DNA of 64,000 nucleotides from NCBI RefSeq assembly GCF_029639405.1, contig NZ_CP121274.1:2108001-2172000 (forward strand), given 5' to 3'. The stretch's first letter is position 1; the number at the start of each line of letters is the position of its first letter. This DNA is from Microbacterium proteolyticum (lineage in GTDB: Bacteria > Actinomycetota > Actinomycetes > Actinomycetales > Microbacteriaceae). The notes beneath the pieces are model-generated. The model saw only the letters and a program-made list of their open reading frames with translations, did no database searches and was not told where the DNA came from. A program made the position numbers and the translations under genes. Shown here piece by piece: positions 1 through 64,000 of the stretch.

Positions 1-684
1 CGGGTCGTCGCCGTGGCTGCCGGAGATCGTCAGGACCGGACGACTCGCTTCGGGGAGGAGGGCGAGCGCCTCCAGAAGGCGGGGGAAGTTCTTGTGCGGC
101 ATGCGGTTGCCGAGGCTGAACAGCCCGGAACGCGGCTGCTCGGCGACGTCGCGACGGACGCCCGATCCGCCGGGGAAGACGACGGTGACATCCGCGGCAT
201 CCCGGCCGGTGATCTCGAGGATGTCGGCCCGCGCGGCCTCGGAGTCCGTGACGATGTGGGATGCGGCGCGGGCGGCGCCGGAGATCAGGAGCTTCGTCGG
301 CAGCACACCAGCCTTGCTGGGCAGGAACTCGGGGCGCTTGAACGCCAGCATGTCGTGCAGGGTGAGGACGAGGGGCACGCCGGGACGCGGCGGACCGAAG
401 TTCGCGGGGGAGTGGATGAGGTCGGCGCCGACCGACCGTGCTGCCCGGGACACCCCGAACACTTCTCCCCACGCCCACTGCGGTCGCTTGTCGCACTGGA
501 GTCCCGAGTCGATGAGGCGACCAGGGAACCACTCCGCACCGGCGGCGACGAGTTCGCTGCTCGCATAGCCCACGAACTCCCAGCCGGGTCGCTCCGCGAG
601 CCGCGAGTAGACCTGACGCGCCACGGTCTCGGTGCCGCCCTGCTTGCCCGTGAAGAACAGCAGATCGACGAGTACACGGGTCAC
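1..684 (-). CDS. GT4-like glycosyltransferase, N-terminal part (runs off the window)
   Basis: The window holds the first 228 codons; the 3' end lies beyond base 1. The start is GTG at 684, whose GTGA overlaps the TGA of the flippase gene, so the two are probably translationally coupled. The protein opens MTRVLVDLLFFTGKQGGTET, a GT-B N-terminal Rossmann strand followed by a Gly-rich loop, and contains LTLHDMLAFKRPEF and HIVTDSEAARADIL, typical of GT4 mannosyl/glucosyltransferases. The C-terminal half begins with FSLGNRMPHKNFPRLLEAL, the usual start of the nucleotide-sugar domain. Likely role: a cytosolic transferase in assembly of the surface polysaccharide made by this operon. Donor and acceptor cannot be told from sequence. 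Confidence 0.85.
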   Translation of the reverse strand, partial: MTRVLVDLLFFTGKQGGTETVARQVYSRLAERPGWEFVGYASSELVAAGAEWFPGRLIDSGLQCDKRPQWAWGEVFGVSRAARSVGADLIHSPANFGPPRPGVPLVLTLHDMLAFKRPEFLPSKAGVLPTKLLISGAARAASHIVTDSEAARADILEITGRDAADVTVVFPGGSGVRRDVAEQPRSGLFSLGNRMPHKNFPRLLEALALLPEASRPVLTISGSHGDDP

Positions 685-1979
685 GGAACGATCCTATCGT
701 CGGGGTCGATGAAGCCTCGGGCCGGGACGTCCGTCGCGGCCGGCGCCGCGACGAGCTCGCGGTAGGCGCGCCGGGTGCGGCGGATCATCCAGACGGTCGC
801 GATCAGTTCGGTCGCGCCGTAGCCGATCGCGGTGCCGACGGGGCCGATGGCGTAGGTGAGGGCGATCATGAGCGGAAGGCCGACGGCGCTGGCGACGAGG
901 GTGGCGACCATGACCGTCGTGGCGGCGTGCGCCGGGAAGAGGAAGTGCCGGATCATCGACATCCGCGTCGAGTAGCACGCGAACGCGAAACCGAGCACGA
1001 CCACCACGCCGACCGGGGCGACCGTGCTCTCGCCGAACAGCACGAGGCTCACGAACGACCCCAGGGATCCGAGGGCGGCCCAGCCGAGGAGACCCATCGC
1101 GATGTGCAGGCCGAGCGCCCGCCTCAGCCGTCGCGCGCGCGCCTCGCCGCTCACCTCGGCCGTCCAGTATTGGAGGGCGTTGGCGAGCGTGATCGGGAGG
1201 AACTGCCCCAGCTTGAGCATCTTGTCGCCCGACGCGTACCCGGCCGCCTCGGCGGGCGCGGCGACCTGCACCAGCGGCACGGGGACGGACGAGTACAGCC
1301 CGAGAGCGCCCTCGTTCACGGCGACCGGTGCGGTGATGCGGAACAGTCCCGGAACCTCCCGCCGCGCGGGCCACGCCGCGGGGAAGCGCCGGAGGATCCG
1401 AACGGTGTAGAGCGTCGTGCCGATCACCGTCACGGCGATGCCGGAGAGCGGGTACAGCTCGACCGGGGCGCCGAGGAGACCGATCGCGGCGGCGACGCAC
1501 ACGGCCGCGATCACGCGGGGGACCGCGTCGTAGAGGGCGATGGACCACGGATCGCCGAGACCCACGGCGAACCACGTGTACGACAGCGAGATGAGGGCGC
1601 CCTGCAGCCCCATCAGCACCGCCAGCAGCACATACTCCTCGGAGGCGAGGGAGGCGCTGATCACGGCCGTGATTGGCAGGGCGATCAGTGCGGTGAGGGA
1701 GCGGACGATGAGGGCTTCCCGATAGATCCGCCCCCGGCGGGCCTCGGATGCCACCGACACCAGGGCGGGCCCCACCGTCGTCCATCCGAAAGCCAGGGCG
1801 ATCGCCGCGAACGTCCCGACGGCCTCGCCCGCGAGCGCGCTCGACCATCCGCTCGGCCCCGACACCCGCGAGACGAACGGTAGGACGACGAGGGGCGAGA
1901 CGGCGGCCAGGGCGGGAAGGACCGTGAAGCCCAGGAGCCTCCGGCGCGTGGCGCGGCTGTCGGGCGTGGACTCGGCGAT
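681..1979 (-). CDS. Wzx-type polysaccharide flippase / lipopolysaccharide biosynthesis membrane protein
   Basis: About 432 residues with roughly 12 predicted transmembrane segments (for example FTVLPALAAVSPLVVLPFV near the N terminus). There is a charged C-terminal tail after IATVWMIRRTRRAYRELV. The spacing of helices and the early PLVVLPFVSRVSGPSGW stretch fit the MATE/PST polysaccharide flippase superfamily, which moves undecaprenyl-linked oligosaccharides across the membrane. It lies in the glycosyltransferase operon, 8 bases after the upstream GT2 gene. The start is uncertain. No ATG, GTG or TTG lies in frame between the upstream stop and the first helix. ATC at 1979 has a good TAGGA ribosome-binding site 6 bases upstream. 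The next ordinary start, GTG at 1865, would remove the first membrane segment. Confidence 0.75.
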   Translation of the reverse strand: MAESTPDSRATRRRLLGFTVLPALAAVSPLVVLPFVSRVSGPSGWSSALAGEAVGTFAAIALAFGWTTVGPALVSVASEARRGRIYREALIVRSLTALIALPITAVISASLASEEYVLLAVLMGLQGALISLSYTWFAVGLGDPWSIALYDAVPRVIAAVCVAAAIGLLGAPVELYPLSGIAVTVIGTTLYTVRILRRFPAAWPARREVPGLFRITAPVAVNEGALGLYSSVPVPLVQVAAPAEAAGYASGDKMLKLGQFLPITLANALQYWTAEVSGEARARRLRRALGLHIAMGLLGWAALGSLGSFVSLVLFGESTVAPVGVVVVLGFAFACYSTRMSMIRHFLFPAHAATTVMVATLVASAVGLPLMIALTYAIGPVGTAIGYGATELIATVWMIRRTRRAYRELVAAPAATDVPARGFIDPDDRIVP

Positions 1980-1987
1980 GGCCGGTC

Positions 1988-3187
1988 CTAGCTCTCGATG
2001 ACGGCTTCGGGGCGCTGCTCGCGCCGGGGCGTGGTGAGCACGCCCGAGAAGAAGCTCATCATGGCGGTCTGGAAGCCCAGGATGATCAGCAGCGCGCTGG
2101 GGACCGCGATGCGCACCGCCTGGGCGGCGTTCTGCGCGCCGAAGTCGGTGCTGCCCCAGATCGCGACCTGCACGATGCCGATGATGACGCCGAGAAGGAA
2201 CAGCCCGACACCGATCAGCAGACCGCGTTCGGCCGACCACTTCGCCACGATCCGCCGGTATCTCTCGCTCGTGGGGAGGAAGCCCTCCTGCGTCGCGTAG
2301 AGCTTGGTCAGCCAGAAGAAGAGCAGCGATTGGAAGCCGATGACGCAGAGGGCGCTGGCGTACACCATCGTGGTGACGTCGAAGCCGACGCCGCCGATGT
2401 TGACCCCGCCGAAGGCGAGGACGCCCACCGTGATCGCCCCCAGGAAGAACGCCACGAGCCCGGGGTAGACGAAGAGCCACCGGGGCGCGAACAGCAGGAG
2501 GAAGCGCAGGTGGCGCCAGCCGTCGTGCCAGCTGCGCAGGTGCGGCGGGCGCGAGCGGCCGTCCTTCTTGAGCGTCGTGGGGACCTCTTCGATCCGGTAG
2601 CGGGCGAGCGAGGCGCGCACCACCATCTCGGAGGCGAACTCCATGCCCGTCGTCTGCAGGTCGAGCTCGCGGATGCGGGCGCGGTTGAAGCCGCGGAGTC
2701 CGCAGTGGAAGTCGCGGATGCCGGGGCGGAAGAACAGCTCTCCGATGAAGGACAGCACCGGGTTGCCCAGGTACTTGTGCAGCGGCGGCATGGCGCCGGG
2801 GGCGATCCCGCCCTTGAAGCGGTTGCCCATGACGAGGTCGGCCCCGGCCCGGAGCCGCTCGACGAAGGGCTCGAGGTTCTCGAAGTCGTAGCTGTCGTCG
2901 GCATCCGCCATGATCACGTACTCGCCGCGGGCCTGGTCGATGCCGTTGATGAGCGCGGCGCCGTAGCCACGGCGCGGGGCGTGCGAGACGCGGGCGCCGA
3001 GACGCTCGGCGATCGCCTGCGAGCCGTCGGTGCTGCCGTTGTCGGAGATGAGGACCTCACCGCGGATGCCGCTGCGCTGGAGGAAGCCCTGCGCCTTGCG
3101 GATGCACACCTCGAGGGTCTCCGCCTCGTTGAGACAGGGCATGAGGATCGTCAGTTCGACGGCGTCGTTCGGGGAAGGAGAGGTCAC
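1988..3187 (-). CDS. GT2 polyprenyl-phosphate glycosyltransferase (DPM1/DPG-like) with membrane tail
   Basis: 399 residues. The N-terminal GT-A domain has ILMPCLNEAETLEVCI, VLISDNGSTDGSQ and the metal-binding YVIMADADDSYDF. The remainder carries about four hydrophobic helices (LFVYPGLVAFFLGAITVGVL and three more). This is the layout of bacterial dolichyl/undecaprenyl-phosphate hexose synthases, which move a sugar from a nucleotide donor onto polyprenyl phosphate at the membrane; the specific sugar is not evident. The GTG start at 3187 overlaps the TGA of the upstream GT4 gene. The gene ends TAG 8 bases before the flippase. It is part of the minus-strand operon 6311 to 1. Confidence 0.85.
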   Translation of the reverse strand: MTSPSPNDAVELTILMPCLNEAETLEVCIRKAQGFLQRSGIRGEVLISDNGSTDGSQAIAERLGARVSHAPRRGYGAALINGIDQARGEYVIMADADDSYDFENLEPFVERLRAGADLVMGNRFKGGIAPGAMPPLHKYLGNPVLSFIGELFFRPGIRDFHCGLRGFNRARIRELDLQTTGMEFASEMVVRASLARYRIEEVPTTLKKDGRSRPPHLRSWHDGWRHLRFLLLFAPRWLFVYPGLVAFFLGAITVGVLAFGGVNIGGVGFDVTTMVYASALCVIGFQSLLFFWLTKLYATQEGFLPTSERYRRIVAKWSAERGLLIGVGLFLLGVIIGIVQVAIWGSTDFGAQNAAQAVRIAVPSALLIILGFQTAMMSFFSGVLTTPRREQRPEAVIES

Positions 3188-4392
3188 GGCGTGTCTTCTT
3201 TCGTGTTCCGCGGTGCGGGGGCTGTCGGCAGCTGCAGCGCCGACAGGATCCCCTCCACGGTGCGTCGGATGGTACGGGTGCCCACGGCGGTGTCGTACCA
3301 GGCGCGCGCGGAGCGGCGCAGGTCGTCACCGCCGTCGGCGACGGCCCGGATCGCCCGGGCGAGGTCGGTGGGGGAGGTGCGGGGCGCGACGACGCCGTTG
3401 ACGCCCTCGTCGATCAGCTCGGTGGCGGCGTTGCCCTCGTCGGCGACGAGGACGACGGGCGTGCCGTGGGCGTTCGCCTCGACCACGACGAGTCCGTAGC
3501 CCTCGCGGCGGGACGGGTTGATCAGGGCCAGCGCGCCGTGCATGAGGGAGTCGAGTTCGTCGTCGTCGACGAAACCCGGGAAGTCGGTCCAGTCCCTGCC
3601 GCCGACCCGGTCGACCTCGCCGCGGATCCGAGCCGAGCTGGGACCTGAACCGAGCACGACCAGCCGCAGATCGGGGATGAAGGCGCGGGCCTCCGCGACC
3701 GCGGCGGGGAGCGCCTCGACGCGCTTGTCGGGGATGTGCCGCCCCGCGTAGAGGACGTACGGGGGCTGGGATGCCGATGAGGTCGGGGCGGCATCCACGG
3801 CACCGTCGATGAGTCCGGGGCTCACGAGCGGCGCGCGGCGCAGCCCTTCTCGGCGGAGGCGCGTGGCGCTCAGCTGCGAATGGCACGTCGCGAGAGGGGT
3901 GACGGCGATCGCGCACCGCTGCAGCAGCCACGCGATCGTGCCGGTGACCGCACCGGAATACTCCACCCACTGGCGGCGGTGCCAGACCTCGAGGTAGTCG
4001 ACCACGACGCGCGTCCGAGTGCCGAGGAGCGCGAGACGCGCGGCGAAGACGTTGAAGATCGGAAGACCGCTCACGATGAGGGCGTCGTACCGGCCGCGGC
4101 TGCGCAGCAACGCCCGGAACAGGCCGGCGGCGTAGGCGAGGGCGGCGGGGATGCGGCGGACTCCGTCGGCGGAGTACAGCGACAGGCGTCCGCTGACCGG
4201 GACGATCCGGAAGTTCTCCTCCGACGGCACCGCTCCGTCCCACTGGACGGACGTGAGGTAGTCGACGTCGAGCCCCCGCGCCCCGATCTCGTCGGCGAAC
4301 GCGCGGTACTGCCGCTCCCCGCCCCCGGTGGAGTACGGGAACAGGCAGTCGTACGCGACCGCCACGGTCGCCGGCGCGGCCACGGTCAGCAC
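3184..4392 (-). CDS. GT4 family glycosyltransferase (GT-B fold)
   Basis: 402 residues. The N-terminal domain starts at VAVAYDCLFPYSTGGGERQY with the acceptor-side Gly-rich loop. The C-terminal domain begins PPYVLYAGRHIPDKRVEALP and holds the donor-binding E-x7-E pattern in SRREGYGLVVVEANAHGTPV (about residue 300). These are hallmarks of retaining GT4 enzymes that use UDP- or GDP-sugars. A soluble or peripheral enzyme is expected. The GTG at 4392 overlaps the stop of the upstream membrane gene by seven bases; GTG at 4383 is an alternative. Its place between a membrane protein and a lipid-sugar GT2 indicates extension of a lipid-linked oligosaccharide. Confidence 0.85.
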   Translation of the reverse strand: MLTVAAPATVAVAYDCLFPYSTGGGERQYRAFADEIGARGLDVDYLTSVQWDGAVPSEENFRIVPVSGRLSLYSADGVRRIPAALAYAAGLFRALLRSRGRYDALIVSGLPIFNVFAARLALLGTRTRVVVDYLEVWHRRQWVEYSGAVTGTIAWLLQRCAIAVTPLATCHSQLSATRLRREGLRRAPLVSPGLIDGAVDAAPTSSASQPPYVLYAGRHIPDKRVEALPAAVAEARAFIPDLRLVVLGSGPSSARIRGEVDRVGGRDWTDFPGFVDDDELDSLMHGALALINPSRREGYGLVVVEANAHGTPVVLVADEGNAATELIDEGVNGVVAPRTSPTDLARAIRAVADGGDDLRRSARAWYDTAVGTRTIRRTVEGILSALQLPTAPAPRNTKEDTP

Positions 4393-6311
4393 CCTTCGAT
4401 GCGGAAGAGGCGCGCGGCGGGTCCCTGCGAGTCCACGAGGACCAGGTGCTCGGACGGCGTCAGACCGTAGAGCCCCTGGCGTTCGAGACCGACGCCCGGG
4501 TTGTTCCAGACGTTCTGCGCGCCGAAGTCGAGCACGTAGTCGACGCCGAGGCGGTCCACGGCCTGGCAGACCTTCGGGTCGGACTCGATGTCCTTCAGGT
4601 GGTTGCCGATGTACTCCTCATCCGGACCGATGGTGCCGAACACGTGCTTGCGAAGCACTTCGCGATCACCGATCGCGTAGGCGAGCGAGGTTCCGGTCCA
4701 CGCACTGCCGGCGATGACGGCATCCGCCGGGGTCGTCTCGGGGAGTCTTTCCAGCAGTGCCTCCTCGTCGCTGGTGAGGAGGGGGGAGGTCGGCCCCAAC
4801 GCGTACGCCCCCCGCGCTTCGGAGACGGCCCGCAGGACGTTCGGGCTCGCACCCACCGAGAAGATCGCGATGACCCCGACGACGGCGACCGCGATCCGCC
4901 AGCCGCGGGCGGCGTCGATGCGCAGCAGTCCGCGCGTGGCGAGGTCGACGACGGTCACCGCGCCGAGGACGGCGACCGGGATGCCGGCGGCGGGGAGGAG
5001 CGCCGCCAGGCGGTACGAGTCGTTGTACCAGGGGTTGGTGAACATGTCGCGGACGATGTTGCCCCCGGCCGTTCCGGACACGAGGACGAACAGGAGAGAA
5101 GCCACCGCCATCGGCGCCGCGACCACGAGGAAACGCGGCTGCCGCACGACCCTGATCAGACCGATGAGGATGAGGGCCGAGATCGTCACCGTCAGGGTGT
5201 AGCCGTGCGGAGAGAGCAGCAGCGCCTCGCCGATGGCCTGCGCCGTCGTCTGCCAGGGCGCCCACTGCGACATGCCCGCGCCGGTGCGGGAGAACCGCCA
5301 CAGCCCGACGATGACGATGGCGAGGGCGGCGAGGATCGCCGCGACGAGATACCAGTACCGCCGGGAGGCCCGGCGCCACGCGGAGGACACGAGTTCGACG
5401 ACGGTGACGCCCGCACCCATCGCCACCATCGCGAGGAACGCGTTCGGGTGCGCCAGGCCCACCCCCGCGGAGGCGACGAGGAGGAGGAACACGGCGCGGA
5501 GCCGGGCGCGCACGCCGGTCGTCCGCAGGAGATGCACGACGACCGCGAGCCCGCCCGGGAGCACGGCGTACGCCATCGCATTGGGCCACAGGACGCCGAA
5601 GTACATCAGGAGGATCGGGAACGCCCCGAAGCCCGTCGAGAGCGCGGCAGCGCTGACGAGGACGGCCTTCCGCTCCGACAGCAGAGCGGCGCTGAGTGCG
5701 ACGACCGAGACGGGCCACGCGACGGCGCCGAGGGCGATGTTCGCGGCGTTCACCGCGACCGGGACCGACACCCCGGTGACCTCCGCGGCCAGAGCGGCCA
5801 CCGTGTGCCAGCCGTTCGGGTAGAACCCGATGTCGGAGGTGGCGCCGATGTGGAAGGCCGAGGCGTTGTGCGTGTCGACGGCGAAGGCCACCGTGTTCAG
5901 ATGCACGATCGCGTCGAAGGTCTGCGAGATGTGACTGGGACCGCCGAAGACGAAGGCGAGCTGCAGCCCGACGATCACGGCGGCCACGATCAGGGCGAGC
6001 GCGCCCCAGAGGGCGTTCGCTCGCGGGGTGCGATCCCCGTGCTCGGGTCCGACCCAGCGGCGCAGGCCGAAGGCGGCGGCGGCGGTCAGGACGGTGACGA
6101 TCGCGATCGGGAGAGGGGACCATCCCAGCCCGACCATCGGCGCGAGGGTCGCGGAAACGCCCAGGACGGCGATCGACACCACCGGAGCGAGCGCCAGCAG
6201 CTGCAGCCGCCGCACGCCCCACCCGGCTGCGATCACGGCGATTCCGGGGACGGTCAACGCGAGGATCGAGACGATCAGAGGCATCACGATCACCGACCAG
6301 GAATCGCTCAT
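4386..6311 (-). CDS. Large polytopic membrane protein (DUF6541-like), surface polysaccharide locus
   Basis: 641 residues with about 14 hydrophobic helices in the first 500 residues and an extracytoplasmic C-terminal domain of about 140 residues (from ALGPTSPLLTSDEEALLERL). The loop ISQTFDAIVHLNTVAFAVDT is typical of the actinobacterial DUF6541 group, which resembles GT-C/mannosyltransferase-like membrane proteins and often sits in cell-wall glycan clusters. Its biochemical role is not established. A polyprenyl-phosphate-sugar-dependent transferase is a reasonable guess given the DPM1-like enzyme two genes downstream. It is the first gene of the minus-strand operon, start ATG 6311, divergent from glf. 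Confidence 0.75.
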   Translation of the reverse strand: MSDSWSVIVMPLIVSILALTVPGIAVIAAGWGVRRLQLLALAPVVSIAVLGVSATLAPMVGLGWSPLPIAIVTVLTAAAAFGLRRWVGPEHGDRTPRANALWGALALIVAAVIVGLQLAFVFGGPSHISQTFDAIVHLNTVAFAVDTHNASAFHIGATSDIGFYPNGWHTVAALAAEVTGVSVPVAVNAANIALGAVAWPVSVVALSAALLSERKAVLVSAAALSTGFGAFPILLMYFGVLWPNAMAYAVLPGGLAVVVHLLRTTGVRARLRAVFLLLVASAGVGLAHPNAFLAMVAMGAGVTVVELVSSAWRRASRRYWYLVAAILAALAIVIVGLWRFSRTGAGMSQWAPWQTTAQAIGEALLLSPHGYTLTVTISALILIGLIRVVRQPRFLVVAAPMAVASLLFVLVSGTAGGNIVRDMFTNPWYNDSYRLAALLPAAGIPVAVLGAVTVVDLATRGLLRIDAARGWRIAVAVVGVIAIFSVGASPNVLRAVSEARGAYALGPTSPLLTSDEEALLERLPETTPADAVIAGSAWTGTSLAYAIGDREVLRKHVFGTIGPDEEYIGNHLKDIESDPKVCQAVDRLGVDYVLDFGAQNVWNNPGVGLERQGLYGLTPSEHLVLVDSQGPAARLFRIEGC

Positions 6312-6344
6312 GCACTCCCATTTCTCGCTCGACGACAGTCAGTC

Positions 6345-6350
6345 ATGCTA
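6345..6350 (-). promoter_or_regulatory. Candidate -10 element of the minus-strand polysaccharide operon
   Basis: TAGCAT read on the minus strand, about 34 bases before the ATG at 6311, leaves a leader of roughly 27 bases with GGGAG close to the start. No convincing -35 is visible. The 149-base gap to glf is a divergent promoter region. Confidence 0.4.
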
Positions 6351-6376
6351 ACGGACCGCACCTGATCCGCCCCTGA

Positions 6377-9638
<3,262 letters not shown>

Positions 9639-9649
9639 GGGCGGGCGCA

Positions 9650-9655
9650 TAGGAT
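9650..9655 (+). promoter_or_regulatory. Candidate leaderless -10 before wzm
   Basis: TAGGAT lies 6 bases before the GTG start at 9662, placing transcription start at or next to the start codon. The spacing matches a set of similar sites in this window. Confidence 0.5.
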
Positions 9656-9661
9656 TCTCCG

Positions 9662-10453
9662 GTGACCCCCGCCGCCGTCGGCGCCCCCGGATCGGTGCGG
9701 CGCTCCCTCCACTCGCTGTGGCTGCTGTCGGCACGCGACCTGCGCGTCCGGTACTCCACGAGCGCGCTGGGATACCTGTGGTCGGTGCTCGATCCGCTGG
9801 TGATGAGCGGCATCTACTGGTTCGTCTTCACGCAGGTGTTCCACCGCTCGGTCGGCGAGGAACCGTACATCGTGTTCCTCATCACGGCACTCCTGCCCTG
9901 GGTGTGGTTCAACTCGGCCGTGACCGACTTCACGAGAGCGTTCAAGAAGGATGCGCGCCTGGTGCGATCGACGTCGATCCCGCGCACCATCTGGGTCACG
10001 CGCATCGTGCTGAGCAAAGGCATCGAGTTCCTCTTCTCGGTCCCCGTGCTGGTGCTCTTCGCGGTCTTCGGGGGCGCGCAGGTGTCCTGGGGCCTGCTGC
10101 TGTTCCCCGTCGCCGTCCTCCTGCAGAGCGCGCTGCTGGTCGGCCTCGGGCTCATCGTGGCGCCGCTGTGCGTGATGTTCGGCGACCTCGAGCGCACCAC
10201 GCGCCTCGTGCTGCGCGCCCTGTTCTACGCCTCGCCGATCATCTACGGGGTCGGCAACCTCCCCGGTGTGTTCGCGGACCTCGCCGCTTTCAACCCGCTC
10301 GCCGGCATCATCACGCTCTACCGGGTGGGGTTCTTCCCCGATCAGTGGGACGCGCTCACGGTCCTCGTGGGGGCGGTGCTGAGCGTCGGCATCCTCGTGA
10401 TCGGCGTCGTGGTGTTCCCGCGGCTCGAGCGTCCGGTCCTGAAGGAGCTGTGA
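9662..10453 (+). CDS. ABC-2 type polysaccharide exporter permease (Wzm/RfbA-like)
   Basis: 263 residues with six predicted helices. The N-terminal LSARDLRVRYSTSALGYLWS followed by LDPLVMSGIYWFVFTQV is the classic Wzm signature. Such permeases pair with a Wzt ATPase to export a finished undecaprenyl-linked glycan. In mycobacteria the homologous pair (Rv3783/Rv3781) lies beside glfT1 and exports the galactan precursor, so its place near glf and GlfT-like genes supports the same role here. The GTG start at 9662 has a TANNNT element just upstream. The stop TGA shares a base with the ATG of the ATPase gene. Confidence 0.93.
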   Translation: MTPAAVGAPGSVRRSLHSLWLLSARDLRVRYSTSALGYLWSVLDPLVMSGIYWFVFTQVFHRSVGEEPYIVFLITALLPWVWFNSAVTDFTRAFKKDARLVRSTSIPRTIWVTRIVLSKGIEFLFSVPVLVLFAVFGGAQVSWGLLLFPVAVLLQSALLVGLGLIVAPLCVMFGDLERTTRLVLRALFYASPIIYGVGNLPGVFADLAAFNPLAGIITLYRVGFFPDQWDALTVLVGAVLSVGILVIGVVVFPRLERPVLKEL

Positions 10454-11193
10454 TGGAGCGCGCTGCGATCGAGGTGGACGACCTCGGGGTCCGGTTCCGC
10501 CGCAACCGCCGCGGCGGACGCTCCCTCAAGGACCTCTTCGGGGGCGCTGCCCGCCGGACACGGCCCGACGAGTTCTGGGCGTTGCGGGGCGTGTCCTTCT
10601 CGGTGCGGCCGGGGGAGGCGATCGGGGTCGTCGGACGCAACGGTCAGGGCAAGTCCACGCTCCTCAAGCTCGTCGCGGGCGTGCTGCTGCCCGACGAGGG
10701 TCGGGTCGCAGTCGACGGGGGCGTCGCGCCGCTCATCGAGATCACGGGCGGGTTCGTCGGCGACCTCACGGTGCGCGAGAACGTCCGGCTGACGGCGGGA
10801 TTGCACGGGATGCCGCGCGCCGAGGTCACACGCCGATTCGACGACATGATCGACTTCGCGGAGATCGGCGACTTCGTCGACACCCCGTACAAGCACCTGT
10901 CGAACGGCATGAAGGTGCGTCTGGCCTTCTCGGTCGTGTCGCAGCTGGACGAGCCCATCCTCCTCGTGGACGAAGTGCTCGCCGTCGGCGATCGCTCCTT
11001 CCGTGAGAAGTGCTACCGCCGGATCGACGAACTCCTCGCCGACGGTCGGACGCTCTTCTTCGTCAGCCACAACGAGAAGGACCTTCGGCGCTTCTGCACC
11101 CGCGGGCTCTACCTCGACGGGGGCGCGCTGAAACTCGACGCCCCGATCGCCCAGGTCCTGGATCACTACAACGCCGACTACGCGACGGGTTGA
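10453..11193 (+). CDS. ABC-type polysaccharide exporter ATPase (Wzt/RfbB-like), short form
   Basis: 246 residues. Walker A GVVGRNGQGKSTLLK, signature KHLSNGMKVRLAFSV (LSNGM instead of LSGGQ, normal for Wzt), Walker B EPILLVDEVLAVGD, switch His in FFVSHN. The protein ends at HYNADYATG with no C-terminal carbohydrate-recognition domain. That matches mycobacterial RfbE/Rv3781 rather than enterobacterial Wzt of the O8/O9a type. Selection or termination of chains must therefore be done elsewhere. The ATG overlaps the permease stop (TGATG), consistent with one transporter operon. Confidence 0.93.
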   Translation: MERAAIEVDDLGVRFRRNRRGGRSLKDLFGGAARRTRPDEFWALRGVSFSVRPGEAIGVVGRNGQGKSTLLKLVAGVLLPDEGRVAVDGGVAPLIEITGGFVGDLTVRENVRLTAGLHGMPRAEVTRRFDDMIDFAEIGDFVDTPYKHLSNGMKVRLAFSVVSQLDEPILLVDEVLAVGDRSFREKCYRRIDELLADGRTLFFVSHNEKDLRRFCTRGLYLDGGALKLDAPIAQVLDHYNADYATG

Positions 11194-11240
11194 GAGTCCG
11201 CCTGCCGACGAGACTCCCCGGGCCTTTCGCATGCGTTTCC

Positions 11241-11246
11241 TATACG
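11241..11246 (+). promoter_or_regulatory. Candidate leaderless -10 before the DUF616-type gene
   Basis: TATACG, 8 bases before the ATG at 11255, with no ribosome-binding site in between. It is a weak match, but the spacing fits the local leaderless pattern. Confidence 0.35.
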
Positions 11247-11254
11247 TTTGCTGA

Positions 11255-12286
11255 ATGGAACCCGATCCAGACCGGGCCCCGCGCGGCCTTCATCCCGCTC
11301 CTCGGCTCTGCGTGTTCACGGCGATCTTCGGTCGCTACGACGCGCTCCTCGACCAGCCCGTCTCCGCCCGCAGCGATGCTCGATTCATCTGCTTCACCGA
11401 TGATCCCGACCTCACCAGCGACACCTGGGAGATCCGGGTCGTCGAACCGGCTTTCGCCGCGGATTCCGTCCGCAGTGCACGGCTCCACAAGATCCTCGGG
11501 CCGCACGTCGATTTCGAGTTCGACGTGAGCGTCTACATCGACGCCTCGGTCCTGTTGCGGGAGACACCCGAAGTCCTCGTGAGCGAGTGGCTCCCGGAGG
11601 GCGCCGACATGGCGTTGCCGCTCCACAGCTACCGTGATCATCTCGTCGACGAGTTCGACGAGGTGATCCGCCTCAACTACGACGACCGGGCGCGAGTCTA
11701 CGAACAACTCGCCGATTACGCCGAGACGGCGCCGCACGTCCTCTCCGCCCGTCCGCACTGGACGGCGATGCTCATCCGCAGACCGAATGACGCGGTACGT
11801 CGCGCGATGCGCGTCTGGGCGGACCACGTCCTGCGATATTCGCGACGCGACCAGCTCTCGATCATGCTGGCGCTGGATGCCGGCGTCGAGTACTCGGGGG
11901 TCGAGGTCGACAACTTCGAATCCCGCTTCCACGAATGGCCCGCCATCAGCGGGCGCCGGATCGCGAAGGGGAAGGCGCCGAACCTCCCGATCGGGCCGAT
12001 GGTGGCAGAGGTGCAGCGGTCGCAGCGGACGATCGCGGAACTCGAAGAGCAGGTTCGAGCGTTGGATCCCGAGCGGGTCGCCGAGCTGCATGCCGAGATC
12101 GCGGATCTCCGCGCGCAGATCGAGGACGGCTTCCGGGAGCGGGTGCGCCTCGAGCAACGACTGGATCACAAGACGAGGGAGGCGGTCGTGGCATCCGAGC
12201 GTGTTCGTCACCTCGAAGCGCGACGCGGACGCGTGCGCCGCCTCACCGCGGCGATCTCGCGTGCCGCACGCGGGGGAGAGTCGTAA
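11255..12286 (+). CDS. DUF616/TOD1-type glycosyltransferase with C-terminal coiled coil
   Basis: 343 residues in two parts. Residues 15 to about 245 fit the glycosyltransferase family formerly called DUF616: CVFTAIFGRYDALLDQP, FICFTDDPDLTSDTWEIRVV, ARLHKILGPHVDF and VSVYIDASVLLRETPE follow the known order of aromatic, Asp and Lys blocks. Residues about 250-325 are a charged heptad segment (RTIAELEEQVRALDPE then ELHAEIADLRAQIEDG) predicted to be a coiled coil. The C terminus is basic. It sits directly after the Wzm/Wzt genes, so a role in finishing or sizing the exported glycan is possible; the sugar is unknown. No ribosome-binding site precedes the ATG, so translation may be leaderless. Confidence 0.8.
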   Translation: MEPDPDRAPRGLHPAPRLCVFTAIFGRYDALLDQPVSARSDARFICFTDDPDLTSDTWEIRVVEPAFAADSVRSARLHKILGPHVDFEFDVSVYIDASVLLRETPEVLVSEWLPEGADMALPLHSYRDHLVDEFDEVIRLNYDDRARVYEQLADYAETAPHVLSARPHWTAMLIRRPNDAVRRAMRVWADHVLRYSRRDQLSIMLALDAGVEYSGVEVDNFESRFHEWPAISGRRIAKGKAPNLPIGPMVAEVQRSQRTIAELEEQVRALDPERVAELHAEIADLRAQIEDGFRERVRLEQRLDHKTREAVVASERVRHLEARRGRVRRLTAAISRAARGGES

Positions 12287-12381
12287 GGACGCGAACGCGC
12301 CCCTGCGCGGGCCTTTCGCCGTTCGTTCAGATGCGGTCCCCTACCATGGAGTGTCGATCCACCTGCAGAACGCGAGCATTC

Positions 12382-13506
12382 ATGGACCTTTCCGTCATCG
12401 TTCCGACCTTCAATGAGGGTCCGAACGTCGCCGAACTTGTCCGTCGAACGACGGCTGCGGTTCCGGGTCGTTCGGTCGAGATCATCTTCGTGGACGATTC
12501 GACCGATGACACCCCGGATGTGATCCGTGCCGTGGCCGGTGAGGCTTCGGTTCCGGTGCGGTTGCTGCACCGCGACGAGCCCGTGGGGGGTCTCGGGGGT
12601 GCGGTGGTCGATGGCATCCGGGCCGCGCAGTCCGATTTCTGTGTCGTGATGGATGGTGACCTGCAGCACCCGCCGGAGGTCATCGCCGAGCTCCTCGCCC
12701 GTGCCGAGGTCGGCGACGCCGATGTCGTCGTGGCGTCCCGGTACATCGCGGGTGGGACGTCCGAGGGGCTGGCCAACGCGGTGCGCACGCTGGTCTCGCG
12801 GGGATCGACGATGCTGACCAAGGCGATGTTCCCGCGGAAGCTGCACAACTGCTCCGACCCGATGACGGGGTTCTTCCTCGTGGATCGTCGCGCGTTGGAT
12901 GTCGAGGGGCTGCGCCCGCGCGGGTTCAAGATCCTGCTGGAGATCCTCGCCCGTAAGCAGATGCGGGTGGCCGAGGTGCCGTTCTCGTTCGCGGCTCGCT
13001 TCGCGGGGGAGTCGAAGGCGTCGTTCAGTCAGGGCCTGCGGTTCCTGACCCAGCTCACGATGCTACGGTTCGGGCGGATGTCCGCGTTCGCGGTCGTCGG
13101 CGGGATCGGTGCGGTCGCGAACCTCCTCATCACGTGGGCGCTGACGGGCCTGGGCGTGCAGTACCTGATCGCGTCCGTCATCGCGAGCGTGCTCACCATC
13201 GTCGGCAACTTCCTCGCCCTGGAATACCTCGTGTTCGCCGACATGCGCGCCGAGTCCGGGCTGATGCGCCACCGGTTCCTGAAGTCGTTCACCTTCAACG
13301 GCATCGAAGCGCTCGTGCGCATCCCGCTGCTGTGGCTGCTGGTCAGCGCCGCGCACCTGCACGTCGTCATCGCCACCGCCCTCACGCTGATCGCGGCGTT
13401 CGTGGTCCGGTTCGTGTACCACGCGCTGGTCGTCTACGCCCCCAAGCGCACCCGCCTCGCGCAGATGCCCCTCCCCGAGACCCTCGAAGACGAACTCGCC
13501 GCCTGA
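12382..13506 (+). CDS. GT2 polyprenyl-phosphate glycosyltransferase fused to GtrA domain
   Basis: 374 residues. The N-terminal GT-A domain (about 1-225) has MDLSVIVPTFNEGPNVAELV, EIIFVDDSTDDTPDV and CVVMDGDLQHPPEV. The C-terminal part (about 230-360) carries four helices of the GtrA family (FAVVGGIGAVANLLITWALT). The fusion resembles Mycobacterium Ppm1-like and GtrB-GtrA proteins: one half makes polyprenyl-phosphate sugar, the other is thought to flip it. A lipid-linked sugar donor for GT-C enzymes outside the membrane is the probable product. ATG 12382 is preferred; an in-frame ATG at 12346 would add 12 non-family residues. A TACCAT element at 12342-12347 may be its -10. Confidence 0.88.
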   Translation: MDLSVIVPTFNEGPNVAELVRRTTAAVPGRSVEIIFVDDSTDDTPDVIRAVAGEASVPVRLLHRDEPVGGLGGAVVDGIRAAQSDFCVVMDGDLQHPPEVIAELLARAEVGDADVVVASRYIAGGTSEGLANAVRTLVSRGSTMLTKAMFPRKLHNCSDPMTGFFLVDRRALDVEGLRPRGFKILLEILARKQMRVAEVPFSFAARFAGESKASFSQGLRFLTQLTMLRFGRMSAFAVVGGIGAVANLLITWALTGLGVQYLIASVIASVLTIVGNFLALEYLVFADMRAESGLMRHRFLKSFTFNGIEALVRIPLLWLLVSAAHLHVVIATALTLIAAFVVRFVYHALVVYAPKRTRLAQMPLPETLEDELAA

Positions 13507-13545
13507 CCCCACCCGCGACCAGGCAACCCCCGGTCGGCCCCGGCG

Positions 13546-14517
13546 CTACGCGACGGGCTGAGCGGGCGCGAGCGGCGGCATGGGCCGCCACGACGCGTCG
13601 CGCGAGATCTTCCGACCTTCGCGCAGCCCACGGAACAGGTGGCTCGTGCCGCGCAGCTTCCGCTCGACGACGACCAGGCGGATGAGCTCCTTCACGAACG
13701 TCAACGCGGTACCGGCGGTGAACGGCAGCGGGCGGTAGACGCCGAGTTCGCGGTAGTACTTCGCGAGATATGCCCGATTGCGCATGATGTAGAACCGGTA
13801 GGCGTCGCTGGAGGCGTTCATATGCCGGATGCCCATGTCCCACTGCTTGATCTCGCGGGTACGGCGCAGGACGAACTCGTTCACGATGACGGAGTCCGTC
13901 ACGCGCGAGGCGAGCCACCCGTAGAGCTGGTCGTCCCAATAGATGAAGAACCGGGGATCGGGGAGGCCGATCTTCGCCACGACATCGCGGTGGATGAACA
14001 TGCCCTCGAAGCATCCGGAGTTCATCGGCTTGAAGCCGGAATCGTCGAAGCTCGCCGGGGCGAAGGGGATCGGGATCGCCATCGACTCGGCCACGCGGTA
14101 TTGCCAGTAGAACTCGCTGCCGTCGTAGTCGTAGCGGCGTCCCTGGATGCTCTGGAACCGCGGGGCCCAGCGGCCCATGCGCGAAAGACCGTCGGAGACC
14201 ACTTCCACGTCGTCGTCCATGAGCCAGATCCACTCGGAACCCAGTTCGTACGCCACGCGCATGCCCTCGCTGAAGCCGCCCGAGCCGCCGGTGTTCGTCT
14301 CGAGCCGGCGATACACGAGCTCGGTGGGGAGCCGGTCGCGGAACGACTCGACGACCGCGGTGGTGTCATCCGTCGAGGCGTTGTCGACGATGACGAGGTG
14401 TCCCGGTGCGGGGGACATCCGCTCGATGCTCTCGAGCAGTCGGGTCAGCAGCGGGGTGCGGTTGTAGGTGACGACGACGATGGTCGCGGACGCCGGATCG
14501 AAGGATGCCACGCTCAC
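13546..14517 (-). CDS. GT2 glycosyltransferase, GlfT1-like
   Basis: 323 residues. The GT-A fold begins ATIVVVTYNRTPLLTRLLES and continues with HLVIVDNASTDDT, NTGGSGGFSEGMRVAYELG and the metal site WIWLMDDDVEV. FFIYWDDQLYGWLASR supplies the later acidic pair. These blocks match galactofuranosyltransferases and rhamnosyltransferases of the GlfT1/Rv3782 type, and the gene overlaps glfT2, so it may start the galactofuranan by adding the first Galf residues to the lipid acceptor. GTG 14517 overlaps the glfT2 stop (GTGA), so I chose it over an upstream GTG at 14544. A rhamnosyltransferase role cannot be excluded. Confidence 0.8.
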   Translation of the reverse strand: MSVASFDPASATIVVVTYNRTPLLTRLLESIERMSPAPGHLVIVDNASTDDTTAVVESFRDRLPTELVYRRLETNTGGSGGFSEGMRVAYELGSEWIWLMDDDVEVVSDGLSRMGRWAPRFQSIQGRRYDYDGSEFYWQYRVAESMAIPIPFAPASFDDSGFKPMNSGCFEGMFIHRDVVAKIGLPDPRFFIYWDDQLYGWLASRVTDSVIVNEFVLRRTREIKQWDMGIRHMNASSDAYRFYIMRNRAYLAKYYRELGVYRPLPFTAGTALTFVKELIRLVVVERKLRGTSHLFRGLREGRKISRDASWRPMPPLAPAQPVA

Positions 14518-16424
14518 GCACGCTCCTCGAAGGTCGCGCGCCACTGCGCCTCGGACGCGAGATCGGGCAGCGCGTCACGGTACTGGCGCGACAGGCGCGG
14601 CCACTCCCGCTGGAGACGTCGGTGCAGGCGCACGGAGTCCACCAGCATGCGGCGGAACTGCGCGCGGTCGCGCGTGTAGATGTTCTTGCCGGAGCCGTCG
14701 GCGGCGCTGACGAGGGCGCTGTCGTACAGCGGGACGCGCCACCAGTGGGCGTCGCCCTTGCCGAACTCCACCTCGGGCTGCGCGACGTTCTCGGGACGCG
14801 GGGTGTGGAACCAGTGCGACACGAGGGTGCGCAGCGTGAAGGTGCGCAGGGCCAGGCCCGTGGGGCTGTCGAACTGGTTCTTCTTCAACCGTTTGAAGAC
14901 CTGGCGTCCGCGGCGCGAGCGCAGCGGGACGCCCGAATCCTTGTGGATGCGCGTCTCGGGGTGCTTCTGGGCGATGAGCCGGGCTTCGGGCATGGCGCGG
15001 GCGAGGGTCTCGCGCATGTGGGCGGGGCCGGACAGCACGTCGCGCAGCGCCCGGTGGCGCAGTTCGACGGGGTAGTACTGCATCATCATCAGGTGCTTGA
15101 GGTCGACCCGTCGACTGTGGCGGATCAGGCTGCCGCCGAGCGGGGACCGCGAGTGCAGGAGCGCCGCGACGATGCGGTTGCGGGCGTGGAAGTAGGCCTG
15201 CCAGTCGATCGAGTCGTCCTTGCCGACCCACGAGACGTGCCACAGGGCGACACCGGGCATGGAGATCGTCGGGTAGCCGGCATCCCGAGCCCGGAGGCAG
15301 AACTCGGCGTCGTCCCACTTGATGAACGCCGGGAGCGACAGGCCGATCTCGCGCAGGATGCTGGTCGGGATGAGGCACATCCACCAGCCGTTGTAGTCGG
15401 CGTCCAGGCGCATGTGGAGCGTCGGCGACTGCCGCAGGTTCGCGACGCTGAAGTCGTGGGGCAGGCGCTCCTGGAACAGGGCGCGCCACATGAACGGCTC
15501 GTCGTCGACGACCTCGGCCCACGCGTGGAGCTTGGGGCGGTCGAGCAGGTCGAACATGTGCGCGCCAACGATCGTGGGGACCGACGCGTAGCGACCGAAC
15601 ACGACCGAGCGGCGGATCGACTCGGGCTCGATGCGCACGTCGTCGTCGAGGAGCTGGACGAAATCGCTCTCGGGGCGTGCGAGGGTCTCGACCATCGCGC
15701 GGGCGAATCCGCCGGACCCGCCGAGGTTGGGCTGCCGCACGATCTGCAGGGTCTCGCCCAGCCGCTCCGCGACCTCGGGATACGCGGCCTGGTCGGTGAC
15801 GAGGTCGGTGCCCTGGTCGATCAGGAAGACGCGATCGACCACGTCGAGGACGTCCGGCGCGTCGGCGAGGGCCGCGAGCGTCGTGACGCAGTAGTCGGGC
15901 TTGTTGTACGTGGTGATCCCGATGCTGGCCTTGCCCGCGCGGACGGGCTCCTGCTCGGTGGTCCACTCCGCGCCCTCGAACATCGCGTCCGTGCGGTCGG
16001 CTGCCACGTCGAACCAGATCCACCCGCCGTCGCTGTACTGGTCGAGCACGAGATCGAACGACGTCGCAGCCTCGCCGCGGACCTCGCGGGTCTCGATCCG
16101 CTGCTTCGTGCCCGCTCCGTTGGAGCGGTACACCAGGATCGTGGCATCCCCCGACGTGCGAACGGTCAGGCGTACATCGCGCACGGCCGTCCAGTGCTGC
16201 CAGTACGACGCGGGGAAGGCGTTGAAGTAGGTGCCGAACGAGACGCGTCGGCCCGCGACGATGCGGGCGCGGTGGCGGTCGAGCACGTTGCTCAGCTGCG
16301 CGACGTTGGTGACCCGGACCGGCTCCTCGTCGATGGTCGACCACGTCTCGGGGTCGACGTACAGGGGGAGGAGATCGGGATCGCGGTCGAGCGGAAGCAC
16401 CGCGTTCTGCAGGGTGTACGTCAC
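14514..16424 (-). CDS. glfT2: Bifunctional galactofuranosyltransferase GlfT2-like polymerase
   Basis: 636 residues, essentially the size of M. tuberculosis GlfT2 (637). The family's N-terminal beta-sandwich is followed by a GT-A core with ASIGITTYNKPDYCVTTLAA, RQPNLGGSGGFARAMVETL and metal-binding VQLLDDDVRIEP (Asp 260-262). The catalytic acidic pair KWDDAEFCLRA falls at Asp 371-372, and ALWHVSW and YFHARNR carry the conserved histidines. GlfT2 alternately forms beta-1,5 and beta-1,6 Galf links using UDP-Galf, made here by Glf. Microbacterium wall chemistry differs from that of mycobacteria, so the product is probably a galactofuranose-rich wall glycan rather than arabinogalactan. The start is GTG 16424 with a weak ribosome-binding site. 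Confidence 0.92.
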   Translation of the reverse strand: MTYTLQNAVLPLDRDPDLLPLYVDPETWSTIDEEPVRVTNVAQLSNVLDRHRARIVAGRRVSFGTYFNAFPASYWQHWTAVRDVRLTVRTSGDATILVYRSNGAGTKQRIETREVRGEAATSFDLVLDQYSDGGWIWFDVAADRTDAMFEGAEWTTEQEPVRAGKASIGITTYNKPDYCVTTLAALADAPDVLDVVDRVFLIDQGTDLVTDQAAYPEVAERLGETLQIVRQPNLGGSGGFARAMVETLARPESDFVQLLDDDVRIEPESIRRSVVFGRYASVPTIVGAHMFDLLDRPKLHAWAEVVDDEPFMWRALFQERLPHDFSVANLRQSPTLHMRLDADYNGWWMCLIPTSILREIGLSLPAFIKWDDAEFCLRARDAGYPTISMPGVALWHVSWVGKDDSIDWQAYFHARNRIVAALLHSRSPLGGSLIRHSRRVDLKHLMMMQYYPVELRHRALRDVLSGPAHMRETLARAMPEARLIAQKHPETRIHKDSGVPLRSRRGRQVFKRLKKNQFDSPTGLALRTFTLRTLVSHWFHTPRPENVAQPEVEFGKGDAHWWRVPLYDSALVSAADGSGKNIYTRDRAQFRRMLVDSVRLHRRLQREWPRLSRQYRDALPDLASEAQWRATFEERA

Positions 16425-16472
16425 GAAGGGATCTTTCGTCGGAGGCGCAGGCCGTCGCGGCCAGCCCGCAGT

Positions 16473-17804
16473 CTACCCGGCGCTCTCCCGGCCCCCCTGA
16501 GTGCGGGCCGGGCCGTCCGGGGGTTCGGGGACGCGCTCCAGACGCTCGCGCCACGAGCGCGACTGACCGGCGCGGACGGCGCACAGGACGAGCAGCAGCA
16601 GCCCCGCGCCCGAGAGCACCGAGCTCTCGAACACGGACACCGTCAGCAGGACCACGAGGGTCAGCGGTGCCCACGTGTGGACCACCGAGCGCCGCTCGCC
16701 GGCGACGAGCCAGCTCCGCGCGAGAGCGAGGGCGCACAGGACGAGGAAGACGAGGAGGCCGACCCACCCCAGCTGCAGGAGGACGTCGAGGAAGGCGTTC
16801 AATGCCGAAGCGTGCTGCTGGCCGAGGGTGAAGTTGAGGGTGCTGAAGGGAGCGTCGGCGGGGTCCCACGGGCCGAACCAGCCGAAACCCACCACGGGCC
16901 GATCGTCGGAGAGGCGGAGGATCTCGCCCCACAGGTCGGTGCGCAGGGACAGATCGGCGCGGCCGTTCAGCGCGGAGGCGATCGCGAAGCGCTGCGCCCA
17001 GGCGAGGGCGGACAGGACGACGAGTGCGAGTCCGAGGCCGATCTGCACCGCCCGGCGCCGGCGCGCGGGGAGCGCGCGGACGGACGTGAGGGCCGCGGCG
17101 GCGAGCGCCGTCGCCGCAGCGACGACGATGACGGTCGGTGAGCCGCTCAACACGGCCAGCAGCGCCGCGAGGATCACCGAGGACACCGCCGTCGCGGGGC
17201 GGACCGAACGCGTGCGCCACTCCACCAGGAAGGTCAGCAGCGCCACGACGGTCACGACGCCCAGATCGTTGCGGCTGCCGAAGAGCCCCTGCACGGGGCC
17301 GAGCTCGGCGATGTCGCCCTGGATGCCGAGGAACGGGATGGGGGTGTCCCACAGGATGCCGCTGAGCACCTCGAGCACCAGGGAGGCCGCGAGCAGCCAG
17401 CGCAGCACGTCGCCCAGCGCCCGCACGCTCTGGTGCGCGTCGCGCACGTGCCCCACGACGACGCCGAGGAACGAGACGCCCAGGAGCGCTGCCCAGCCGG
17501 CGATGCTGCGGAGCGCGTCGGTGCTCCACAGGACGCTCGCGCCGGCCCAGAGGACGAGGAGCACGAGCGTGGTCGGTGCCAGATGGAGCACCTCGATCTC
17601 GCGGCGTCGGGTGACGAGCATCGCGCCGCCCAGCAGACAGAGGGCCGCGAGGATCGTCGCGTACGTGACGTCGCCCGCGGCGCCGCGGATCGCCGGGGCG
17701 CCGAACGTCGCGGCGAACACCGTGAGGGTGAACGCCCGTGCGAGCTCCGCCGAGGCCAGGAGGGTCCGGGGGTCCGGACGCATCGCGGGCCGTGCGTCGC
17801 TCAC
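16473..17804 (-). CDS. O-antigen ligase/polymerase family membrane protein (Wzy/WaaL-like), copy 1
   Basis: 443 residues, about 11 to 12 helices. The large loop between late helices contains LWGEILRLSDDRPVVGFGWF and QQHASALNAFLDVLLQLGWV, the two blocks that define the PF04932-type O-antigen ligase superfamily (Gly-x-Gly-x-Trp/Phe, then His with an Asn/Asp-rich helix). Such proteins polymerise or transfer undecaprenyl-linked glycan on the outer face of the membrane. GTG 17804 is chosen because its GTGA overlaps the stop of the preceding, closely similar gene. Polymerase and ligase roles cannot be separated from sequence. Confidence 0.85.
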   Translation of the reverse strand: MSDARPAMRPDPRTLLASAELARAFTLTVFAATFGAPAIRGAAGDVTYATILAALCLLGGAMLVTRRREIEVLHLAPTTLVLLVLWAGASVLWSTDALRSIAGWAALLGVSFLGVVVGHVRDAHQSVRALGDVLRWLLAASLVLEVLSGILWDTPIPFLGIQGDIAELGPVQGLFGSRNDLGVVTVVALLTFLVEWRTRSVRPATAVSSVILAALLAVLSGSPTVIVVAAATALAAAALTSVRALPARRRRAVQIGLGLALVVLSALAWAQRFAIASALNGRADLSLRTDLWGEILRLSDDRPVVGFGWFGPWDPADAPFSTLNFTLGQQHASALNAFLDVLLQLGWVGLLVFLVLCALALARSWLVAGERRSVVHTWAPLTLVVLLTVSVFESSVLSGAGLLLLVLCAVRAGQSRSWRERLERVPEPPDGPARTQGGRESAG

Positions 17805-19201
17805 GTCCCCGATCTCTGGGGTTCGCCGCGTTCGATCGCGATGCTCTGCTCGGCAGGTCCGACGCCCAGCAGGGGCGACTGCTTGATCTTCGACCCGAAG
17901 AGCACCACCAGCATCCAGCCCCACAACAGCAGCGGGGTCGACTCAGTGAGGCCCTGGACGACCAGGAGGGCGCCGACGAGCGTCGGGAGCAGGGTGAGGG
18001 GGGAGTAGGGCCGGTCGGCGCGCAGATCCCAGCGGGGGCGGTCGATCGCGAAGAACCACGATCTCCACACATAGGCGAGGAACACCAGAGCCAGGAGCAC
18101 GACGCCGACCCCGCCCAGTTGGAAGTACGCGTCGAGCCACATGCTGTGCGCCTGGACCACGGTCTGCCCGTGATCCACGATCCACCCGTCGATGAGCGGT
18201 TCGGACGAGATCCAGGGCGTGGAGAACCCCCACCCGATGAACGGATGCTGATCGGCCCGCGCCAGCACGTCGGCCCAGATCCCTTCACGCCCGGTGAGAT
18301 CGGCATCCCGCCCGAGCGCGCCGAACACGCTGTCGCGACCGAACCACAGAGCCGCCCCGCCGCCGACGCCCACGAGCGCGTAGAGCACGTACCACCGCGT
18401 GCGCTCGCCGGGGCGGCGTGCCGTGCGCATGACCAGGACCGTCGCGAGCACCAGCACGACGAACGCCGCGGCGACGACGGTCGTGGCGGAGCCGGCCCGG
18501 ACGAGCAGGAATGCGGCGATCGCGATCCAGCCCCACAGCAGCGACCGGCGGGGGGCCCGCGCGGCGTAGCGGATGGCGAAGACGATGATCGCGAGGAGCA
18601 TCGCCGCGCCCAGCAGGTTGGCGTTGCCGAAGATGCCCTGGATGCGACCGCCGTCGAAGAGGTTGTCGCGCGACCAGTAGACGATGGGGTCCATCCGGCC
18701 TTCGGGCCGCACGAAACCGGGCAGCATCGGGCCCTGGACGAAGATCGACACGGCCAGCTCGAACAGCAGCGAGAGCCCCACGACCCACTTGGCGGCCGAG
18801 GCCACCGCCCCCACCACATCGCGCCAGGTCAGGACGGCGCCGACGAAGAGGCCCTGGAACGTGGTGACGGCGAGCAGCAGCCAGGTGAGCACGGATGCCG
18901 CCGGCCACGCGCTCCACAGGATCGAGAGCCCGGCCCACGCGACGTACCCGAACGCGAGGAACGGCAGGCGCCGCACGGCGACCGGGGGACGGACGACGCC
19001 CCAGACGACAGCCGACACCAGCGCCGACGCGACCACGACGACGCCCGCCACGGTCGGGCCGACGGCGTTGATCACGCCGACTCCGCCGAGGGCGAGGAAG
19101 AGCACGAAGACGCACCAGGCGCGGAGGAGGAGGTGCCCGGTGGTCTCGCGCGGCGGAGCCGTCGGCAGGGCCGAGACCGGGTGACTGGTGTACATCGCCA
19201 T
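17801..19201 (-). CDS. O-antigen ligase/polymerase family membrane protein (Wzy/WaaL-like), copy 2
   Basis: 466 residues with about 11 helices. The diagnostic loop reads GIWADVLARADQHPFIGWGF then VQAHSMWLDAYFQLGGVGVV, so it belongs to the same superfamily as the next gene but is only distantly alike. RIQGIFGNANLLGAAMLLAI gives the conserved Arg/Asn block near the middle of such proteins. Tandem copies suggest a divided job, one polymerase and one ligase attaching the glycan to peptidoglycan or teichoic acid; this is inference. ATG 19201 is followed by a second in-frame ATG at 19195. TAGCCT lies 9 bases upstream. Confidence 0.85.
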   Translation of the reverse strand: MAMYTSHPVSALPTAPPRETTGHLLLRAWCVFVLFLALGGVGVINAVGPTVAGVVVVASALVSAVVWGVVRPPVAVRRLPFLAFGYVAWAGLSILWSAWPAASVLTWLLLAVTTFQGLFVGAVLTWRDVVGAVASAAKWVVGLSLLFELAVSIFVQGPMLPGFVRPEGRMDPIVYWSRDNLFDGGRIQGIFGNANLLGAAMLLAIIVFAIRYAARAPRRSLLWGWIAIAAFLLVRAGSATTVVAAAFVVLVLATVLVMRTARRPGERTRWYVLYALVGVGGGAALWFGRDSVFGALGRDADLTGREGIWADVLARADQHPFIGWGFSTPWISSEPLIDGWIVDHGQTVVQAHSMWLDAYFQLGGVGVVLLALVFLAYVWRSWFFAIDRPRWDLRADRPYSPLTLLPTLVGALLVVQGLTESTPLLLWGWMLVVLFGSKIKQSPLLGVGPAEQSIAIERGEPQRSGT

Positions 19202-19210
19202 GGTGCCCTC

Positions 19211-19216
19211 AGGCTA
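19211..19216 (-). promoter_or_regulatory. Candidate leaderless -10 before the Wzy-like operon
   Basis: TAGCCT on the minus strand, 9 bases before the ATG at 19201. It lies back to back with the manA promoter in a 63-base divergent gap. Confidence 0.45.
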
Positions 19217-19251
19217 CCGTCCGCGGATACGGGCGCCCAGGGTGCCGACGC

Positions 19252-19257
19252 TAGGCT
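19252..19257 (+). promoter_or_regulatory. Candidate leaderless -10 before manA
   Basis: TAGGCT within CTAGGCTGAC, 7 bases before the GTG start at 19265. The identical CTAGGCTGAC precedes the genes at 20982 and 25780. Confidence 0.55.
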
Positions 19258-19264
19258 GACGCCC

Positions 19265-20425
19265 GTGCTGATCGAGATCTCGAACACCCCCCGCGACTAC
19301 GCCTGGGGCAGCTCCACGCTCATCGCCGGCCTCGAGGGGCGGGCGCCGTCCGGCTCCCCGGAGGCCGAAGTGTGGTTCGGCGACCACCCCGGGTCGCCGG
19401 CGCTCGTGCACGACGGCTCCGATCGGACCCTCGATGCGTGGCTGGGCGCCCACGCGGGCGCCGCGGGCGTGCCGGCGCGGCTGCCGTATCTGCTGAAGCT
19501 CCTGGCGGCGGGGGCGCCGCTGTCGATCCAGGTGCACCCGTCGAAGGACCAGGCCGTCGAGGGCTTCGCCCGCGAAGAGGCAGCGGGCGTGCCGCGCGAT
19601 GCGGGTCACCGCAACTACAAGGACGACAACCACAAGCCCGAGGTCATCGTCGCCCTGAGCGACACGTTCACCGCGCTCGCGGGGCTGCGCGACATCGACG
19701 CGACGCGACGTCTGGTCGCCGCGCTCGGGACGGGCGACGGTGTGCGGACCCTCGGCGGGTTGTTGGATGCCGACGACCCGGCCGCCGCCCTCCGCGCGGC
19801 GATCGCGTGGGCGCTCGGTGAGGCCGACGCCGCGGCGATCGAGCAGATCGTCTCGGCCGCGGCTTCCGTGGAGTCCGGGGAGTTCGCGGGGGAGCTCCGC
19901 CTCGTCCGTGAGCTGGATGCCGCCTACCCCGGGGACCCGGGCATCGTCGTCGCCCTGCTGATGAACCTCGTCGAGCTGCGCCGCGGCGAGGCGATCTTCG
20001 TCCCCGCGGGAGTGCTGCACGCGTACGTCGCCGGCCTCGGTGTGGAGATCATGGCCGCCAGCGACAACGTGCTGCGCGGGGGGCTGACGCCCAAGCACAT
20101 CGACGTGCCGGAGCTCCTCGGGCTCGTCGACTTCCGTCCCGCCGCTCCCCCCGTGCTCGCTCCCCGCCCCGGCGAGGCGGGCACGGAGCTCTTCGCCCCC
20201 GGCATCCCCGATTTCGCCCTCGCCCACGTGCCCGGCGACACGTCGGGCACGGTGTCCCTCGCGGGCGTCTCGATCGCCCTCGCGGTGGGGGGAGAGGCCG
20301 TCGTCACCGGTGCCTCCGGGGCGAGCGTGACTCTGAGCCCGGGACACGCTGCGGTGATCACGCCCGACGAGTCGCCCCTGTCGGTCGAGAACGGCGAGGT
20401 CTTCGTCGCGATGCCCGGGGAGTGA
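19265..20425 (+). CDS. manA: Mannose-6-phosphate isomerase, class I
   Basis: 386 residues. It interconverts fructose 6-phosphate and mannose 6-phosphate with a bound zinc ion in the cytosol, feeding GDP-mannose and its derivatives. Diagnostic blocks are TPRDYAWGSSTLIAGLEG, LKLLAAGAPLSIQVHPSKDQ (Gln and His ligands) and DDNHKPEVIVALSDTFTALA (Glu ligand). The second His lies in IFVPAGVLHAYVAGLGVEIM, followed by the active-site NVLRGGLTPKH. The GTG start at 19265 puts the first block at residue 7. The gene lies next to a WhiB2-type regulator, as in many actinobacteria where manA, manB, whiB2, DUF3499 and the metallopeptidase cluster together; manB is not in this window. Confidence 0.95.
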   Translation: MLIEISNTPRDYAWGSSTLIAGLEGRAPSGSPEAEVWFGDHPGSPALVHDGSDRTLDAWLGAHAGAAGVPARLPYLLKLLAAGAPLSIQVHPSKDQAVEGFAREEAAGVPRDAGHRNYKDDNHKPEVIVALSDTFTALAGLRDIDATRRLVAALGTGDGVRTLGGLLDADDPAAALRAAIAWALGEADAAAIEQIVSAAASVESGEFAGELRLVRELDAAYPGDPGIVVALLMNLVELRRGEAIFVPAGVLHAYVAGLGVEIMAASDNVLRGGLTPKHIDVPELLGLVDFRPAAPPVLAPRPGEAGTELFAPGIPDFALAHVPGDTSGTVSLAGVSIALAVGGEAVVTGASGASVTLSPGHAAVITPDESPLSVENGEVFVAMPGE

Positions 20426-20488
20426 CGCGACACGCCGACGGAGCGTCGTGAAGGTTCACCTCGCCGTTGAGGGTTTACGATCCGCGAC

Positions 20489-20519
20489 TTGACCAATCCG
20501 AATGACACGGGTGTAATTA
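20489..20519 (+). promoter_or_regulatory. Candidate promoter of the whiB gene
   Basis: TTGACC at 20489-20494 and TAATTA at 20514-20519, separated by 19 bases, form one of the best sigma-A-like pairs in the window. The implied leader is about 40 bases and ends in GGGGGAGGGCGAG before the ATG. Confidence 0.5.
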
Positions 20520-20564
20520 CTGGTACGCGCCAGCGTCAGGGGATCGAACGAGGGGGAGGGCGAG

Positions 20565-20888
20565 ATGGCGACATCGCAGTACCGGTCCGGTGTCCCGGAC
20601 AACTGGTTCGTCGATCCGGTCGACCTGGGGGTCCCGGGTGTCCGACGCGACATCGACTCCGTCGAAGAGAACACCCTCGCCTGGCAGACCGACGCTCTGT
20701 GCTCCCAGACGGACCCCGAGGCCTTCTTCCCGGAGAAGGGCGGCTCGACCCGCGACGCCAAGCGCATCTGCACCTCGTGCGACGTGAAGTCCGAGTGCCT
20801 CGAGTACGCCCTGCAGAACGACGAGCGCTTCGGAATCTGGGGCGGTCTCAGCGAGCGCGAGCGCCGCAAGCTCAAGCGTCGCGCCTGA
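20565..20888 (+). CDS. whiB2: WhiB-family iron-sulfur regulator (WhiB2/WhmD type)
   Basis: 107 residues. The four cluster ligands lie in TDALCSQTDPEAFFP, ICTSCDVKSECLEYAL (C-x2-C-x5-C), followed by the beta-turn FGIWGGLSERERRKLKRR with the basic C-terminal tail. An N-terminal extension of about 40 residues and the EKGGSTRDAKRIC stretch fit WhiB2/WhmD, which acts with WhiA-type partners or sigma-A in septation control. It has a purine-rich ribosome-binding site and a recognisable promoter. Its genomic neighbours (manA, GT2, DUF5719, metallopeptidase, DUF3499) are those of whiB2 in other actinobacteria. Confidence 0.93.
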   Translation: MATSQYRSGVPDNWFVDPVDLGVPGVRRDIDSVEENTLAWQTDALCSQTDPEAFFPEKGGSTRDAKRICTSCDVKSECLEYALQNDERFGIWGGLSERERRKLKRRA

Positions 20889-20966
20889 CCTCCGGCATCC
20901 GCGGTCCGCTTCCTGAGGGATCCGCTGCGAATCGGCGCGGCGTCCGCGAACGCGGAGCGCCCCGCC

Positions 20967-20972
20967 TAGGCT
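20967..20972 (+). promoter_or_regulatory. Candidate leaderless -10 before the giant GT2 gene
   Basis: TAGGCT inside CTAGGCTGAC, 9 bases before the ATG at 20982; same ten-base string as before manA and the DUF3499 gene. Confidence 0.5.
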
Positions 20973-20981
20973 GACCACGCC

Positions 20982-23819
20982 ATGCCCGCCCGTGTACACG
21001 CCGTCCTCGTGGTCCGCCCCGAGGGCCGCATCCCCGCCGCCCCCCACCTCACGCGCACCCTCGAAGCGTTGGCTGCTCAGACGCGCCCCGTGGACGCGCT
21101 CACGATCGTGCTGTGCGGGAACGACCCCGCACTGACGCGCATCGCCGCGGCATCCGGTGCCGAGGGCGTCATCACGGCCTCCGCCGGCACGACCTTCGCC
21201 GCGGCCACGGCCCTGGCGACCCCCCGGCTGACCGGAGACGCGGTCTGGCTCCTCGCGCAGGACACCGCTCCCGATCCCGACGCCCTCCTGCGTCTCGCCG
21301 GCGCGCTCGAACTCTCGTCCTCGCTCGCCGTGGCGGCCCCCAAGCTCGTCGCGTGGGACGACCCGGCCGAGATCGTCTCGCTCGGCGTCAGCATGACCCG
21401 GTACGGCCGCACCGTCGAGCTCGCCGCCGGCGAACTGGACCAGGGTCAGCGAGACGGGGACGCGGACGTGCTGGGCGCCGACGTCCGCGGCATGCTCGTC
21501 CACCGGGACTCCTGGCGGGCGCTCGGCGGCCTCGACCCGGCGCTCGGGGGTGCCGACGAGGGGCTCGACCTCGCCGTCCGCGCCCGCCTCGCCGCCGACC
21601 GCGTGTCGCTCGTCCCCGCGGCCCGCGTCGCCGTCGCCGGCGACGGCGTGGCCGCCATGGCCCGCGGGCGCAAGCGCGCACGGCGCCGCGCTTTCGCCGA
21701 GCGCACCGCGCAGCTGCATCGCCGTCTGGCGTACGCGCCGGCCGCCGCGGTCGTCCTGCACTGGCTCTCGTTCCTGCCGCTGGCGCTGTGGCGCACCATC
21801 GTCCACCTCGTGGGGAAGGTCCCGCACAAGGTCGCCCCCGAGTGGGGCGCGACCCTCCTGGTGATGGCGCGGATGGCGGCGGTCGCCCGTGCGCGGCGCC
21901 GCATCCGGGCGGTCCGCTCGGTGGGATGGTCCCGCATCGCGCCGCTGCGCGTCTCCCGATCGGAGATGCGGCTGCGGTGGGAGGGCGACGCGGCCGAGAG
22001 CGACGCCCCGGTCCGGTCGGAGTTGCGCTTCTTCGTCGGCGGCGGGGCCTGGGCGGTCCTCGGTGCGCTGGCGGTCTCGGCGCTGCTGTTCGCGCCGCTG
22101 CTCGCGTGGCCGGTGCTCGGAGGCGGTGGCCTCGCGCCCCTGCGGGCGACCGTCGCGGGCCTGTGGCAGGACGCCGCGTGGGGCGCCCGTCCCCTCGGTC
22201 TCGACGTCGTGGGACCCGCCGACCCGTTCTCGGCCCTGATCGCCCTCATCGGCTCGCTGTCTCCGGCCGAACCGTCCCGCGCGCTCGTCGTGCTGTGGAT
22301 CCTGGCGCTGCCGCTCGCGGTGCTGGGCGGGTGGTTCGCGGCGACGCGCGTGACCGAGTCCTCCCTGCTGCGCATCACCGCGGCGCTCGCCTGGGCGCTG
22401 GCGCCCACTTTCCTCGCCGCCCTCGTCGAGGGGCGTCCCGCGCCGCTCCTCCTGCATCTGCTGCTGCCCTGGCTCTTCTTCGCTGCGAGCGTCGCGCACC
22501 GGTCATGGGCGCCCGCCGGGGCGGCATCCATCCTCCTCGTCGCCGTCCTCGCGTGCGCCCCGTCCCTCGCCCCGGCGGTCGTGGTGCTGTGGTCGGCCGC
22601 GCTCGTCGTGGTGGCACTGGTCGCGCCGCGGGGGATCGCCCGGGTCGTGTGGCTCCTGGTTCCCTCGATCGTGGTGTTCGCACCGCTTGTCTGGACGCAG
22701 GTGAGACTCGGCAATCCGTGGGGACTCCTGGCCGACCCGGGCGTCCCGTTCGCGGGGGACGAAGCCACCGCCGACCCGCTCGGTCGCGCCCTCCTCGCGG
22801 CCGGCTTCCCCACGTCCGACCCCGGGGGATGGGCGGCGCTCACCGGGGGACCGGTGTGGTGGATCGCCCTGCTCGCTGCGCCGCTCGCGGTCCTGGCGCT
22901 GCTCGCCGTCCTCACGCCGCGATGGCTCACCGCGACCGGGCTGCTCCTCATCGCCGCGACGGGCCTGGCCACGGCGTTCGCGGCCGTCGGCGTCGCCGTC
23001 TCGTTCGACCATGCGACACCCGTGCCCCTCTGGCCCGGGGCCGGGCTGAGCCTGGCGTGGCTCGGTGTGGTCGGGGCGGCCGTCACCGCGCTGGACTCCG
23101 GGATCGTCGAGCGCGTCCGCGTGCTGCGCCCGATCGCCGCCGTGCTGACCCTCGCGGCCCTCGCGGTCGCCGTGGCCCCCTCGCTCACCGCGACGACGTC
23201 CGACCCCTCGCGCGCCGAGCTCACCAACGGCCCCGTGTCGACCCTTCCCGCCTTCGTCGCCGCGGAGGGGCGGGGCTCGACCTCCGTCGGGACGATCGTG
23301 CTCGACCCCCGCGCGGACGGCCTCCGCGTCGACGTCGTGTGGGGCGGGAGTGCGACGCTCGGCGGACAGAGCACCCTCGATGCCACGCGAACACAGGCGC
23401 GACCCGCCGACCAGGAGCTGGCAGCCCTCGCCGCCGACCTCGTCACGCCGTCGTCGGAGGATGCCGTGGCCGCCCTCGCGGCGCGCGGCATCGGCTTCGT
23501 CCTGCTGGAGCCCGGCCCCGGAGGAGAGGACGACGTGATCCGCGGAGCCCGACTGACGGCGGCGACGTCGCTCGACCAGCGCGACTCGCTCGACGCCGTG
23601 GGGGCCACCGCCCGCGGCGACCTGTGGCGCGTCACGTCCGGCGTCGAGCCCCGCGCGGCGCTGGACGCCAACCAGACCCGCCTGCAGCAACTCGTGGCGG
23701 CCGCATGGATCGCGGTGCTCGTCATCGCGCTGCTCCTGGCCGTCCCGACGGCCGCGTCGCGACGCGTCGCCCGGCGCACCCCGCGCACCGTCGGCTTCGT
23801 CCGGGGAGGTAACCGATGA
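20982..23819 (+). CDS. Giant membrane glycosyltransferase (GT2 domain plus about 14 helices)
   Basis: 945 residues. The N-terminal 270 or so form a GT2-like domain (TLEALAAQTRPVDALTIVLC, AVWLLAQDTAPDPDALLRLA, RGMLVHRDSWRALGGLDPAL). The usual DxD is replaced by AQDT, so metal binding may be altered. The rest is a long polytopic region with alternating helices and a final extracytoplasmic domain ending in one helix. Proteins of this layout lie between whiB2 and DUF5719 genes across actinobacteria, but their product is not established. ATG 20982 has a TAGGCT element just upstream and overlaps no other gene. The next gene's ATG overlaps its stop (ATGA), implying coupling. Confidence 0.85.
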   Translation: MPARVHAVLVVRPEGRIPAAPHLTRTLEALAAQTRPVDALTIVLCGNDPALTRIAAASGAEGVITASAGTTFAAATALATPRLTGDAVWLLAQDTAPDPDALLRLAGALELSSSLAVAAPKLVAWDDPAEIVSLGVSMTRYGRTVELAAGELDQGQRDGDADVLGADVRGMLVHRDSWRALGGLDPALGGADEGLDLAVRARLAADRVSLVPAARVAVAGDGVAAMARGRKRARRRAFAERTAQLHRRLAYAPAAAVVLHWLSFLPLALWRTIVHLVGKVPHKVAPEWGATLLVMARMAAVARARRRIRAVRSVGWSRIAPLRVSRSEMRLRWEGDAAESDAPVRSELRFFVGGGAWAVLGALAVSALLFAPLLAWPVLGGGGLAPLRATVAGLWQDAAWGARPLGLDVVGPADPFSALIALIGSLSPAEPSRALVVLWILALPLAVLGGWFAATRVTESSLLRITAALAWALAPTFLAALVEGRPAPLLLHLLLPWLFFAASVAHRSWAPAGAASILLVAVLACAPSLAPAVVVLWSAALVVVALVAPRGIARVVWLLVPSIVVFAPLVWTQVRLGNPWGLLADPGVPFAGDEATADPLGRALLAAGFPTSDPGGWAALTGGPVWWIALLAAPLAVLALLAVLTPRWLTATGLLLIAATGLATAFAAVGVAVSFDHATPVPLWPGAGLSLAWLGVVGAAVTALDSGIVERVRVLRPIAAVLTLAALAVAVAPSLTATTSDPSRAELTNGPVSTLPAFVAAEGRGSTSVGTIVLDPRADGLRVDVVWGGSATLGGQSTLDATRTQARPADQELAALAADLVTPSSEDAVAALAARGIGFVLLEPGPGGEDDVIRGARLTAATSLDQRDSLDAVGATARGDLWRVTSGVEPRAALDANQTRLQQLVAAAWIAVLVIALLLAVPTAASRRVARRTPRTVGFVRGGNR

Positions 23820-25213
23820 GCGATCGTCGTCTGGTCCGCGTGGCCACCACCGGCGCCCGCGTCCTCGTGGGGGGTGCCGTGGCCGCGGCGGTCGTCGTCG
23901 GCGCCGTCGCCGGGATCGCCGCCCCGTGGCCGAGTCTCGTCGCCGAGCCGGTCCGCGTGGAGGTCACGCCCGCGCCCTCCGACACCGTGCTCGCGTGCGA
24001 CGGGCCGGTCTTCGCGCTCGGCCGCACCGCCGAATCGGCCGGCGCGCTGAGCGTCGCCGCCCCCCAGACCACCGTTTCCGGTCCGGACTCCACCGAGGCG
24101 GAGACGTCGACGCTCTCCGGCGCGACCACCGACGGATCGGGGGATGCCACGGTGTTCCGCGCGCAACCGGCCGACCGCACCGCCGCCCCGTACGCCGCCG
24201 CCGGGTCGGCGACCGCCGCGTCGCCCGACCTGATCGGCTTCAGCGCCTCGGCCTGCCGACCGCCGCTCGCCGAGTCCTGGCTCGTGGCCGGCGCGAGCAC
24301 GACCGGCGCGAACGACCTCGTGGTCCTCGGCAACCCGGGCGACGTCGCCGCGACCGTGCAGTTGTCGGTGTACGGCGCACAGGGCGTGGTCACGCCCGCC
24401 TCGGGCACCGGCATCGTCGTCCCCGCCGGCGGCCAGCGCGTCATCCCCCTCGCCGGACTGCTCCTGGGCGAAGAGAGCCCGGTGGTCCGCGTGGTCGCCA
24501 CGGGTGCTCCCGTGCGGGCGTCGCTGCAGGCGAGCCTCACGCGCGTGCTCCTGCCCGGCGGGAGCGACCAGGCCGCGCCGCTCGCGCAAGCGTCGACGTC
24601 GCTCGTGATCCCCGGCATCCAGGTCGTCACCGGATCGGGCGGGGATGCCGGTACGGTCCTCCGTCTGCTCGCGCCCGGGACGACCGCGTCCGCGACCGTG
24701 ACCATCACCGCGGTGGGGAGCGGCACGCCCGCGGAGGATCCGCGGACCCTGGAGCTTCCCGCCGGAACCCCCACGTCCCTCGACCTTTCGAACCTGACGC
24801 CCGGGGCCTACACCGTCTCGATCGCCGCCACCCAACCCGTCGTCGGGGGCGCGTGGTCGACGACCGGATTCGGCGAGGGCGCGGACTTCGCCTGGTATTC
24901 ACCCGCGCCGACCTTCGCGGCATCCGGTCTCGTGGCGGTCGCGCCCGGATCGGGGGCGACCCTCGTGGTGGCGGCGGATGCCGACGGAGAACCCGCCGCG
25001 GTGACGCTGACGCCGCAGGCCGGCGGCGACCCGGTGACCGTGTCGGTGCCGGCGGGCGGGTCCGCGGCCGTCCCGGTCGACGCGGGTGTCTACGAGCTGA
25101 GCCCGGACCGCCCCGTCACCGCCGCGGTCTCCTACTCGGCGCCGGGCGCGCTCGCCGGCTACCCGCTGTGGCCGGCCGATGCCGCCGCGGGAGCGATCAC
25201 GGTCCTGCCCTGA
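23816..25213 (+). CDS. DUF5719-like secreted/membrane-anchored protein
   Basis: 465 residues. A signal-anchor helix VLVGGAVAAAVVVGAVAGIA follows a short basic N terminus. The remainder is Ala/Gly/Thr/Val-rich and predicted to be beta-rich and extracytoplasmic, with no known catalytic motif. Two cysteines (VLACDGPVF, SASACRPPLAESWLVAG) could form a disulfide. The gene overlaps the GT2 membrane gene by four bases (ATGA) and matches the position of the DUF5719 family in the actinobacterial whiB2 cluster. A role as an accessory to the membrane glycosyltransferase is plausible but only inferred. Confidence 0.75.
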   Translation: MSDRRLVRVATTGARVLVGGAVAAAVVVGAVAGIAAPWPSLVAEPVRVEVTPAPSDTVLACDGPVFALGRTAESAGALSVAAPQTTVSGPDSTEAETSTLSGATTDGSGDATVFRAQPADRTAAPYAAAGSATAASPDLIGFSASACRPPLAESWLVAGASTTGANDLVVLGNPGDVAATVQLSVYGAQGVVTPASGTGIVVPAGGQRVIPLAGLLLGEESPVVRVVATGAPVRASLQASLTRVLLPGGSDQAAPLAQASTSLVIPGIQVVTGSGGDAGTVLRLLAPGTTASATVTITAVGSGTPAEDPRTLELPAGTPTSLDLSNLTPGAYTVSIAATQPVVGGAWSTTGFGEGADFAWYSPAPTFAASGLVAVAPGSGATLVVAADADGEPAAVTLTPQAGGDPVTVSVPAGGSAAVPVDAGVYELSPDRPVTAAVSYSAPGALAGYPLWPADAAAGAITVLP

Positions 25214-25229
25214 GTCGCGCGACCGGGGC

Positions 25230-25661
25230 TCAGAGGAACCGGAAGCGCTCGGGGCCGAGATCCCACGGATCGCGGTCGAGATACTCGGCGGCCGCGCGGA
25301 ACACGGCCCCTTCGATCATCATGCGGCGGTGCAGGTCGTCGTCGACGTGAGGGTGTCCGAGACGTTCGATGGGCACGCGGTAGAGGATGATGCGCTTCTG
25401 CTCCCGCAGCACCTGCCACCGGGGGATCGCGCCGGTGGCCGCGGGCGGCATGATGCCGATCTCGAACGACACGTCGCGCAGATCGCTCCAGGCCGAGCGC
25501 AGGAACTCCGCAGCGGTGCTCACCGCGATGTCGAAGCGCTCGATGCGCGTGTCCAGCGGCGGGAGCGGCGGTCGGACCACGGGACTGCGGTTCTCTCGGC
25601 CGTGACGGCCGTGGCGCGAGGGGCGCGCGACCGGACGGGCCTCACGGGTTCGACGACGCAT
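25230..25661 (-). CDS. Zincin-like metallopeptidase family protein (Rv3259-like), HExxH absent
   Basis: 143 residues. The core runs from RIERFDIAVSTAAEFLRSAW through DVSFEIGIMPPAA, RIILYRVPIERLGHP and ends EYLDRDPWDLGPERFRFL. It follows the PF06262-type minimal metallopeptidase fold, but where the HExxH helix should be it has MMIEGAVFRAAAEYL, so zinc catalysis is unlikely. The M. tuberculosis homologue Rv3259 has the same neighbours. The N-terminal 35 residues are basic and disordered. A TAGGAT element 6 bases before the ATG at 25661 suggests leaderless initiation. It converges on the DUF5719 gene with a 16-base gap. Confidence 0.8.
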   Translation of the reverse strand: MRRRTREARPVARPSRHGRHGRENRSPVVRPPLPPLDTRIERFDIAVSTAAEFLRSAWSDLRDVSFEIGIMPPAATGAIPRWQVLREQKRIILYRVPIERLGHPHVDDDLHRRMMIEGAVFRAAAEYLDRDPWDLGPERFRFL

Positions 25662-25667
25662 GCGCCC

Positions 25668-25673
25668 ATCCTA
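25668..25673 (-). promoter_or_regulatory. Candidate leaderless -10 before the metallopeptidase-like gene
   Basis: TAGGAT on the minus strand, 6 bases before the ATG at 25661. Confidence 0.5.
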
Positions 25674-25765
25674 CGTTCGGCCCGCGTGCCGGGTCTGCCG
25701 TGGTATCCCCTCGTCGCACCCTGCGCCGCGCGGCGCGGCGTCGCCGGCCGGCGCCGGCATCGGCC

Positions 25766-25771
25766 TAGGCT
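25766..25771 (+). promoter_or_regulatory. Candidate leaderless -10 before the DUF3499 gene
   Basis: TAGGCT inside CTAGGCTGAC, 8 bases before the ATG at 25780. Confidence 0.55.
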
Positions 25772-25779
25772 GACCCGCG

Positions 25780-25986
25780 ATGCGCGACAGACTCTGCTCG
25801 AAGGTGGGATGCGCCCGCGAGGCGATGAGCACCCTCACCTACGACTACGGCGACCAGATGGCCGCCCTCGGACCCCTCGGCCGTGCGGGCGACCCGCACG
25901 CCCACGATCTGTGCGCGCTGCACGCCGACCGCCTGTCGGTTCCGCGCGGGTGGGTCGTCGTGCGCCACGAGACGCTGCGCGCCTGA
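25780..25986 (+). CDS. DUF3499 family protein
   Basis: 68 residues, which is short for the family because the C-terminal extension is missing. LCSKVGCAREAMSTLTYDYG, then AALGPLG and HDLCALHADRLSVPRGW, match DUF3499. The Cys pair near the N terminus and the later Cys-x2-His suggest a small zinc-binding site. The function is unknown; the family is actinobacterial and always near whiB2, the Rv3259-like gene and manB. Start ATG 25780 has no ribosome-binding site but a TAGGCT at leaderless distance. Confidence 0.85.
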   Translation: MRDRLCSKVGCAREAMSTLTYDYGDQMAALGPLGRAGDPHAHDLCALHADRLSVPRGWVVVRHETLRA

Positions 25987-25998
25987 CTCGGCCGAGAA

Positions 25999-26064
25999 GC
26001 GCGAGTCGCCACGATCTGTCGCCTGATCCCGGAGCGAGGCGACACATCCCGGCGACTCACGCGC
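25999..26064. repeat. Nested four-copy palindrome (element 1) in convergent gap
   Basis: The outer arms GAGTCGCC (26003-26010) and GGCGACTC (26051-26058) enclose inner arms TGTCGCCT (26017-26024) and AGGCGACA (26037-26044). The outer stem extends with GCGC on each side around a two-base bulge. The motif GTCGCC therefore occurs twice on one strand and twice inverted. The right arm includes the stop codon of the RDD gene. There is no U-run, so it is not an ordinary terminator. Two elements with the same plan but different sequence lie at 30819-30885 and 60862-60925. Confidence 0.7.
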
Positions 26065-26890
26065 GTTCGGTGAGGGAGGCCGCGCGCTCGTTCTCGAGCA
26101 TCAACGCGCGGTACTCGCGCTCGCGACGCACCGCCGCAGCCGCGCGCACCAGGGTCTCGGGGTCGACGGCCGGGATCGGCGCCACGTAGGGCGCCACCGC
26201 CTCCGCGAGTCCCGCGGCCACGCGCGCCCGCGCGCCCGGCTCCAGGGCGTCGGCGCCGCGGACGAACTGCGCCATGCGCGCTGCAAGACGATCGGGCAGG
26301 CGCGAGACGTCGGCGACCGCGGCCCAGTCCTCCATCCCCGGTGGGACGCCGGGTGCCGCCGCGGGGAGCGGACGGGTGCGGGTCCGCTCGGACGCGGTCC
26401 CGGCCAGCAGGTCGCCCAGGCGCTGGGCGCGCGGAGTGAACATGCCGACGATCGCGGCGATCCCGCCGAGCGTGAACCACAGTTCGAGCACGCCCACCAA
26501 CGCGCGGATGAAGGCATGCCGGAAACCGGCCGCACCGCCGTCGACGCGCACGATGCGTCCACCGACCGCCCACCGGCCGAGGCTCCGCCCCCGCGAAAGC
26601 GTCTCGACGGCCGTCGGGATCACGACCATGACGACGACGAGGAGCGTGATCAGGCCGATGCGGAAGGCGCTGTCGGGAATGGTGCCGCCGGCGACGAGCA
26701 CGGACAGGAACACCGACCCCGCGATCAGCAGGATGATCCCCGCGACCATGTCGATGAGGCATCCGACCGCCCGCAGGAAGAAACCGAGCGGCTGGACGTC
26801 CAACGCGACGGCTTCTCCGGTCAGCGTCTCGTCCGCGTCGATGTGCGCGCGCGAGACCCCGGGGGAGGAGGGGGTCGCGGGGGAGGCCAT
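26057..26890 (-). CDS. RDD family membrane protein
   Basis: 277 residues. The RDD domain starts FFLRAVGCLIDMVAGIILLI (Arg and Asp of the name) and runs to SRGRSLGRWAVGGRIVRVDG (second conserved Arg/Gly block) and TPRAQRLGDLLAGTASERTR. About four helices are present. The C-terminal third is a soluble Ala/Arg-rich helical region. RDD proteins are linked to ion (Na+/H+ or Li+) transport or osmotic response in a few cases, otherwise unassigned. It is divergent from the SpoIIM-like gene, as in Rv3694c/Rv3695. ATG 26890 gives the usual short N terminus. Confidence 0.88.
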   Translation of the reverse strand: MASPATPSSPGVSRAHIDADETLTGEAVALDVQPLGFFLRAVGCLIDMVAGIILLIAGSVFLSVLVAGGTIPDSAFRIGLITLLVVVMVVIPTAVETLSRGRSLGRWAVGGRIVRVDGGAAGFRHAFIRALVGVLELWFTLGGIAAIVGMFTPRAQRLGDLLAGTASERTRTRPLPAAAPGVPPGMEDWAAVADVSRLPDRLAARMAQFVRGADALEPGARARVAAGLAEAVAPYVAPIPAVDPETLVRAAAAVRREREYRALMLENERAASLTERA

Positions 26891-26893
26891 GCG

Positions 26894-26899
26894 TACAGT
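26894..26899 (+). promoter_or_regulatory. Candidate leaderless -10 before the SpoIIM-like gene
   Basis: TACAGT, 7 bases before the ATG at 26907, in a 16-base gap between divergent starts. Confidence 0.45.
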
Positions 26900-26906
26900 T
26901 GACCAC

Positions 26907-27902
26907 ATGGACCTCGACGCCCTCACGGCCGCGCGACGGGAGGAGTGGGCTCGGCTCGACGAACTGGGTCGCACGCGGCGACTGACGGGCCCGGAGGTGG
27001 ACGAGCTCGTCACCCGCTATCGTGCGGCATCGGCGGACCTCGCCGACATCAAGACGTCCGCGGGTCGCACGCCGCAGGGCGACTACGTCTCGATCCTGCT
27101 CGCCCGCACCCGGCTGCGGCTCACCGGTGTCCGCGAGAACGTGCTGCGACAGGCGCCGCGGTTCTTCCTCCTGCAGCTCCCCGCGGCGCTGTACCGCGTC
27201 CGGTGGACGACGCTCGCCGTCGCGGTGGCCTTCGTGGTGGTGGCGACGCTGATCGGGTTGTGGATCTCGTCCGATCCCCGCGCGGTCGCCGCCCTCGGCG
27301 CGCGCAGCGAGCTGCAGAACTACGCCGACGAACAGTTCGTGCAGTACTACCGCGAGAATCCGAACGCGATCTTCGCCGGCACGGTGTGGACGAACAACGC
27401 GTGGATCGCGGCGCAGTGCGTGCTGTTCGGGGTGACCGGGTTCTGGCCGTTGATGGTGCTGATGCAGAACGCCGTCGGGGTGGGGTCGTCGGCGGCCGTC
27501 ATGATCGCCTTCGACCGGGCGGACGTGTTCTTCCAGTTCATCCTCCCGCACGGTCTGCTCGAGCTGACGGCGATCTTCGTCGCCGGCGCGGCGGGTCTCC
27601 ACATCTTCTGGGCCTGGGTCGCCCCGGGTCGCCGGACGCGATCCGCGGCGCTCGCCGCGGGTGGCCGGTCGTTGGCGACCGTGGCGGTGGGGCTCGTGTT
27701 CGCGCTCGGACTCTCGGGGCTGGTCGAGGGGTTCGTGACGCCGTCCACGCTGCCGTGGCAGGTGAAGATCGCGATCGGTGCCGCCGCGCTCGGCGTGTTC
27801 CTCGCCTACATGCTCGTGCTCGGGCGCCGGGCTCACCGTGCGGGCGAGACGGGCGACGTCACCGAGTACGAGGCCGGCACACCGACGCTGACGTCGGGCT
27901 GA
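26907..27902 (+). CDS. SpoIIM/DUF95 family membrane protein
   Basis: 331 residues. A soluble N-terminal helical region (ARREEWARLDELGRTRRLTG) is followed by about six helices. TVWTNNAWIAAQCVLFGVTG and PHGLLELTAIFVAGAAGLHI are the characteristic SpoIIM/DUF95 blocks (the Gly, His and Glu are conserved). In non-sporulating actinobacteria this family travels with RDD, DUF58, MoxR and DUF4129 genes, which here resume at 35.8 kb. The function is unproven; a membrane partner of the MoxR AAA+ chaperone system is the usual suggestion. Confidence 0.9.
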   Translation: MDLDALTAARREEWARLDELGRTRRLTGPEVDELVTRYRAASADLADIKTSAGRTPQGDYVSILLARTRLRLTGVRENVLRQAPRFFLLQLPAALYRVRWTTLAVAVAFVVVATLIGLWISSDPRAVAALGARSELQNYADEQFVQYYRENPNAIFAGTVWTNNAWIAAQCVLFGVTGFWPLMVLMQNAVGVGSSAAVMIAFDRADVFFQFILPHGLLELTAIFVAGAAGLHIFWAWVAPGRRTRSAALAAGGRSLATVAVGLVFALGLSGLVEGFVTPSTLPWQVKIAIGAAALGVFLAYMLVLGRRAHRAGETGDVTEYEAGTPTLTSG

Positions 27903-27938
27903 GGCATCCGCGATTCTCGTCGTTCCCCGGCGCGTCAT

Positions 27939-30689
<2,751 letters not shown>

Positions 30690-30727
30690 GTCCCGCGCCG
30701 CGCGGCCCTGTGCCCGCGGCATCCGCC

Positions 30728-30760
30728 GGAAGGCCCGTCCCCCCGTGGGGCGGGCCTTCC
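30728..30760 (+). terminator. Hairpin terminator after katG
   Basis: GGAAGGCCCG at 30728-30737 pairs with CGGGCCTTCC at 30751-30760, and an inner CCCC/GGGG extends the stem. No long U-run follows (GCCGTTGTCT). It starts 38 bases after the katG stop. Confidence 0.7.
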
Positions 30761-30818
30761 GCCGTTGTCTCGGCCGCTGTTCCGGTGCTGCCGTTGCCGG
30801 AGCGACGCCGCACCAGCG

Positions 30819-30885
30819 CGATAAACGCGATTGGCGGCGAGAAACGGGATGCCGTGGCGTTTCTCGTCGTGGATCGCGTTTATCG
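30819..30885. repeat. Nested four-copy palindrome (element 2) in convergent gap
   Basis: The outer arms CGATAAACGCGAT (30819-30831) and ATCGCGTTTATCG (30873-30885) pair perfectly over 13 bases. The inner arms CGAGAAACG (30838-30846) and CGTTTCTCG (30858-30866) pair over 9 bases. The outer and inner arms resemble each other (CGATAAACG and CGAGAAACG), giving two direct and two inverted copies of one motif. It lies between katG and oleD, which converge, 59 bases beyond the katG terminator. Confidence 0.8.
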
Positions 30886-30931
30886 GGGAGAGGGGGGTGC
30901 GGCGCGCAGCAGAGTGCGGCGCGCAGGGAGG

Positions 30932-31891
30932 CTACGCGCGGGCGAGACGGCGCAGGCCCTCGTCGATCGAGACGGCAGGCTTCCACCGGAGGTCGCGGCG
31001 GATCTCGGTCTGATCGAACCAGTGCGCCGTGGAGAGCTGCTCGGCGAGGAAACGGGTCATCGGCGGTTCATCGGCGCCGGGGCGGACGGCCCACACGCGC
31101 TCGACGAGACCGCCGGCCGCGCGCGCCAGCCCGGCGGGGATGCTGAACCGCGGCGGCCGCACGCCGGAGGCGAGACAGATCCCGGCGAGCAGGTCGCCCA
31201 CGGGCCGCGGTTCGCCGTTGGTCAGCACGTACGCGCGTCCGCTGACGTCGTCGACGTGCTCGAGGGCCGCGACGATCCCGGACGCGGCGTTGTCGACGTA
31301 GGTGGAGTCGATCAGGGCCGTGCCGCCGTTGAGCAGCGGCAGCCGACCGCGACGGGCGCGGTCGACGACGCGCGCGATGAGCTGCGTGTCGCCGGGACCC
31401 CAGACGAGGTGCGGGCGGATCGCGACGAGGGATGCCGAGTCGCCGGCGCGCGAGAGGGCGAGCAGCTCGGCCTGGGCCTTGGTGCGGGCGTACTCGCCGC
31501 GGGCGCCGAGCGGGTCGGCGGGTTCGGCGCCCACCCCGGCCAGCGCGTGCCCGGCGTGGGCGACGGACGGCGACGAGACGTGCACGATGCGCGTGACCCC
31601 GGCGGCTGCGGCGGCGTCGAGGAGCGTCCGCGTCCCCTCGACGTTGACGGCGTGGAACTCGCCCGGGTCGCCCGCGAGAGACACCTTCGCGGCCAGGTGG
31701 ACGACGGCGTCGACCCCGTCTACGGCGGCGGCCGTGGCATCCGGGTCGGTCACCGAGCCGAGGTGGTCCTCGGCGCCGGGCACCCCCGACGGGCGCCGCT
31801 GCAGTGTCCGGACCACGTGGCCGGCGTCCTGCAGCGCGCGGACGACGGCGCGACCGAGGAAGCCGGACGCGCCGGTGGCGAGGACTCTCAC
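30932..31891 (-). CDS. oleD: OleD: NAD(P)H-dependent 2-alkyl-3-ketoalkanoic acid reductase
   Basis: 319 residues, extended SDR fold. The nucleotide-binding VRVLATGASGFLGRAVVRAL is followed by DAVVHLAAKVSLAG, the catalytic Ser block IVHVSSPSVAHAG and YARTKAQAELL with the Tyr-x3-Lys pair. OleD reduces the beta-keto acid made by OleA to a beta-hydroxy acid, the substrate of OleC. It is the last gene of the oleA-oleBC-oleD operon. Its GTG start at 31891 overlaps the oleBC stop (GTGA). Confidence 0.93.
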   Translation of the reverse strand: MRVLATGASGFLGRAVVRALQDAGHVVRTLQRRPSGVPGAEDHLGSVTDPDATAAAVDGVDAVVHLAAKVSLAGDPGEFHAVNVEGTRTLLDAAAAAGVTRIVHVSSPSVAHAGHALAGVGAEPADPLGARGEYARTKAQAELLALSRAGDSASLVAIRPHLVWGPGDTQLIARVVDRARRGRLPLLNGGTALIDSTYVDNAASGIVAALEHVDDVSGRAYVLTNGEPRPVGDLLAGICLASGVRPPRFSIPAGLARAAGGLVERVWAVRPGADEPPMTRFLAEQLSTAHWFDQTEIRRDLRWKPAVSIDEGLRRLARA

Positions 31892-34536
31892 GGCGCCGTC
31901 GGCTTCTCGCCGGCGAGCACGCGCTCGGCCCACCGCGCGAGGCGCGAGCGGTCGATCTTGGAGTTGTGGCGGATGTCCGTCGGCAGCGCGGGCACGACGA
32001 GCACGGCCGCGATCGGCAGCGCGGTCGCGGCCCGCACGACCTCGGTCAGACCCGCGGATGCCACGCCCGGGCGCCGCACGGCCGGGTCCCGTTCGATCAC
32101 CACGGCGATCACCTGGCGTCCGACCGGACCGACCCCGACGGCGGCGGCGCGGACGACACCGGGTGCCGCCTCGACGTCCTGCTCGATGCCGACCGGCGTG
32201 ACCGGGCCTTCGGAGGTCGTGATGACGTGGGGGAGCCGCCCCTCGATCCAGAGCCGTCCGGCCGTGTCGAGGTGGCCGACGTCGCCGGTGCGATGCCACC
32301 GGCCCCGGAGGTCGTCGAGATCGCGCGTCGCCTCGCGGTCGGTGAGGTGGAGCCGGAAGTAGCCGCGCTTGAGGTGCGGCGCGCTGATCACGACCTCGCC
32401 CGTGACCCCGGCGTCGGTCGTGGGGGTTCCGGTGGCGCGCCCCCGGGCGTCGAGCGCCGCGATGCGGACGCGGCCCCGACCGATGGGCGCCCCCACGCAC
32501 ACGCCGCGATCGGCGGAGGCGTCGGCCTCCTCGATCTCGGGCAGCGTGACGTCCGCGACGAGCAGGCACTCCGTCATCCCGTACGGCGTGTGGGCGGTCG
32601 CGTTCGGCATGAGGCGCTGCGCCTGGCGCAGCAGGGGGGTCCCGACGGGCGCCCCGGTGGACAGGAACGTGCGCACGCGCTCGAGCGCCGCCCGTTCCTC
32701 GGACCCCAGCGCGTCGGCGCTGGCAACCACGTTGCGGACGGCGGCGGGGGAGAGGAAGACGATGCCCGCGTCCGAGGCTCGGACGGCGGCGGCGACCGCG
32801 GATGCCGTGAGCGTGCGCGGCGCGGACACGTCCATGTCGGGGGTCGCCGAACGCGTGCCGAGGGCCGGGCCCAACAGCGCGAAGGGGGCGAAGCCCGTCA
32901 CGAGTCCGGTGTCGGGGCCGACGTCGAAGTGCTCCGCGAGGGCGTTCCGCAGCGACGAGAGCTGGCGATGCGTGTACACGGCGCCCTTCGCGGGTCCCGT
33001 GGACCCGGACGTGAAGAGGATCGCGGCATCCGCGTCGGCGTCCGGCGGGACGGGGAGCGCCCGACCGCGGCCCGCCCGGGCGATCTCGGCGAGACTCGCC
33101 TCGACCCCGAGGGCGCGCATCGCGGCGGCGGGGAGGGCCGCGGCCGCGATGCGGCGTCCCGGCCAGCCGAGCGCGCGCGCGGCGGCGAGCCCCGCGAGCT
33201 CGCCGATGACGACGTCGGGCACGGCCCCGCGGACGGCGCGGGACAGCCCCCGGATGCCGAGACCCCGGTCGGCCACGACGACGACGGCGCCGATGCGCAG
33301 GCACGCGTACAGCACGGCGGTGAGCGTGGGGCCCGGGGGGACGAGCAGCGAGACGCGGTCGCCCGCGCGGACGCCGAGGACGTCGAGACCCGCGGCGAGC
33401 TCGTCCACGCGGGCGGCGAGCTGTCGCCAGCTCACCCGCAGCGGGGCGTCGGCGGAGCCGCTGGCCATGTCGATGACCGCGACGTCGTCGTCCGCGCGGC
33501 GCGCCTCGAGGGCCTCCCACAGGGGCGCGGGCGCCGGGGTGTCGTCGACGTGCGTCGGGGACGCGGCATCCGCGCCGGCCGAGACGCGGTGATCGAGCCA
33601 GTCCAGCACCGCGTCGGCGTACGGACGCTCCTCGGCCAGCAGGTGCCCCGCGCCCTCGAAGCGGTGGACGTCGGCGTGCGGCAGACGGTCGACGAGGTCG
33701 TCGAGGTGAGCCTCGAGGAACACCGGGTCCTTCGGGCCGCGGAGCAGAAGGGCGGGGACGTCGAGGTCGCGCAGCCCTGCGGAGAGGCTCCGCAGCGCCG
33801 GGGTGCTCTCGTCGTCCGCGGTGGCCGGGATGTCGGCGACGAATCCCCCGACGCCTCGTCGGCGCGCCACGGTGGCGTACGGTGCGCGGAACGCCGCGCG
33901 CACCGCGGGGTCGAGGTCGGCGAGCGCGAGCGTCGTGTCGAGGAACGCCGTCGTCCCCGTCGTGCCCGCAGCGAGCACGCCGCGCGCGGTCGCGACGCGC
34001 AGCGGGAACGGCAGCGGCGCGTCCTCCGCGTGGTGCACGGCGGTGTTGAGCGCGATGACGGCGGCCAGGCGCGCGGGATTGCGCACGGCCCAGCCGAGCG
34101 ACACCGGCCCGCCCCAGTCGTGGCCGATGGTCACGATCGGACCCGGGATGCCGAGGGCCTCGATCAGGCCGGAGAGGTCGGCGATGCGCTGAGCGAGCGT
34201 ACGACGCAGGTCGGTCCGGTCGGAGAAGCCCATCTCCAGCTGGTCCACGGCGACGACGCGCCACGCGGGAGCCCCCGCCTCGGCCCGCGCGAGGGACGCG
34301 TTCACGAGCGCGCGCCACAGGTACGACCAGGTCGGGTTGCCGTGCACCGCGACGATCGTTCCCTGGGCGACGATCCCGCGATCGGCGAGCGCGTCGCCGG
34401 TGTCGAGGATGTGCCACGTACGACGGTGGCCGGCGTCGGCCGCGGTGCCCTCCACTTCGACCAGGCGCGACAGGGCGGGATCGAGGCCGGGGAGCCCGGC
34501 CGGGGGAAGGGTCGCGGACAGGCCGGTGACCGTCAC
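31888..34536 (-). CDS. oleBC: OleBC fusion: beta-lactone decarboxylase plus beta-lactone synthetase
   Basis: 882 residues. The N-terminal OleB domain (about 1-330) is an alpha/beta hydrolase of the haloalkane-dehalogenase type: VAVHGNPTWSYLWRALVN oxyanion block, nucleophile Asp in IGHDWGGPVSLG, and a late His in FEGAGHLLAEE. The C-terminal OleC domain (about 350-882) is an AMP-binding-type ligase with AILFTSGSTGPAKGAVYTH, TPYGMTECLLVADV and the hinge GRWHRTGDVGHLD. OleC makes a cis-beta-lactone from the beta-hydroxy acid using ATP; OleB removes CO2 to give a long-chain cis-olefin. The same fusion is known in Micrococcus luteus. The GTG start at 34536 overlaps the oleA stop. Confidence 0.95.
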   Translation of the reverse strand: MTVTGLSATLPPAGLPGLDPALSRLVEVEGTAADAGHRRTWHILDTGDALADRGIVAQGTIVAVHGNPTWSYLWRALVNASLARAEAGAPAWRVVAVDQLEMGFSDRTDLRRTLAQRIADLSGLIEALGIPGPIVTIGHDWGGPVSLGWAVRNPARLAAVIALNTAVHHAEDAPLPFPLRVATARGVLAAGTTGTTAFLDTTLALADLDPAVRAAFRAPYATVARRRGVGGFVADIPATADDESTPALRSLSAGLRDLDVPALLLRGPKDPVFLEAHLDDLVDRLPHADVHRFEGAGHLLAEERPYADAVLDWLDHRVSAGADAASPTHVDDTPAPAPLWEALEARRADDDVAVIDMASGSADAPLRVSWRQLAARVDELAAGLDVLGVRAGDRVSLLVPPGPTLTAVLYACLRIGAVVVVADRGLGIRGLSRAVRGAVPDVVIGELAGLAAARALGWPGRRIAAAALPAAAMRALGVEASLAEIARAGRGRALPVPPDADADAAILFTSGSTGPAKGAVYTHRQLSSLRNALAEHFDVGPDTGLVTGFAPFALLGPALGTRSATPDMDVSAPRTLTASAVAAAVRASDAGIVFLSPAAVRNVVASADALGSEERAALERVRTFLSTGAPVGTPLLRQAQRLMPNATAHTPYGMTECLLVADVTLPEIEEADASADRGVCVGAPIGRGRVRIAALDARGRATGTPTTDAGVTGEVVISAPHLKRGYFRLHLTDREATRDLDDLRGRWHRTGDVGHLDTAGRLWIEGRLPHVITTSEGPVTPVGIEQDVEAAPGVVRAAAVGVGPVGRQVIAVVIERDPAVRRPGVASAGLTEVVRAATALPIAAVLVVPALPTDIRHNSKIDRSRLARWAERVLAGEKPTAP

Positions 34537-35555
34537 CAGGCCAGCTCCAGCATCCCGGTGTTCAGCCCGGAGCCCACTCCCATCAGCAGCACGCGGTCGC
34601 CGCGGCGCAGGGTCTTCTGCTCCTCGGCCAGGGTGATCGGGATGGAGGCGGGCCCCACGTTCCCCAGGTGCGGGTAGGTGACGGGGACGCGGCCACGGTC
34701 GAGCTTGGCGGCCCGGACGATCGCGGAGGTGTGCACCGACGACACCTGATGGGTGATGTACCGGTCCATGCCCGTCCAGGAGAACTCTCCCCGGGCTTCC
34801 TTCCATGCCGAGACGACGAGGTCGAGACCGCCCTTGAGCAGAGCCTTCGCGTCGGTGAACATGCCGTCGACGCTGCCGACGCAGAGGTCGTAGAACTGGG
34901 TCGCGGCGCGCGTCACGCCCCCGACGATCCGGTGGCCCTCGGGGTGGTCGCTCGCGCGGCCGAGTACCGCGGCGGCCGCGCCGGAGCCGAGCGTCAACGA
35001 CGCGAACTCCTGCATGAACGCATCCCGGTCGAGGTCCTCCCGCACGAGGCGGTTGATCGTGTTGACCTGGATCTCGTCGGCATCCTCGCCGTTGACGATG
35101 AGGGCGTACTTGACCTGGCCGGACTGGATCATCCCGGCGGCCAGGCTCATCCCGTTGATGAATCCGAGGCAGGCGTTGGCGACGTCGAAGTTGATCGCCG
35201 AGCTCGGCAGCCCGAGCCCGTGGTGCAGTCGCACCGCCACCGACGGCTCGAGGTGCTTGCGGGTGACCGAGGTGTTGATGATGAGGCCGATCTCGCTCGG
35301 ATCGACTCCCGCCTCGGCGAGCGCCTGCTTGCCCGCGGCGATCGTCGCCTCGTCGGACGACTCTCCCTCGGCCCAGTTGCGCCGCTCCACCACTCCCGCG
35401 ACGCGTCGCAGCAGTCCGGGCTTGAGCTTCAGTCGCGACAGGGCCGGCGCCAGCCTCTCTTCGATGTCGTCGGAGGTGGTCACGCGGCTGGGCAGCACGC
35501 TGGCCACCGAGACGAGGGCCACATCGTCGAAGCGAGTGGTGGCGTTTCCTGGCAA
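34533..35555 (-). CDS. oleA: OleA: thiolase-fold acyl-CoA condensing enzyme for long-chain olefin synthesis
   Basis: 340 residues. It joins two fatty acyl-CoAs head to head to form a beta-keto acid. The active-site Cys is 129 (FDVANACLGFING). Glu 103 (TRKHLEPSV) lies 26 residues earlier, the same spacing as Glu117/Cys143 of Xanthomonas OleA. His and Asn are in ITHQVSSVHTSA and PHLGNVGPASIP. The likely start is TTG 35555, preceded by GGGAG at proper spacing. An ATG at 35569/35570 is out of frame. It opens the operon; the 220 bases upstream contain no gene. Confidence 0.93.
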   Translation of the reverse strand: MPGNATTRFDDVALVSVASVLPSRVTTSDDIEERLAPALSRLKLKPGLLRRVAGVVERRNWAEGESSDEATIAAGKQALAEAGVDPSEIGLIINTSVTRKHLEPSVAVRLHHGLGLPSSAINFDVANACLGFINGMSLAAGMIQSGQVKYALIVNGEDADEIQVNTINRLVREDLDRDAFMQEFASLTLGSGAAAAVLGRASDHPEGHRIVGGVTRAATQFYDLCVGSVDGMFTDAKALLKGGLDLVVSAWKEARGEFSWTGMDRYITHQVSSVHTSAIVRAAKLDRGRVPVTYPHLGNVGPASIPITLAEEQKTLRRGDRVLLMGVGSGLNTGMLELAW

Positions 35556-35775
35556 GAGAGCTCCCGCATCCTGTGCGTAGACGGCCGAGCCGCGCGCGGA
35601 GGGACACGCCGGCGGCTGGAAGGGTACCCCCCAGGATAAGCCGCGACGTATGCGACCGGCTGCATGGGGAGTGTGTGCTACGCCAGCGGATGCCGAGTTC
35701 GTCGCCGTCCCGACGGTGCCGTCATGGTGTCGCGGCGCTTAGCGCGGCTCGACCCGCGGCGGTGAACCGGCGTCG
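35556..35775. other. Intergenic region upstream of oleA
   Basis: This 220-base gap separates oleA from the DUF58 gene on the same strand. It must hold the end of the DUF58 operon and the oleA promoter. Candidate features are the short palindrome GCGCTTAGCGC near 35735 and, on the minus strand, TACCCT near 35628 as a possible -10. I see no convincing -35 or regulator site. Confidence 0.4.
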
Positions 35776-37077
35776 TCAGAGTCGCCCGGCCGCCTTGAGT
35801 GCGAGATACCGGTCGGCCACGAGCGGGGGCAGGTCGTCGGCCGAGGCCGAGACGGCATCGCCGCCCGCCCTCACGACGGCCTCGCGCACGCGATCGGCGT
35901 CGGACCGCGCACGCTCCACCGCCGCAGCGGCATAGACGGCGGCGGCGTCGTCGAGCTCGGGTGCCTCGCCGGGGCCGTCGGTGGCCGTCGCCACGAGCAG
36001 GCGCGACCGCGCCGCCACGGCGGGGAGGGACGCGAGGAACGCGCGCGCCGCCTCCGGATCGTCGGCGGCGGTCACCAGCACGACGAGAGCCGGGCGCTGC
36101 GTGAGACCGCGCACCTGGGTGAAGGCGGCATCCCAGTCGGTGTCGATGAGCTGCGGTTCGACGGGCGCCATCGCGTCCACGAGTGCGGGGAGCAGTCCCG
36201 AGCCGTCCACGCGGGTGACGCGGGCCCGGGTCACCCGGTCGAACATCAGCAGGTGCACGTGGTCGCCCGCCCGCACCGCGAGGGCGGAGAGGAGCAGTGC
36301 CGCCTCCATCGCGGCGTCGAGCCGGGTGCCGTCGCCCACCCGCGCCGCGGCCGTCCGACCGGTGTCGATGACGATCACGACGTGCCGGTCGCGCTCCGGC
36401 CGCCAGGTGCGCAGCATCGTCGTTCCCGCGCGTGCCGTGGCGCGCCAGTCGATCGAGCGCACGTCGTCGCCGCGGACGTACTCGCGCAGGCTGTCGAACT
36501 CCGTCCCGGCACCGCGCACCTGGAGGGTCGTGTTGCCGTCGAGCTCGCGCAGACGCGCCAGACGCGAGGGCAGATGCCGCCGCGACGTGAAGGGCGGGAG
36601 AACGCGCAGCCTCGCCGGTGCCGGGATCGTCGCCTGCCGCCCGGCCAGGCGCAACGGCCCGTCCGACCGCACGACGACGAACTCGCTCCGTAGCTCGCCG
36701 CGACGCCGGGGAAGGAGCGGCAGCGGGGCACCTCGACGTTCGCCCGGCGGCACGACGAATCGCAGCCGCTCGGGTGGGGCCCCTGCCGTGGGCTGCCACG
36801 CGTCGCGCACGCGGGCGCGCAGCATCCGGCGGCCCAGGTTGCGGACCCGCACTTCTCCCGCGACCGGTTCATCCCGCAGAGCGCGTTCGGGGAGCCGCCG
36901 GGTGATCTCGATCGCGCGGGGGCTCGCGGCGAGCAGGACGTCGGCCGCCGTCAACCCCGCGCACAGCGCGAGCCAGCCACCGACGACGGTCCAGGGTCCG
37001 GCCCCCGCGGAGGTGAGCAGGATCAGTGGGAGGACGCCGAGGGCGACGAGCAGGGCCAGACGACCGGTGACGTGCAT
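35776..37077 (-). CDS. DUF58 domain-containing protein
   Basis: 433 residues. Two N-terminal helices (LALLVALGVLPLILLTSAG and a second) are followed by a beta-rich region. The family signature REYVRGDDVRSIDWRATAR is at about residues 210-228, with a vWA-like fold VVIVIDTGRTAAARVGDG. DUF58 proteins are membrane-anchored partners of MoxR AAA+ ATPases, with a metal-site-like vWA domain. The ATG overlaps the moxR stop (TGATG), which agrees with this pairing. It is the last gene of the 41234-35776 operon. Confidence 0.92.
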   Translation of the reverse strand: MHVTGRLALLVALGVLPLILLTSAGAGPWTVVGGWLALCAGLTAADVLLAASPRAIEITRRLPERALRDEPVAGEVRVRNLGRRMLRARVRDAWQPTAGAPPERLRFVVPPGERRGAPLPLLPRRRGELRSEFVVVRSDGPLRLAGRQATIPAPARLRVLPPFTSRRHLPSRLARLRELDGNTTLQVRGAGTEFDSLREYVRGDDVRSIDWRATARAGTTMLRTWRPERDRHVVIVIDTGRTAAARVGDGTRLDAAMEAALLLSALAVRAGDHVHLLMFDRVTRARVTRVDGSGLLPALVDAMAPVEPQLIDTDWDAAFTQVRGLTQRPALVVLVTAADDPEAARAFLASLPAVAARSRLLVATATDGPGEAPELDDAAAVYAAAAVERARSDADRVREAVVRAGGDAVSASADDLPPLVADRYLALKAAGRL

Positions 37078-38108
37078 CAGAGCGGAACGCGCGTCTGCTG
37101 CAGGACCGAGGCGAGGACGGCATCCACCGACACGCCCTCGATCTCGGCTTCGGGTCGCAGCCGGATCCGGTGGCGCCACACGGGCACGAGCATCGTCTGC
37201 ACGTGGTCGGGCGTGATGGCGGGGTAGCCCCCGAGCCACGCCCACGCCTTCGCCGCGGCGAGGAGTCCGGTCGACGCGCGCGGACTCACGCCGAGCAGCA
37301 CGGACGGGCTCTGCCGCGTGGCCCGGGCGAGGTCGACGACGTAACCGAGCACGTCGTCGGCGACGGCGACGGATGCCGCCGCGCGCTGCGCCGCGAGGAT
37401 CTCCGGCGCCGTGACGACGGCATCCACTCCGGCCTCGCCCAGGCGCCGCGGATCGAACCCGCCCGCGTGGCGGCGGAGGACGTCGACCTCGGCATCCCGA
37501 TCCGGCAGATCGACCACGAGCTTGAGGAGGAAGCGGTCGAGTTGAGCCTCGGGGAGCGTGTAGGTGCCCTCGTGCTCGACCGGGTTCTGGGTCGCGGCGA
37601 CCAGGAACGGGTCGGGAAGCGGACGGCTGACGCCGTCGGACGAGACCTGGCGTTCCTCCATCGCCTCCAGCAGGGCCGCCTGCGTCTTCGGGGGCGTGCG
37701 GTTGATCTCGTCGGCGAGGAGCACGTGCGTGAACACGGGTCCGGCGCGGAATTCGAACTCCCCCGAGCGGGCGTCGTAGACGAGCGAACCGGTGACGTCT
37801 CCGGGCATGAGGTCGGGGGTGAACTGCACGCGTCGCGTGTCGAGGCCGAGCGCCCGGCTGAAGGACCGCACCAGCAGGGTCTTGGCGACGCCCGGCACGC
37901 CCTCGAGGAGCACGTGGCCGCGCGAGAGGAGCGCGATGAGCAGTCCGGTGATCGTGCCGTCCTGGCCGACGACGGCCTTGCCGACCTCGGTGCGCACGCG
38001 GTGCATCGCCTGACGCAGGGCCGCGTCGTCGGCCACCGTTCGCGGCGCGTCCGACGCGGGTGCCGGGGCGGCGGCGTGGTCGGGGGAGCCGAGAGGACTG
38101 TCGGTCAT
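37077..38108 (-). CDS. MoxR-family AAA+ ATPase
   Basis: 343 residues. Walker A VLLEGVPGVAKTLLVRSFSR, Walker B FTHVLLADEINRTPPKTQAA, sensor 1 FLVAATQNPVEHEGTYTLPE and the LDRFLLKL Arg-finger region are all present. A 35-residue Ala/Pro-rich N terminus precedes the domain. MoxR ATPases act as chaperones that mature or remodel vWA-domain complexes; the DUF58, DUF4350 and DUF4129 genes here are the customary partners. ATG 38108 overlaps the DUF4350 stop (ATGA). Confidence 0.94.
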   Translation of the reverse strand: MTDSPLGSPDHAAAPAPASDAPRTVADDAALRQAMHRVRTEVGKAVVGQDGTITGLLIALLSRGHVLLEGVPGVAKTLLVRSFSRALGLDTRRVQFTPDLMPGDVTGSLVYDARSGEFEFRAGPVFTHVLLADEINRTPPKTQAALLEAMEERQVSSDGVSRPLPDPFLVAATQNPVEHEGTYTLPEAQLDRFLLKLVVDLPDRDAEVDVLRRHAGGFDPRRLGEAGVDAVVTAPEILAAQRAAASVAVADDVLGYVVDLARATRQSPSVLLGVSPRASTGLLAAAKAWAWLGGYPAITPDHVQTMLVPVWRHRIRLRPEAEIEGVSVDAVLASVLQQTRVPL

Positions 38109-39271
38109 CGGGGGGTCCTTTCCGTTCGGAGTGTCGCGCGGACGCTCGTCTCGAGATCGCGCAGTCGGTCGCTGGCCGCGACGAGTTCGCGGTCGGTGCG
38201 GGGGAGGTCGTCGATCAGGATGCCGCGCACGATCGCACGGTCGGTCCCGAGCCGCTCGGCCACCGCGTCCGCGAGTTGTTCCGCGGGCGTCCGGGCCGAC
38301 AGGCCGAGCAGTCGCACCAGTCGGCGACGGGCGGCACGGCGCAGTTCGTCGAGGGCGTGGGCGGCATCCCCGGAGGCGGCGTAGAGCCGGGCTCGTCCCT
38401 CGGTCGTCTCGTTCGCCCGGACGGTCACCGGCAGGCGCTCGGTCACGAGCGGCCCGAACCGGCGTCCGCGCCACACCGCGGCCGTGAGCCCGGCGATCAG
38501 CAGCAGCACCATCGCCGGCGTCACCCACTCGGGGGTGAGCTCGCCGATCGTGGGGACGGCGGTGCCGGTGTCGGCGTCGGCGAGGGAGGGCACGTACCAG
38601 ACGAGCGCGGGCGCGCGCCCGAGGAGACCGAGCGCGAGGGCGGCGTCGCCGTCGAGGGGGAGGGCCCGGTTGGTGAGGACGGACAGTCCGTCCACCGCCG
38701 TGACCGTCCTGTCTCCCTCGTCGTGGACGAGGACGCCGAACCCGCCCTCCATCGGGTAGCAGCCGATCACGCCCTCGCCGGGCAGATACAGCTCGCCCAC
38801 GTGCGCCGAGCCCGCGGCCTGGGCGGCGGGAACGTCGCACGCCGGAGGGGTCGAACGATCCTCGACGACGTCTCCGAGCGCGGAACCGCTCAGCAGGACG
38901 TCCAGGCTGCGGGAGCGCGGTTCGACGAGCACGACGTCGCCCGCTTCTGTGGTGAGGCGGCGCAATGCCGCGTCGCTGAGCATCGGGGCATCGCGCATCA
39001 CGAGCGTGCTCGGCGCGGCGTCGAGCGCGCGTTCGGCGGCGGCGAGGTCGCGGACGACGGTGACCGAGACGCCCTGCTGCTCGAGGAGGCGCACGACGGC
39101 GCGGGTGCCGTCGGGCGCCGGGGATTCGGGGTCGAGCGCGTCGCGCTGCATCCACCCGCCGAACACCAGGGTCGTGCCGAAGAGTCCGACGGCGGCCAGG
39201 ACGGCGACGAGCGCGATCCACCCGATTGCCGTTCGGCGACGCCGGATCGGAGCTGCGGCGACAGACGTCAC
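38105..39271 (-). CDS. DUF4350 domain-containing membrane protein
   Basis: 388 residues. An N-terminal signal-anchor (TAIGWIALVAVLAAVGLFGT) is followed by an extracytoplasmic domain (RAVVRLLEQQGVSVTVVRDL onward) resembling the DUF4350/GATase-like fold. A second helix, VTPAMVLLLIAGLTAAVWRG, comes at about 265, then a cytoplasmic helical tail rich in Arg and Leu. The family has no known activity. GTG 39271 overlaps the upstream stop. Confidence 0.9.
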   Translation of the reverse strand: MTSVAAAPIRRRRTAIGWIALVAVLAAVGLFGTTLVFGGWMQRDALDPESPAPDGTRAVVRLLEQQGVSVTVVRDLAAAERALDAAPSTLVMRDAPMLSDAALRRLTTEAGDVVLVEPRSRSLDVLLSGSALGDVVEDRSTPPACDVPAAQAAGSAHVGELYLPGEGVIGCYPMEGGFGVLVHDEGDRTVTAVDGLSVLTNRALPLDGDAALALGLLGRAPALVWYVPSLADADTGTAVPTIGELTPEWVTPAMVLLLIAGLTAAVWRGRRFGPLVTERLPVTVRANETTEGRARLYAASGDAAHALDELRRAARRRLVRLLGLSARTPAEQLADAVAERLGTDRAIVRGILIDDLPRTDRELVAASDRLRDLETSVRATLRTERTPR

Positions 39272-39939
39272 GGCGCGACCGCCCCGGCATCCGGGATCCC
39301 GACGCGGGATGCCACGGCGGTCTCGTCGAGGCGACGGACGAGGGCGTAGGCGTCGGCCGTGCCGGGGCGTCCGAGATACCGCACGTCGTCGAACACCGAC
39401 GCCGCGGCGAGGCCGGATGACCCGAGCGCGGGAAGCGCGTCGCCGGCGGACCGGGCGAACGCGCGCGCCGTGGCGCCGGGCGGCGGGTCCACGATGCCGC
39501 GCTCGGTGAGTCCGCGTGCGAACGCGCGGAACCGGAGCACGATCGCGGCGTCCCAGTCGTCGCGCTGGGCCCCGGCCGCGGCGTCGGCGCGCAGCTCGTC
39601 GGCGGAACGTCCGTCGTCCTCGTCGAAGAGGGCGCGCGCGGCCGGGCGGGCCCGGACGGTGACGCGCGGCCGGCCCCAGATCAGCAGCGCCACGATGATC
39701 GCGGCGATGACGAGGACGGCCAGCACGACGAACGCCCACGGACCCCAGTCGCCCGACACCGGGGCGGTGAACAGCCGCTCCAGGAAGTCCAGGACCGCCC
39801 GCGCCGCCCGGTCGAAGGGCGTCGGCTCGGCGGCACGGTAGACCGGGTCGGCGAGCTCGCGCTCGGCCCACTCCCGGGCCTCGTCCGGGTCGGGGAGCAG
39901 CGGGACGGCGCTCACCAGCGCCCGGAGGGCCGCGATCAC
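39268..39939 (-). CDS. DUF4129 domain-containing membrane protein
   Basis: About 223 residues. A central helix (WAFVVLAVLVIAAIIVALLI) precedes the DUF4129 domain, seen as WDAAIVLRFRAFARGLTERG and RAFARSAGDALPAL. GTG 39939 is chosen because its GTGA overlaps the upstream stop, as at nearly every junction in this operon. ATG 39972 would add 11 residues. The family name comes from MoxR/transglutaminase-linked operons; its activity is unknown. Confidence 0.88.
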   Translation of the reverse strand: MIAALRALVSAVPLLPDPDEAREWAERELADPVYRAAEPTPFDRAARAVLDFLERLFTAPVSGDWGPWAFVVLAVLVIAAIIVALLIWGRPRVTVRARPAARALFDEDDGRSADELRADAAAGAQRDDWDAAIVLRFRAFARGLTERGIVDPPPGATARAFARSAGDALPALGSSGLAAASVFDDVRYLGRPGTADAYALVRRLDETAVASRVGIPDAGAVAP

Positions 39940-41234
39940 GAACCCGCGGGCGGACCGCCGGGGGCCGCCCATGCGGTCGGGTCGGACGGCGGAAGGGGCG
40001 GGTGCGGCGGCTGCGGCGGTGCGGCCGCGGGCGGTGCGGCCGCGGGGGGTGCGGGTGCGGCCGCGGGCGGTGCAGGCGGCGCGCTCGGCGGCGCCGCCGT
40101 CGCCGTGGTCGGTGCGGGCCAGGCCGCGCCGAACCCGGCGGGTGGCGCGGGCCACCCCGGAGCAGGCGGCGTCCCCCACGCCGGAGCGGGCGCGATCGTG
40201 CGGCCGATACCGGCGCGGTAGGGGTCGGGCAGTGCGGCCGCCCCCGCGTCGCGCGCCTCGACGTAGACGGAGAGGTCGTGGTCGAGACCCTCGACGCGCA
40301 TCCGCGCGTCCACGTACACCAGGACCGCCGAGGTCGACTGGACCACGACCGCGATGCACTGGACCAGCAGGATGCCGATCTGTCCGACGAACTGGATCAC
40401 CACGAACGCCACGATCGCGCTGGGGTTCTCGGCTTCGGTCGGAGCGATGATCGCGGAGATCCCACCCGAGAGCAGGCTCAGCGGGATCGAGATGACCTGT
40501 GCGACGAAGCCGAAGGCGAGGGAGATGACGACGATCACGCCGAACGTCGACCAGAAGCGCCGTCGCGTCAGCACCCAGGACCGGGCGATGGCGCGTCGGA
40601 TGCCGACGCCCTCGAGGATCATCGCGGAGGGGACGAGGAAGAGTTTGGTCGACAGCCAGGCGTAGAGGGGGATGAGCCCGAGGGCGAACAGGACGCCCAG
40701 CACGATCCCGAGCGGGAGGACCGCCAAGCCCGCGAGGACCGCGATCCCGCCGAGGACCGCGAGGACGATGACCGAGGCCAGGAGGGTCAGCAGGGCGTAG
40801 CCGAGGAGGCGGAAGAAGACGGGGCGCACCCGCACCCACGCCTCGCGCAGCGTCGGCTTCTCGGCGACGACCGCGGAGGCGACCTCGGTGACGACGACGG
40901 CCTGGACGAGGATGCCGAGAGCGCCGGCGAGAGCACCGAGCACCAGGGCGGCGACGCCCGTCAGGGCGATGGACCCGGTCAGGACGGCATCGAACGCGTC
41001 GCTGCCCTCGACGAGGGTGTCCAGGCGCGAGAAGCTCGCGACCGCCACCCCGGCGATGGCCGCCGTGACGATCACGTACGCGACGGTCTGCACGACGAGG
41101 GCGAAGCCCAGCAGCACGCGCGGATTGTGGCGCAGCGCCACGAACGAGCGGCCGAGGATGGTGCCGAACCCGTACGGATGCAGCGGAACGATCCCGGCGC
41201 GCGAGGCCGGCGTCCAGGCGGGGTACGCGGTCAC
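39936..41234 (-). CDS. Polytopic membrane protein with Pro/Ala-rich tail (glycerophosphodiesterase membrane-domain-like)
   Basis: 432 residues. Six or more helices lie between 40 and 310, including the conserved IRRAIARSWVLTRRRFWSTF block. This resembles the membrane domain often annotated as the glycerophosphoryl diester phosphodiesterase membrane region (DUF7544-like); no phosphodiesterase domain is present. About 85 residues at the C terminus are Pro/Ala-rich (APPSAPPAPPAAAPAPPAA), probably a disordered cytoplasmic tail. GTG 41234 has GAGGAGG upstream. It is the first gene of the DUF4129-MoxR-DUF58 operon and divergent from mtrA. Confidence 0.78.
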   Translation of the reverse strand: MTAYPAWTPASRAGIVPLHPYGFGTILGRSFVALRHNPRVLLGFALVVQTVAYVIVTAAIAGVAVASFSRLDTLVEGSDAFDAVLTGSIALTGVAALVLGALAGALGILVQAVVVTEVASAVVAEKPTLREAWVRVRPVFFRLLGYALLTLLASVIVLAVLGGIAVLAGLAVLPLGIVLGVLFALGLIPLYAWLSTKLFLVPSAMILEGVGIRRAIARSWVLTRRRFWSTFGVIVVISLAFGFVAQVISIPLSLLSGGISAIIAPTEAENPSAIVAFVVIQFVGQIGILLVQCIAVVVQSTSAVLVYVDARMRVEGLDHDLSVYVEARDAGAAALPDPYRAGIGRTIAPAPAWGTPPAPGWPAPPAGFGAAWPAPTTATAAPPSAPPAPPAAAPAPPAAAPPAAAPPQPPHPPLPPSDPTAWAAPGGPPAGS

Positions 41235-41394
41235 GATGACGCCTCCTCGGCGGTCGGCTGTGTCCTCATCGTGTCACACACCCCGGACACGCTCGGCCTC
41301 ATCCCGGACACGTCGACTACGCTCGGGGTGATGCGCCCCACCCGCGGCGCGTTACCCGTTCCCGAACGGGGCCGAGACGGAAGACGTACACCCG
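41235..41394. promoter_or_regulatory. Divergent control region of mtrA and the MoxR operon
   Basis: It holds four GTGTC-type half-sites: GTGTCC at 41260, GTGTCA at 41271 (containing GTCACA), and GGACAC at 41285 and 41306. CCCGGACACG is repeated 21 bases apart. TACGCT at 41318-41323 is a candidate mtrA -10. The leader includes a perfect hairpin, CCCGTT (41355-41360) with AACGGG (41365-41370). A known mycobacterial MtrA motif contains GTCACA, so autoregulation is possible. Confidence 0.45.
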
Positions 41395-42075
41395 ATGACT
41401 TCACGGATCCTGGTTGTCGACGACGACACCGCGCTCGCCGAGATGATCGGCATCGTGCTGCGCACCGAGGGATTCGAGACCGTGTTCTGCGCGGACGGCG
41501 CGCAGGCGGTCGACGCGTGGCGCACCGAGCGTCCCGATCTGATCCTCCTCGACCTCATGCTGCCCGGCGTCGACGGCATCGAGATCTGCACCCGCGTGCG
41601 CGCGGAGTCCGGCATCCCGATCATCATGCTCACCGCCCGCACCGACACCGCCGACGTCGTGAAGGGGTTGGAATCCGGGGCCGACGACTACATCGTCAAG
41701 CCGTTCAACCCCAAAGAGCTCGTCGCCCGCATCCGCACGCGCCTGCGTCCGGCCGCGGCGGCGGTCGACGAGACCCTGCGGATCGGCGACCTCGTCGTCG
41801 ACGTCGCCGCGCACGAGGTCCGCCGCGGCGAGAGCCCGATCGCGCTGACCCCGCTCGAGTTCGAGCTCCTCGTGGCCCTCGCCGAGAAACCGCAGCAGGT
41901 CTTCTCGCGCGAGATGCTGCTCGAACAGGTGTGGGGATACCACTACAAGGCCGACACGCGCCTGGTCAACGTGCACGTCCAGCGCCTGCGCGCAAAGGTC
42001 GAGGCCGACCCCGACAACCCCCGCATCGTGACCACCGTGCGCGGGGTGGGCTATCGCGCCGGCGCGGTGGCTTGA
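41395..42075 (+). CDS. mtrA: MtrA response regulator
   Basis: 226 residues. The receiver domain has ILVVDDDTALAEMIGI, phosphoacceptor Asp in LILLDLMLPGVDG (about residue 53), the Thr in IIMLTARTDTADVV and Lys in YIVKPFNPKELV. The OmpR-type winged helix shows ALTPLEFELLVALAEKPQQV, VWGYHYKADTRLVNVHVQRL and TTVRGVGYRAG. MtrA controls cell-wall hydrolases, division and dnaA-linked genes in actinobacteria. Position directly before mtrB-lpqB confirms identity. Confidence 0.96.
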   Translation: MTSRILVVDDDTALAEMIGIVLRTEGFETVFCADGAQAVDAWRTERPDLILLDLMLPGVDGIEICTRVRAESGIPIIMLTARTDTADVVKGLESGADDYIVKPFNPKELVARIRTRLRPAAAAVDETLRIGDLVVDVAAHEVRRGESPIALTPLEFELLVALAEKPQQVFSREMLLEQVWGYHYKADTRLVNVHVQRLRAKVEADPDNPRIVTTVRGVGYRAGAVA

Positions 42076-42082
42076 GACCCTC

Positions 42083-43768
42083 ATGACGGGCGCGGTGCGC
42101 ACGATCCCGATCTCCCGGGTGAGGCGGCCCATCGACTGGCGTGGCATCCGCGACCGTCTGGCGACCCTCTGGCGTCGATCGCTGCGGTTCCGCACGATCG
42201 TCATCACCGTCGCGCTGACGGCCGCGACGATCCTCGTCACCTGCGTGGCGATGGCGCTCGTCATCCAGAACGAGCTCTTCACCGCCCGGAAGGACCAGGT
42301 GCTCCTCGAGGCCCAGCGCGCGACGGCGGCGGCCCAGGCGACGCTGGATGCCGCAGTGGACTCGACCGACCCGGCGGCGGCGCAGACGCTGATGAACGGC
42401 ATCGCCACGCGCTTGTCGCAGCAGTCCTCGAGCGACCTGATCGCCCTGTACCGCATCGGTCCCGCCTCTCCTCTGGCGCCGCAACCGTTCATCTCGCCGG
42501 CGTTCGACTCGGGGATCGTCACCGACGCCCTGCGGACCCAGGTGCAGTCCAACCCCGACCTGCAGTGGTGGCAGTCGGTGGCGTTGCCCTCCGACACCGG
42601 GCGCGAGGTGCCCGGCATCCTGGTCGGTCACCAGTTGCGTTTCCCCGCCCAGGACGGGGTCGACTACTACGAGCTCTACATGGGGTACGACCTCTCCAGT
42701 GCCTCTCAGACGCTCGCGTTCGTCCAGGTGCTGCTGTGGGTGGTCGGGTTGGTGCTCGTCGTGCTCATCGGGGCCATCGCCTGGGTCGTGCTCCGATCGG
42801 TGACGACTCCGATCGCGGATGCCGCCGAGACCAGCGCCAAGCTCGCGGCGGGCGACCTGGGGGTCCGTCTGCCCGTCCGCGGCGAGGACGAGCTGGCCAC
42901 TCTGAACCGCTCGTTCAACGCGATGGCCGACAGCATCGAATCCCAGATCAAGGAGCTGGCCGACCTCTCGCTCGTGCAGCAGAGGTTCGTCTCGGACGTG
43001 TCGCACGAGCTGCGGACGCCCCTGACGACGATCCGCCTCGCCGCCGACATGATCAACGACCAGCGCGCGGAGTTCGAGCCCACCACGGCCCGTGCCGCCG
43101 AGCTGCTGCACGCGCAGGTGCAGCGCTTCGAGGTGCTCCTGACCGATCTCCTCGAGATCAGTCGCTACGACGCCGGATCGGTGCAGCTCGAACTCGAGCC
43201 CACGAGCATGGCCCACCTGGCGGAGGACGTCATCGCGTCGATGGAGCAGCTCGCCCACCAGCACGGCAGCGACGTCCGCCTGGTCGCCCCCGGCGGCTAC
43301 ACCCCCATCGACATGGACGGAAGGCGGGTGCGGAGGATCGTGCGCAACCTCCTCGGCAACGCGATCGAGCACGGGGAGGGGCGTCCGATCGTCGTCTCCG
43401 TCGACAGCGACCGGGATGCCGTCGCCCTCAGCGTCCGCGATTTCGGCCTCGGCATGCGGGCCGACGACGTGGAACGCGTGTTCGACCGCTTCTGGCGCGC
43501 GGACCCCTCGCGCGTGCGGACGATCGGCGGGACGGGTCTCGGGCTCTCCATCGCCCTGGGCGACGCGCGGCTCCACGGCGGCACGCTGTCGGTCTGGTCG
43601 GAACTCGGCCACGGCTCGAACTTCCTGCTCACACTCCCGCGCGACGGGCGTCCGCTCGGGGGGTCGCCGCTGCCCCTGGTCCCGGACGACGAGCAGGGCG
43701 GCGCGCTCGAAGCGCTCGGACTGACGCAGCCGATCTCGCTCGGACGGACGGGGAGGACGCCTTCATGA
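42083..43768 (+). CDS. mtrB: MtrB sensor histidine kinase
   Basis: 561 residues. The first helix is FRTIVITVALTAATILVTCV (about 33-55). An extracellular sensor of about 150 residues follows, then the second helix LLWVVGLVLVVLIGAIAWVV and a HAMP domain with DLGVRLPVRGEDELATLNRS. The HisKA phosphorylation site is VSDVSHELRTPLTTIRLAAD. The ATP-binding domain has NLLGNAIEHGEG, VRDFGLGMRADD and GGTGLGLSIALG. It starts 7 bases after mtrA and its stop overlaps lpqB. It signals to MtrA, with LpqB as a negative or tuning partner in mycobacteria. Confidence 0.96.
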   Translation: MTGAVRTIPISRVRRPIDWRGIRDRLATLWRRSLRFRTIVITVALTAATILVTCVAMALVIQNELFTARKDQVLLEAQRATAAAQATLDAAVDSTDPAAAQTLMNGIATRLSQQSSSDLIALYRIGPASPLAPQPFISPAFDSGIVTDALRTQVQSNPDLQWWQSVALPSDTGREVPGILVGHQLRFPAQDGVDYYELYMGYDLSSASQTLAFVQVLLWVVGLVLVVLIGAIAWVVLRSVTTPIADAAETSAKLAAGDLGVRLPVRGEDELATLNRSFNAMADSIESQIKELADLSLVQQRFVSDVSHELRTPLTTIRLAADMINDQRAEFEPTTARAAELLHAQVQRFEVLLTDLLEISRYDAGSVQLELEPTSMAHLAEDVIASMEQLAHQHGSDVRLVAPGGYTPIDMDGRRVRRIVRNLLGNAIEHGEGRPIVVSVDSDRDAVALSVRDFGLGMRADDVERVFDRFWRADPSRVRTIGGTGLGLSIALGDARLHGGTLSVWSELGHGSNFLLTLPRDGRPLGGSPLPLVPDDEQGGALEALGLTQPISLGRTGRTPS

Positions 43769-45423
43769 AGCGCGCATTCGCGGGCCTGAGCCTGCTGCTC
43801 GTCCTGGTCCTCTCCGCCTGCACCGGCCTGCCCACGACGGGATACGTCAACCCGGGTCGCGGACCGGAGGGCGACCAGACGCAGCAGTTCGCCTTCGTCC
43901 CGGACGGCCCCCTCGAAGACGCCTCGCCCGCCGAGATCGTCGAGGGCTTCCTGCGCGCGGGGTCCGGCCCCGCCGACGACTGGGCCACGGCCAAGCTCTT
44001 CCTCGCGCCCGGCACCCAGTGGGACCCGCGCGCCCGGGTGACGATCGACCGCCTCGCCGACCGTCGTGCGACGGCCGTTCCGGACGGGACCTCCGTGGGC
44101 GTGCAACTCTCGGCGATCGCCGGCGTGGATGCCGACGGCGCCTACTCTCCGGCGGTGAGCGGGGCCACCGAGACCCTGTCGTTCACCCTCGCGCGTGTCG
44201 ACGACCAGTGGCGGATCACGTCGGCTCCCGACGGCGTCGTGCTCTACGAGGAGGTCTTCCCGACCGTCTATCAGGCGGCATCGGTGGCGTACTTCGACCC
44301 CACGTGGAGTTTCATCGTCCCCGACGTCCGGTGGTTCCCGCGCCCGCTCGTGGCCAGCCGGGTCACGACCGCCCTGGTCGACGGGCAGCCCAGCGCCTGG
44401 CTCTCGGGCGCCGTGAAGAACGCCTTCCCCGATGGGCTGTCCCTGGTGGGGCGTTCGGTGACGCTCTCCTCGAGCGGCGTCGCGCAGGTGCAACTGCCCC
44501 AGGCGGCGTTGAGTCTGGATCGCACCACCCTCGACCGCATGCAGACGCAGTTGACCCGCAGTCTCGCGACGGCCGGGATCAGCGAGGTGCAGATGACGGT
44601 CGACGGGACGCCGATCGCCGCGACCGAGCTGCCGGTGAAGGTCACCCGGGTCGACCCGTCGCCGGCCGTGCTGACCACGGACGGGACGTTCGGGGTGCTC
44701 AGCGGCGAGACGGTCGAGACGATCCCCACCCTCTCCGACGCGGTGGAGTCGCTCGCCCCGACGAGCGTCGAACTCGAGGCCGACCGGAGCCTCGCCGCCG
44801 TGCTCACGCAGCAGGGGGCGGTCGCGAGCGCGCTCGCCGACGGCGGCACGTTCCTCCTCGACGACCGCGCGGGCCTGCTGCCCCCGTCCATCGACGCGAC
44901 GGGCGAGATCTGGAGCGTGCCGCGGTCCGCTCCCTCGCAGCTGCGCGCGTACACACCGCAGGGGGTTCCGCGCGACATCGGCAACGCCTGGCCGGATGCC
45001 TCCGAGGTGGTGTCCTTCCAGATCTCGCGCGACGGCACGCGCATCGCGGCGATCGTGACCGTCGCGGGGGTCCGGGAGGTGTGGCTGGCGGGCATCGTGC
45101 GCGAGGGGAACGCGGTCAGCCTCGGCCCGCCGCACGTGCTGTCGTTCTCGGAACCGGGCGCGTTCGATCTCGCGTGGCTGGACGACACCGTCGTCGGCGT
45201 GTTGACGTCGGTCGACGGCGCGGCGCGGCTCGACGAACTCAACGTCGGGGGACGGGGCACCGTGGGGCCCGTCCCCGAGAGCGCGAAGGCGATCGCCGGA
45301 GGCAGTGCGACCGTGCGCATCCTCGACGACTCCGGTCGCCTCTTCAGCCGCCGCGGTAGCTCGTGGACCCTCGTCGCCAGTGACATCCGCGTCCTCGCGG
45401 TGCAGCAGGGCACCACGTCCTGA
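43765..45423 (+). CDS. lpqB: Lipoprotein LpqB with GerMN domain
   Basis: 552 residues. A lipobox ends LLLVLVLSACTGLPTTGYVN (Cys about 20). The GerMN-like domain lies at about 185-310 (RVTTALVDGQPSAWLSGAV), followed by a beta-propeller-like C-terminal region. LpqB binds the extracellular part of MtrB and modulates MtrA phosphorylation in mycobacteria. The ATG overlaps the mtrB stop (ATGA). Confidence 0.95.
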   Translation: MKRAFAGLSLLLVLVLSACTGLPTTGYVNPGRGPEGDQTQQFAFVPDGPLEDASPAEIVEGFLRAGSGPADDWATAKLFLAPGTQWDPRARVTIDRLADRRATAVPDGTSVGVQLSAIAGVDADGAYSPAVSGATETLSFTLARVDDQWRITSAPDGVVLYEEVFPTVYQAASVAYFDPTWSFIVPDVRWFPRPLVASRVTTALVDGQPSAWLSGAVKNAFPDGLSLVGRSVTLSSSGVAQVQLPQAALSLDRTTLDRMQTQLTRSLATAGISEVQMTVDGTPIAATELPVKVTRVDPSPAVLTTDGTFGVLSGETVETIPTLSDAVESLAPTSVELEADRSLAAVLTQQGAVASALADGGTFLLDDRAGLLPPSIDATGEIWSVPRSAPSQLRAYTPQGVPRDIGNAWPDASEVVSFQISRDGTRIAAIVTVAGVREVWLAGIVREGNAVSLGPPHVLSFSEPGAFDLAWLDDTVVGVLTSVDGAARLDELNVGGRGTVGPVPESAKAIAGGSATVRILDDSGRLFSRRGSSWTLVASDIRVLAVQQGTTS

Positions 45424-45503
45424 CCCGTCCTCCCCGGGCGGGGTCCGAACGGATCCCTCCCCGGAAGGCGTCGCCGCGCCCGCGGGGGCACGCGGTGCCG
45501 CGC

Positions 45504-45509
45504 CATCCT
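45504..45509 (+). promoter_or_regulatory. Candidate leaderless -10 before comF
   Basis: CATCCT, one base from TATCCT, 6 bases before the ATG at 45516. It is weak, but it supports that ATG over the GTG at 45495. Confidence 0.3.
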
Positions 45510-45515
45510 GCCGAC

Positions 45516-46199
45516 ATGGGTTCTCCTCTTCCGGCGGTGTGGACGCGCGCCGTCCGCGAGGCCGTGGTCGACGCGCTGGCGTTCTGGTTCCCGGTGGCGT
45601 GCGCGGGGTGCGGCGCGCTCGACGTCGACGTATGCGAGGGATGCCGCGCCGCCCTGACTCCGCGGGTCGTCCGGCGCCCTCTGCTCCCCGATGTCGAGGT
45701 GATCAGCGCGCTCGAGTTCGACGGCGTCGCCGCGCGTGTCATCCGCGCGATGAAGTCCGACGGCCGGACGGGCCTCGCCGGCGCCCTGGGGCCGGCGCTC
45801 GCCGCGGCGCTCGCCGCCGCTCCGGCCGGGGCGACCGTCACGACCATCCCGGCCTCGCGCGCGGCCGACCGGCGCCGCGGCTACCGTCCCGTCGACCTCC
45901 TCGTGCGCCGGGCTGGGGCCCGGAGCGTTCCGCTGCTGCGGATGCGTCGCGCCTCCGCCGATCAGCGTGGTCTCGGCCGCGCCGCGCGCCGGGCCAACGT
46001 CGCGGGTCTCTTCGCCGCGCGCGCCCCGCTCGCGGGCTCCGTCGTCGTGGTGGACGACGTCGTCACCACCGGCGCCACCCTCCGGGATGCGGTGTCGGCG
46101 CTCCGGGACGCGGGGGTCGACCGCATCGTCGCCGTCACGCTCGCGTACACGCCGAGACGCGGCGGATCCACACGCGAATCGGAGGTGATTATTACGTGA
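45516..46199 (+). CDS. comF: ComF family phosphoribosyltransferase-fold protein
   Basis: 227 residues. The N-terminal zinc ribbon ACAGCGALDVDVCEGCRAAL (two Cys-x2-Cys pairs) is followed by a PRTase-like domain. TTIPASRAADRRRGYRPVDL and the PRPP loop VVVVDDVVTTGATLRDAV are clear. ComF proteins support DNA uptake in competent bacteria; in actinobacteria they are conserved but of uncertain role. The GTG at 45495 would add seven residues. The gene sits between lpqB and hpf, as in mycobacteria. Confidence 0.93.
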   Translation: MGSPLPAVWTRAVREAVVDALAFWFPVACAGCGALDVDVCEGCRAALTPRVVRRPLLPDVEVISALEFDGVAARVIRAMKSDGRTGLAGALGPALAAALAAAPAGATVTTIPASRAADRRRGYRPVDLLVRRAGARSVPLLRMRRASADQRGLGRAARRANVAGLFAARAPLAGSVVVVDDVVTTGATLRDAVSALRDAGVDRIVAVTLAYTPRRGGSTRESEVIIT

Positions 46200-46292
46200 C
46201 ATCGGGGTGTCCACCCGACTACCGTGAGGGGGACTGAAGGCGACGGCTGTTCCGCCCTTAGACCGGCGGAACCCGGAACAAGGAGGTCACGG

Positions 46293-46955
46293 ATGGACAC
46301 CAGCATCGTGGGCGTGGGAGTCGGTATCACCGACCGTTTCCGCTCGGTGGTCGAAGAGAAGGTCAGCCGGATCGAGCACCTCGCGCCCCGCGCGAACACG
46401 CTCGAAGTCAAGGTTACGCATCGCTCCTATCGCAACGGCCGGATGGAGGACGATACGGTCGAGCTCACCCTCGACGGGAAGGGTCCCGTGGTCCGCGCGG
46501 AGGCGACCGACACCGACAAGTTCGCCGCCCTCGACCTGGCGGTCGACAAGATCTCGGAGCAGGTGCGCCGCGCGAAGCAGAAGCGCGTGGACGCCCGCAA
46601 CCACCCGCGCGGTGCCAAGTTCGAGAAGGGAACCGGCGAGCTCGCCGGCATCGACGTCGAACCCGCCTCGGTGGACGTCCTCCGCGCGGTGGCGACGGGT
46701 TCCGTGCCCGTGCAGGCGGAGGCCGCCGAAGAAGAGGAGTACTGCCCGGTCGTCATCCGGCAGAAGGAGTTCGGCGCCGAGTGGATGACGGTGGAAGACG
46801 CCGTCGACCGGATGGAACTGGTCGGCCATGACTTCTTCCTGTTCATCGACGCGCGCACCGACCACCCGAGTGTCGTCTACCGCCGCAAGGGCTGGGACTA
46901 CGGCGTCATCGCCCTGGGCACCCAGGCTTCGCCCGAGGTCGCGGTCGCTTCCTGA
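46293..46955 (+). CDS. hpf: Ribosome hibernation-promoting factor, long form
   Basis: 220 residues. The N-terminal S30AE domain (about 3-100; VGVGITDRFRSVVEEKVSRI, KFAALDLAVDKISEQVRRAK) blocks the mRNA/tRNA channel. The C-terminal domain (about 155-215; YCPVVIRQKEFGAEWMTVED, VVYRRKGWDYGVIAL) makes the dimer that joins two 70S ribosomes into 100S. AAGGAGG lies 6 bases before the ATG at 46293, the strongest ribosome-binding site in the window. A perfect terminator follows. Confidence 0.96.
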   Translation: MDTSIVGVGVGITDRFRSVVEEKVSRIEHLAPRANTLEVKVTHRSYRNGRMEDDTVELTLDGKGPVVRAEATDTDKFAALDLAVDKISEQVRRAKQKRVDARNHPRGAKFEKGTGELAGIDVEPASVDVLRAVATGSVPVQAEAAEEEEYCPVVIRQKEFGAEWMTVEDAVDRMELVGHDFFLFIDARTDHPSVVYRRKGWDYGVIALGTQASPEVAVAS

Positions 46956-46962
46956 CCGTCGA

Positions 46963-47003
46963 CGAAAGCGGGGCCCCGTCCGTCGGACGGGGCCCCGCTT
47001 TCG
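46963..47003. terminator. Bidirectional terminator between hpf and the coiled-coil gene
   Basis: A near-perfect palindrome. CGAAAGCGGGGCCCCGTCCG pairs with its complement around a one-base centre, ending CTTTCG. It serves convergent genes that end at 46955 and 47016; the AAAG/CTTT ends give short A/U tracts in both directions. Confidence 0.85.
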
Positions 47004-47015
47004 TTAGCCGACGAC

Positions 47016-48326
47016 TCAGCCGTCGAAGATGTCGCCCAGCAGTGAGCCGATGACGAGGCCGCCGAGCATGCCGCCCACCATGTTCCCGCCGCCCATCCCG
47101 CCCCCGCGACCGTAACCGCCGCGGCCGTAGCCGTTGCCGCCCCAGTCGTCGGGGCGCGACTGCTCGATGTCGCGCTGGGCCAGCTGGAGGGACTCGGATG
47201 CCAGGCCGCCGGCGCGTCGTGCCGTGGCGAGCGCCGTCTCGCGCTGATCCTCCGCGATGGGGCCCAGGGGGAGTCCGGCGCGCAGCCGCTCGGCCTCGAC
47301 GAACCGCGTGCGCGCGTCGGCGCCGATCCAGCCGCGGTGGCCCGTGATGAGCCCGCGGGCGACGGCGAGCTGACGGTCGGCGTCGTCGATGGCGTGCTCG
47401 ATCTGTTCCTGCGAGGGCACGGGCCGCGCCGCGCGCTCGCGAGCGAGATCCAGGTCGGCGTTGGCCTGACGGAGCGAGGAGAGCGCGCTGAACGGGTCGG
47501 TGCGGGCGCCCGCGGCGGGCAGCGCGTGGAGCTCTCGCTCGAGCGTCGCCATGGCCTGGAGCACGGCCGGTGTCTGCGCGCCCCGCCGTGCGTCCACCAG
47601 ATCGCCGCGGGAGTCGTCGATGACGGCCGCGAGGGTCGATTCGGCGCGCAGGGCCTCGATCTCGAAGGTGTCGACGGCATCCAGGAGCGATTCGGCGCGG
47701 CGCACGGCCTCGGTCGCCGCTTCCAGCGCCACCGACGCCTGCTCGCGCTGACCGGCCTCGCGACGGCGCTCGGAGACCCCGGCGGTGTGGACGGCGAAGT
47801 CGAGGAGCTGCTGGATTTCGTCGGGGTTCCCCGAGACCTGCTGGAGCGCCGACGGGCTGTAGCGCTGGGCGAGACGCTCGACGATCTCGCGGGCGTGCGG
47901 GACCCTTTCGGCCAGCCGGTCGCGATCGGCGCGGACGCGGGCCAGCGTCTCGGGCGCCCGGCGCACCGCGTCGATCTTGGGCTGCAGGACGAGCGTGCGC
48001 TCCTCGAGGAGGTCCTCGGCCCACTTCGAGAGTTGGATGATGCGCGCGTTCCGCGTCCGCAGCTCTTCTTTGGTGTCGGGGATCTCGTCGTGGTTCAGCT
48101 GGTGCAGCTGGAACGCCTCGGCGAGGTGCACCTTCACCGAGTCCAGGGCGGCCGCGAGGTCTTCCGTGGCCTTGTCGCCGAGCTCGGCGCGGGCGAAGTC
48201 CAGTTCGTCGGAGGTGAGCCGCACGCGCTCGTCGGCGGCGACGATGGCGAGTTCGGCGCGGCGCGCCAGATCGGCATCCGCGGCATCCTGCTCTTCGCGC
48301 TTCCTCTTACCCCAGAAACCGGCCAT
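47016..48326 (-). CDS. Coiled-coil protein with Gly-rich C terminus (TPM-protein tail-like)
   Basis: 436 residues. A short basic N terminus (MAGFWGKRKREEQDAADADL) leads into about 340 residues of almost continuous charged helix, predicted as coiled coil. The end is Gly/Tyr/Arg-rich (GGNGYGRGGYGRGGGMGGGN) and then Gly-Leu-rich (MVGGMLGGLVIGSLLGDIF), which may insert in a membrane or aggregate. The tail resembles the C-terminal part of actinobacterial TPM-domain proteins, but no TPM domain is present. The function is unknown. A TAGGAT element 6 bases before the ATG suggests leaderless initiation. It is divergent from secA. Confidence 0.75.
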   Translation of the reverse strand: MAGFWGKRKREEQDAADADLARRAELAIVAADERVRLTSDELDFARAELGDKATEDLAAALDSVKVHLAEAFQLHQLNHDEIPDTKEELRTRNARIIQLSKWAEDLLEERTLVLQPKIDAVRRAPETLARVRADRDRLAERVPHAREIVERLAQRYSPSALQQVSGNPDEIQQLLDFAVHTAGVSERRREAGQREQASVALEAATEAVRRAESLLDAVDTFEIEALRAESTLAAVIDDSRGDLVDARRGAQTPAVLQAMATLERELHALPAAGARTDPFSALSSLRQANADLDLARERAARPVPSQEQIEHAIDDADRQLAVARGLITGHRGWIGADARTRFVEAERLRAGLPLGPIAEDQRETALATARRAGGLASESLQLAQRDIEQSRPDDWGGNGYGRGGYGRGGGMGGGNMVGGMLGGLVIGSLLGDIFDG

Positions 48327-48332
48327 GGCTCG

Positions 48333-48338
48333 ATCCTA
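48333..48338 (-). promoter_or_regulatory. Candidate leaderless -10 before the coiled-coil gene
   Basis: TAGGAT on the minus strand, 6 bases before the ATG at 48326. Confidence 0.5.
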
Positions 48339-48434
48339 AGCGGGGCTGTTCGGAGCGGGCCGGGTGTTCGCTACGGGCGCGCACGGTGAGCACGAAAGCC
48401 AGCGGGCTCGCAGGTCACGAACGGATAACACGGA

Positions 48435-48440
48435 TAGCAT
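48435..48440 (+). promoter_or_regulatory. Candidate -10 of secA
   Basis: TAGCAT 67 bases before the secA GTG start, leaving a leader of about 60 bases with GGAG at 48497-48500. No clear -35 is visible. A longer reading from an upstream ATG would add residues absent from SecA proteins. Confidence 0.4.
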
Positions 48441-48507
48441 GACCGTGTATGCCTGTACGCAGGCCGGCGTCCACGAGGGCGCCGCACCCGATAGATGGAG
48501 ATGCTTC

Positions 48508-51309
<2,802 letters not shown>

Positions 51310-51317
51310 CCCCGCCT

Positions 51318-51363
51318 CACGGATGCCGTGCCCCCGCAGATGCGCGGGAGCACGGCATCCGTG
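51318..51363 (+). terminator. Hairpin terminator after secA
   Basis: CACGGATGCCGTGC (51318-51331) pairs perfectly with GCACGGCATCCGTG (51350-51363), with further internal pairing. No U-run follows. It starts 8 bases after the secA stop. Confidence 0.75.
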
Positions 51364-51410
51364 CGTCGGGACAGGCCACGGGTGGTCGATTGGCCGGTTC
51401 GGCCCGGGGA

Positions 51411-51416
51411 TATCCT
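51411..51416 (+). promoter_or_regulatory. Candidate leaderless -10 before the aminotransferase
   Basis: TATCCT, 6 bases before the ATG at 51423. TTGGCC at 51390 is a possible -35 with 15-base spacing. Confidence 0.5.
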
Positions 51417-51422
51417 GAGGCG

Positions 51423-52649
51423 ATGAGCCCGCTGCGCCCCCTCGATCAGTCGTCGAAGCTGAAGGACGTCCTCTACGAGATCCGCGGGGAGGCCCTCGTC
51501 GAGGCCGATCGACTCGAGGCCGAGGGGCACTCGATCCTCAAGCTCAACACGGGCAACCCGGCGACGTTCGGCTTCGAGGCGCCGCACCAGATCGTCCGCG
51601 ACATGATCGCGTCGGTGCCCCACGCGCACGGGTACAGCGACAGTCGCGGCATCCTGTCGGCCCGCCGCGCGGTCGTGTCGCGCTACGAGCAGGAGCCCGG
51701 CTTCCCGCACGTCGACCCCGACCACGTGTACCTCGGCAACGGGGTGTCCGAGCTGATCACCATGACGATGCAGGCGCTGCTCGACGAAGGCGACGAGGTC
51801 CTCATCCCGGCCCCGGACTACCCGCTGTGGACGGCGATGACGAGCCTGGGGGGCGGCACCCCGGTGCACTACCTCTGCGACGAGTCGCGCGAGTGGCAGC
51901 CCGACCTCGAGGACATCCGGGCGAAGATCACGCCGCGCACCAAGGCGATCGTCGTGATCAACCCGAACAACCCGACCGGCGCGGTGTACTCGCGCGAGGT
52001 GCTCGAGGGCATCGCCGACATCGCCCGCGAGCACTCGCTGCTCGTGCTGTCGGACGAGATCTACGACCGCATCCTGTTCGACGACGCGGTGCACATCCCG
52101 ATGGCCACGGTCGCGCCCGATCTGCTCGTGCTGACGTTCAACGGCCTGTCCAAGACGTATCGCGTGGCGGGGTACCGGTCGGGGTGGCTCGTGATCACGG
52201 GGCCCAAGGATCACGCCGAGGGCTTCCTGCACGGCATCACGCTGCTGGCATCCACCCGCCTGTGCCCGAACGTGCCGGCGCAGTTCGCCGTCCAGGCGGC
52301 GTTGTCGGGGGTGCAGTCCATCAACGCGCTCGTCGCGCCGACGGGGCGTCTCCACGAGCAGCGGGATGCCGCGTGGAAGGGTCTCGAAGCGATCCCGGGG
52401 GTCTCGTGCGTGCTGCCGCGCGGTGCGTTGTACGCCTTCCCGCGGTTCGACCCCGAGGTCTACGAGATCCCCGACGACGCCAAGTTCGTGCACGACTTCC
52501 TGATCGCCGAGCACGTGCTCATCGTCCAGGGATCGGGTTTCAACTGGCCCGCCACCGACCACGTGCGCATCGTGACGCTCCCCGAGGCCCGGGTGATCTC
52601 GGATGCCGTGGAGCGGCTGGGCAACTTCCTGGCGTCCTGGCGACCCTGA
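51423..52649 (+). CDS. PLP-dependent aminotransferase (AlaA/AspC-like, class I)
   Basis: 408 residues. LKLNTGNPATFGFEAPHQIV, the substrate-side GYSDSRGILSARRAVV, AIVVINPNNPTGAVYSREVL with the ring-stacking and phosphate contacts, and the Schiff-base Lys in NGLSKTYRVAGYRSGWLV (about residue 245) give a class I fold. Similarity is closest to bacterial AlaA-type glutamate-pyruvate aminotransferases. An aspartate specificity is possible. It has its own leaderless-type promoter and is not coupled to secA. Confidence 0.9.
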   Translation: MSPLRPLDQSSKLKDVLYEIRGEALVEADRLEAEGHSILKLNTGNPATFGFEAPHQIVRDMIASVPHAHGYSDSRGILSARRAVVSRYEQEPGFPHVDPDHVYLGNGVSELITMTMQALLDEGDEVLIPAPDYPLWTAMTSLGGGTPVHYLCDESREWQPDLEDIRAKITPRTKAIVVINPNNPTGAVYSREVLEGIADIAREHSLLVLSDEIYDRILFDDAVHIPMATVAPDLLVLTFNGLSKTYRVAGYRSGWLVITGPKDHAEGFLHGITLLASTRLCPNVPAQFAVQAALSGVQSINALVAPTGRLHEQRDAAWKGLEAIPGVSCVLPRGALYAFPRFDPEVYEIPDDAKFVHDFLIAEHVLIVQGSGFNWPATDHVRIVTLPEARVISDAVERLGNFLASWRP

Positions 52650-52656
52650 GAGGGCG

Positions 52657-53088
52657 TCACAGCAGCGCCAGGGCGGTGACGCGCCACCGGCCGTCGAGGC
52701 CCTCGATGCGGAGGGCGATGGCGCGCGTGCGCGTCCGCGCCGCGGCGATCACCGTGGCCTCGACGACGCCGTCGGCGGGCGAGGAGAGGTGCACCGACCG
52801 GATCTCGTGCACGTCGCGCGGTGCCGGCATGCGTCGGGCGCTGCGGGCCCGTGCGGCGAGGCCCGCGCGGACGACGACGGCGCGGTAGACGTCCTCCGTC
52901 GTCCACCGTGCGAGCTGCTCCGCCTCGCGAACGCCCGCGAAGACCTCGAGCACACCCCGGACGACGTTGCGGGTGAAGACCTCCGCCGAGGGGAGGTGCG
53001 CGGTCGAGGTGCGCTGCGGGGCGAAGAACGCGTCGGTGCGGACGGCGGCGGAGGCGTGCTCCGAGCCGCGGAGGAGGGGAGCGGGCAT
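52657..53088 (-). CDS. Rv3235-like (DUF6459-type) protein
   Basis: 143 residues with an Ala/Arg-rich disordered N terminus. A C-terminal domain of about 90 residues starts FTRNVVRGVLEVFAGVREAE and reads through LARWTTEDVYRAVVVRAGLA to RTRTRAIALRIEGLDGRWRV. This is the form of the small actinobacterial family of Rv3235, always close to secA. The function is unknown. ATG 53088 follows GGAAG. The stop is 7 bases from the convergent aminotransferase. Confidence 0.8.
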   Translation of the reverse strand: MPAPLLRGSEHASAAVRTDAFFAPQRTSTAHLPSAEVFTRNVVRGVLEVFAGVREAEQLARWTTEDVYRAVVVRAGLAARARSARRMPAPRDVHEIRSVHLSSPADGVVEATVIAAARTRTRAIALRIEGLDGRWRVTALALL

Positions 53089-53534
53089 GGGGGACTTCCG
53101 TGTTTCGTGTGTGCCGGGGGACTGTGGCACGACGCTAGGACGGCACAGGCGGTGAAGCGAACCGCGCGTCGCCCCGGAGACCGGGCGTCGCGGGGGTGAG
53201 ACGCGGGTCCATCGCATTGCCCGTCACGACGACCGTGCCGCCGCCCCCTGGCATCCGTGCGGGGGAGGACGGCGGACGAACCGGTCAGGGGGTGACGGTG
53301 CCCAGAGCGGGCGATCATCATGTCCCCCGAGTTGCCGGGGTGGGCGGTTCACCCGCCTTCTTCACCCGCAGACCCCCCCCCCGTCGCGTGGTCGCGCCCG
53401 AGGGGGACGACGCGCCGGCGAGGACATCGACGTGAGCCGCTCCGTTTCCCCCTCGCTAACCTCGCGCTCCGCGGGAAGTGGCGGGGGATGCGTACGTTCC
53501 CAGGTGATTCCTCATGTCTACCAAGGAGATCCGT
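53089..53534. other. 446-base gene-free stretch upstream of the secreted nuclease
   Basis: A divergent region serving the Rv3235-like gene (minus) and the nuclease (plus). It contains a run of ten C at 53373-53382, repeated CGG/GGG tracts, and TAGCGT on the minus strand near 53136 as a possible -10. For the nuclease, TAACCT near 53457 or TACGTT near 53491 could be -10 elements. No protein with credible composition or known RNA is seen. The ribosome-binding site AAGGAG for the nuclease is at 53523-53528. Confidence 0.5.
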
Positions 53535-56500
53535 ATGTCTGCGCGCCCGTTGTCCATGTCGGCGCTGTCCAGCGCCCTCGCCGCCGTGATCGTCGGCGCC
53601 CTGATCCCTCTTGCGGCGGTCGCACCGGCCCAGGCCGACACCGCCGGCACCGGCGTGATCATCAACGAGGCGTACCTGAAGGGCGGAAGCGCGAACGCCC
53701 CGTACTCGAAGAAGTTCGTCGAGCTCTACAACCAGGGCGGCACCGACGTCGACCTGTCCACGTGGTCGCTGCAGTACCGGTCGGCGACCGGCACGAGCGC
53801 CTCCAACGGCGTCGGCGCCCTCAGCGGGACGATCAAGGCCCACTCGTACTTCCTCGTGCAGCTCAACGGCAACGGCTCGACCGGCGCGGCGCTTCCCACC
53901 CCCGACCTCGACCTCGCCGGCAAGGTGACGCCGTCGGGCACGACGGGCACGCTCATCCTCGCCAAGACCACGAGCGCGATCACTTCGCCGACCGGCAGTG
54001 TCACGGGCAACCAGAACATCGCCGACCTGCTCGGGTACGGCGCATCGAACACCTACGAGGGTCGTGTGGTGCCGGTCACCGGGGCGAACGACACCCCGAA
54101 CTCGCTGGCACGGACGGGCTTCTCCGACACCGACGACAACCGCACCGACTTCACGCACCCGGCCTCCATCACGCCGCAGAACTCCGCGTCGTCGTCGCCG
54201 TCGCCCTCCCCGTCGCCCACGGCCTCGCCGACCAACTCGCCCACGGCGTCGCCGAGCCCGTCGCCGACGACGCCCGCGGCATCCGTCACGGCCATCGCGG
54301 CGATCCAGGGAACCGGCGACGCGTCGCCCCTGAACGGCCAGACCGCCACCACGCGCGGTGTGGTCACCGCCGCGTACCCCTCGGGGGGCTTCGCCGGCTA
54401 CTACGTGCAGACCGAGAACACCGGCGGCGCGATCGACTTCGCCTCCCACACCGCGTCGGACGGCCTGTTCGTCTACTCGCCCAGCACCGTCGGCCAGGTC
54501 GCCGTCGGCGACGTCGTCCAGGTCACCGGAACCGTCGGCGAGTACTTCGGCCTGACCCAGCTCACCGTGGCCTCGGGCGGCGTGACGAAGGTGGGGACCG
54601 GCAGCATCACCCCCGCGACCGTCGCGGTTCCGCGTGACGCCGCCCAGCGCGAGTCGCTCGAGGGCATGCTGGTCGCCCCGCAGGGTGCGTACACGGTCAG
54701 CAACACCTACTCGACCAACCAGTACGCCGAGATCGGCCTGGCCACCGGCACCACGCCGCTGATCACCCCGACCGAGATCGCGCGCCCCGGCACGGCCGAG
54801 TACACCGCCGCGGTCGCCGACAACGCCGCGCGCGGGATCACGCTCGACGACGGCGCCTCGATCAACTTCCTCGGCAGCGCCACCAACAAGGCCATCCCGC
54901 TGCCGTACCTGACCAAGACCACGGTCTCCGTCGGCGCCGCGGCCACCTTCACGCGCCCCGTCGTGCTGGACTACCGCAACAACACGTGGAAGCTCCAGCC
55001 CACCGCGCAGCTGACCGCGGACAACGACGCACAGGTCGCGCCCGCCACGTTCTCGAACGTCCGTCAGGCGGCGCCCGCCGCCGTCGGCGGCGACATCAAG
55101 GTCGCGACGTTCAACGTCCTGAACTACTTCACCACGACCGGTGACACCCTCACCGGCTGCTCCTTCTACACCGACCGCGCCGGCACCCCCATCACGGTCA
55201 ACACCGGCTGCGACGCCCGCGGAGCCGCCAACGCCACGAGCCTCCAGCGTCAGCAGGACAAGATCGTCACGGCGATCACCACCCTGGGCGCGGACGTGGT
55301 GAGCCTCGAGGAGATCGAGAACTCGGCCGTCTTCGGCAAGAACCGCGACTCCGCGCTCAGCACCCTCACCGCTGCGCTGAACACCGCCGCCGGCAGTGAC
55401 GTGTGGGCCTTCGTGGCATCCCCGTCGACCCTGCCGGCGTCCGAGGACGTCATCCGCACCGCCTTCATCTACAAGAAGGCGACCGTGCGCACCGAGGGCG
55501 ACTCGCGCATCCTGACGACCGGTTCGGCCTTCGACAACGCCCGCCGCCCGCTGGCTCAGAAGTTCGGCCTCGTGGGCAAGGGCGACGACTCCACGTTCAT
55601 CGCGATCGCCAACCACTTCAAGTCGAAGGGATCGGGCACCGGTGCCAACGCCGACCAGGGTGACGGGCAGGGCGCCTCGAACGCGTCGCGCGTCGCCCAG
55701 GCCGGCGACCTGGTGTCGTTCGCCAATGGGCTGAAGAGCGAGTGGGGAACCGACCGGGTGTTCCTCATGGGCGACTTCAACGCCTACTCGAAGGAGGACC
55801 CCATCAAGGTCCTCACCGACGCGGGGTACATCGACCAGGGTTCCAAGTCGGGCAAGTACTCGTACTCGTTCAGCGGTCAGAGCGGCTCGCTCGACCACGT
55901 CTTCGCGTCGTCCGCCGCGGACCAGCGCGTGCGCGGTGCCGACATCTGGAACATCAACTCCGGCGAGTCCATCGCCCTGGAGTACAGCCGCTACAACTAC
56001 AACGCGACGAACTTCTACGACACCTCGGCGTTCCGCTCCAGCGACCACGACCCCGTGCTCGTCGGCCTGGACCTCACCCCCACGGCGACGGTGAACCTGG
56101 TCGACATCAACGACTTCCACGGTCGTATCGACGCCAACACCCCGCAGTTCGCGGGAACGATCGAGCAGCTGCGCGCGCAGTACGGGGAGGCCAACACGCT
56201 GTTCCTCTCCAGCGGTGACAACATCGGCGCCTCGCCGTTCGCGTCGGCGTCGCAGAACGACCAGCCCACGATCGACGTGCTCAACGCGCTCGACCTGAAG
56301 GCGTCGGCCATCGGAAACCACGAGCTCGACAAGGGCTTCGACGACCTCGTGAACCGCGTGGTCGGCACCGGTCCCAACGCGAAGTTCGCCTACCTCGGCG
56401 CCAACGTGTACCGCAAGGGCACGACGACCCCCGCCCTGCCCGAGTACGCCATCACCACGGTGGCGGGACTGCGGGTCGGCGTCATCGGCACCGTCACGCA

Positions 56501-58796
56501 GGAGACCCCGGCGCTCGTCTCGCCCGGCGGTGTGAGCGGCGTGGACTTCGGCGACCCCGTCGAGGCGACCAACCGCGTGGCCGCCCAGCTCACCGACGGC
56601 GACCCCGCCAACGGTGAAGCGGATGTCATCGTCGCGGCCTACCACGAGGGCGCGGGCGCCGGAACTCCCGACGGCGCGACGCTCGCTCAGGAGATCGCCG
56701 CGGGCGGACCGTTCGCCAAGATCGTGACGCAGACCTCGGCGAAGGTCGACGCGATCTTCACCGGTCACACGCACAAGACCTACGCGTGGGACGCCCCCGT
56801 CCCCGGCGCCACCGACGGCCGCACGCGCCCCGTCATCCAGACGGGCAACTACGGCGAGAACATCGGCAACGTCGTCCTGACGGTCTCCGACACCACCGGT
56901 GACGTGCTGTCCTACACGGGCGCCAACGTCGCGCGCACCAAGACCGCGACGAACACCCTGGTCGCCACCTACCCCCGCGTCGCGCAGGTCAAGAGCATCA
57001 CGGATGCCGCCCTGGCCGCCGCAGCTCAGATCGGCAACCAGCCGGTCGGATCGGTGACCAAGGACATCACCACGGCGTACGCGGGTGGCTCCTACACCAA
57101 CGGCGTGTACACCGGTGGGTCGCGCGACGACCGCTCGAAGGAGTCGACCCTCGGCAACCTCGTCGCGGACTCGCTCGTGACCAGCCTCGGCGCAGTGGAC
57201 CGCGGTGGGGCGCAGATCGGTGTCGTGAACCCGGGCGGTCTGCGCGCCGAGCTGTTCTACGCCCCCGACGGTGTCGTGTCCTACTCCGAGGCCAACGCGG
57301 TCCTGCCCTTCGTGAACAACCTCTGGACGACCTCGCTCACGGGCGCGCAGTTCAAGACGCTTCTCGAGCAGCAGTGGCAGACCAACGCCGACGGCACCGT
57401 GCCGTCGCGTCCGTTCCTCAAGCTCGGCCTGTCGAAGAACGTCGCGTACACGTTCGACGCGAGCCGCGCGGCCGGTGACCGGATCACCTCGATCACGGTC
57501 GACGGCGTCGCGATCAACCCCACCGCGTCGTACCGGATCGGTTCGTTCAGCTTCCTCGTGCAGGGCGGCGACAACTTCCGCGTCTTCACGCAGGGCACGG
57601 GCACGAAGGACTCGGGTCTGATCGACCGCGACGCCTGGATCGACTACCTCAAGGCGAACCCGGGCCTCGCGCCCGACTTCGCCCGACGGTCGGCCCAGGT
57701 CACGGGCGTCCCGTCGACGCCCGTCACGGCCACCTCCTCGCTCGCGCTCACGGTCTCGGGTCTCGACCTGACGTCGCTCGGCAGCCCCGCCAACACCACG
57801 GCGTCGGTCGAGTGGACCGGCAGCTCGGCGTCGTTCGCGCCGGTGACGGTGTCGGGCGGTTCGGCGAGCCTCTCCCTGACGGTGCCCACGGATGCCGTGG
57901 CCGCCAGCGAGATCGTCGTGCGGGCGCAGCCGAGCGGGACGATCGTGCGCATCCCGGTGACGGTCGCGGTCGATCACGACGCTCCCCGCGTCAGCCTCTC
58001 GGTGAGCGGCCGCACCGTCACCGTCTCGGCCACCGACGCCGGTGCGGGTGTCGCCTCGGTCGAATACCGCCTGGACGGGGGTGTCTGGACGGCCTACTCC
58101 GCCGCCCTGGTGCTCGACGACAAGGCGCACACGGTCGAGGCCCGCGCCACCGACAAGGCCGGCAACGTCTCGACGGTCGCTTCGACGTCGCTGGCGTCGG
58201 TCGACACCACGCAGACGCCGGTCCTGACCGCGCGCGGCACGGCTCGCACCGTCACCGTGGGCGACTCCGTCGCGCCGGGCTCGGTGTCCGTCGCGGATGC
58301 GAGCGGTTCCGCACTGTCGGGGGTCGCGGTGACGTTCAAGGTCTCGGGTCCCGCCACCTTCGCCGGTGGCAAGACGAGCGTGCGTGTCGTCTCCGACGCA
58401 CTGGGACTCGCTACCGCACCGTCGGTGACGACCTCGGCGGCGGGTGCGGTGAAGGTCACGGCCAGTGCTCCGCTCGCCACCAAGGTGTCGCTCCCCGCGA
58501 TCACGGTGGTGGCCAAGGCGCCCGCGCTGACGATCGACGGTACGGCCACGACGAGCATCGTCAGCGGCAAGGCGCGCCTCACGGTCCGCGTCACGAACAC
58601 CGCGACCGAGACCGTCGCCATCAAGATCAAGACCGTCTACGGCTCGAAGACCGTCGCGACGCTGGCTCCCGGAGCCTCGACCGAGGCCGTCTTCAAGACG
58701 GCGCTGACCTCGCTCCCCGCGGGTTCGGCGACGGTCGAGATCACCGGCGCCTCGGGGGCGAACACCGTCGAGCTGCCCTACACGGCGACGCGATGA
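53535..58796 (+). CDS. Secreted multidomain nuclease / 5'-nucleotidase (ExeM-NucH-like)
   Basis: 1753 residues from ATG 53535, chosen because AAGGAG lies 6 bases before it; an upstream ATG at 53514 precedes that site. A Sec signal peptide is cut after PAQA (about 34). A lamin-tail domain (about 38-180) is followed by a Ser-Pro linker (SPSPSPSPTASPTNS, about 220) and an OB-fold ExeM region (about 250-500). An EEP nuclease follows (about 519-845; KVATFNVLNYF, DVVSLEEIENS, VFLMGDFNAYS, SSDHDPVLVG). A metallophosphatase comes next (about 851-1100; DINDFHGR, IGNHELDKGF, FTGHTHKTYA), then a 5'-nucleotidase C domain (about 1170-1375). Ig-like and glycine-poor beta domains run to the end. There is no LPXTG or membrane anchor. 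The probable job is degradation of extracellular DNA and nucleotides to recover phosphate and nucleosides. Confidence 0.93.
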   Translation: MSARPLSMSALSSALAAVIVGALIPLAAVAPAQADTAGTGVIINEAYLKGGSANAPYSKKFVELYNQGGTDVDLSTWSLQYRSATGTSASNGVGALSGTIKAHSYFLVQLNGNGSTGAALPTPDLDLAGKVTPSGTTGTLILAKTTSAITSPTGSVTGNQNIADLLGYGASNTYEGRVVPVTGANDTPNSLARTGFSDTDDNRTDFTHPASITPQNSASSSPSPSPSPTASPTNSPTASPSPSPTTPAASVTAIAAIQGTGDASPLNGQTATTRGVVTAAYPSGGFAGYYVQTENTGGAIDFASHTASDGLFVYSPSTVGQVAVGDVVQVTGTVGEYFGLTQLTVASGGVTKVGTGSITPATVAVPRDAAQRESLEGMLVAPQGAYTVSNTYSTNQYAEIGLATGTTPLITPTEIARPGTAEYTAAVADNAARGITLDDGASINFLGSATNKAIPLPYLTKTTVSVGAAATFTRPVVLDYRNNTWKLQPTAQLTADNDAQVAPATFSNVRQAAPAAVGGDIKVATFNVLNYFTTTGDTLTGCSFYTDRAGTPITVNTGCDARGAANATSLQRQQDKIVTAITTLGADVVSLEEIENSAVFGKNRDSALSTLTAALNTAAGSDVWAFVASPSTLPASEDVIRTAFIYKKATVRTEGDSRILTTGSAFDNARRPLAQKFGLVGKGDDSTFIAIANHFKSKGSGTGANADQGDGQGASNASRVAQAGDLVSFANGLKSEWGTDRVFLMGDFNAYSKEDPIKVLTDAGYIDQGSKSGKYSYSFSGQSGSLDHVFASSAADQRVRGADIWNINSGESIALEYSRYNYNATNFYDTSAFRSSDHDPVLVGLDLTPTATVNLVDINDFHGRIDANTPQFAGTIEQLRAQYGEANTLFLSSGDNIGASPFASASQNDQPTIDVLNALDLKASAIGNHELDKGFDDLVNRVVGTGPNAKFAYLGANVYRKGTTTPALPEYAITTVAGLRVGVIGTVTQETPALVSPGGVSGVDFGDPVEATNRVAAQLTDGDPANGEADVIVAAYHEGAGAGTPDGATLAQEIAAGGPFAKIVTQTSAKVDAIFTGHTHKTYAWDAPVPGATDGRTRPVIQTGNYGENIGNVVLTVSDTTGDVLSYTGANVARTKTATNTLVATYPRVAQVKSITDAALAAAAQIGNQPVGSVTKDITTAYAGGSYTNGVYTGGSRDDRSKESTLGNLVADSLVTSLGAVDRGGAQIGVVNPGGLRAELFYAPDGVVSYSEANAVLPFVNNLWTTSLTGAQFKTLLEQQWQTNADGTVPSRPFLKLGLSKNVAYTFDASRAAGDRITSITVDGVAINPTASYRIGSFSFLVQGGDNFRVFTQGTGTKDSGLIDRDAWIDYLKANPGLAPDFARRSAQVTGVPSTPVTATSSLALTVSGLDLTSLGSPANTTASVEWTGSSASFAPVTVSGGSASLSLTVPTDAVAASEIVVRAQPSGTIVRIPVTVAVDHDAPRVSLSVSGRTVTVSATDAGAGVASVEYRLDGGVWTAYSAALVLDDKAHTVEARATDKAGNVSTVASTSLASVDTTQTPVLTARGTARTVTVGDSVAPGSVSVADASGSALSGVAVTFKVSGPATFAGGKTSVRVVSDALGLATAPSVTTSAAGAVKVTASAPLATKVSLPAITVVAKAPALTIDGTATTSIVSGKARLTVRVTNTATETVAIKIKTVYGSKTVATLAPGASTEAVFKTALTSLPAGSATVEITGASGANTVELPYTATR

Positions 58797-58842
58797 CCGT
58801 CGTCACCGGTATCGACTCTCTCTCAGAACGGAACAGCTGATC

Positions 58843-59271
58843 ATGGACAACCTCACTCCTGCACACGGCGTCACGCGACGTTCGTTCACCAGGGCCGCCG
58901 CATGGAGCGTTCCGGTGATCGCGGTCGCGGTCGCCGCCCCCGCGGCATCCGCGTCCGGAGCTCTCTCGGCCAGTGCCTACGACATCTCCGACGTCGAAGC
59001 GGGTGACTCCTTCCCGCTGTCGATCGACGTCGCGGAAGGAGGCAAGCCGCTGGCCGACGGCACGGTCGTCACGGTGAGCCTCACCGACAACGCCGTGCTC
59101 GAATTCGATCCCGACGCGGACGGCTTCGTCACCTCGACGATCGCCAGCGTGCCGATCATCGGCGGGGTGGCCAACGCGATCGTGCTGGTGCGTGCCTTCG
59201 GCACGACCACCGGCGCCGTCGCGTACCGCTCCTCGCAGGTCAGTTACGTGGTGGGCGTGACGCAGGCCTGA
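58843..59271 (+). CDS. Small Tat-exported Ig-like protein
   Basis: 142 residues. A twin-arginine signal reads VTRRSFTRAAAWSVPVIAVA, ending AAPAASASG. The mature part of about 105 residues is Thr/Val/Ala-rich and predicted beta-sandwich (TVVTVSLTDNAVLEFD), resembling bacterial Ig-like or surface adhesion folds. No catalytic residues are seen. It lies 47 bases after the nuclease and is closed by a perfect terminator, so the two genes probably share a transcript. Confidence 0.8.
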   Translation: MDNLTPAHGVTRRSFTRAAAWSVPVIAVAVAAPAASASGALSASAYDISDVEAGDSFPLSIDVAEGGKPLADGTVVTVSLTDNAVLEFDPDADGFVTSTIASVPIIGGVANAIVLVRAFGTTTGAVAYRSSQVSYVVGVTQA

Positions 59272-59277
59272 GATCCG

Positions 59278-59319
59278 AACGCTGTCGCCCCGGGTGCAGG
59301 CACCCGGGGCGACAGCGTT
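59278..59319. terminator. Perfect 20-bp hairpin terminator
   Basis: AACGCTGTCGCCCCGGGTGC pairs base for base with its complement after a two-base AG loop. It starts 7 bases after the Tat protein stop. Confidence 0.9.
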
Positions 59320-59339
59320 CCCGACGGACTCGGTGCCCG

Positions 59340-59345
59340 TAGGGT
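59340..59345 (+). promoter_or_regulatory. Candidate leaderless -10 before pdtaS
   Basis: TAGGGT, 6 bases before the GTG at 59352; no ribosome-binding site lies between. Confidence 0.5.
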
Positions 59346-59351
59346 GAGAGG

Positions 59352-60848
59352 GTGTCGACACTCAGCGAACTCGTCTACGCCCAAGGCCGCTCCAGCGAGG
59401 CCGACGTCGAGTGGCTGCACCGGCTCGCCGGCGACGGCCAGCTGCTCGCCGACCTGGCCTTCGCCGACATCGTGATCTGGGTGCCGACCCCGGACGACTC
59501 GTTCGTCGCCGTCGCGCACACGCGTCCCGGGGGAGCGGCGACCCTGTTCTACCGCGACATCGTCGGCGACCGTGTGCGGCCCCAGTGGCGCACGCAGGTG
59601 CGCGAGGCGTTCCAGAGCGGACGCATCGTCGACTCGGCATCCCCCGACTGGTTCGAGGAGACGCCGACGCGCGTGCGCGCGGTGCCCATCGTCCGCGAGC
59701 TCTCGCGCGACGGCCACGCCGTGACGACGGTGGGCGTGCTCACCCGCCACACCAACCTGGGCGAGACGCGCACGCCCTCGCGTCAGCAGATCACGTTCAA
59801 CGACTGCGCCGACGATCTGTTCGGCATGATCTCCTCGGGCGAATTCCCCGACCTGAAGGCCCCGACCTCCCCGCGCCGCGGCGCTCCGCGCGCTTCGGAC
59901 GGCCTCATCCGTCTCGATGTCGACGGCATCACGACCTTCGCGAGCCCGAACGCGCTGTCGGCCTTCAACCGCATGGGCTTCGACGACGAGCTCGAGGGGG
60001 AGTCCCTCGCCGAGGTCACCGAGCGCATCCTCCCCGCCAAGCGTCAGGACGTCGACGAGTCGCTGCCCATCGTGGTGACGGGGCGCGCTCCGTGGCGGGC
60101 CGACATCGAGGCGCGCGGTGTGCAGGTGTCGCTGCGGACCATCCCGCTCCGCGACCGGGGGACGCGCATCGGCGCGATCGTGCTCAGCCGCGACGTCACC
60201 GAGATCCGCCACCAGGAGCAGGAGCTCATCACCAAGGACGCCACGATCCGCGAGATCCACCACCGGGTCAAGAACAACCTGCAGACCGTGGCCTCCCTCC
60301 TCCGCATCCAGGCGCGGCGCACGCACTCCGACGAAGCCCGGGATGCCTTGACCCAGGCCATGCGGCGCGTCTCGGCGATCGCGGTGGTCCACGACACGCT
60401 GTCCGAGGGGCTGGCCCAGAACGTCGACTTCGACGACGTGTTCGCGCGCGTGCTGAAGCTCGTCGCCGAGGTCGCCGCCGCCCCCAACACCCGGGCGCGC
60501 ACCCGCAGCACCGGGCGGTTCGGCACCCTTCCGAGCGAATACGCCACGCCCCTCGCGCTCGCGCTGACCGAGCTCGTCACCAACGCCGTCGAGCACGGCC
60601 TCGCGGGTCAGGAGGGCGACGTGGAGATCGCCGCTGAACGCGGCGACGAGATGCTCGAGGTGCGGGTGCGCGACACCGGCGTCGGCCTCCCCGAGGGACA
60701 GGTGGGCCGGGGCCTGGGCACGCAGATCGTGCGCACGCTCATCCAGGGCGAACTGGGCGGAACCATCGACTGGCACACCCTGATGGGCAGCGGTACCGAG
60801 GTCACGATCGAGATCCCGCTGCGCTACATCGACCGCGTCACCGCCTGA
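59352..60848 (+). CDS. pdtaS: PdtaS-type sensor histidine kinase
   Basis: 498 residues. An N-terminal GAF-like domain (about 1-150) is followed by a PAS domain (about 185-300; LIRLDVDGITTFASPNALSA). The HWE/HisKA_2 phosphorylation helix is REIHHRVKNNLQTVASLLRI (His about 305). The ATP-binding domain reads LALTELVTNAVEHGLAGQEG, VRVRDTGVGLPEG and GRGLGTQIVRTLI. This is the Rv3220c/PdtaS layout, whose cognate PdtaR acts as an RNA-binding antiterminator and is encoded elsewhere. It is soluble, with no membrane helix. The gene is convergent with whiB1, as in mycobacteria. Confidence 0.94.
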   Translation: MSTLSELVYAQGRSSEADVEWLHRLAGDGQLLADLAFADIVIWVPTPDDSFVAVAHTRPGGAATLFYRDIVGDRVRPQWRTQVREAFQSGRIVDSASPDWFEETPTRVRAVPIVRELSRDGHAVTTVGVLTRHTNLGETRTPSRQQITFNDCADDLFGMISSGEFPDLKAPTSPRRGAPRASDGLIRLDVDGITTFASPNALSAFNRMGFDDELEGESLAEVTERILPAKRQDVDESLPIVVTGRAPWRADIEARGVQVSLRTIPLRDRGTRIGAIVLSRDVTEIRHQEQELITKDATIREIHHRVKNNLQTVASLLRIQARRTHSDEARDALTQAMRRVSAIAVVHDTLSEGLAQNVDFDDVFARVLKLVAEVAAAPNTRARTRSTGRFGTLPSEYATPLALALTELVTNAVEHGLAGQEGDVEIAAERGDEMLEVRVRDTGVGLPEGQVGRGLGTQIVRTLIQGELGGTIDWHTLMGSGTEVTIEIPLRYIDRVTA

Positions 60849-60861
60849 CCGCCGCGCAACG

Positions 60862-60925
60862 TCAGCGATCCGCGCACCTTCAGCCATTCTCGGCGGCTGC
60901 GCGCTGATTCGACGCGGATCACTGA
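60862..60925. repeat. Nested four-copy palindrome (element 3) in convergent gap
   Basis: The outer arms TCAGCGATCCGCG (60862-60874) and CGCGGATCACTGA (60913-60925) match at 12 of 13 positions. The inner arms CAGCC (60881-60885) and GGCTG (60895-60899) form a short stem. TCAGCGAT and TCAGCCAT are two direct copies, with inverted partners at 60901 and 60917. It lies 13 bases after the pdtaS stop and before the whiB1 terminator. Confidence 0.65.
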
Positions 60926-60970
60926 GCCGGCGCGGATCGCGGGGCGCGCGCGCCTGCGCCCGGAAACGGA

Positions 60971-61001
60971 AGGAGCCCACCCCCGGAAGGGGTGGGCTCC
61001 T
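60971..61001 (-). terminator. Terminator after whiB1
   Basis: AGGAGCCCACCCC (60971-60983) and GGGGTGGGCTCCT (60989-61001) pair fully with a 5-base loop. Read from whiB1, the stem is followed by TTCCGTTTCC, a modest U-rich tail. Confidence 0.85.
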
Positions 61002-61017
61002 CGACGTCGCTGCAGCG

Positions 61018-61266
61018 TCAGGACGCGCGGCGGGCGCGCGCAGCGCGGCGCTTGAGGGCGCGGCGCTCATCCTCGGAGAGGCCGCCCCACACGCCCGAAT
61101 CCTGGCCGGACTCGAGGGCGTACTGCAGGCAGACCTCGGTGACGGTGCAACGTGCGCAGACCGACTTGGCCTTCTCGATCTGGTCGACCGCGGGGCCGGT
61201 GTTGCCCACGGGGAAGAACAGTTCGGGGTCGACGGTCAGGCAGGCTGCTTTGTCGCGCCAATCCAT
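61018..61266 (-). CDS. whiB1: WhiB1 iron-sulfur transcription factor
   Basis: 82 residues, starting MDWRDKAACLTVDPELFFPV at ATG 61266 with AAGGAG at proper distance. Cluster ligands are Cys 9 and those of VCARCTVTEVCLQYAL (C-x2-C-x5-C). The G[VI]WGG turn is SGVWGGLSEDERRALKRRA, followed by a basic tail. WhiB1 holds a nitric-oxide-sensitive 4Fe-4S cluster and binds the main sigma factor. It pairs with pdtaS as in mycobacteria (Rv3219/Rv3220c). Confidence 0.96.
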   Translation of the reverse strand: MDWRDKAACLTVDPELFFPVGNTGPAVDQIEKAKSVCARCTVTEVCLQYALESGQDSGVWGGLSEDERRALKRRAARARRAS

Positions 61267-61289
61267 AGGGGTGCTCCTTGTTGCAGAAA

Positions 61290-61295
61290 AATATA
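61290..61295 (-). promoter_or_regulatory. Candidate -10 of whiB1
   Basis: TATATT on the minus strand, about 24 bases before the ATG, is the best -10 match in this stretch. It gives a leader of about 17 bases that includes AAGGAG. Confidence 0.6.
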
Positions 61296-61340
61296 CGTTG
61301 GCGGGCACCGGGGTTCGGGTCCGGTACCCTGGTGGGATAC

Positions 61341-61403
61341 GCGAGCGATTGCTCGCCCCACTTCGCTGTGGGAGCACACGGCTTTTTCCATGCTCCCACA
61401 GCG
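61341..61403. promoter_or_regulatory. Two adjacent perfect hairpins upstream of whiB1
   Basis: GCGAGC-GATT-GCTCGC at 61341-61356, and CGCTGTGGGAGCA (61364-61376) paired with TGCTCCCACAGCG (61391-61403) around a T-rich loop of 14 bases. They lie between whiB1 (minus) and the small membrane gene (plus). They may be operators of whiB1 or an RNA structure; no known family is recognised. Confidence 0.5.
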
Positions 61404-61483
61404 CTTCCGGCCGATCAAGAGGTAACCGGCAGGTTTCCAGGTTGCAACGCCGGGGAAACATGCGTCGGGAAGGATCGCGGGTC

Positions 61484-61864
61484 ATGCCGGTTCGTCTTCT
61501 GGCCGCGCTCGTCGTCGGGCTCGAGGCGATCGGAGTGCTGGCGCTCGCCGGATGGCAGGTCGTCGCCCTCATCGGGGGAGACACCGACTCGGTCGTCAGC
61601 TCGGTCGCCCTCATCGTGCTCACCGTGATCGGCGCGGCGATCATCGGAGCGTTCGCCGTCGCGACCGCCCGGGACGTCTCCGCCGGTCGATCGGGTGGCA
61701 TCGTCACCCAGCTGCTGATCCTGTCGGTGGCGATCGGCGCGGTGACGGGGGAGTGGGCGGCCCCCGGGATCGCCCTCCTCATCGCGGCGCCGGCCGTCGT
61801 GGGGCTGATCCTGCTCGTCCTCGCCGTCCGCGCGGCCGCACCGCGTCGCCGCGACGACGACTGA
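61484..61864 (+). CDS. Small four-helix membrane protein
   Basis: 126 residues with four hydrophobic helices (LLAALVVGLEAIGVLALAGW; VALIVLTVIGAAIIGAFAVA; and two more) and a charged end RRRDDD. No family is recognised beyond the hypothetical membrane proteins common next to whiB1 in Microbacteriaceae. The start is ATG 61484; ATG 61460 would add eight residues and has a GGGGAA upstream. It is convergent with bcp. Confidence 0.65.
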   Translation: MPVRLLAALVVGLEAIGVLALAGWQVVALIGGDTDSVVSSVALIVLTVIGAAIIGAFAVATARDVSAGRSGGIVTQLLILSVAIGAVTGEWAAPGIALLIAAPAVVGLILLVLAVRAAAPRRRDDD

Positions 61865-61890
61865 GCGCCGTCGCGGGCGCGCGGACCGGA

Positions 61891-62364
61891 TCAGGCGGTG
61901 GCGAGGCCGAGAGCCTTGCGCAGGCGCGCGACGTGGCCGGTGGCCTTGACGTTGTACTGCGCCTCGACGATGCGGCCCTCTTCGTCGACGACGAAGGTGG
62001 AGCGGAGCACGCCGGTGATGGTCTTGCCGTAGTTCTGCTTCTCGCCCCACGCACCGTACGCCTCGTGCACCGCGTGGTCGGGGTCGCTCAGCAGCGGGAA
62101 GGTGAGTCCGTCGCTGTCGCGGAACGCCCGCAGCTTCTCGGGGGTGTCGCGAGAGACGCCGAGGACGGTGTACCCCGCGCCCTGGAGCGAGGCGAGGCTG
62201 TCGCGGAAGTCGCACGCCTGCGTCGTGCACCCGGGCGTCTGCGCCGCGGGATAGAAGTACACGATCACCCGGCGACCGCGGAAGTCGCTGAGCGAGACGG
62301 GGTGCTCGTCCTGGTCGAGCAGGGTGAAATCGGGAGCGGCCTGGCCGGCTTCGAGGGTCGTCAC
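61891..62364 (-). CDS. bcp: Thioredoxin-dependent thiol peroxidase (Bcp/PrxQ)
   Basis: 157 residues. AAPDFTLLDQDEHPVSLSDF, the peroxidatic loop FYPAAQTPGCTTQACDFRDS (peroxidatic Cys, with a resolving Cys five residues later) and LRSTFVVDEEGRIVEAQYNV define the PrxQ/Bcp family. It reduces hydrogen and organic peroxides with thioredoxin in the cytosol. GTG 62364 overlaps the rsgA stop (GTGA). Confidence 0.95.
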   Translation of the reverse strand: MTTLEAGQAAPDFTLLDQDEHPVSLSDFRGRRVIVYFYPAAQTPGCTTQACDFRDSLASLQGAGYTVLGVSRDTPEKLRAFRDSDGLTFPLLSDPDHAVHEAYGAWGEKQNYGKTITGVLRSTFVVDEEGRIVEAQYNVKATGHVARLRKALGLATA

Positions 62365-63422
62365 CCCTCCAGCCTAGAACGCTCGATCGACTGGAACGTC
62401 GTGAGGAGCCGCTGCAGCGAGTCCAGTCGTGCCGCCGCTCCCGGACCCAGGCGACCGGATGCCACGGCCTCGATGATCGCGCAGTCGGGGGCGTCGGGCA
62501 GGTGCGTGCAGCCGCGCGGGCACTCCTCGGCCACTTCGGCGAGGTCGGTGAAGGCGGCGAGGACGTTCGCGGGGTTGACGTGCCCCAGGCCGAACGAGCG
62601 CACGCCCGGGGTGTCGATGACCCACCCCGACCCGGCCGGGCCGCGGTAGCGCAGCGAGACCGTCGACGACGAGGTATGGCGCCCCCGCCCCGTCACCTCG
62701 TTGACGTGACCCGTCGCGCGCACCGAGCCCGTCAGCGCGTTCACGAGCGTGGACTTGCCGACGCCGGAGTGCCCGACGAACACCGTCGAGTGCCCGACGA
62801 GGGCCTCGCCGATGCGCTCGAGCGGCATGGCGTCCTGCCCGCTGGTGAACACGCGGAGGTCGACGCCGTCGAAGTGCGAGAGGAACTCGCTCGGGTCGGC
62901 CAGGTCGGTCTTGGTCACCACGAGCAACGGACGGATGCCGGCATCCAGGGCCGCGACGAGGTAGCGGTCGACGAGGCGTTCGCGCGGCTCGGGGTCGGCG
63001 GCGGCGACGACGATGAGCATCTGGTCGGCGTTGGCCACGATGACGCGTTCGACCTGGTCGGTGTCGTCGGCGCTGCGGCGCAGCAGCGACGTGCGCTCCT
63101 CGATCCCGATGATGCGCGCGAGCGTCCCGTCGTCGCCGGAGAGGTCGCCGACGACCCGGGCGCGGTCGCCGTTGACGATGGCCTGCTTGCGCAGTTCGCG
63201 CGCGCGGGTCGCGAGGACGCGGCGTTCGTCGGGACCGTCCTCGTCGACGAGCACCGTGTAGCGTCCGCGGTCCACGCCCAGCACGCGCGCGATCTGCGCG
63301 TCGGCGTGCGCGGGGCGACGCTTGGTCCGCGGTCGGTTCGCCTTGGGGTTCGGGCGGACCCGGACCGACGACTCGTCGAACTCGAGATCGTCGTCGTCGG
63401 CTGCGTCGTCGAGCCAGCTCAC
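62361..63422 (-). CDS. rsgA: Ribosome small-subunit-dependent GTPase RsgA
   Basis: 353 residues. An acidic N terminus and OB-fold (AQIARVLGVDRGRYTVLVDE) precede a circularly permuted GTPase. G4 PLLVVTKTDLAD comes before G1 VFVGHSGVGKSTLVNAL and G3 WVIDTPGVRSFGL. The C-terminal zinc site is EECPRGCTHLPDAPDC. RsgA helps 30S maturation. GTG 63422 lies 3 bases after the aroA stop. The aroA-rsgA order matches Rv3227/Rv3228. Confidence 0.95.
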   Translation of the reverse strand: MSWLDDAADDDDLEFDESSVRVRPNPKANRPRTKRRPAHADAQIARVLGVDRGRYTVLVDEDGPDERRVLATRARELRKQAIVNGDRARVVGDLSGDDGTLARIIGIEERTSLLRRSADDTDQVERVIVANADQMLIVVAAADPEPRERLVDRYLVAALDAGIRPLLVVTKTDLADPSEFLSHFDGVDLRVFTSGQDAMPLERIGEALVGHSTVFVGHSGVGKSTLVNALTGSVRATGHVNEVTGRGRHTSSSTVSLRYRGPAGSGWVIDTPGVRSFGLGHVNPANVLAAFTDLAEVAEECPRGCTHLPDAPDCAIIEAVASGRLGPGAAARLDSLQRLLTTFQSIERSRLEG

Positions 63423-63425
63423 GCG

Positions 63426-64000
63426 TCAGTCCGTGGCATCCGGGCCCAGCATCGTCTGCCAGAGGGCCGCGAACTGCGGCAGGGTCTTCGCGGTCGTGCC
63501 GATGTCGTCGATGACGACGCCGGGGACGCGCAGACCGATCAGGGCGCCGGTGGTGGCCATGCGGTGGTCGTGGTGCGCCTTCCACCCGCCGCCGCCGAGC
63601 GGGACGGGCACGATGCGGATGCCGTCCTCGAGCTCGTGCGCCTCGCCGCCGATCCCGCGGAGGTTGCCGACGAGGGCTGCGATCCGGTCGGTCTCGTGCC
63701 CGCGGATGTGCCCGATGCCGTGGAGCGTCGTCGGGCCGTCGGCGAAGGCCGCGAGGCCGAAGATCGTCGGGGCCAGTTCTCCGGCTGCCGAGAGGTCGAG
63801 TTCGGCGCCCAGGATGGTGTCGCCCGCCGTCACGGTGAGCGTGCCACCGCGGCGGCTGACGTGTGCGCCCATCTCGCTCAGGATCTCGGGGAGCAGCGCA
63901 CCCGGCTGGGTGCTGTGGGCGGGCCACCCCGTCACGGACACGGAGCCGCCGGTGACCATGGCCGCGGCCAGGAACGGCGCCGCGTTGGAGAGGTCGGGCT
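63426..64000 (-). CDS. aroA: 3-phosphoshikimate 1-carboxyvinyltransferase (EPSP synthase), C-terminal part
   Basis: About 191 codons of the 3' end; the 5' end lies beyond the window. NAAPFLAAAMVTGG leads in from the edge; GHETDRIAALVGNLRGIGG and AHHDHRMATTGALIGLRVPG are the conserved substrate-binding and C-terminal EPSPS blocks. The enzyme joins shikimate 3-phosphate and phosphoenolpyruvate in aromatic amino-acid synthesis. It is the first visible gene of the aroA-rsgA-bcp operon. Confidence 0.93.
   Translation of the reverse strand, partial: PDLSNAAPFLAAAMVTGGSVSVTGWPAHSTQPGALLPEILSEMGAHVSRRGGTLTVTAGDTILGAELDLSAAGELAPTIFGLAAFADGPTTLHGIGHIRGHETDRIAALVGNLRGIGGEAHELEDGIRIVPVPLGGGGWKAHHDHRMATTGALIGLRVPGVVIDDIGTTAKTLPQFAALWQTMLGPDATD

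Follow-up and report, generated by a model that had tools for sequence, protein, structure and literature searches.

Three nested palindromes within a 64 000 nt stretch of the Microbacterium proteolyticum chromosome (contig NZ_CP121274.1, positions 2,108,001–2,172,000; hereafter the window) are members of larger dispersed intergenic repeat families, 64–67 bases long. Copies of such families also lie on both sides of a gene whose product is, by structural prediction, a probable DNA-cutting protein. We regard it as fairly likely that REPtron-like systems have their scattered target sites in these elements, and that a nuclease of combined AbiEi and Vsr type spreads or homogenises them.

Element 1 (family A), as read from the sequence, occupies 25999–26062; its start agrees with the original prediction, and its length of 64 bp is two bases shorter than was proposed. 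Its boxes are GAGTCGCCA (26003–26011), an inner box (26017–26022), the inverted inner box (26039–26044) and the inverted outer box (26050–26058). It begins 12 nt after a plus-strand stop codon (25984–25986) and contains, as TCA at 26057–26059, the TGA of a minus-strand ORF (26057–27013) that the gene caller missed. Element 2 (family B, 67 bp, 30819–30885) has boxes at 30819–30829, 30838–30848, 30856–30866 and 30875–30885 around a G-N-C dyad centre (30851–30853), and lies between a plus-strand peroxidase-family gene (28431–30689; Pfam peroxidase, start from the gene caller), which we take to be KatG-like, and a converging minus-strand gene of the NAD-dependent epimerase/dehydratase family (30932–31891). 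Element 3 (family C, 64 bp, 60862–60925) carries TCAG boxes at 60862 and 60880, with inverted boxes ending at about 60907 and at 60925. All three occupy convergent gaps, as had been predicted, and the separate structures said to accompany two of them are present: a terminator-like hairpin 3′ of the peroxidase gene (30724–30764) adjoins element 2, and a perfect 13 bp terminator-like hairpin (60971–61001) adjoins element 3. We note that the gap with element 2 thus houses a second 3′ structure. No curated RNA family of Rfam matched within the window at gathering scores.

At 77 % pairing or more, the window has no palindrome of this class other than elements 1 and 2, and none was found in any of eight shuffles. 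At 73 % pairing there are two in the window and 0–2 in the shuffles, and at 69 % three and 2–6, so that looser palindromes are not enriched over chance. The RNA folding z-scores (plus/minus strand) are −4.3/−5.3 for element 1 and −8.3/−6.2 for element 2, and only −1.8/−2.6 for element 3. What sets element 3 above chance is its membership of a repeat family and not its hairpin.

Family A has 52 copies in the genome and family B 44, and 11 copies of family C were found in the sequence read; the proposal of REP-like dispersed elements gains support from these genome-wide families. Length is nearly fixed, at 64 bp in 43 of the 52 A copies and 67 bp in 39 of the 44 B copies. Family A lies 3′ of genes, with 46 of 52 copies at −6 to +18 nt from a stop codon, makes up the larger part of the intergenic DNA where convergent genes lie close together, and was never called in a divergent gap (0/52; B, 6/44). 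At the reach of the models, A is present in 42 and B in 56 of 99 genomes of the genus. The refuting observation named with the original prediction, that close relatives lack an element in the same gaps, was made in part: the rsmB–rpe gap varies between Microbacterium species, with an A element in some, D or B in others and none in others. An origin of A or B in phages or plasmids was set aside, as neither one A consensus nor element 2 matched any of 50 697 phage and 72 556 plasmid records at an E-value of 0.01. The position at stop codons brought integron attC sites to mind for A, a reading dropped on context only, since single A copies adjoin housekeeping genes such as rsmB.

The original prediction described the arms of each element as four versions of one motif, which is firm for B and weaker for C and A; identity between outer and inner arms reaches a maximum of 0.79 at offset 19 in B, and is 0.52 at offset 18 in C and 0.62 at offset 13 in A. 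Family B follows the order motif, motif, inverted motif, inverted motif, and in many copies of its second dialect GAGAAACCAC or a near variant stands at all four places; in the GAGGGGTCA subtype of A the inner box differs. Families A, B and D are dyad-symmetric box arrays of about 50–69 bp, and by analogy C would be an array of the same kind; its arms show no co-variation (n=8), and one apparent false member of its alignment (L033) was later excluded. The boxes are conserved while the centres drift. The G-N-C centre is weaker in relatives (G in 40 and C in 37 of 57). Most copies lack common centres and there is thus no trace of recent copy-paste, local tandem duplicates excepted.

It has to be asked whether these arrays act as RNA, either as two-way terminators or as hairpins that stabilise the 3′ ends of mRNAs, their shared sequence reflecting common descent only. 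The placement of family A at stop codons and in tight convergent gaps, its absence between divergent genes and the strong folding of elements 1 and 2 would all suit such a role, as would the excess of G-U over A-C pairs in sense-oriented tandem B copies (27 vs 17). Most tests nevertheless did not support the proposed RNA fold-back. Co-variation is strong in the arm boxes and weak in the spacers, a pattern that speaks for four-box sites in double-stranded DNA rather than for a fold-back in RNA; spacer complementarity barely exceeds permutation (z=1.7 for A, 2.4 for B and 2.3 for second-dialect B). G-U pairs do not outnumber A-C pairs either in tandem A copies read in the sense direction (25 vs 31) or in the spacers of second-dialect B (63 vs 72). 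Initial pair counts had been slightly in excess for A but not for B. Downstream of A, where the U tract of an intrinsic terminator would be expected, T is depleted over 15 nt, although terminators without a U tract are possible. Two of the elements already have separate hairpins beside them, and neither the near-fixed length nor the flanked gene is explained by RNA folding. We therefore consider a purely RNA-level function rather unlikely, and the alternative proposal, that the palindromes may be binding sites for a dyad-symmetric protein, gains from the same sequence comparisons.

A candidate for that protein is suggested by a type of gene, outside the window, that has copies of A, of B or of a further family, D, on both sides; for family C no such gene is known. 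(We note that the genome-wide families as such also lie outside the window.) Its predicted product has two domains (AlphaFold pLDDT 92.9): the first 190 residues resemble the AbiEi antitoxin fold, with an rmsd of 6.0 in the structure match, and for the last ~110 residues the predicted fold is that of Vsr and of I-Bth0305I, a homing endonuclease of the EDxHD type. Five acidic residues (E191, E195, D226, E237 and D239) are invariant across nine proteins. Foldseek gave no match below an E-value of 0.001, no Pfam family reached its cut-off for the B-linked proteins, an NCBIfam scan of nine proteins returned nothing over cut-off, and neither a search of phage records with the nuclease protein of family B nor one of PDB sequences with its 49-row profile gave a match. 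The Microbacterium nuclease loci were located via the elements. The D arms were recognised in G048 and G053 as exact 16-mers and not as matches to the A model. Eight homologues were picked by protein similarity only, and by a strict rule four of the eight have one palindrome family on both sides, compared with 0 of 156 neighbouring genes. Five of the eight regions had already been inspected by eye when the rule was set down. Of the other three, one passes (L315), one has related repeats by eye only (L314) and one, from Nonomuraea, has none; one further homologue has simple 22 bp inverted repeats. The association of palindromes with the nuclease gene occurs in several bacterial groups. In this genome, the nuclease gene aside, five called genes are flanked on both sides by A and one by B.

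AbiEi is a DNA-binding regulator, and antitoxins of this type bind to inverted repeats that lie upstream of the antitoxin gene. The protein could accordingly be a regulator or defence protein that binds the palindromes next to its own gene, with the dispersed copies as further operators and no mobility, a reading consistent with its predicted AbiEi-type domain and with boxes that are kept while centres drift. The palindromes are also found downstream of the nuclease gene, however, and the dispersed copies lie mostly at 3′ ends rather than at promoters, and we judge this account unlikely. That the elements serve a protein which organises the chromosome and has nothing to do with the nuclease gene is improbable: dyad symmetry, near-fixed length, the absence elsewhere of the long box words and a mild clustering in the origin half (25/36 for B and 26/39 for A, clusters collapsed) would fit, but the elements are patchy within the genus, A is tied to stop codons, and such a role does not explain why a single gene family should be flanked.

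A few copies of A, B and D flank the gene of a cognate protein. If the elements are targets of this AbiEi–Vsr protein, its AbiEi-like part would bind the boxes on double-stranded DNA and whose nuclease part would cut at or near them; repair from another copy would then spread the element or convert boxes in place. Such a cut-and-repair mechanism would explain both the concerted 'dialects' within species and the drifting centres, and copies may persist near gene ends because they do least harm there or because they serve as two-way transcript boundaries. The repeats on both sides of the nuclease gene point to self-spreading DNA of a kind that is little known. More tentatively, the elements may form a class of actinobacterial mobile repeat of their own, in which the nuclease cuts and spreads four-box sites to gene ends in a homing-like manner without a transposase, drift in specificity between species changing all boxes of dozens of copies together.

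Dispersed palindromes are common in bacteria, some of them without a known enzyme. As far as our searches show, the AbiEi–Vsr protein has not previously been linked to such repeats; the literature searched showed nothing on these repeats and nothing relevant on DUF559 together with palindromes. If the interpretation is correct, a second, unrelated enzyme shares the gene-between-palindromes layout, such pairs arose more than once, DUF559/AbiEi-like proteins, described in sources as hypothetical or antitoxin-like, gain a suggested role, and a natural set of protein–DNA pairs with shifting specificity is at hand.

Movement as classical REP elements by a RAYT (Y1 HUH transposase) is highly improbable and, unless the enzyme is unrecognisable, refuted for this genome: the genomic placement matches that of REPs (PMC3733652), but Y1_Tnp (PF01797, IS200-like) has no match here or in any A- or B-rich genome, its sole occurrence among the 99 (G041) being in a genome with neither family, and the A and B consensus sequences have no GTAG tetranucleotide at the palindrome end. 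The likeness to REPtrons goes further: REPs too are short palindromes scattered over tandem and convergent gaps near stop codons, some genomes have more than one family of them, and the cognate enzyme gene lies between its own repeats (PMC3733652, PMC8266576). In the present case the enzyme is a different one. Most REPs in convergent gaps lie ≤20 bp from 3′ ends, where the stop codon is often part of the REP, and for the CGTC-tagged REPs no enzyme is known (PMC3733652). The present elements differ in lacking the GTAG tag, in length (about 50–69 bp, REPs being 20–50 bp), in having an AbiEi–Vsr-like enzyme in place of an HUH Y1 transposase, and in sequence tests that favour double-stranded recognition. 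MITEs are dispersed non-coding copies and mycobacterial 13E12-type repeats code for a nuclease; both resemble the present elements in these respects, but the nuclease family differs, and occupied and empty rsmB–rpe gaps showed no clear target-site duplication of the MITE kind (one gap, by eye). With AbiEi antitoxins of type IV toxin–antitoxin systems the protein shares a predicted AbiEi fold, to which it adds a Vsr-like nuclease fold. With Vsr it shares that predicted fold and conserved acidic residues, and it differs from Vsr, I-Bth0305I and Pfam DUF559/MTES_1575 in that the putative nuclease has an AbiEi module attached and is encoded by a free-standing gene between palindromes.

The three palindromes of the original prediction (elements 1, 2 and 3, at window positions 25999-26062, 30819-30885 and 60862-60925) were found on direct reading of the sequence, and an excess over shuffled sequence holds for elements 1 and 2, while element 3 is hardly above it as a palindrome. 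For one gene of the 3.97 Mb genome of Microbacterium proteolyticum (window, C2:2108001-2172000), the closest matches bearing a name come from Microbacterium species. In this genome, family A (element 1) occupies 52 places and family B (element 2) 44; family C (element 3) has 11 distinct places in the sequence read. Family A is 64 bp long in 43 of 52 copies (63 bp in eight, 62 bp in one) and family B 67 bp in 39 of 44. A family with GAGTGTCCAAGACACG arms, D (51 arm matches in this genome), came to light in a gap whose ortholog contains an A element. The A covariance model matches D elements along its length (best E-value about 2e-8, with many weaker), so that the two families may be related. 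Clusters of D or B elements spaced about 100-200 bp apart occur in fetched loci L243 (1420-1780, genome G072 of the 99-genome genus set), L237 and L238 (G093) and L135 and L138 (M. proteolyticum), with arms conserved and centres or flanks partly different.

Each element carries four boxes (outer, inner, inverted inner and inverted outer), which are clearly versions of one motif in B and less clearly so in A and C. When the arms in M. proteolyticum were compared with arms dealt at random, left and right outer boxes agreed far beyond random dealing (z 6.1 for A, 6.8 for B) and B inner boxes agreed at z 2.6; spacers agreed only slightly above random (A 1.7, B 2.4), centres showed no agreement beyond it, and for the eight copies of family C agreement was above random nowhere. 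A second B dialect (box-sequence version) is present in 20 of 99 genomes; 74 of its elements, picked by outer boxes only, show an inner versus outer box identity of 0.87 at offset 19, and the 66 of these that come from genomes with at least three gave z values of 2.3 for the spacer (2.9 for its first four columns), −1.6 for the inner box and −3.1 for the centre. Less probably, the elements may act as hairpins. Tandem B copies have more G-U than A-C (27 vs 17); this is the opposite direction from sense-oriented tandem A copies (25 vs 31), and second-dialect spacers have 63 G-U vs 72 A-C. T is depleted 3′ of A. In 475 kb read, the long box words GTGAGTCGCCA and ATAAACGCGAT occur 63 and 41 times inside elements and never outside, where the shorter words GAGGTGCCA, CGAGAAACG and TGTCGCC occur 3, 2 and 139 times respectively. 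Outer and inner boxes of B co-vary (z 3.9 in M. proteolyticum and 9.3 in relatives, values that ignore kinship among copies). From these results we read the elements as putative dyad-symmetric double-stranded sites.

Placement was taken from codon-based gene calls made in this analysis, which contain errors: the caller missed the A-flanked nuclease gene described below and a minus-strand ORF adjoining element 1, whose gap is therefore convergent. Family A in M. proteolyticum lies in 25 convergent and 27 tandem positions, with none divergent or inside a gene; a stop codon lies −6 to +18 nt from the element in 46 of 52 copies, and at exactly −6 in 12, which supply the stop of the gene with a TGA of their own. 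B is placed at looser distances (19 convergent, 19 tandem, 6 divergent). With the same caller, relatives gave 8 convergent, 5 tandem, 1 divergent and 1 intragenic position for 15 strong A loci, 7, 5, 1 and 1 for 14 weak A-like loci, 22 convergent, 22 tandem, 5 divergent and 7 unclear for B (n=56), 14, 9, 4 and 2 for second-dialect B (n=29), and 13 tandem, 2 convergent and 1 divergent for D (n=16). A dnaA-like gene of M. proteolyticum lies at C2 1187678-1189093, and copies of A and of B show a mild preference for the half of the chromosome nearer the origin; this half contains 13 of 14 second-dialect sites among those listed for genome G071 and 5 of 7 in G067.

The rsmB-rpe gap contains A in 6 of 18 loci of named strains and, in 30 further genomes, A in nine, D in two, B in one and none, other or unreadable sequence in the remaining 18, four gaps of the second set being the same as gaps in the first. 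The A outer box here is switched in place between strains: five named strains carry a GGGGTC-type box in each arm (with one change in two of them), one named strain carries GTCGCC in each, and M. proteolyticum is mixed. Of 99 genomes of the genus, M. proteolyticum included, 42 gave matches to A, 56 to B and 19 to D; the A and B counts come from the best 52-53 matches per genome and stand at the reach of models built on that genome, which miss other dialects, as the second B dialect shows. In this gap Rathayibacter sp. Leaf185 (L184) has a different palindrome, GCGAGATGCCACTT..AAGTGGCATCTCGCG, at about 4377-4437 after rsmB, and a palindrome starting like it (CGAGATGGCATTTG) adjoins the nuclease gene of Arthrobacter StoSoilB13; Frondihabitans sp. 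Leaf304 (L188) has repeated GACACCGCTTTGCGGGC units, apparently another repeat type.

Following the B clusters revealed a gene with a B element on either side; its product has 317 residues, with a predicted AbiEi-type module and Vsr-like endonuclease fold. This holds in all five genomes where a homologue adjoined a fetched B locus, two with the other dialect (L307 of M. proteolyticum, L303 of G007, L304 of G020, L289 of G071 and L290 of G025); in L290 the nuclease copy is frame-broken and the second B copy weak (E-value 5e-5). A gene coding for a related protein lies between A or A-like elements in all three loci compared (L308 of M. proteolyticum, L305 of G058, and L103). Across three genomes (L043, 3535-3795, with L087 and L103) this A-flanked gene retains such elements at each end, although the C-terminal parts of the proteins are only 72-77 % identical. 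A third related gene is enclosed by D arms in L291 (G048) and L299 (G053, a gene remnant), in neither of which the A model finds an element, and on one side only in L293 (G009). No flanked nuclease gene was found for family C, and no homologue in the window or the rsmB loci.

Since these Microbacterium loci had been found through the elements they hold, a test starting from the protein was needed. Protein searches of plasmid records led to eight distinct places (Collinsella one, Arthrobacter three, Tsukamurella three, Nonomuraea one). Under a rule set after five of the eight regions had been read by eye (palindromes scoring at least 13, at least 40 bp long, within 350 nt on each side, or 500 nt in three unannotated regions, and with a common 11-mer), four of eight homologue places are flanked, four of five annotated and none of three unannotated; for the neighbouring genes of the annotated regions the count is 0 of 156. 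Among the unread regions, L315 has a 60-bp palindrome pair under the rule, L314 falls outside it and has a 15-mer inverted repeat common to both sides, and L316 (Nonomuraea) shows nothing. Visual inspection found palindromes in L313 that are related but degenerate, one on each side, and in L320 (Tsukamurella) a 22-bp inverted repeat (17738-17759 and 18795-18816), in place of full palindromes, at the two ends of the homologue. The palindrome differs from organism to organism; that of Tsukamurella (64 bp) occurs at 20 places in eight records and that of Collinsella at 11 in one record, counts in which one palindrome may appear once per strand.

The layout, symmetry and AbiEi-type part suggest that the protein binds the boxes, and the nuclease fold and turnover that it would cut and spread them. 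The nearest known systems are REPtrons, in which REP palindromes accompany a cognate RAYT (Y1 HUH transposase) gene. Against reading the present system as a REPtron with a nuclease, other genes are also flanked on two sides (five called genes for A, one besides the nuclease for B), and centres differ among most copies. No description of repeats or a gene layout of this sort was found among the matches listed from open-access PubMed Central, which leaves out most subscription journals and preprints. Compared with REPtrons as described in PMC3733652 and PMC8266576, the gene-between-palindromes layout is equal and the enzyme here is different; the 22-bp inverted repeat of L320 resembles the TIRs reported to bound some RAYT genes (PMC3733652). 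Two features that define its nearest relatives (REP/REPIN-RAYT) were tested and do not hold for the system, and on this ground we rate it a new kind; if any pairing of palindrome and enzyme is taken as one kind, the system belongs within that kind.
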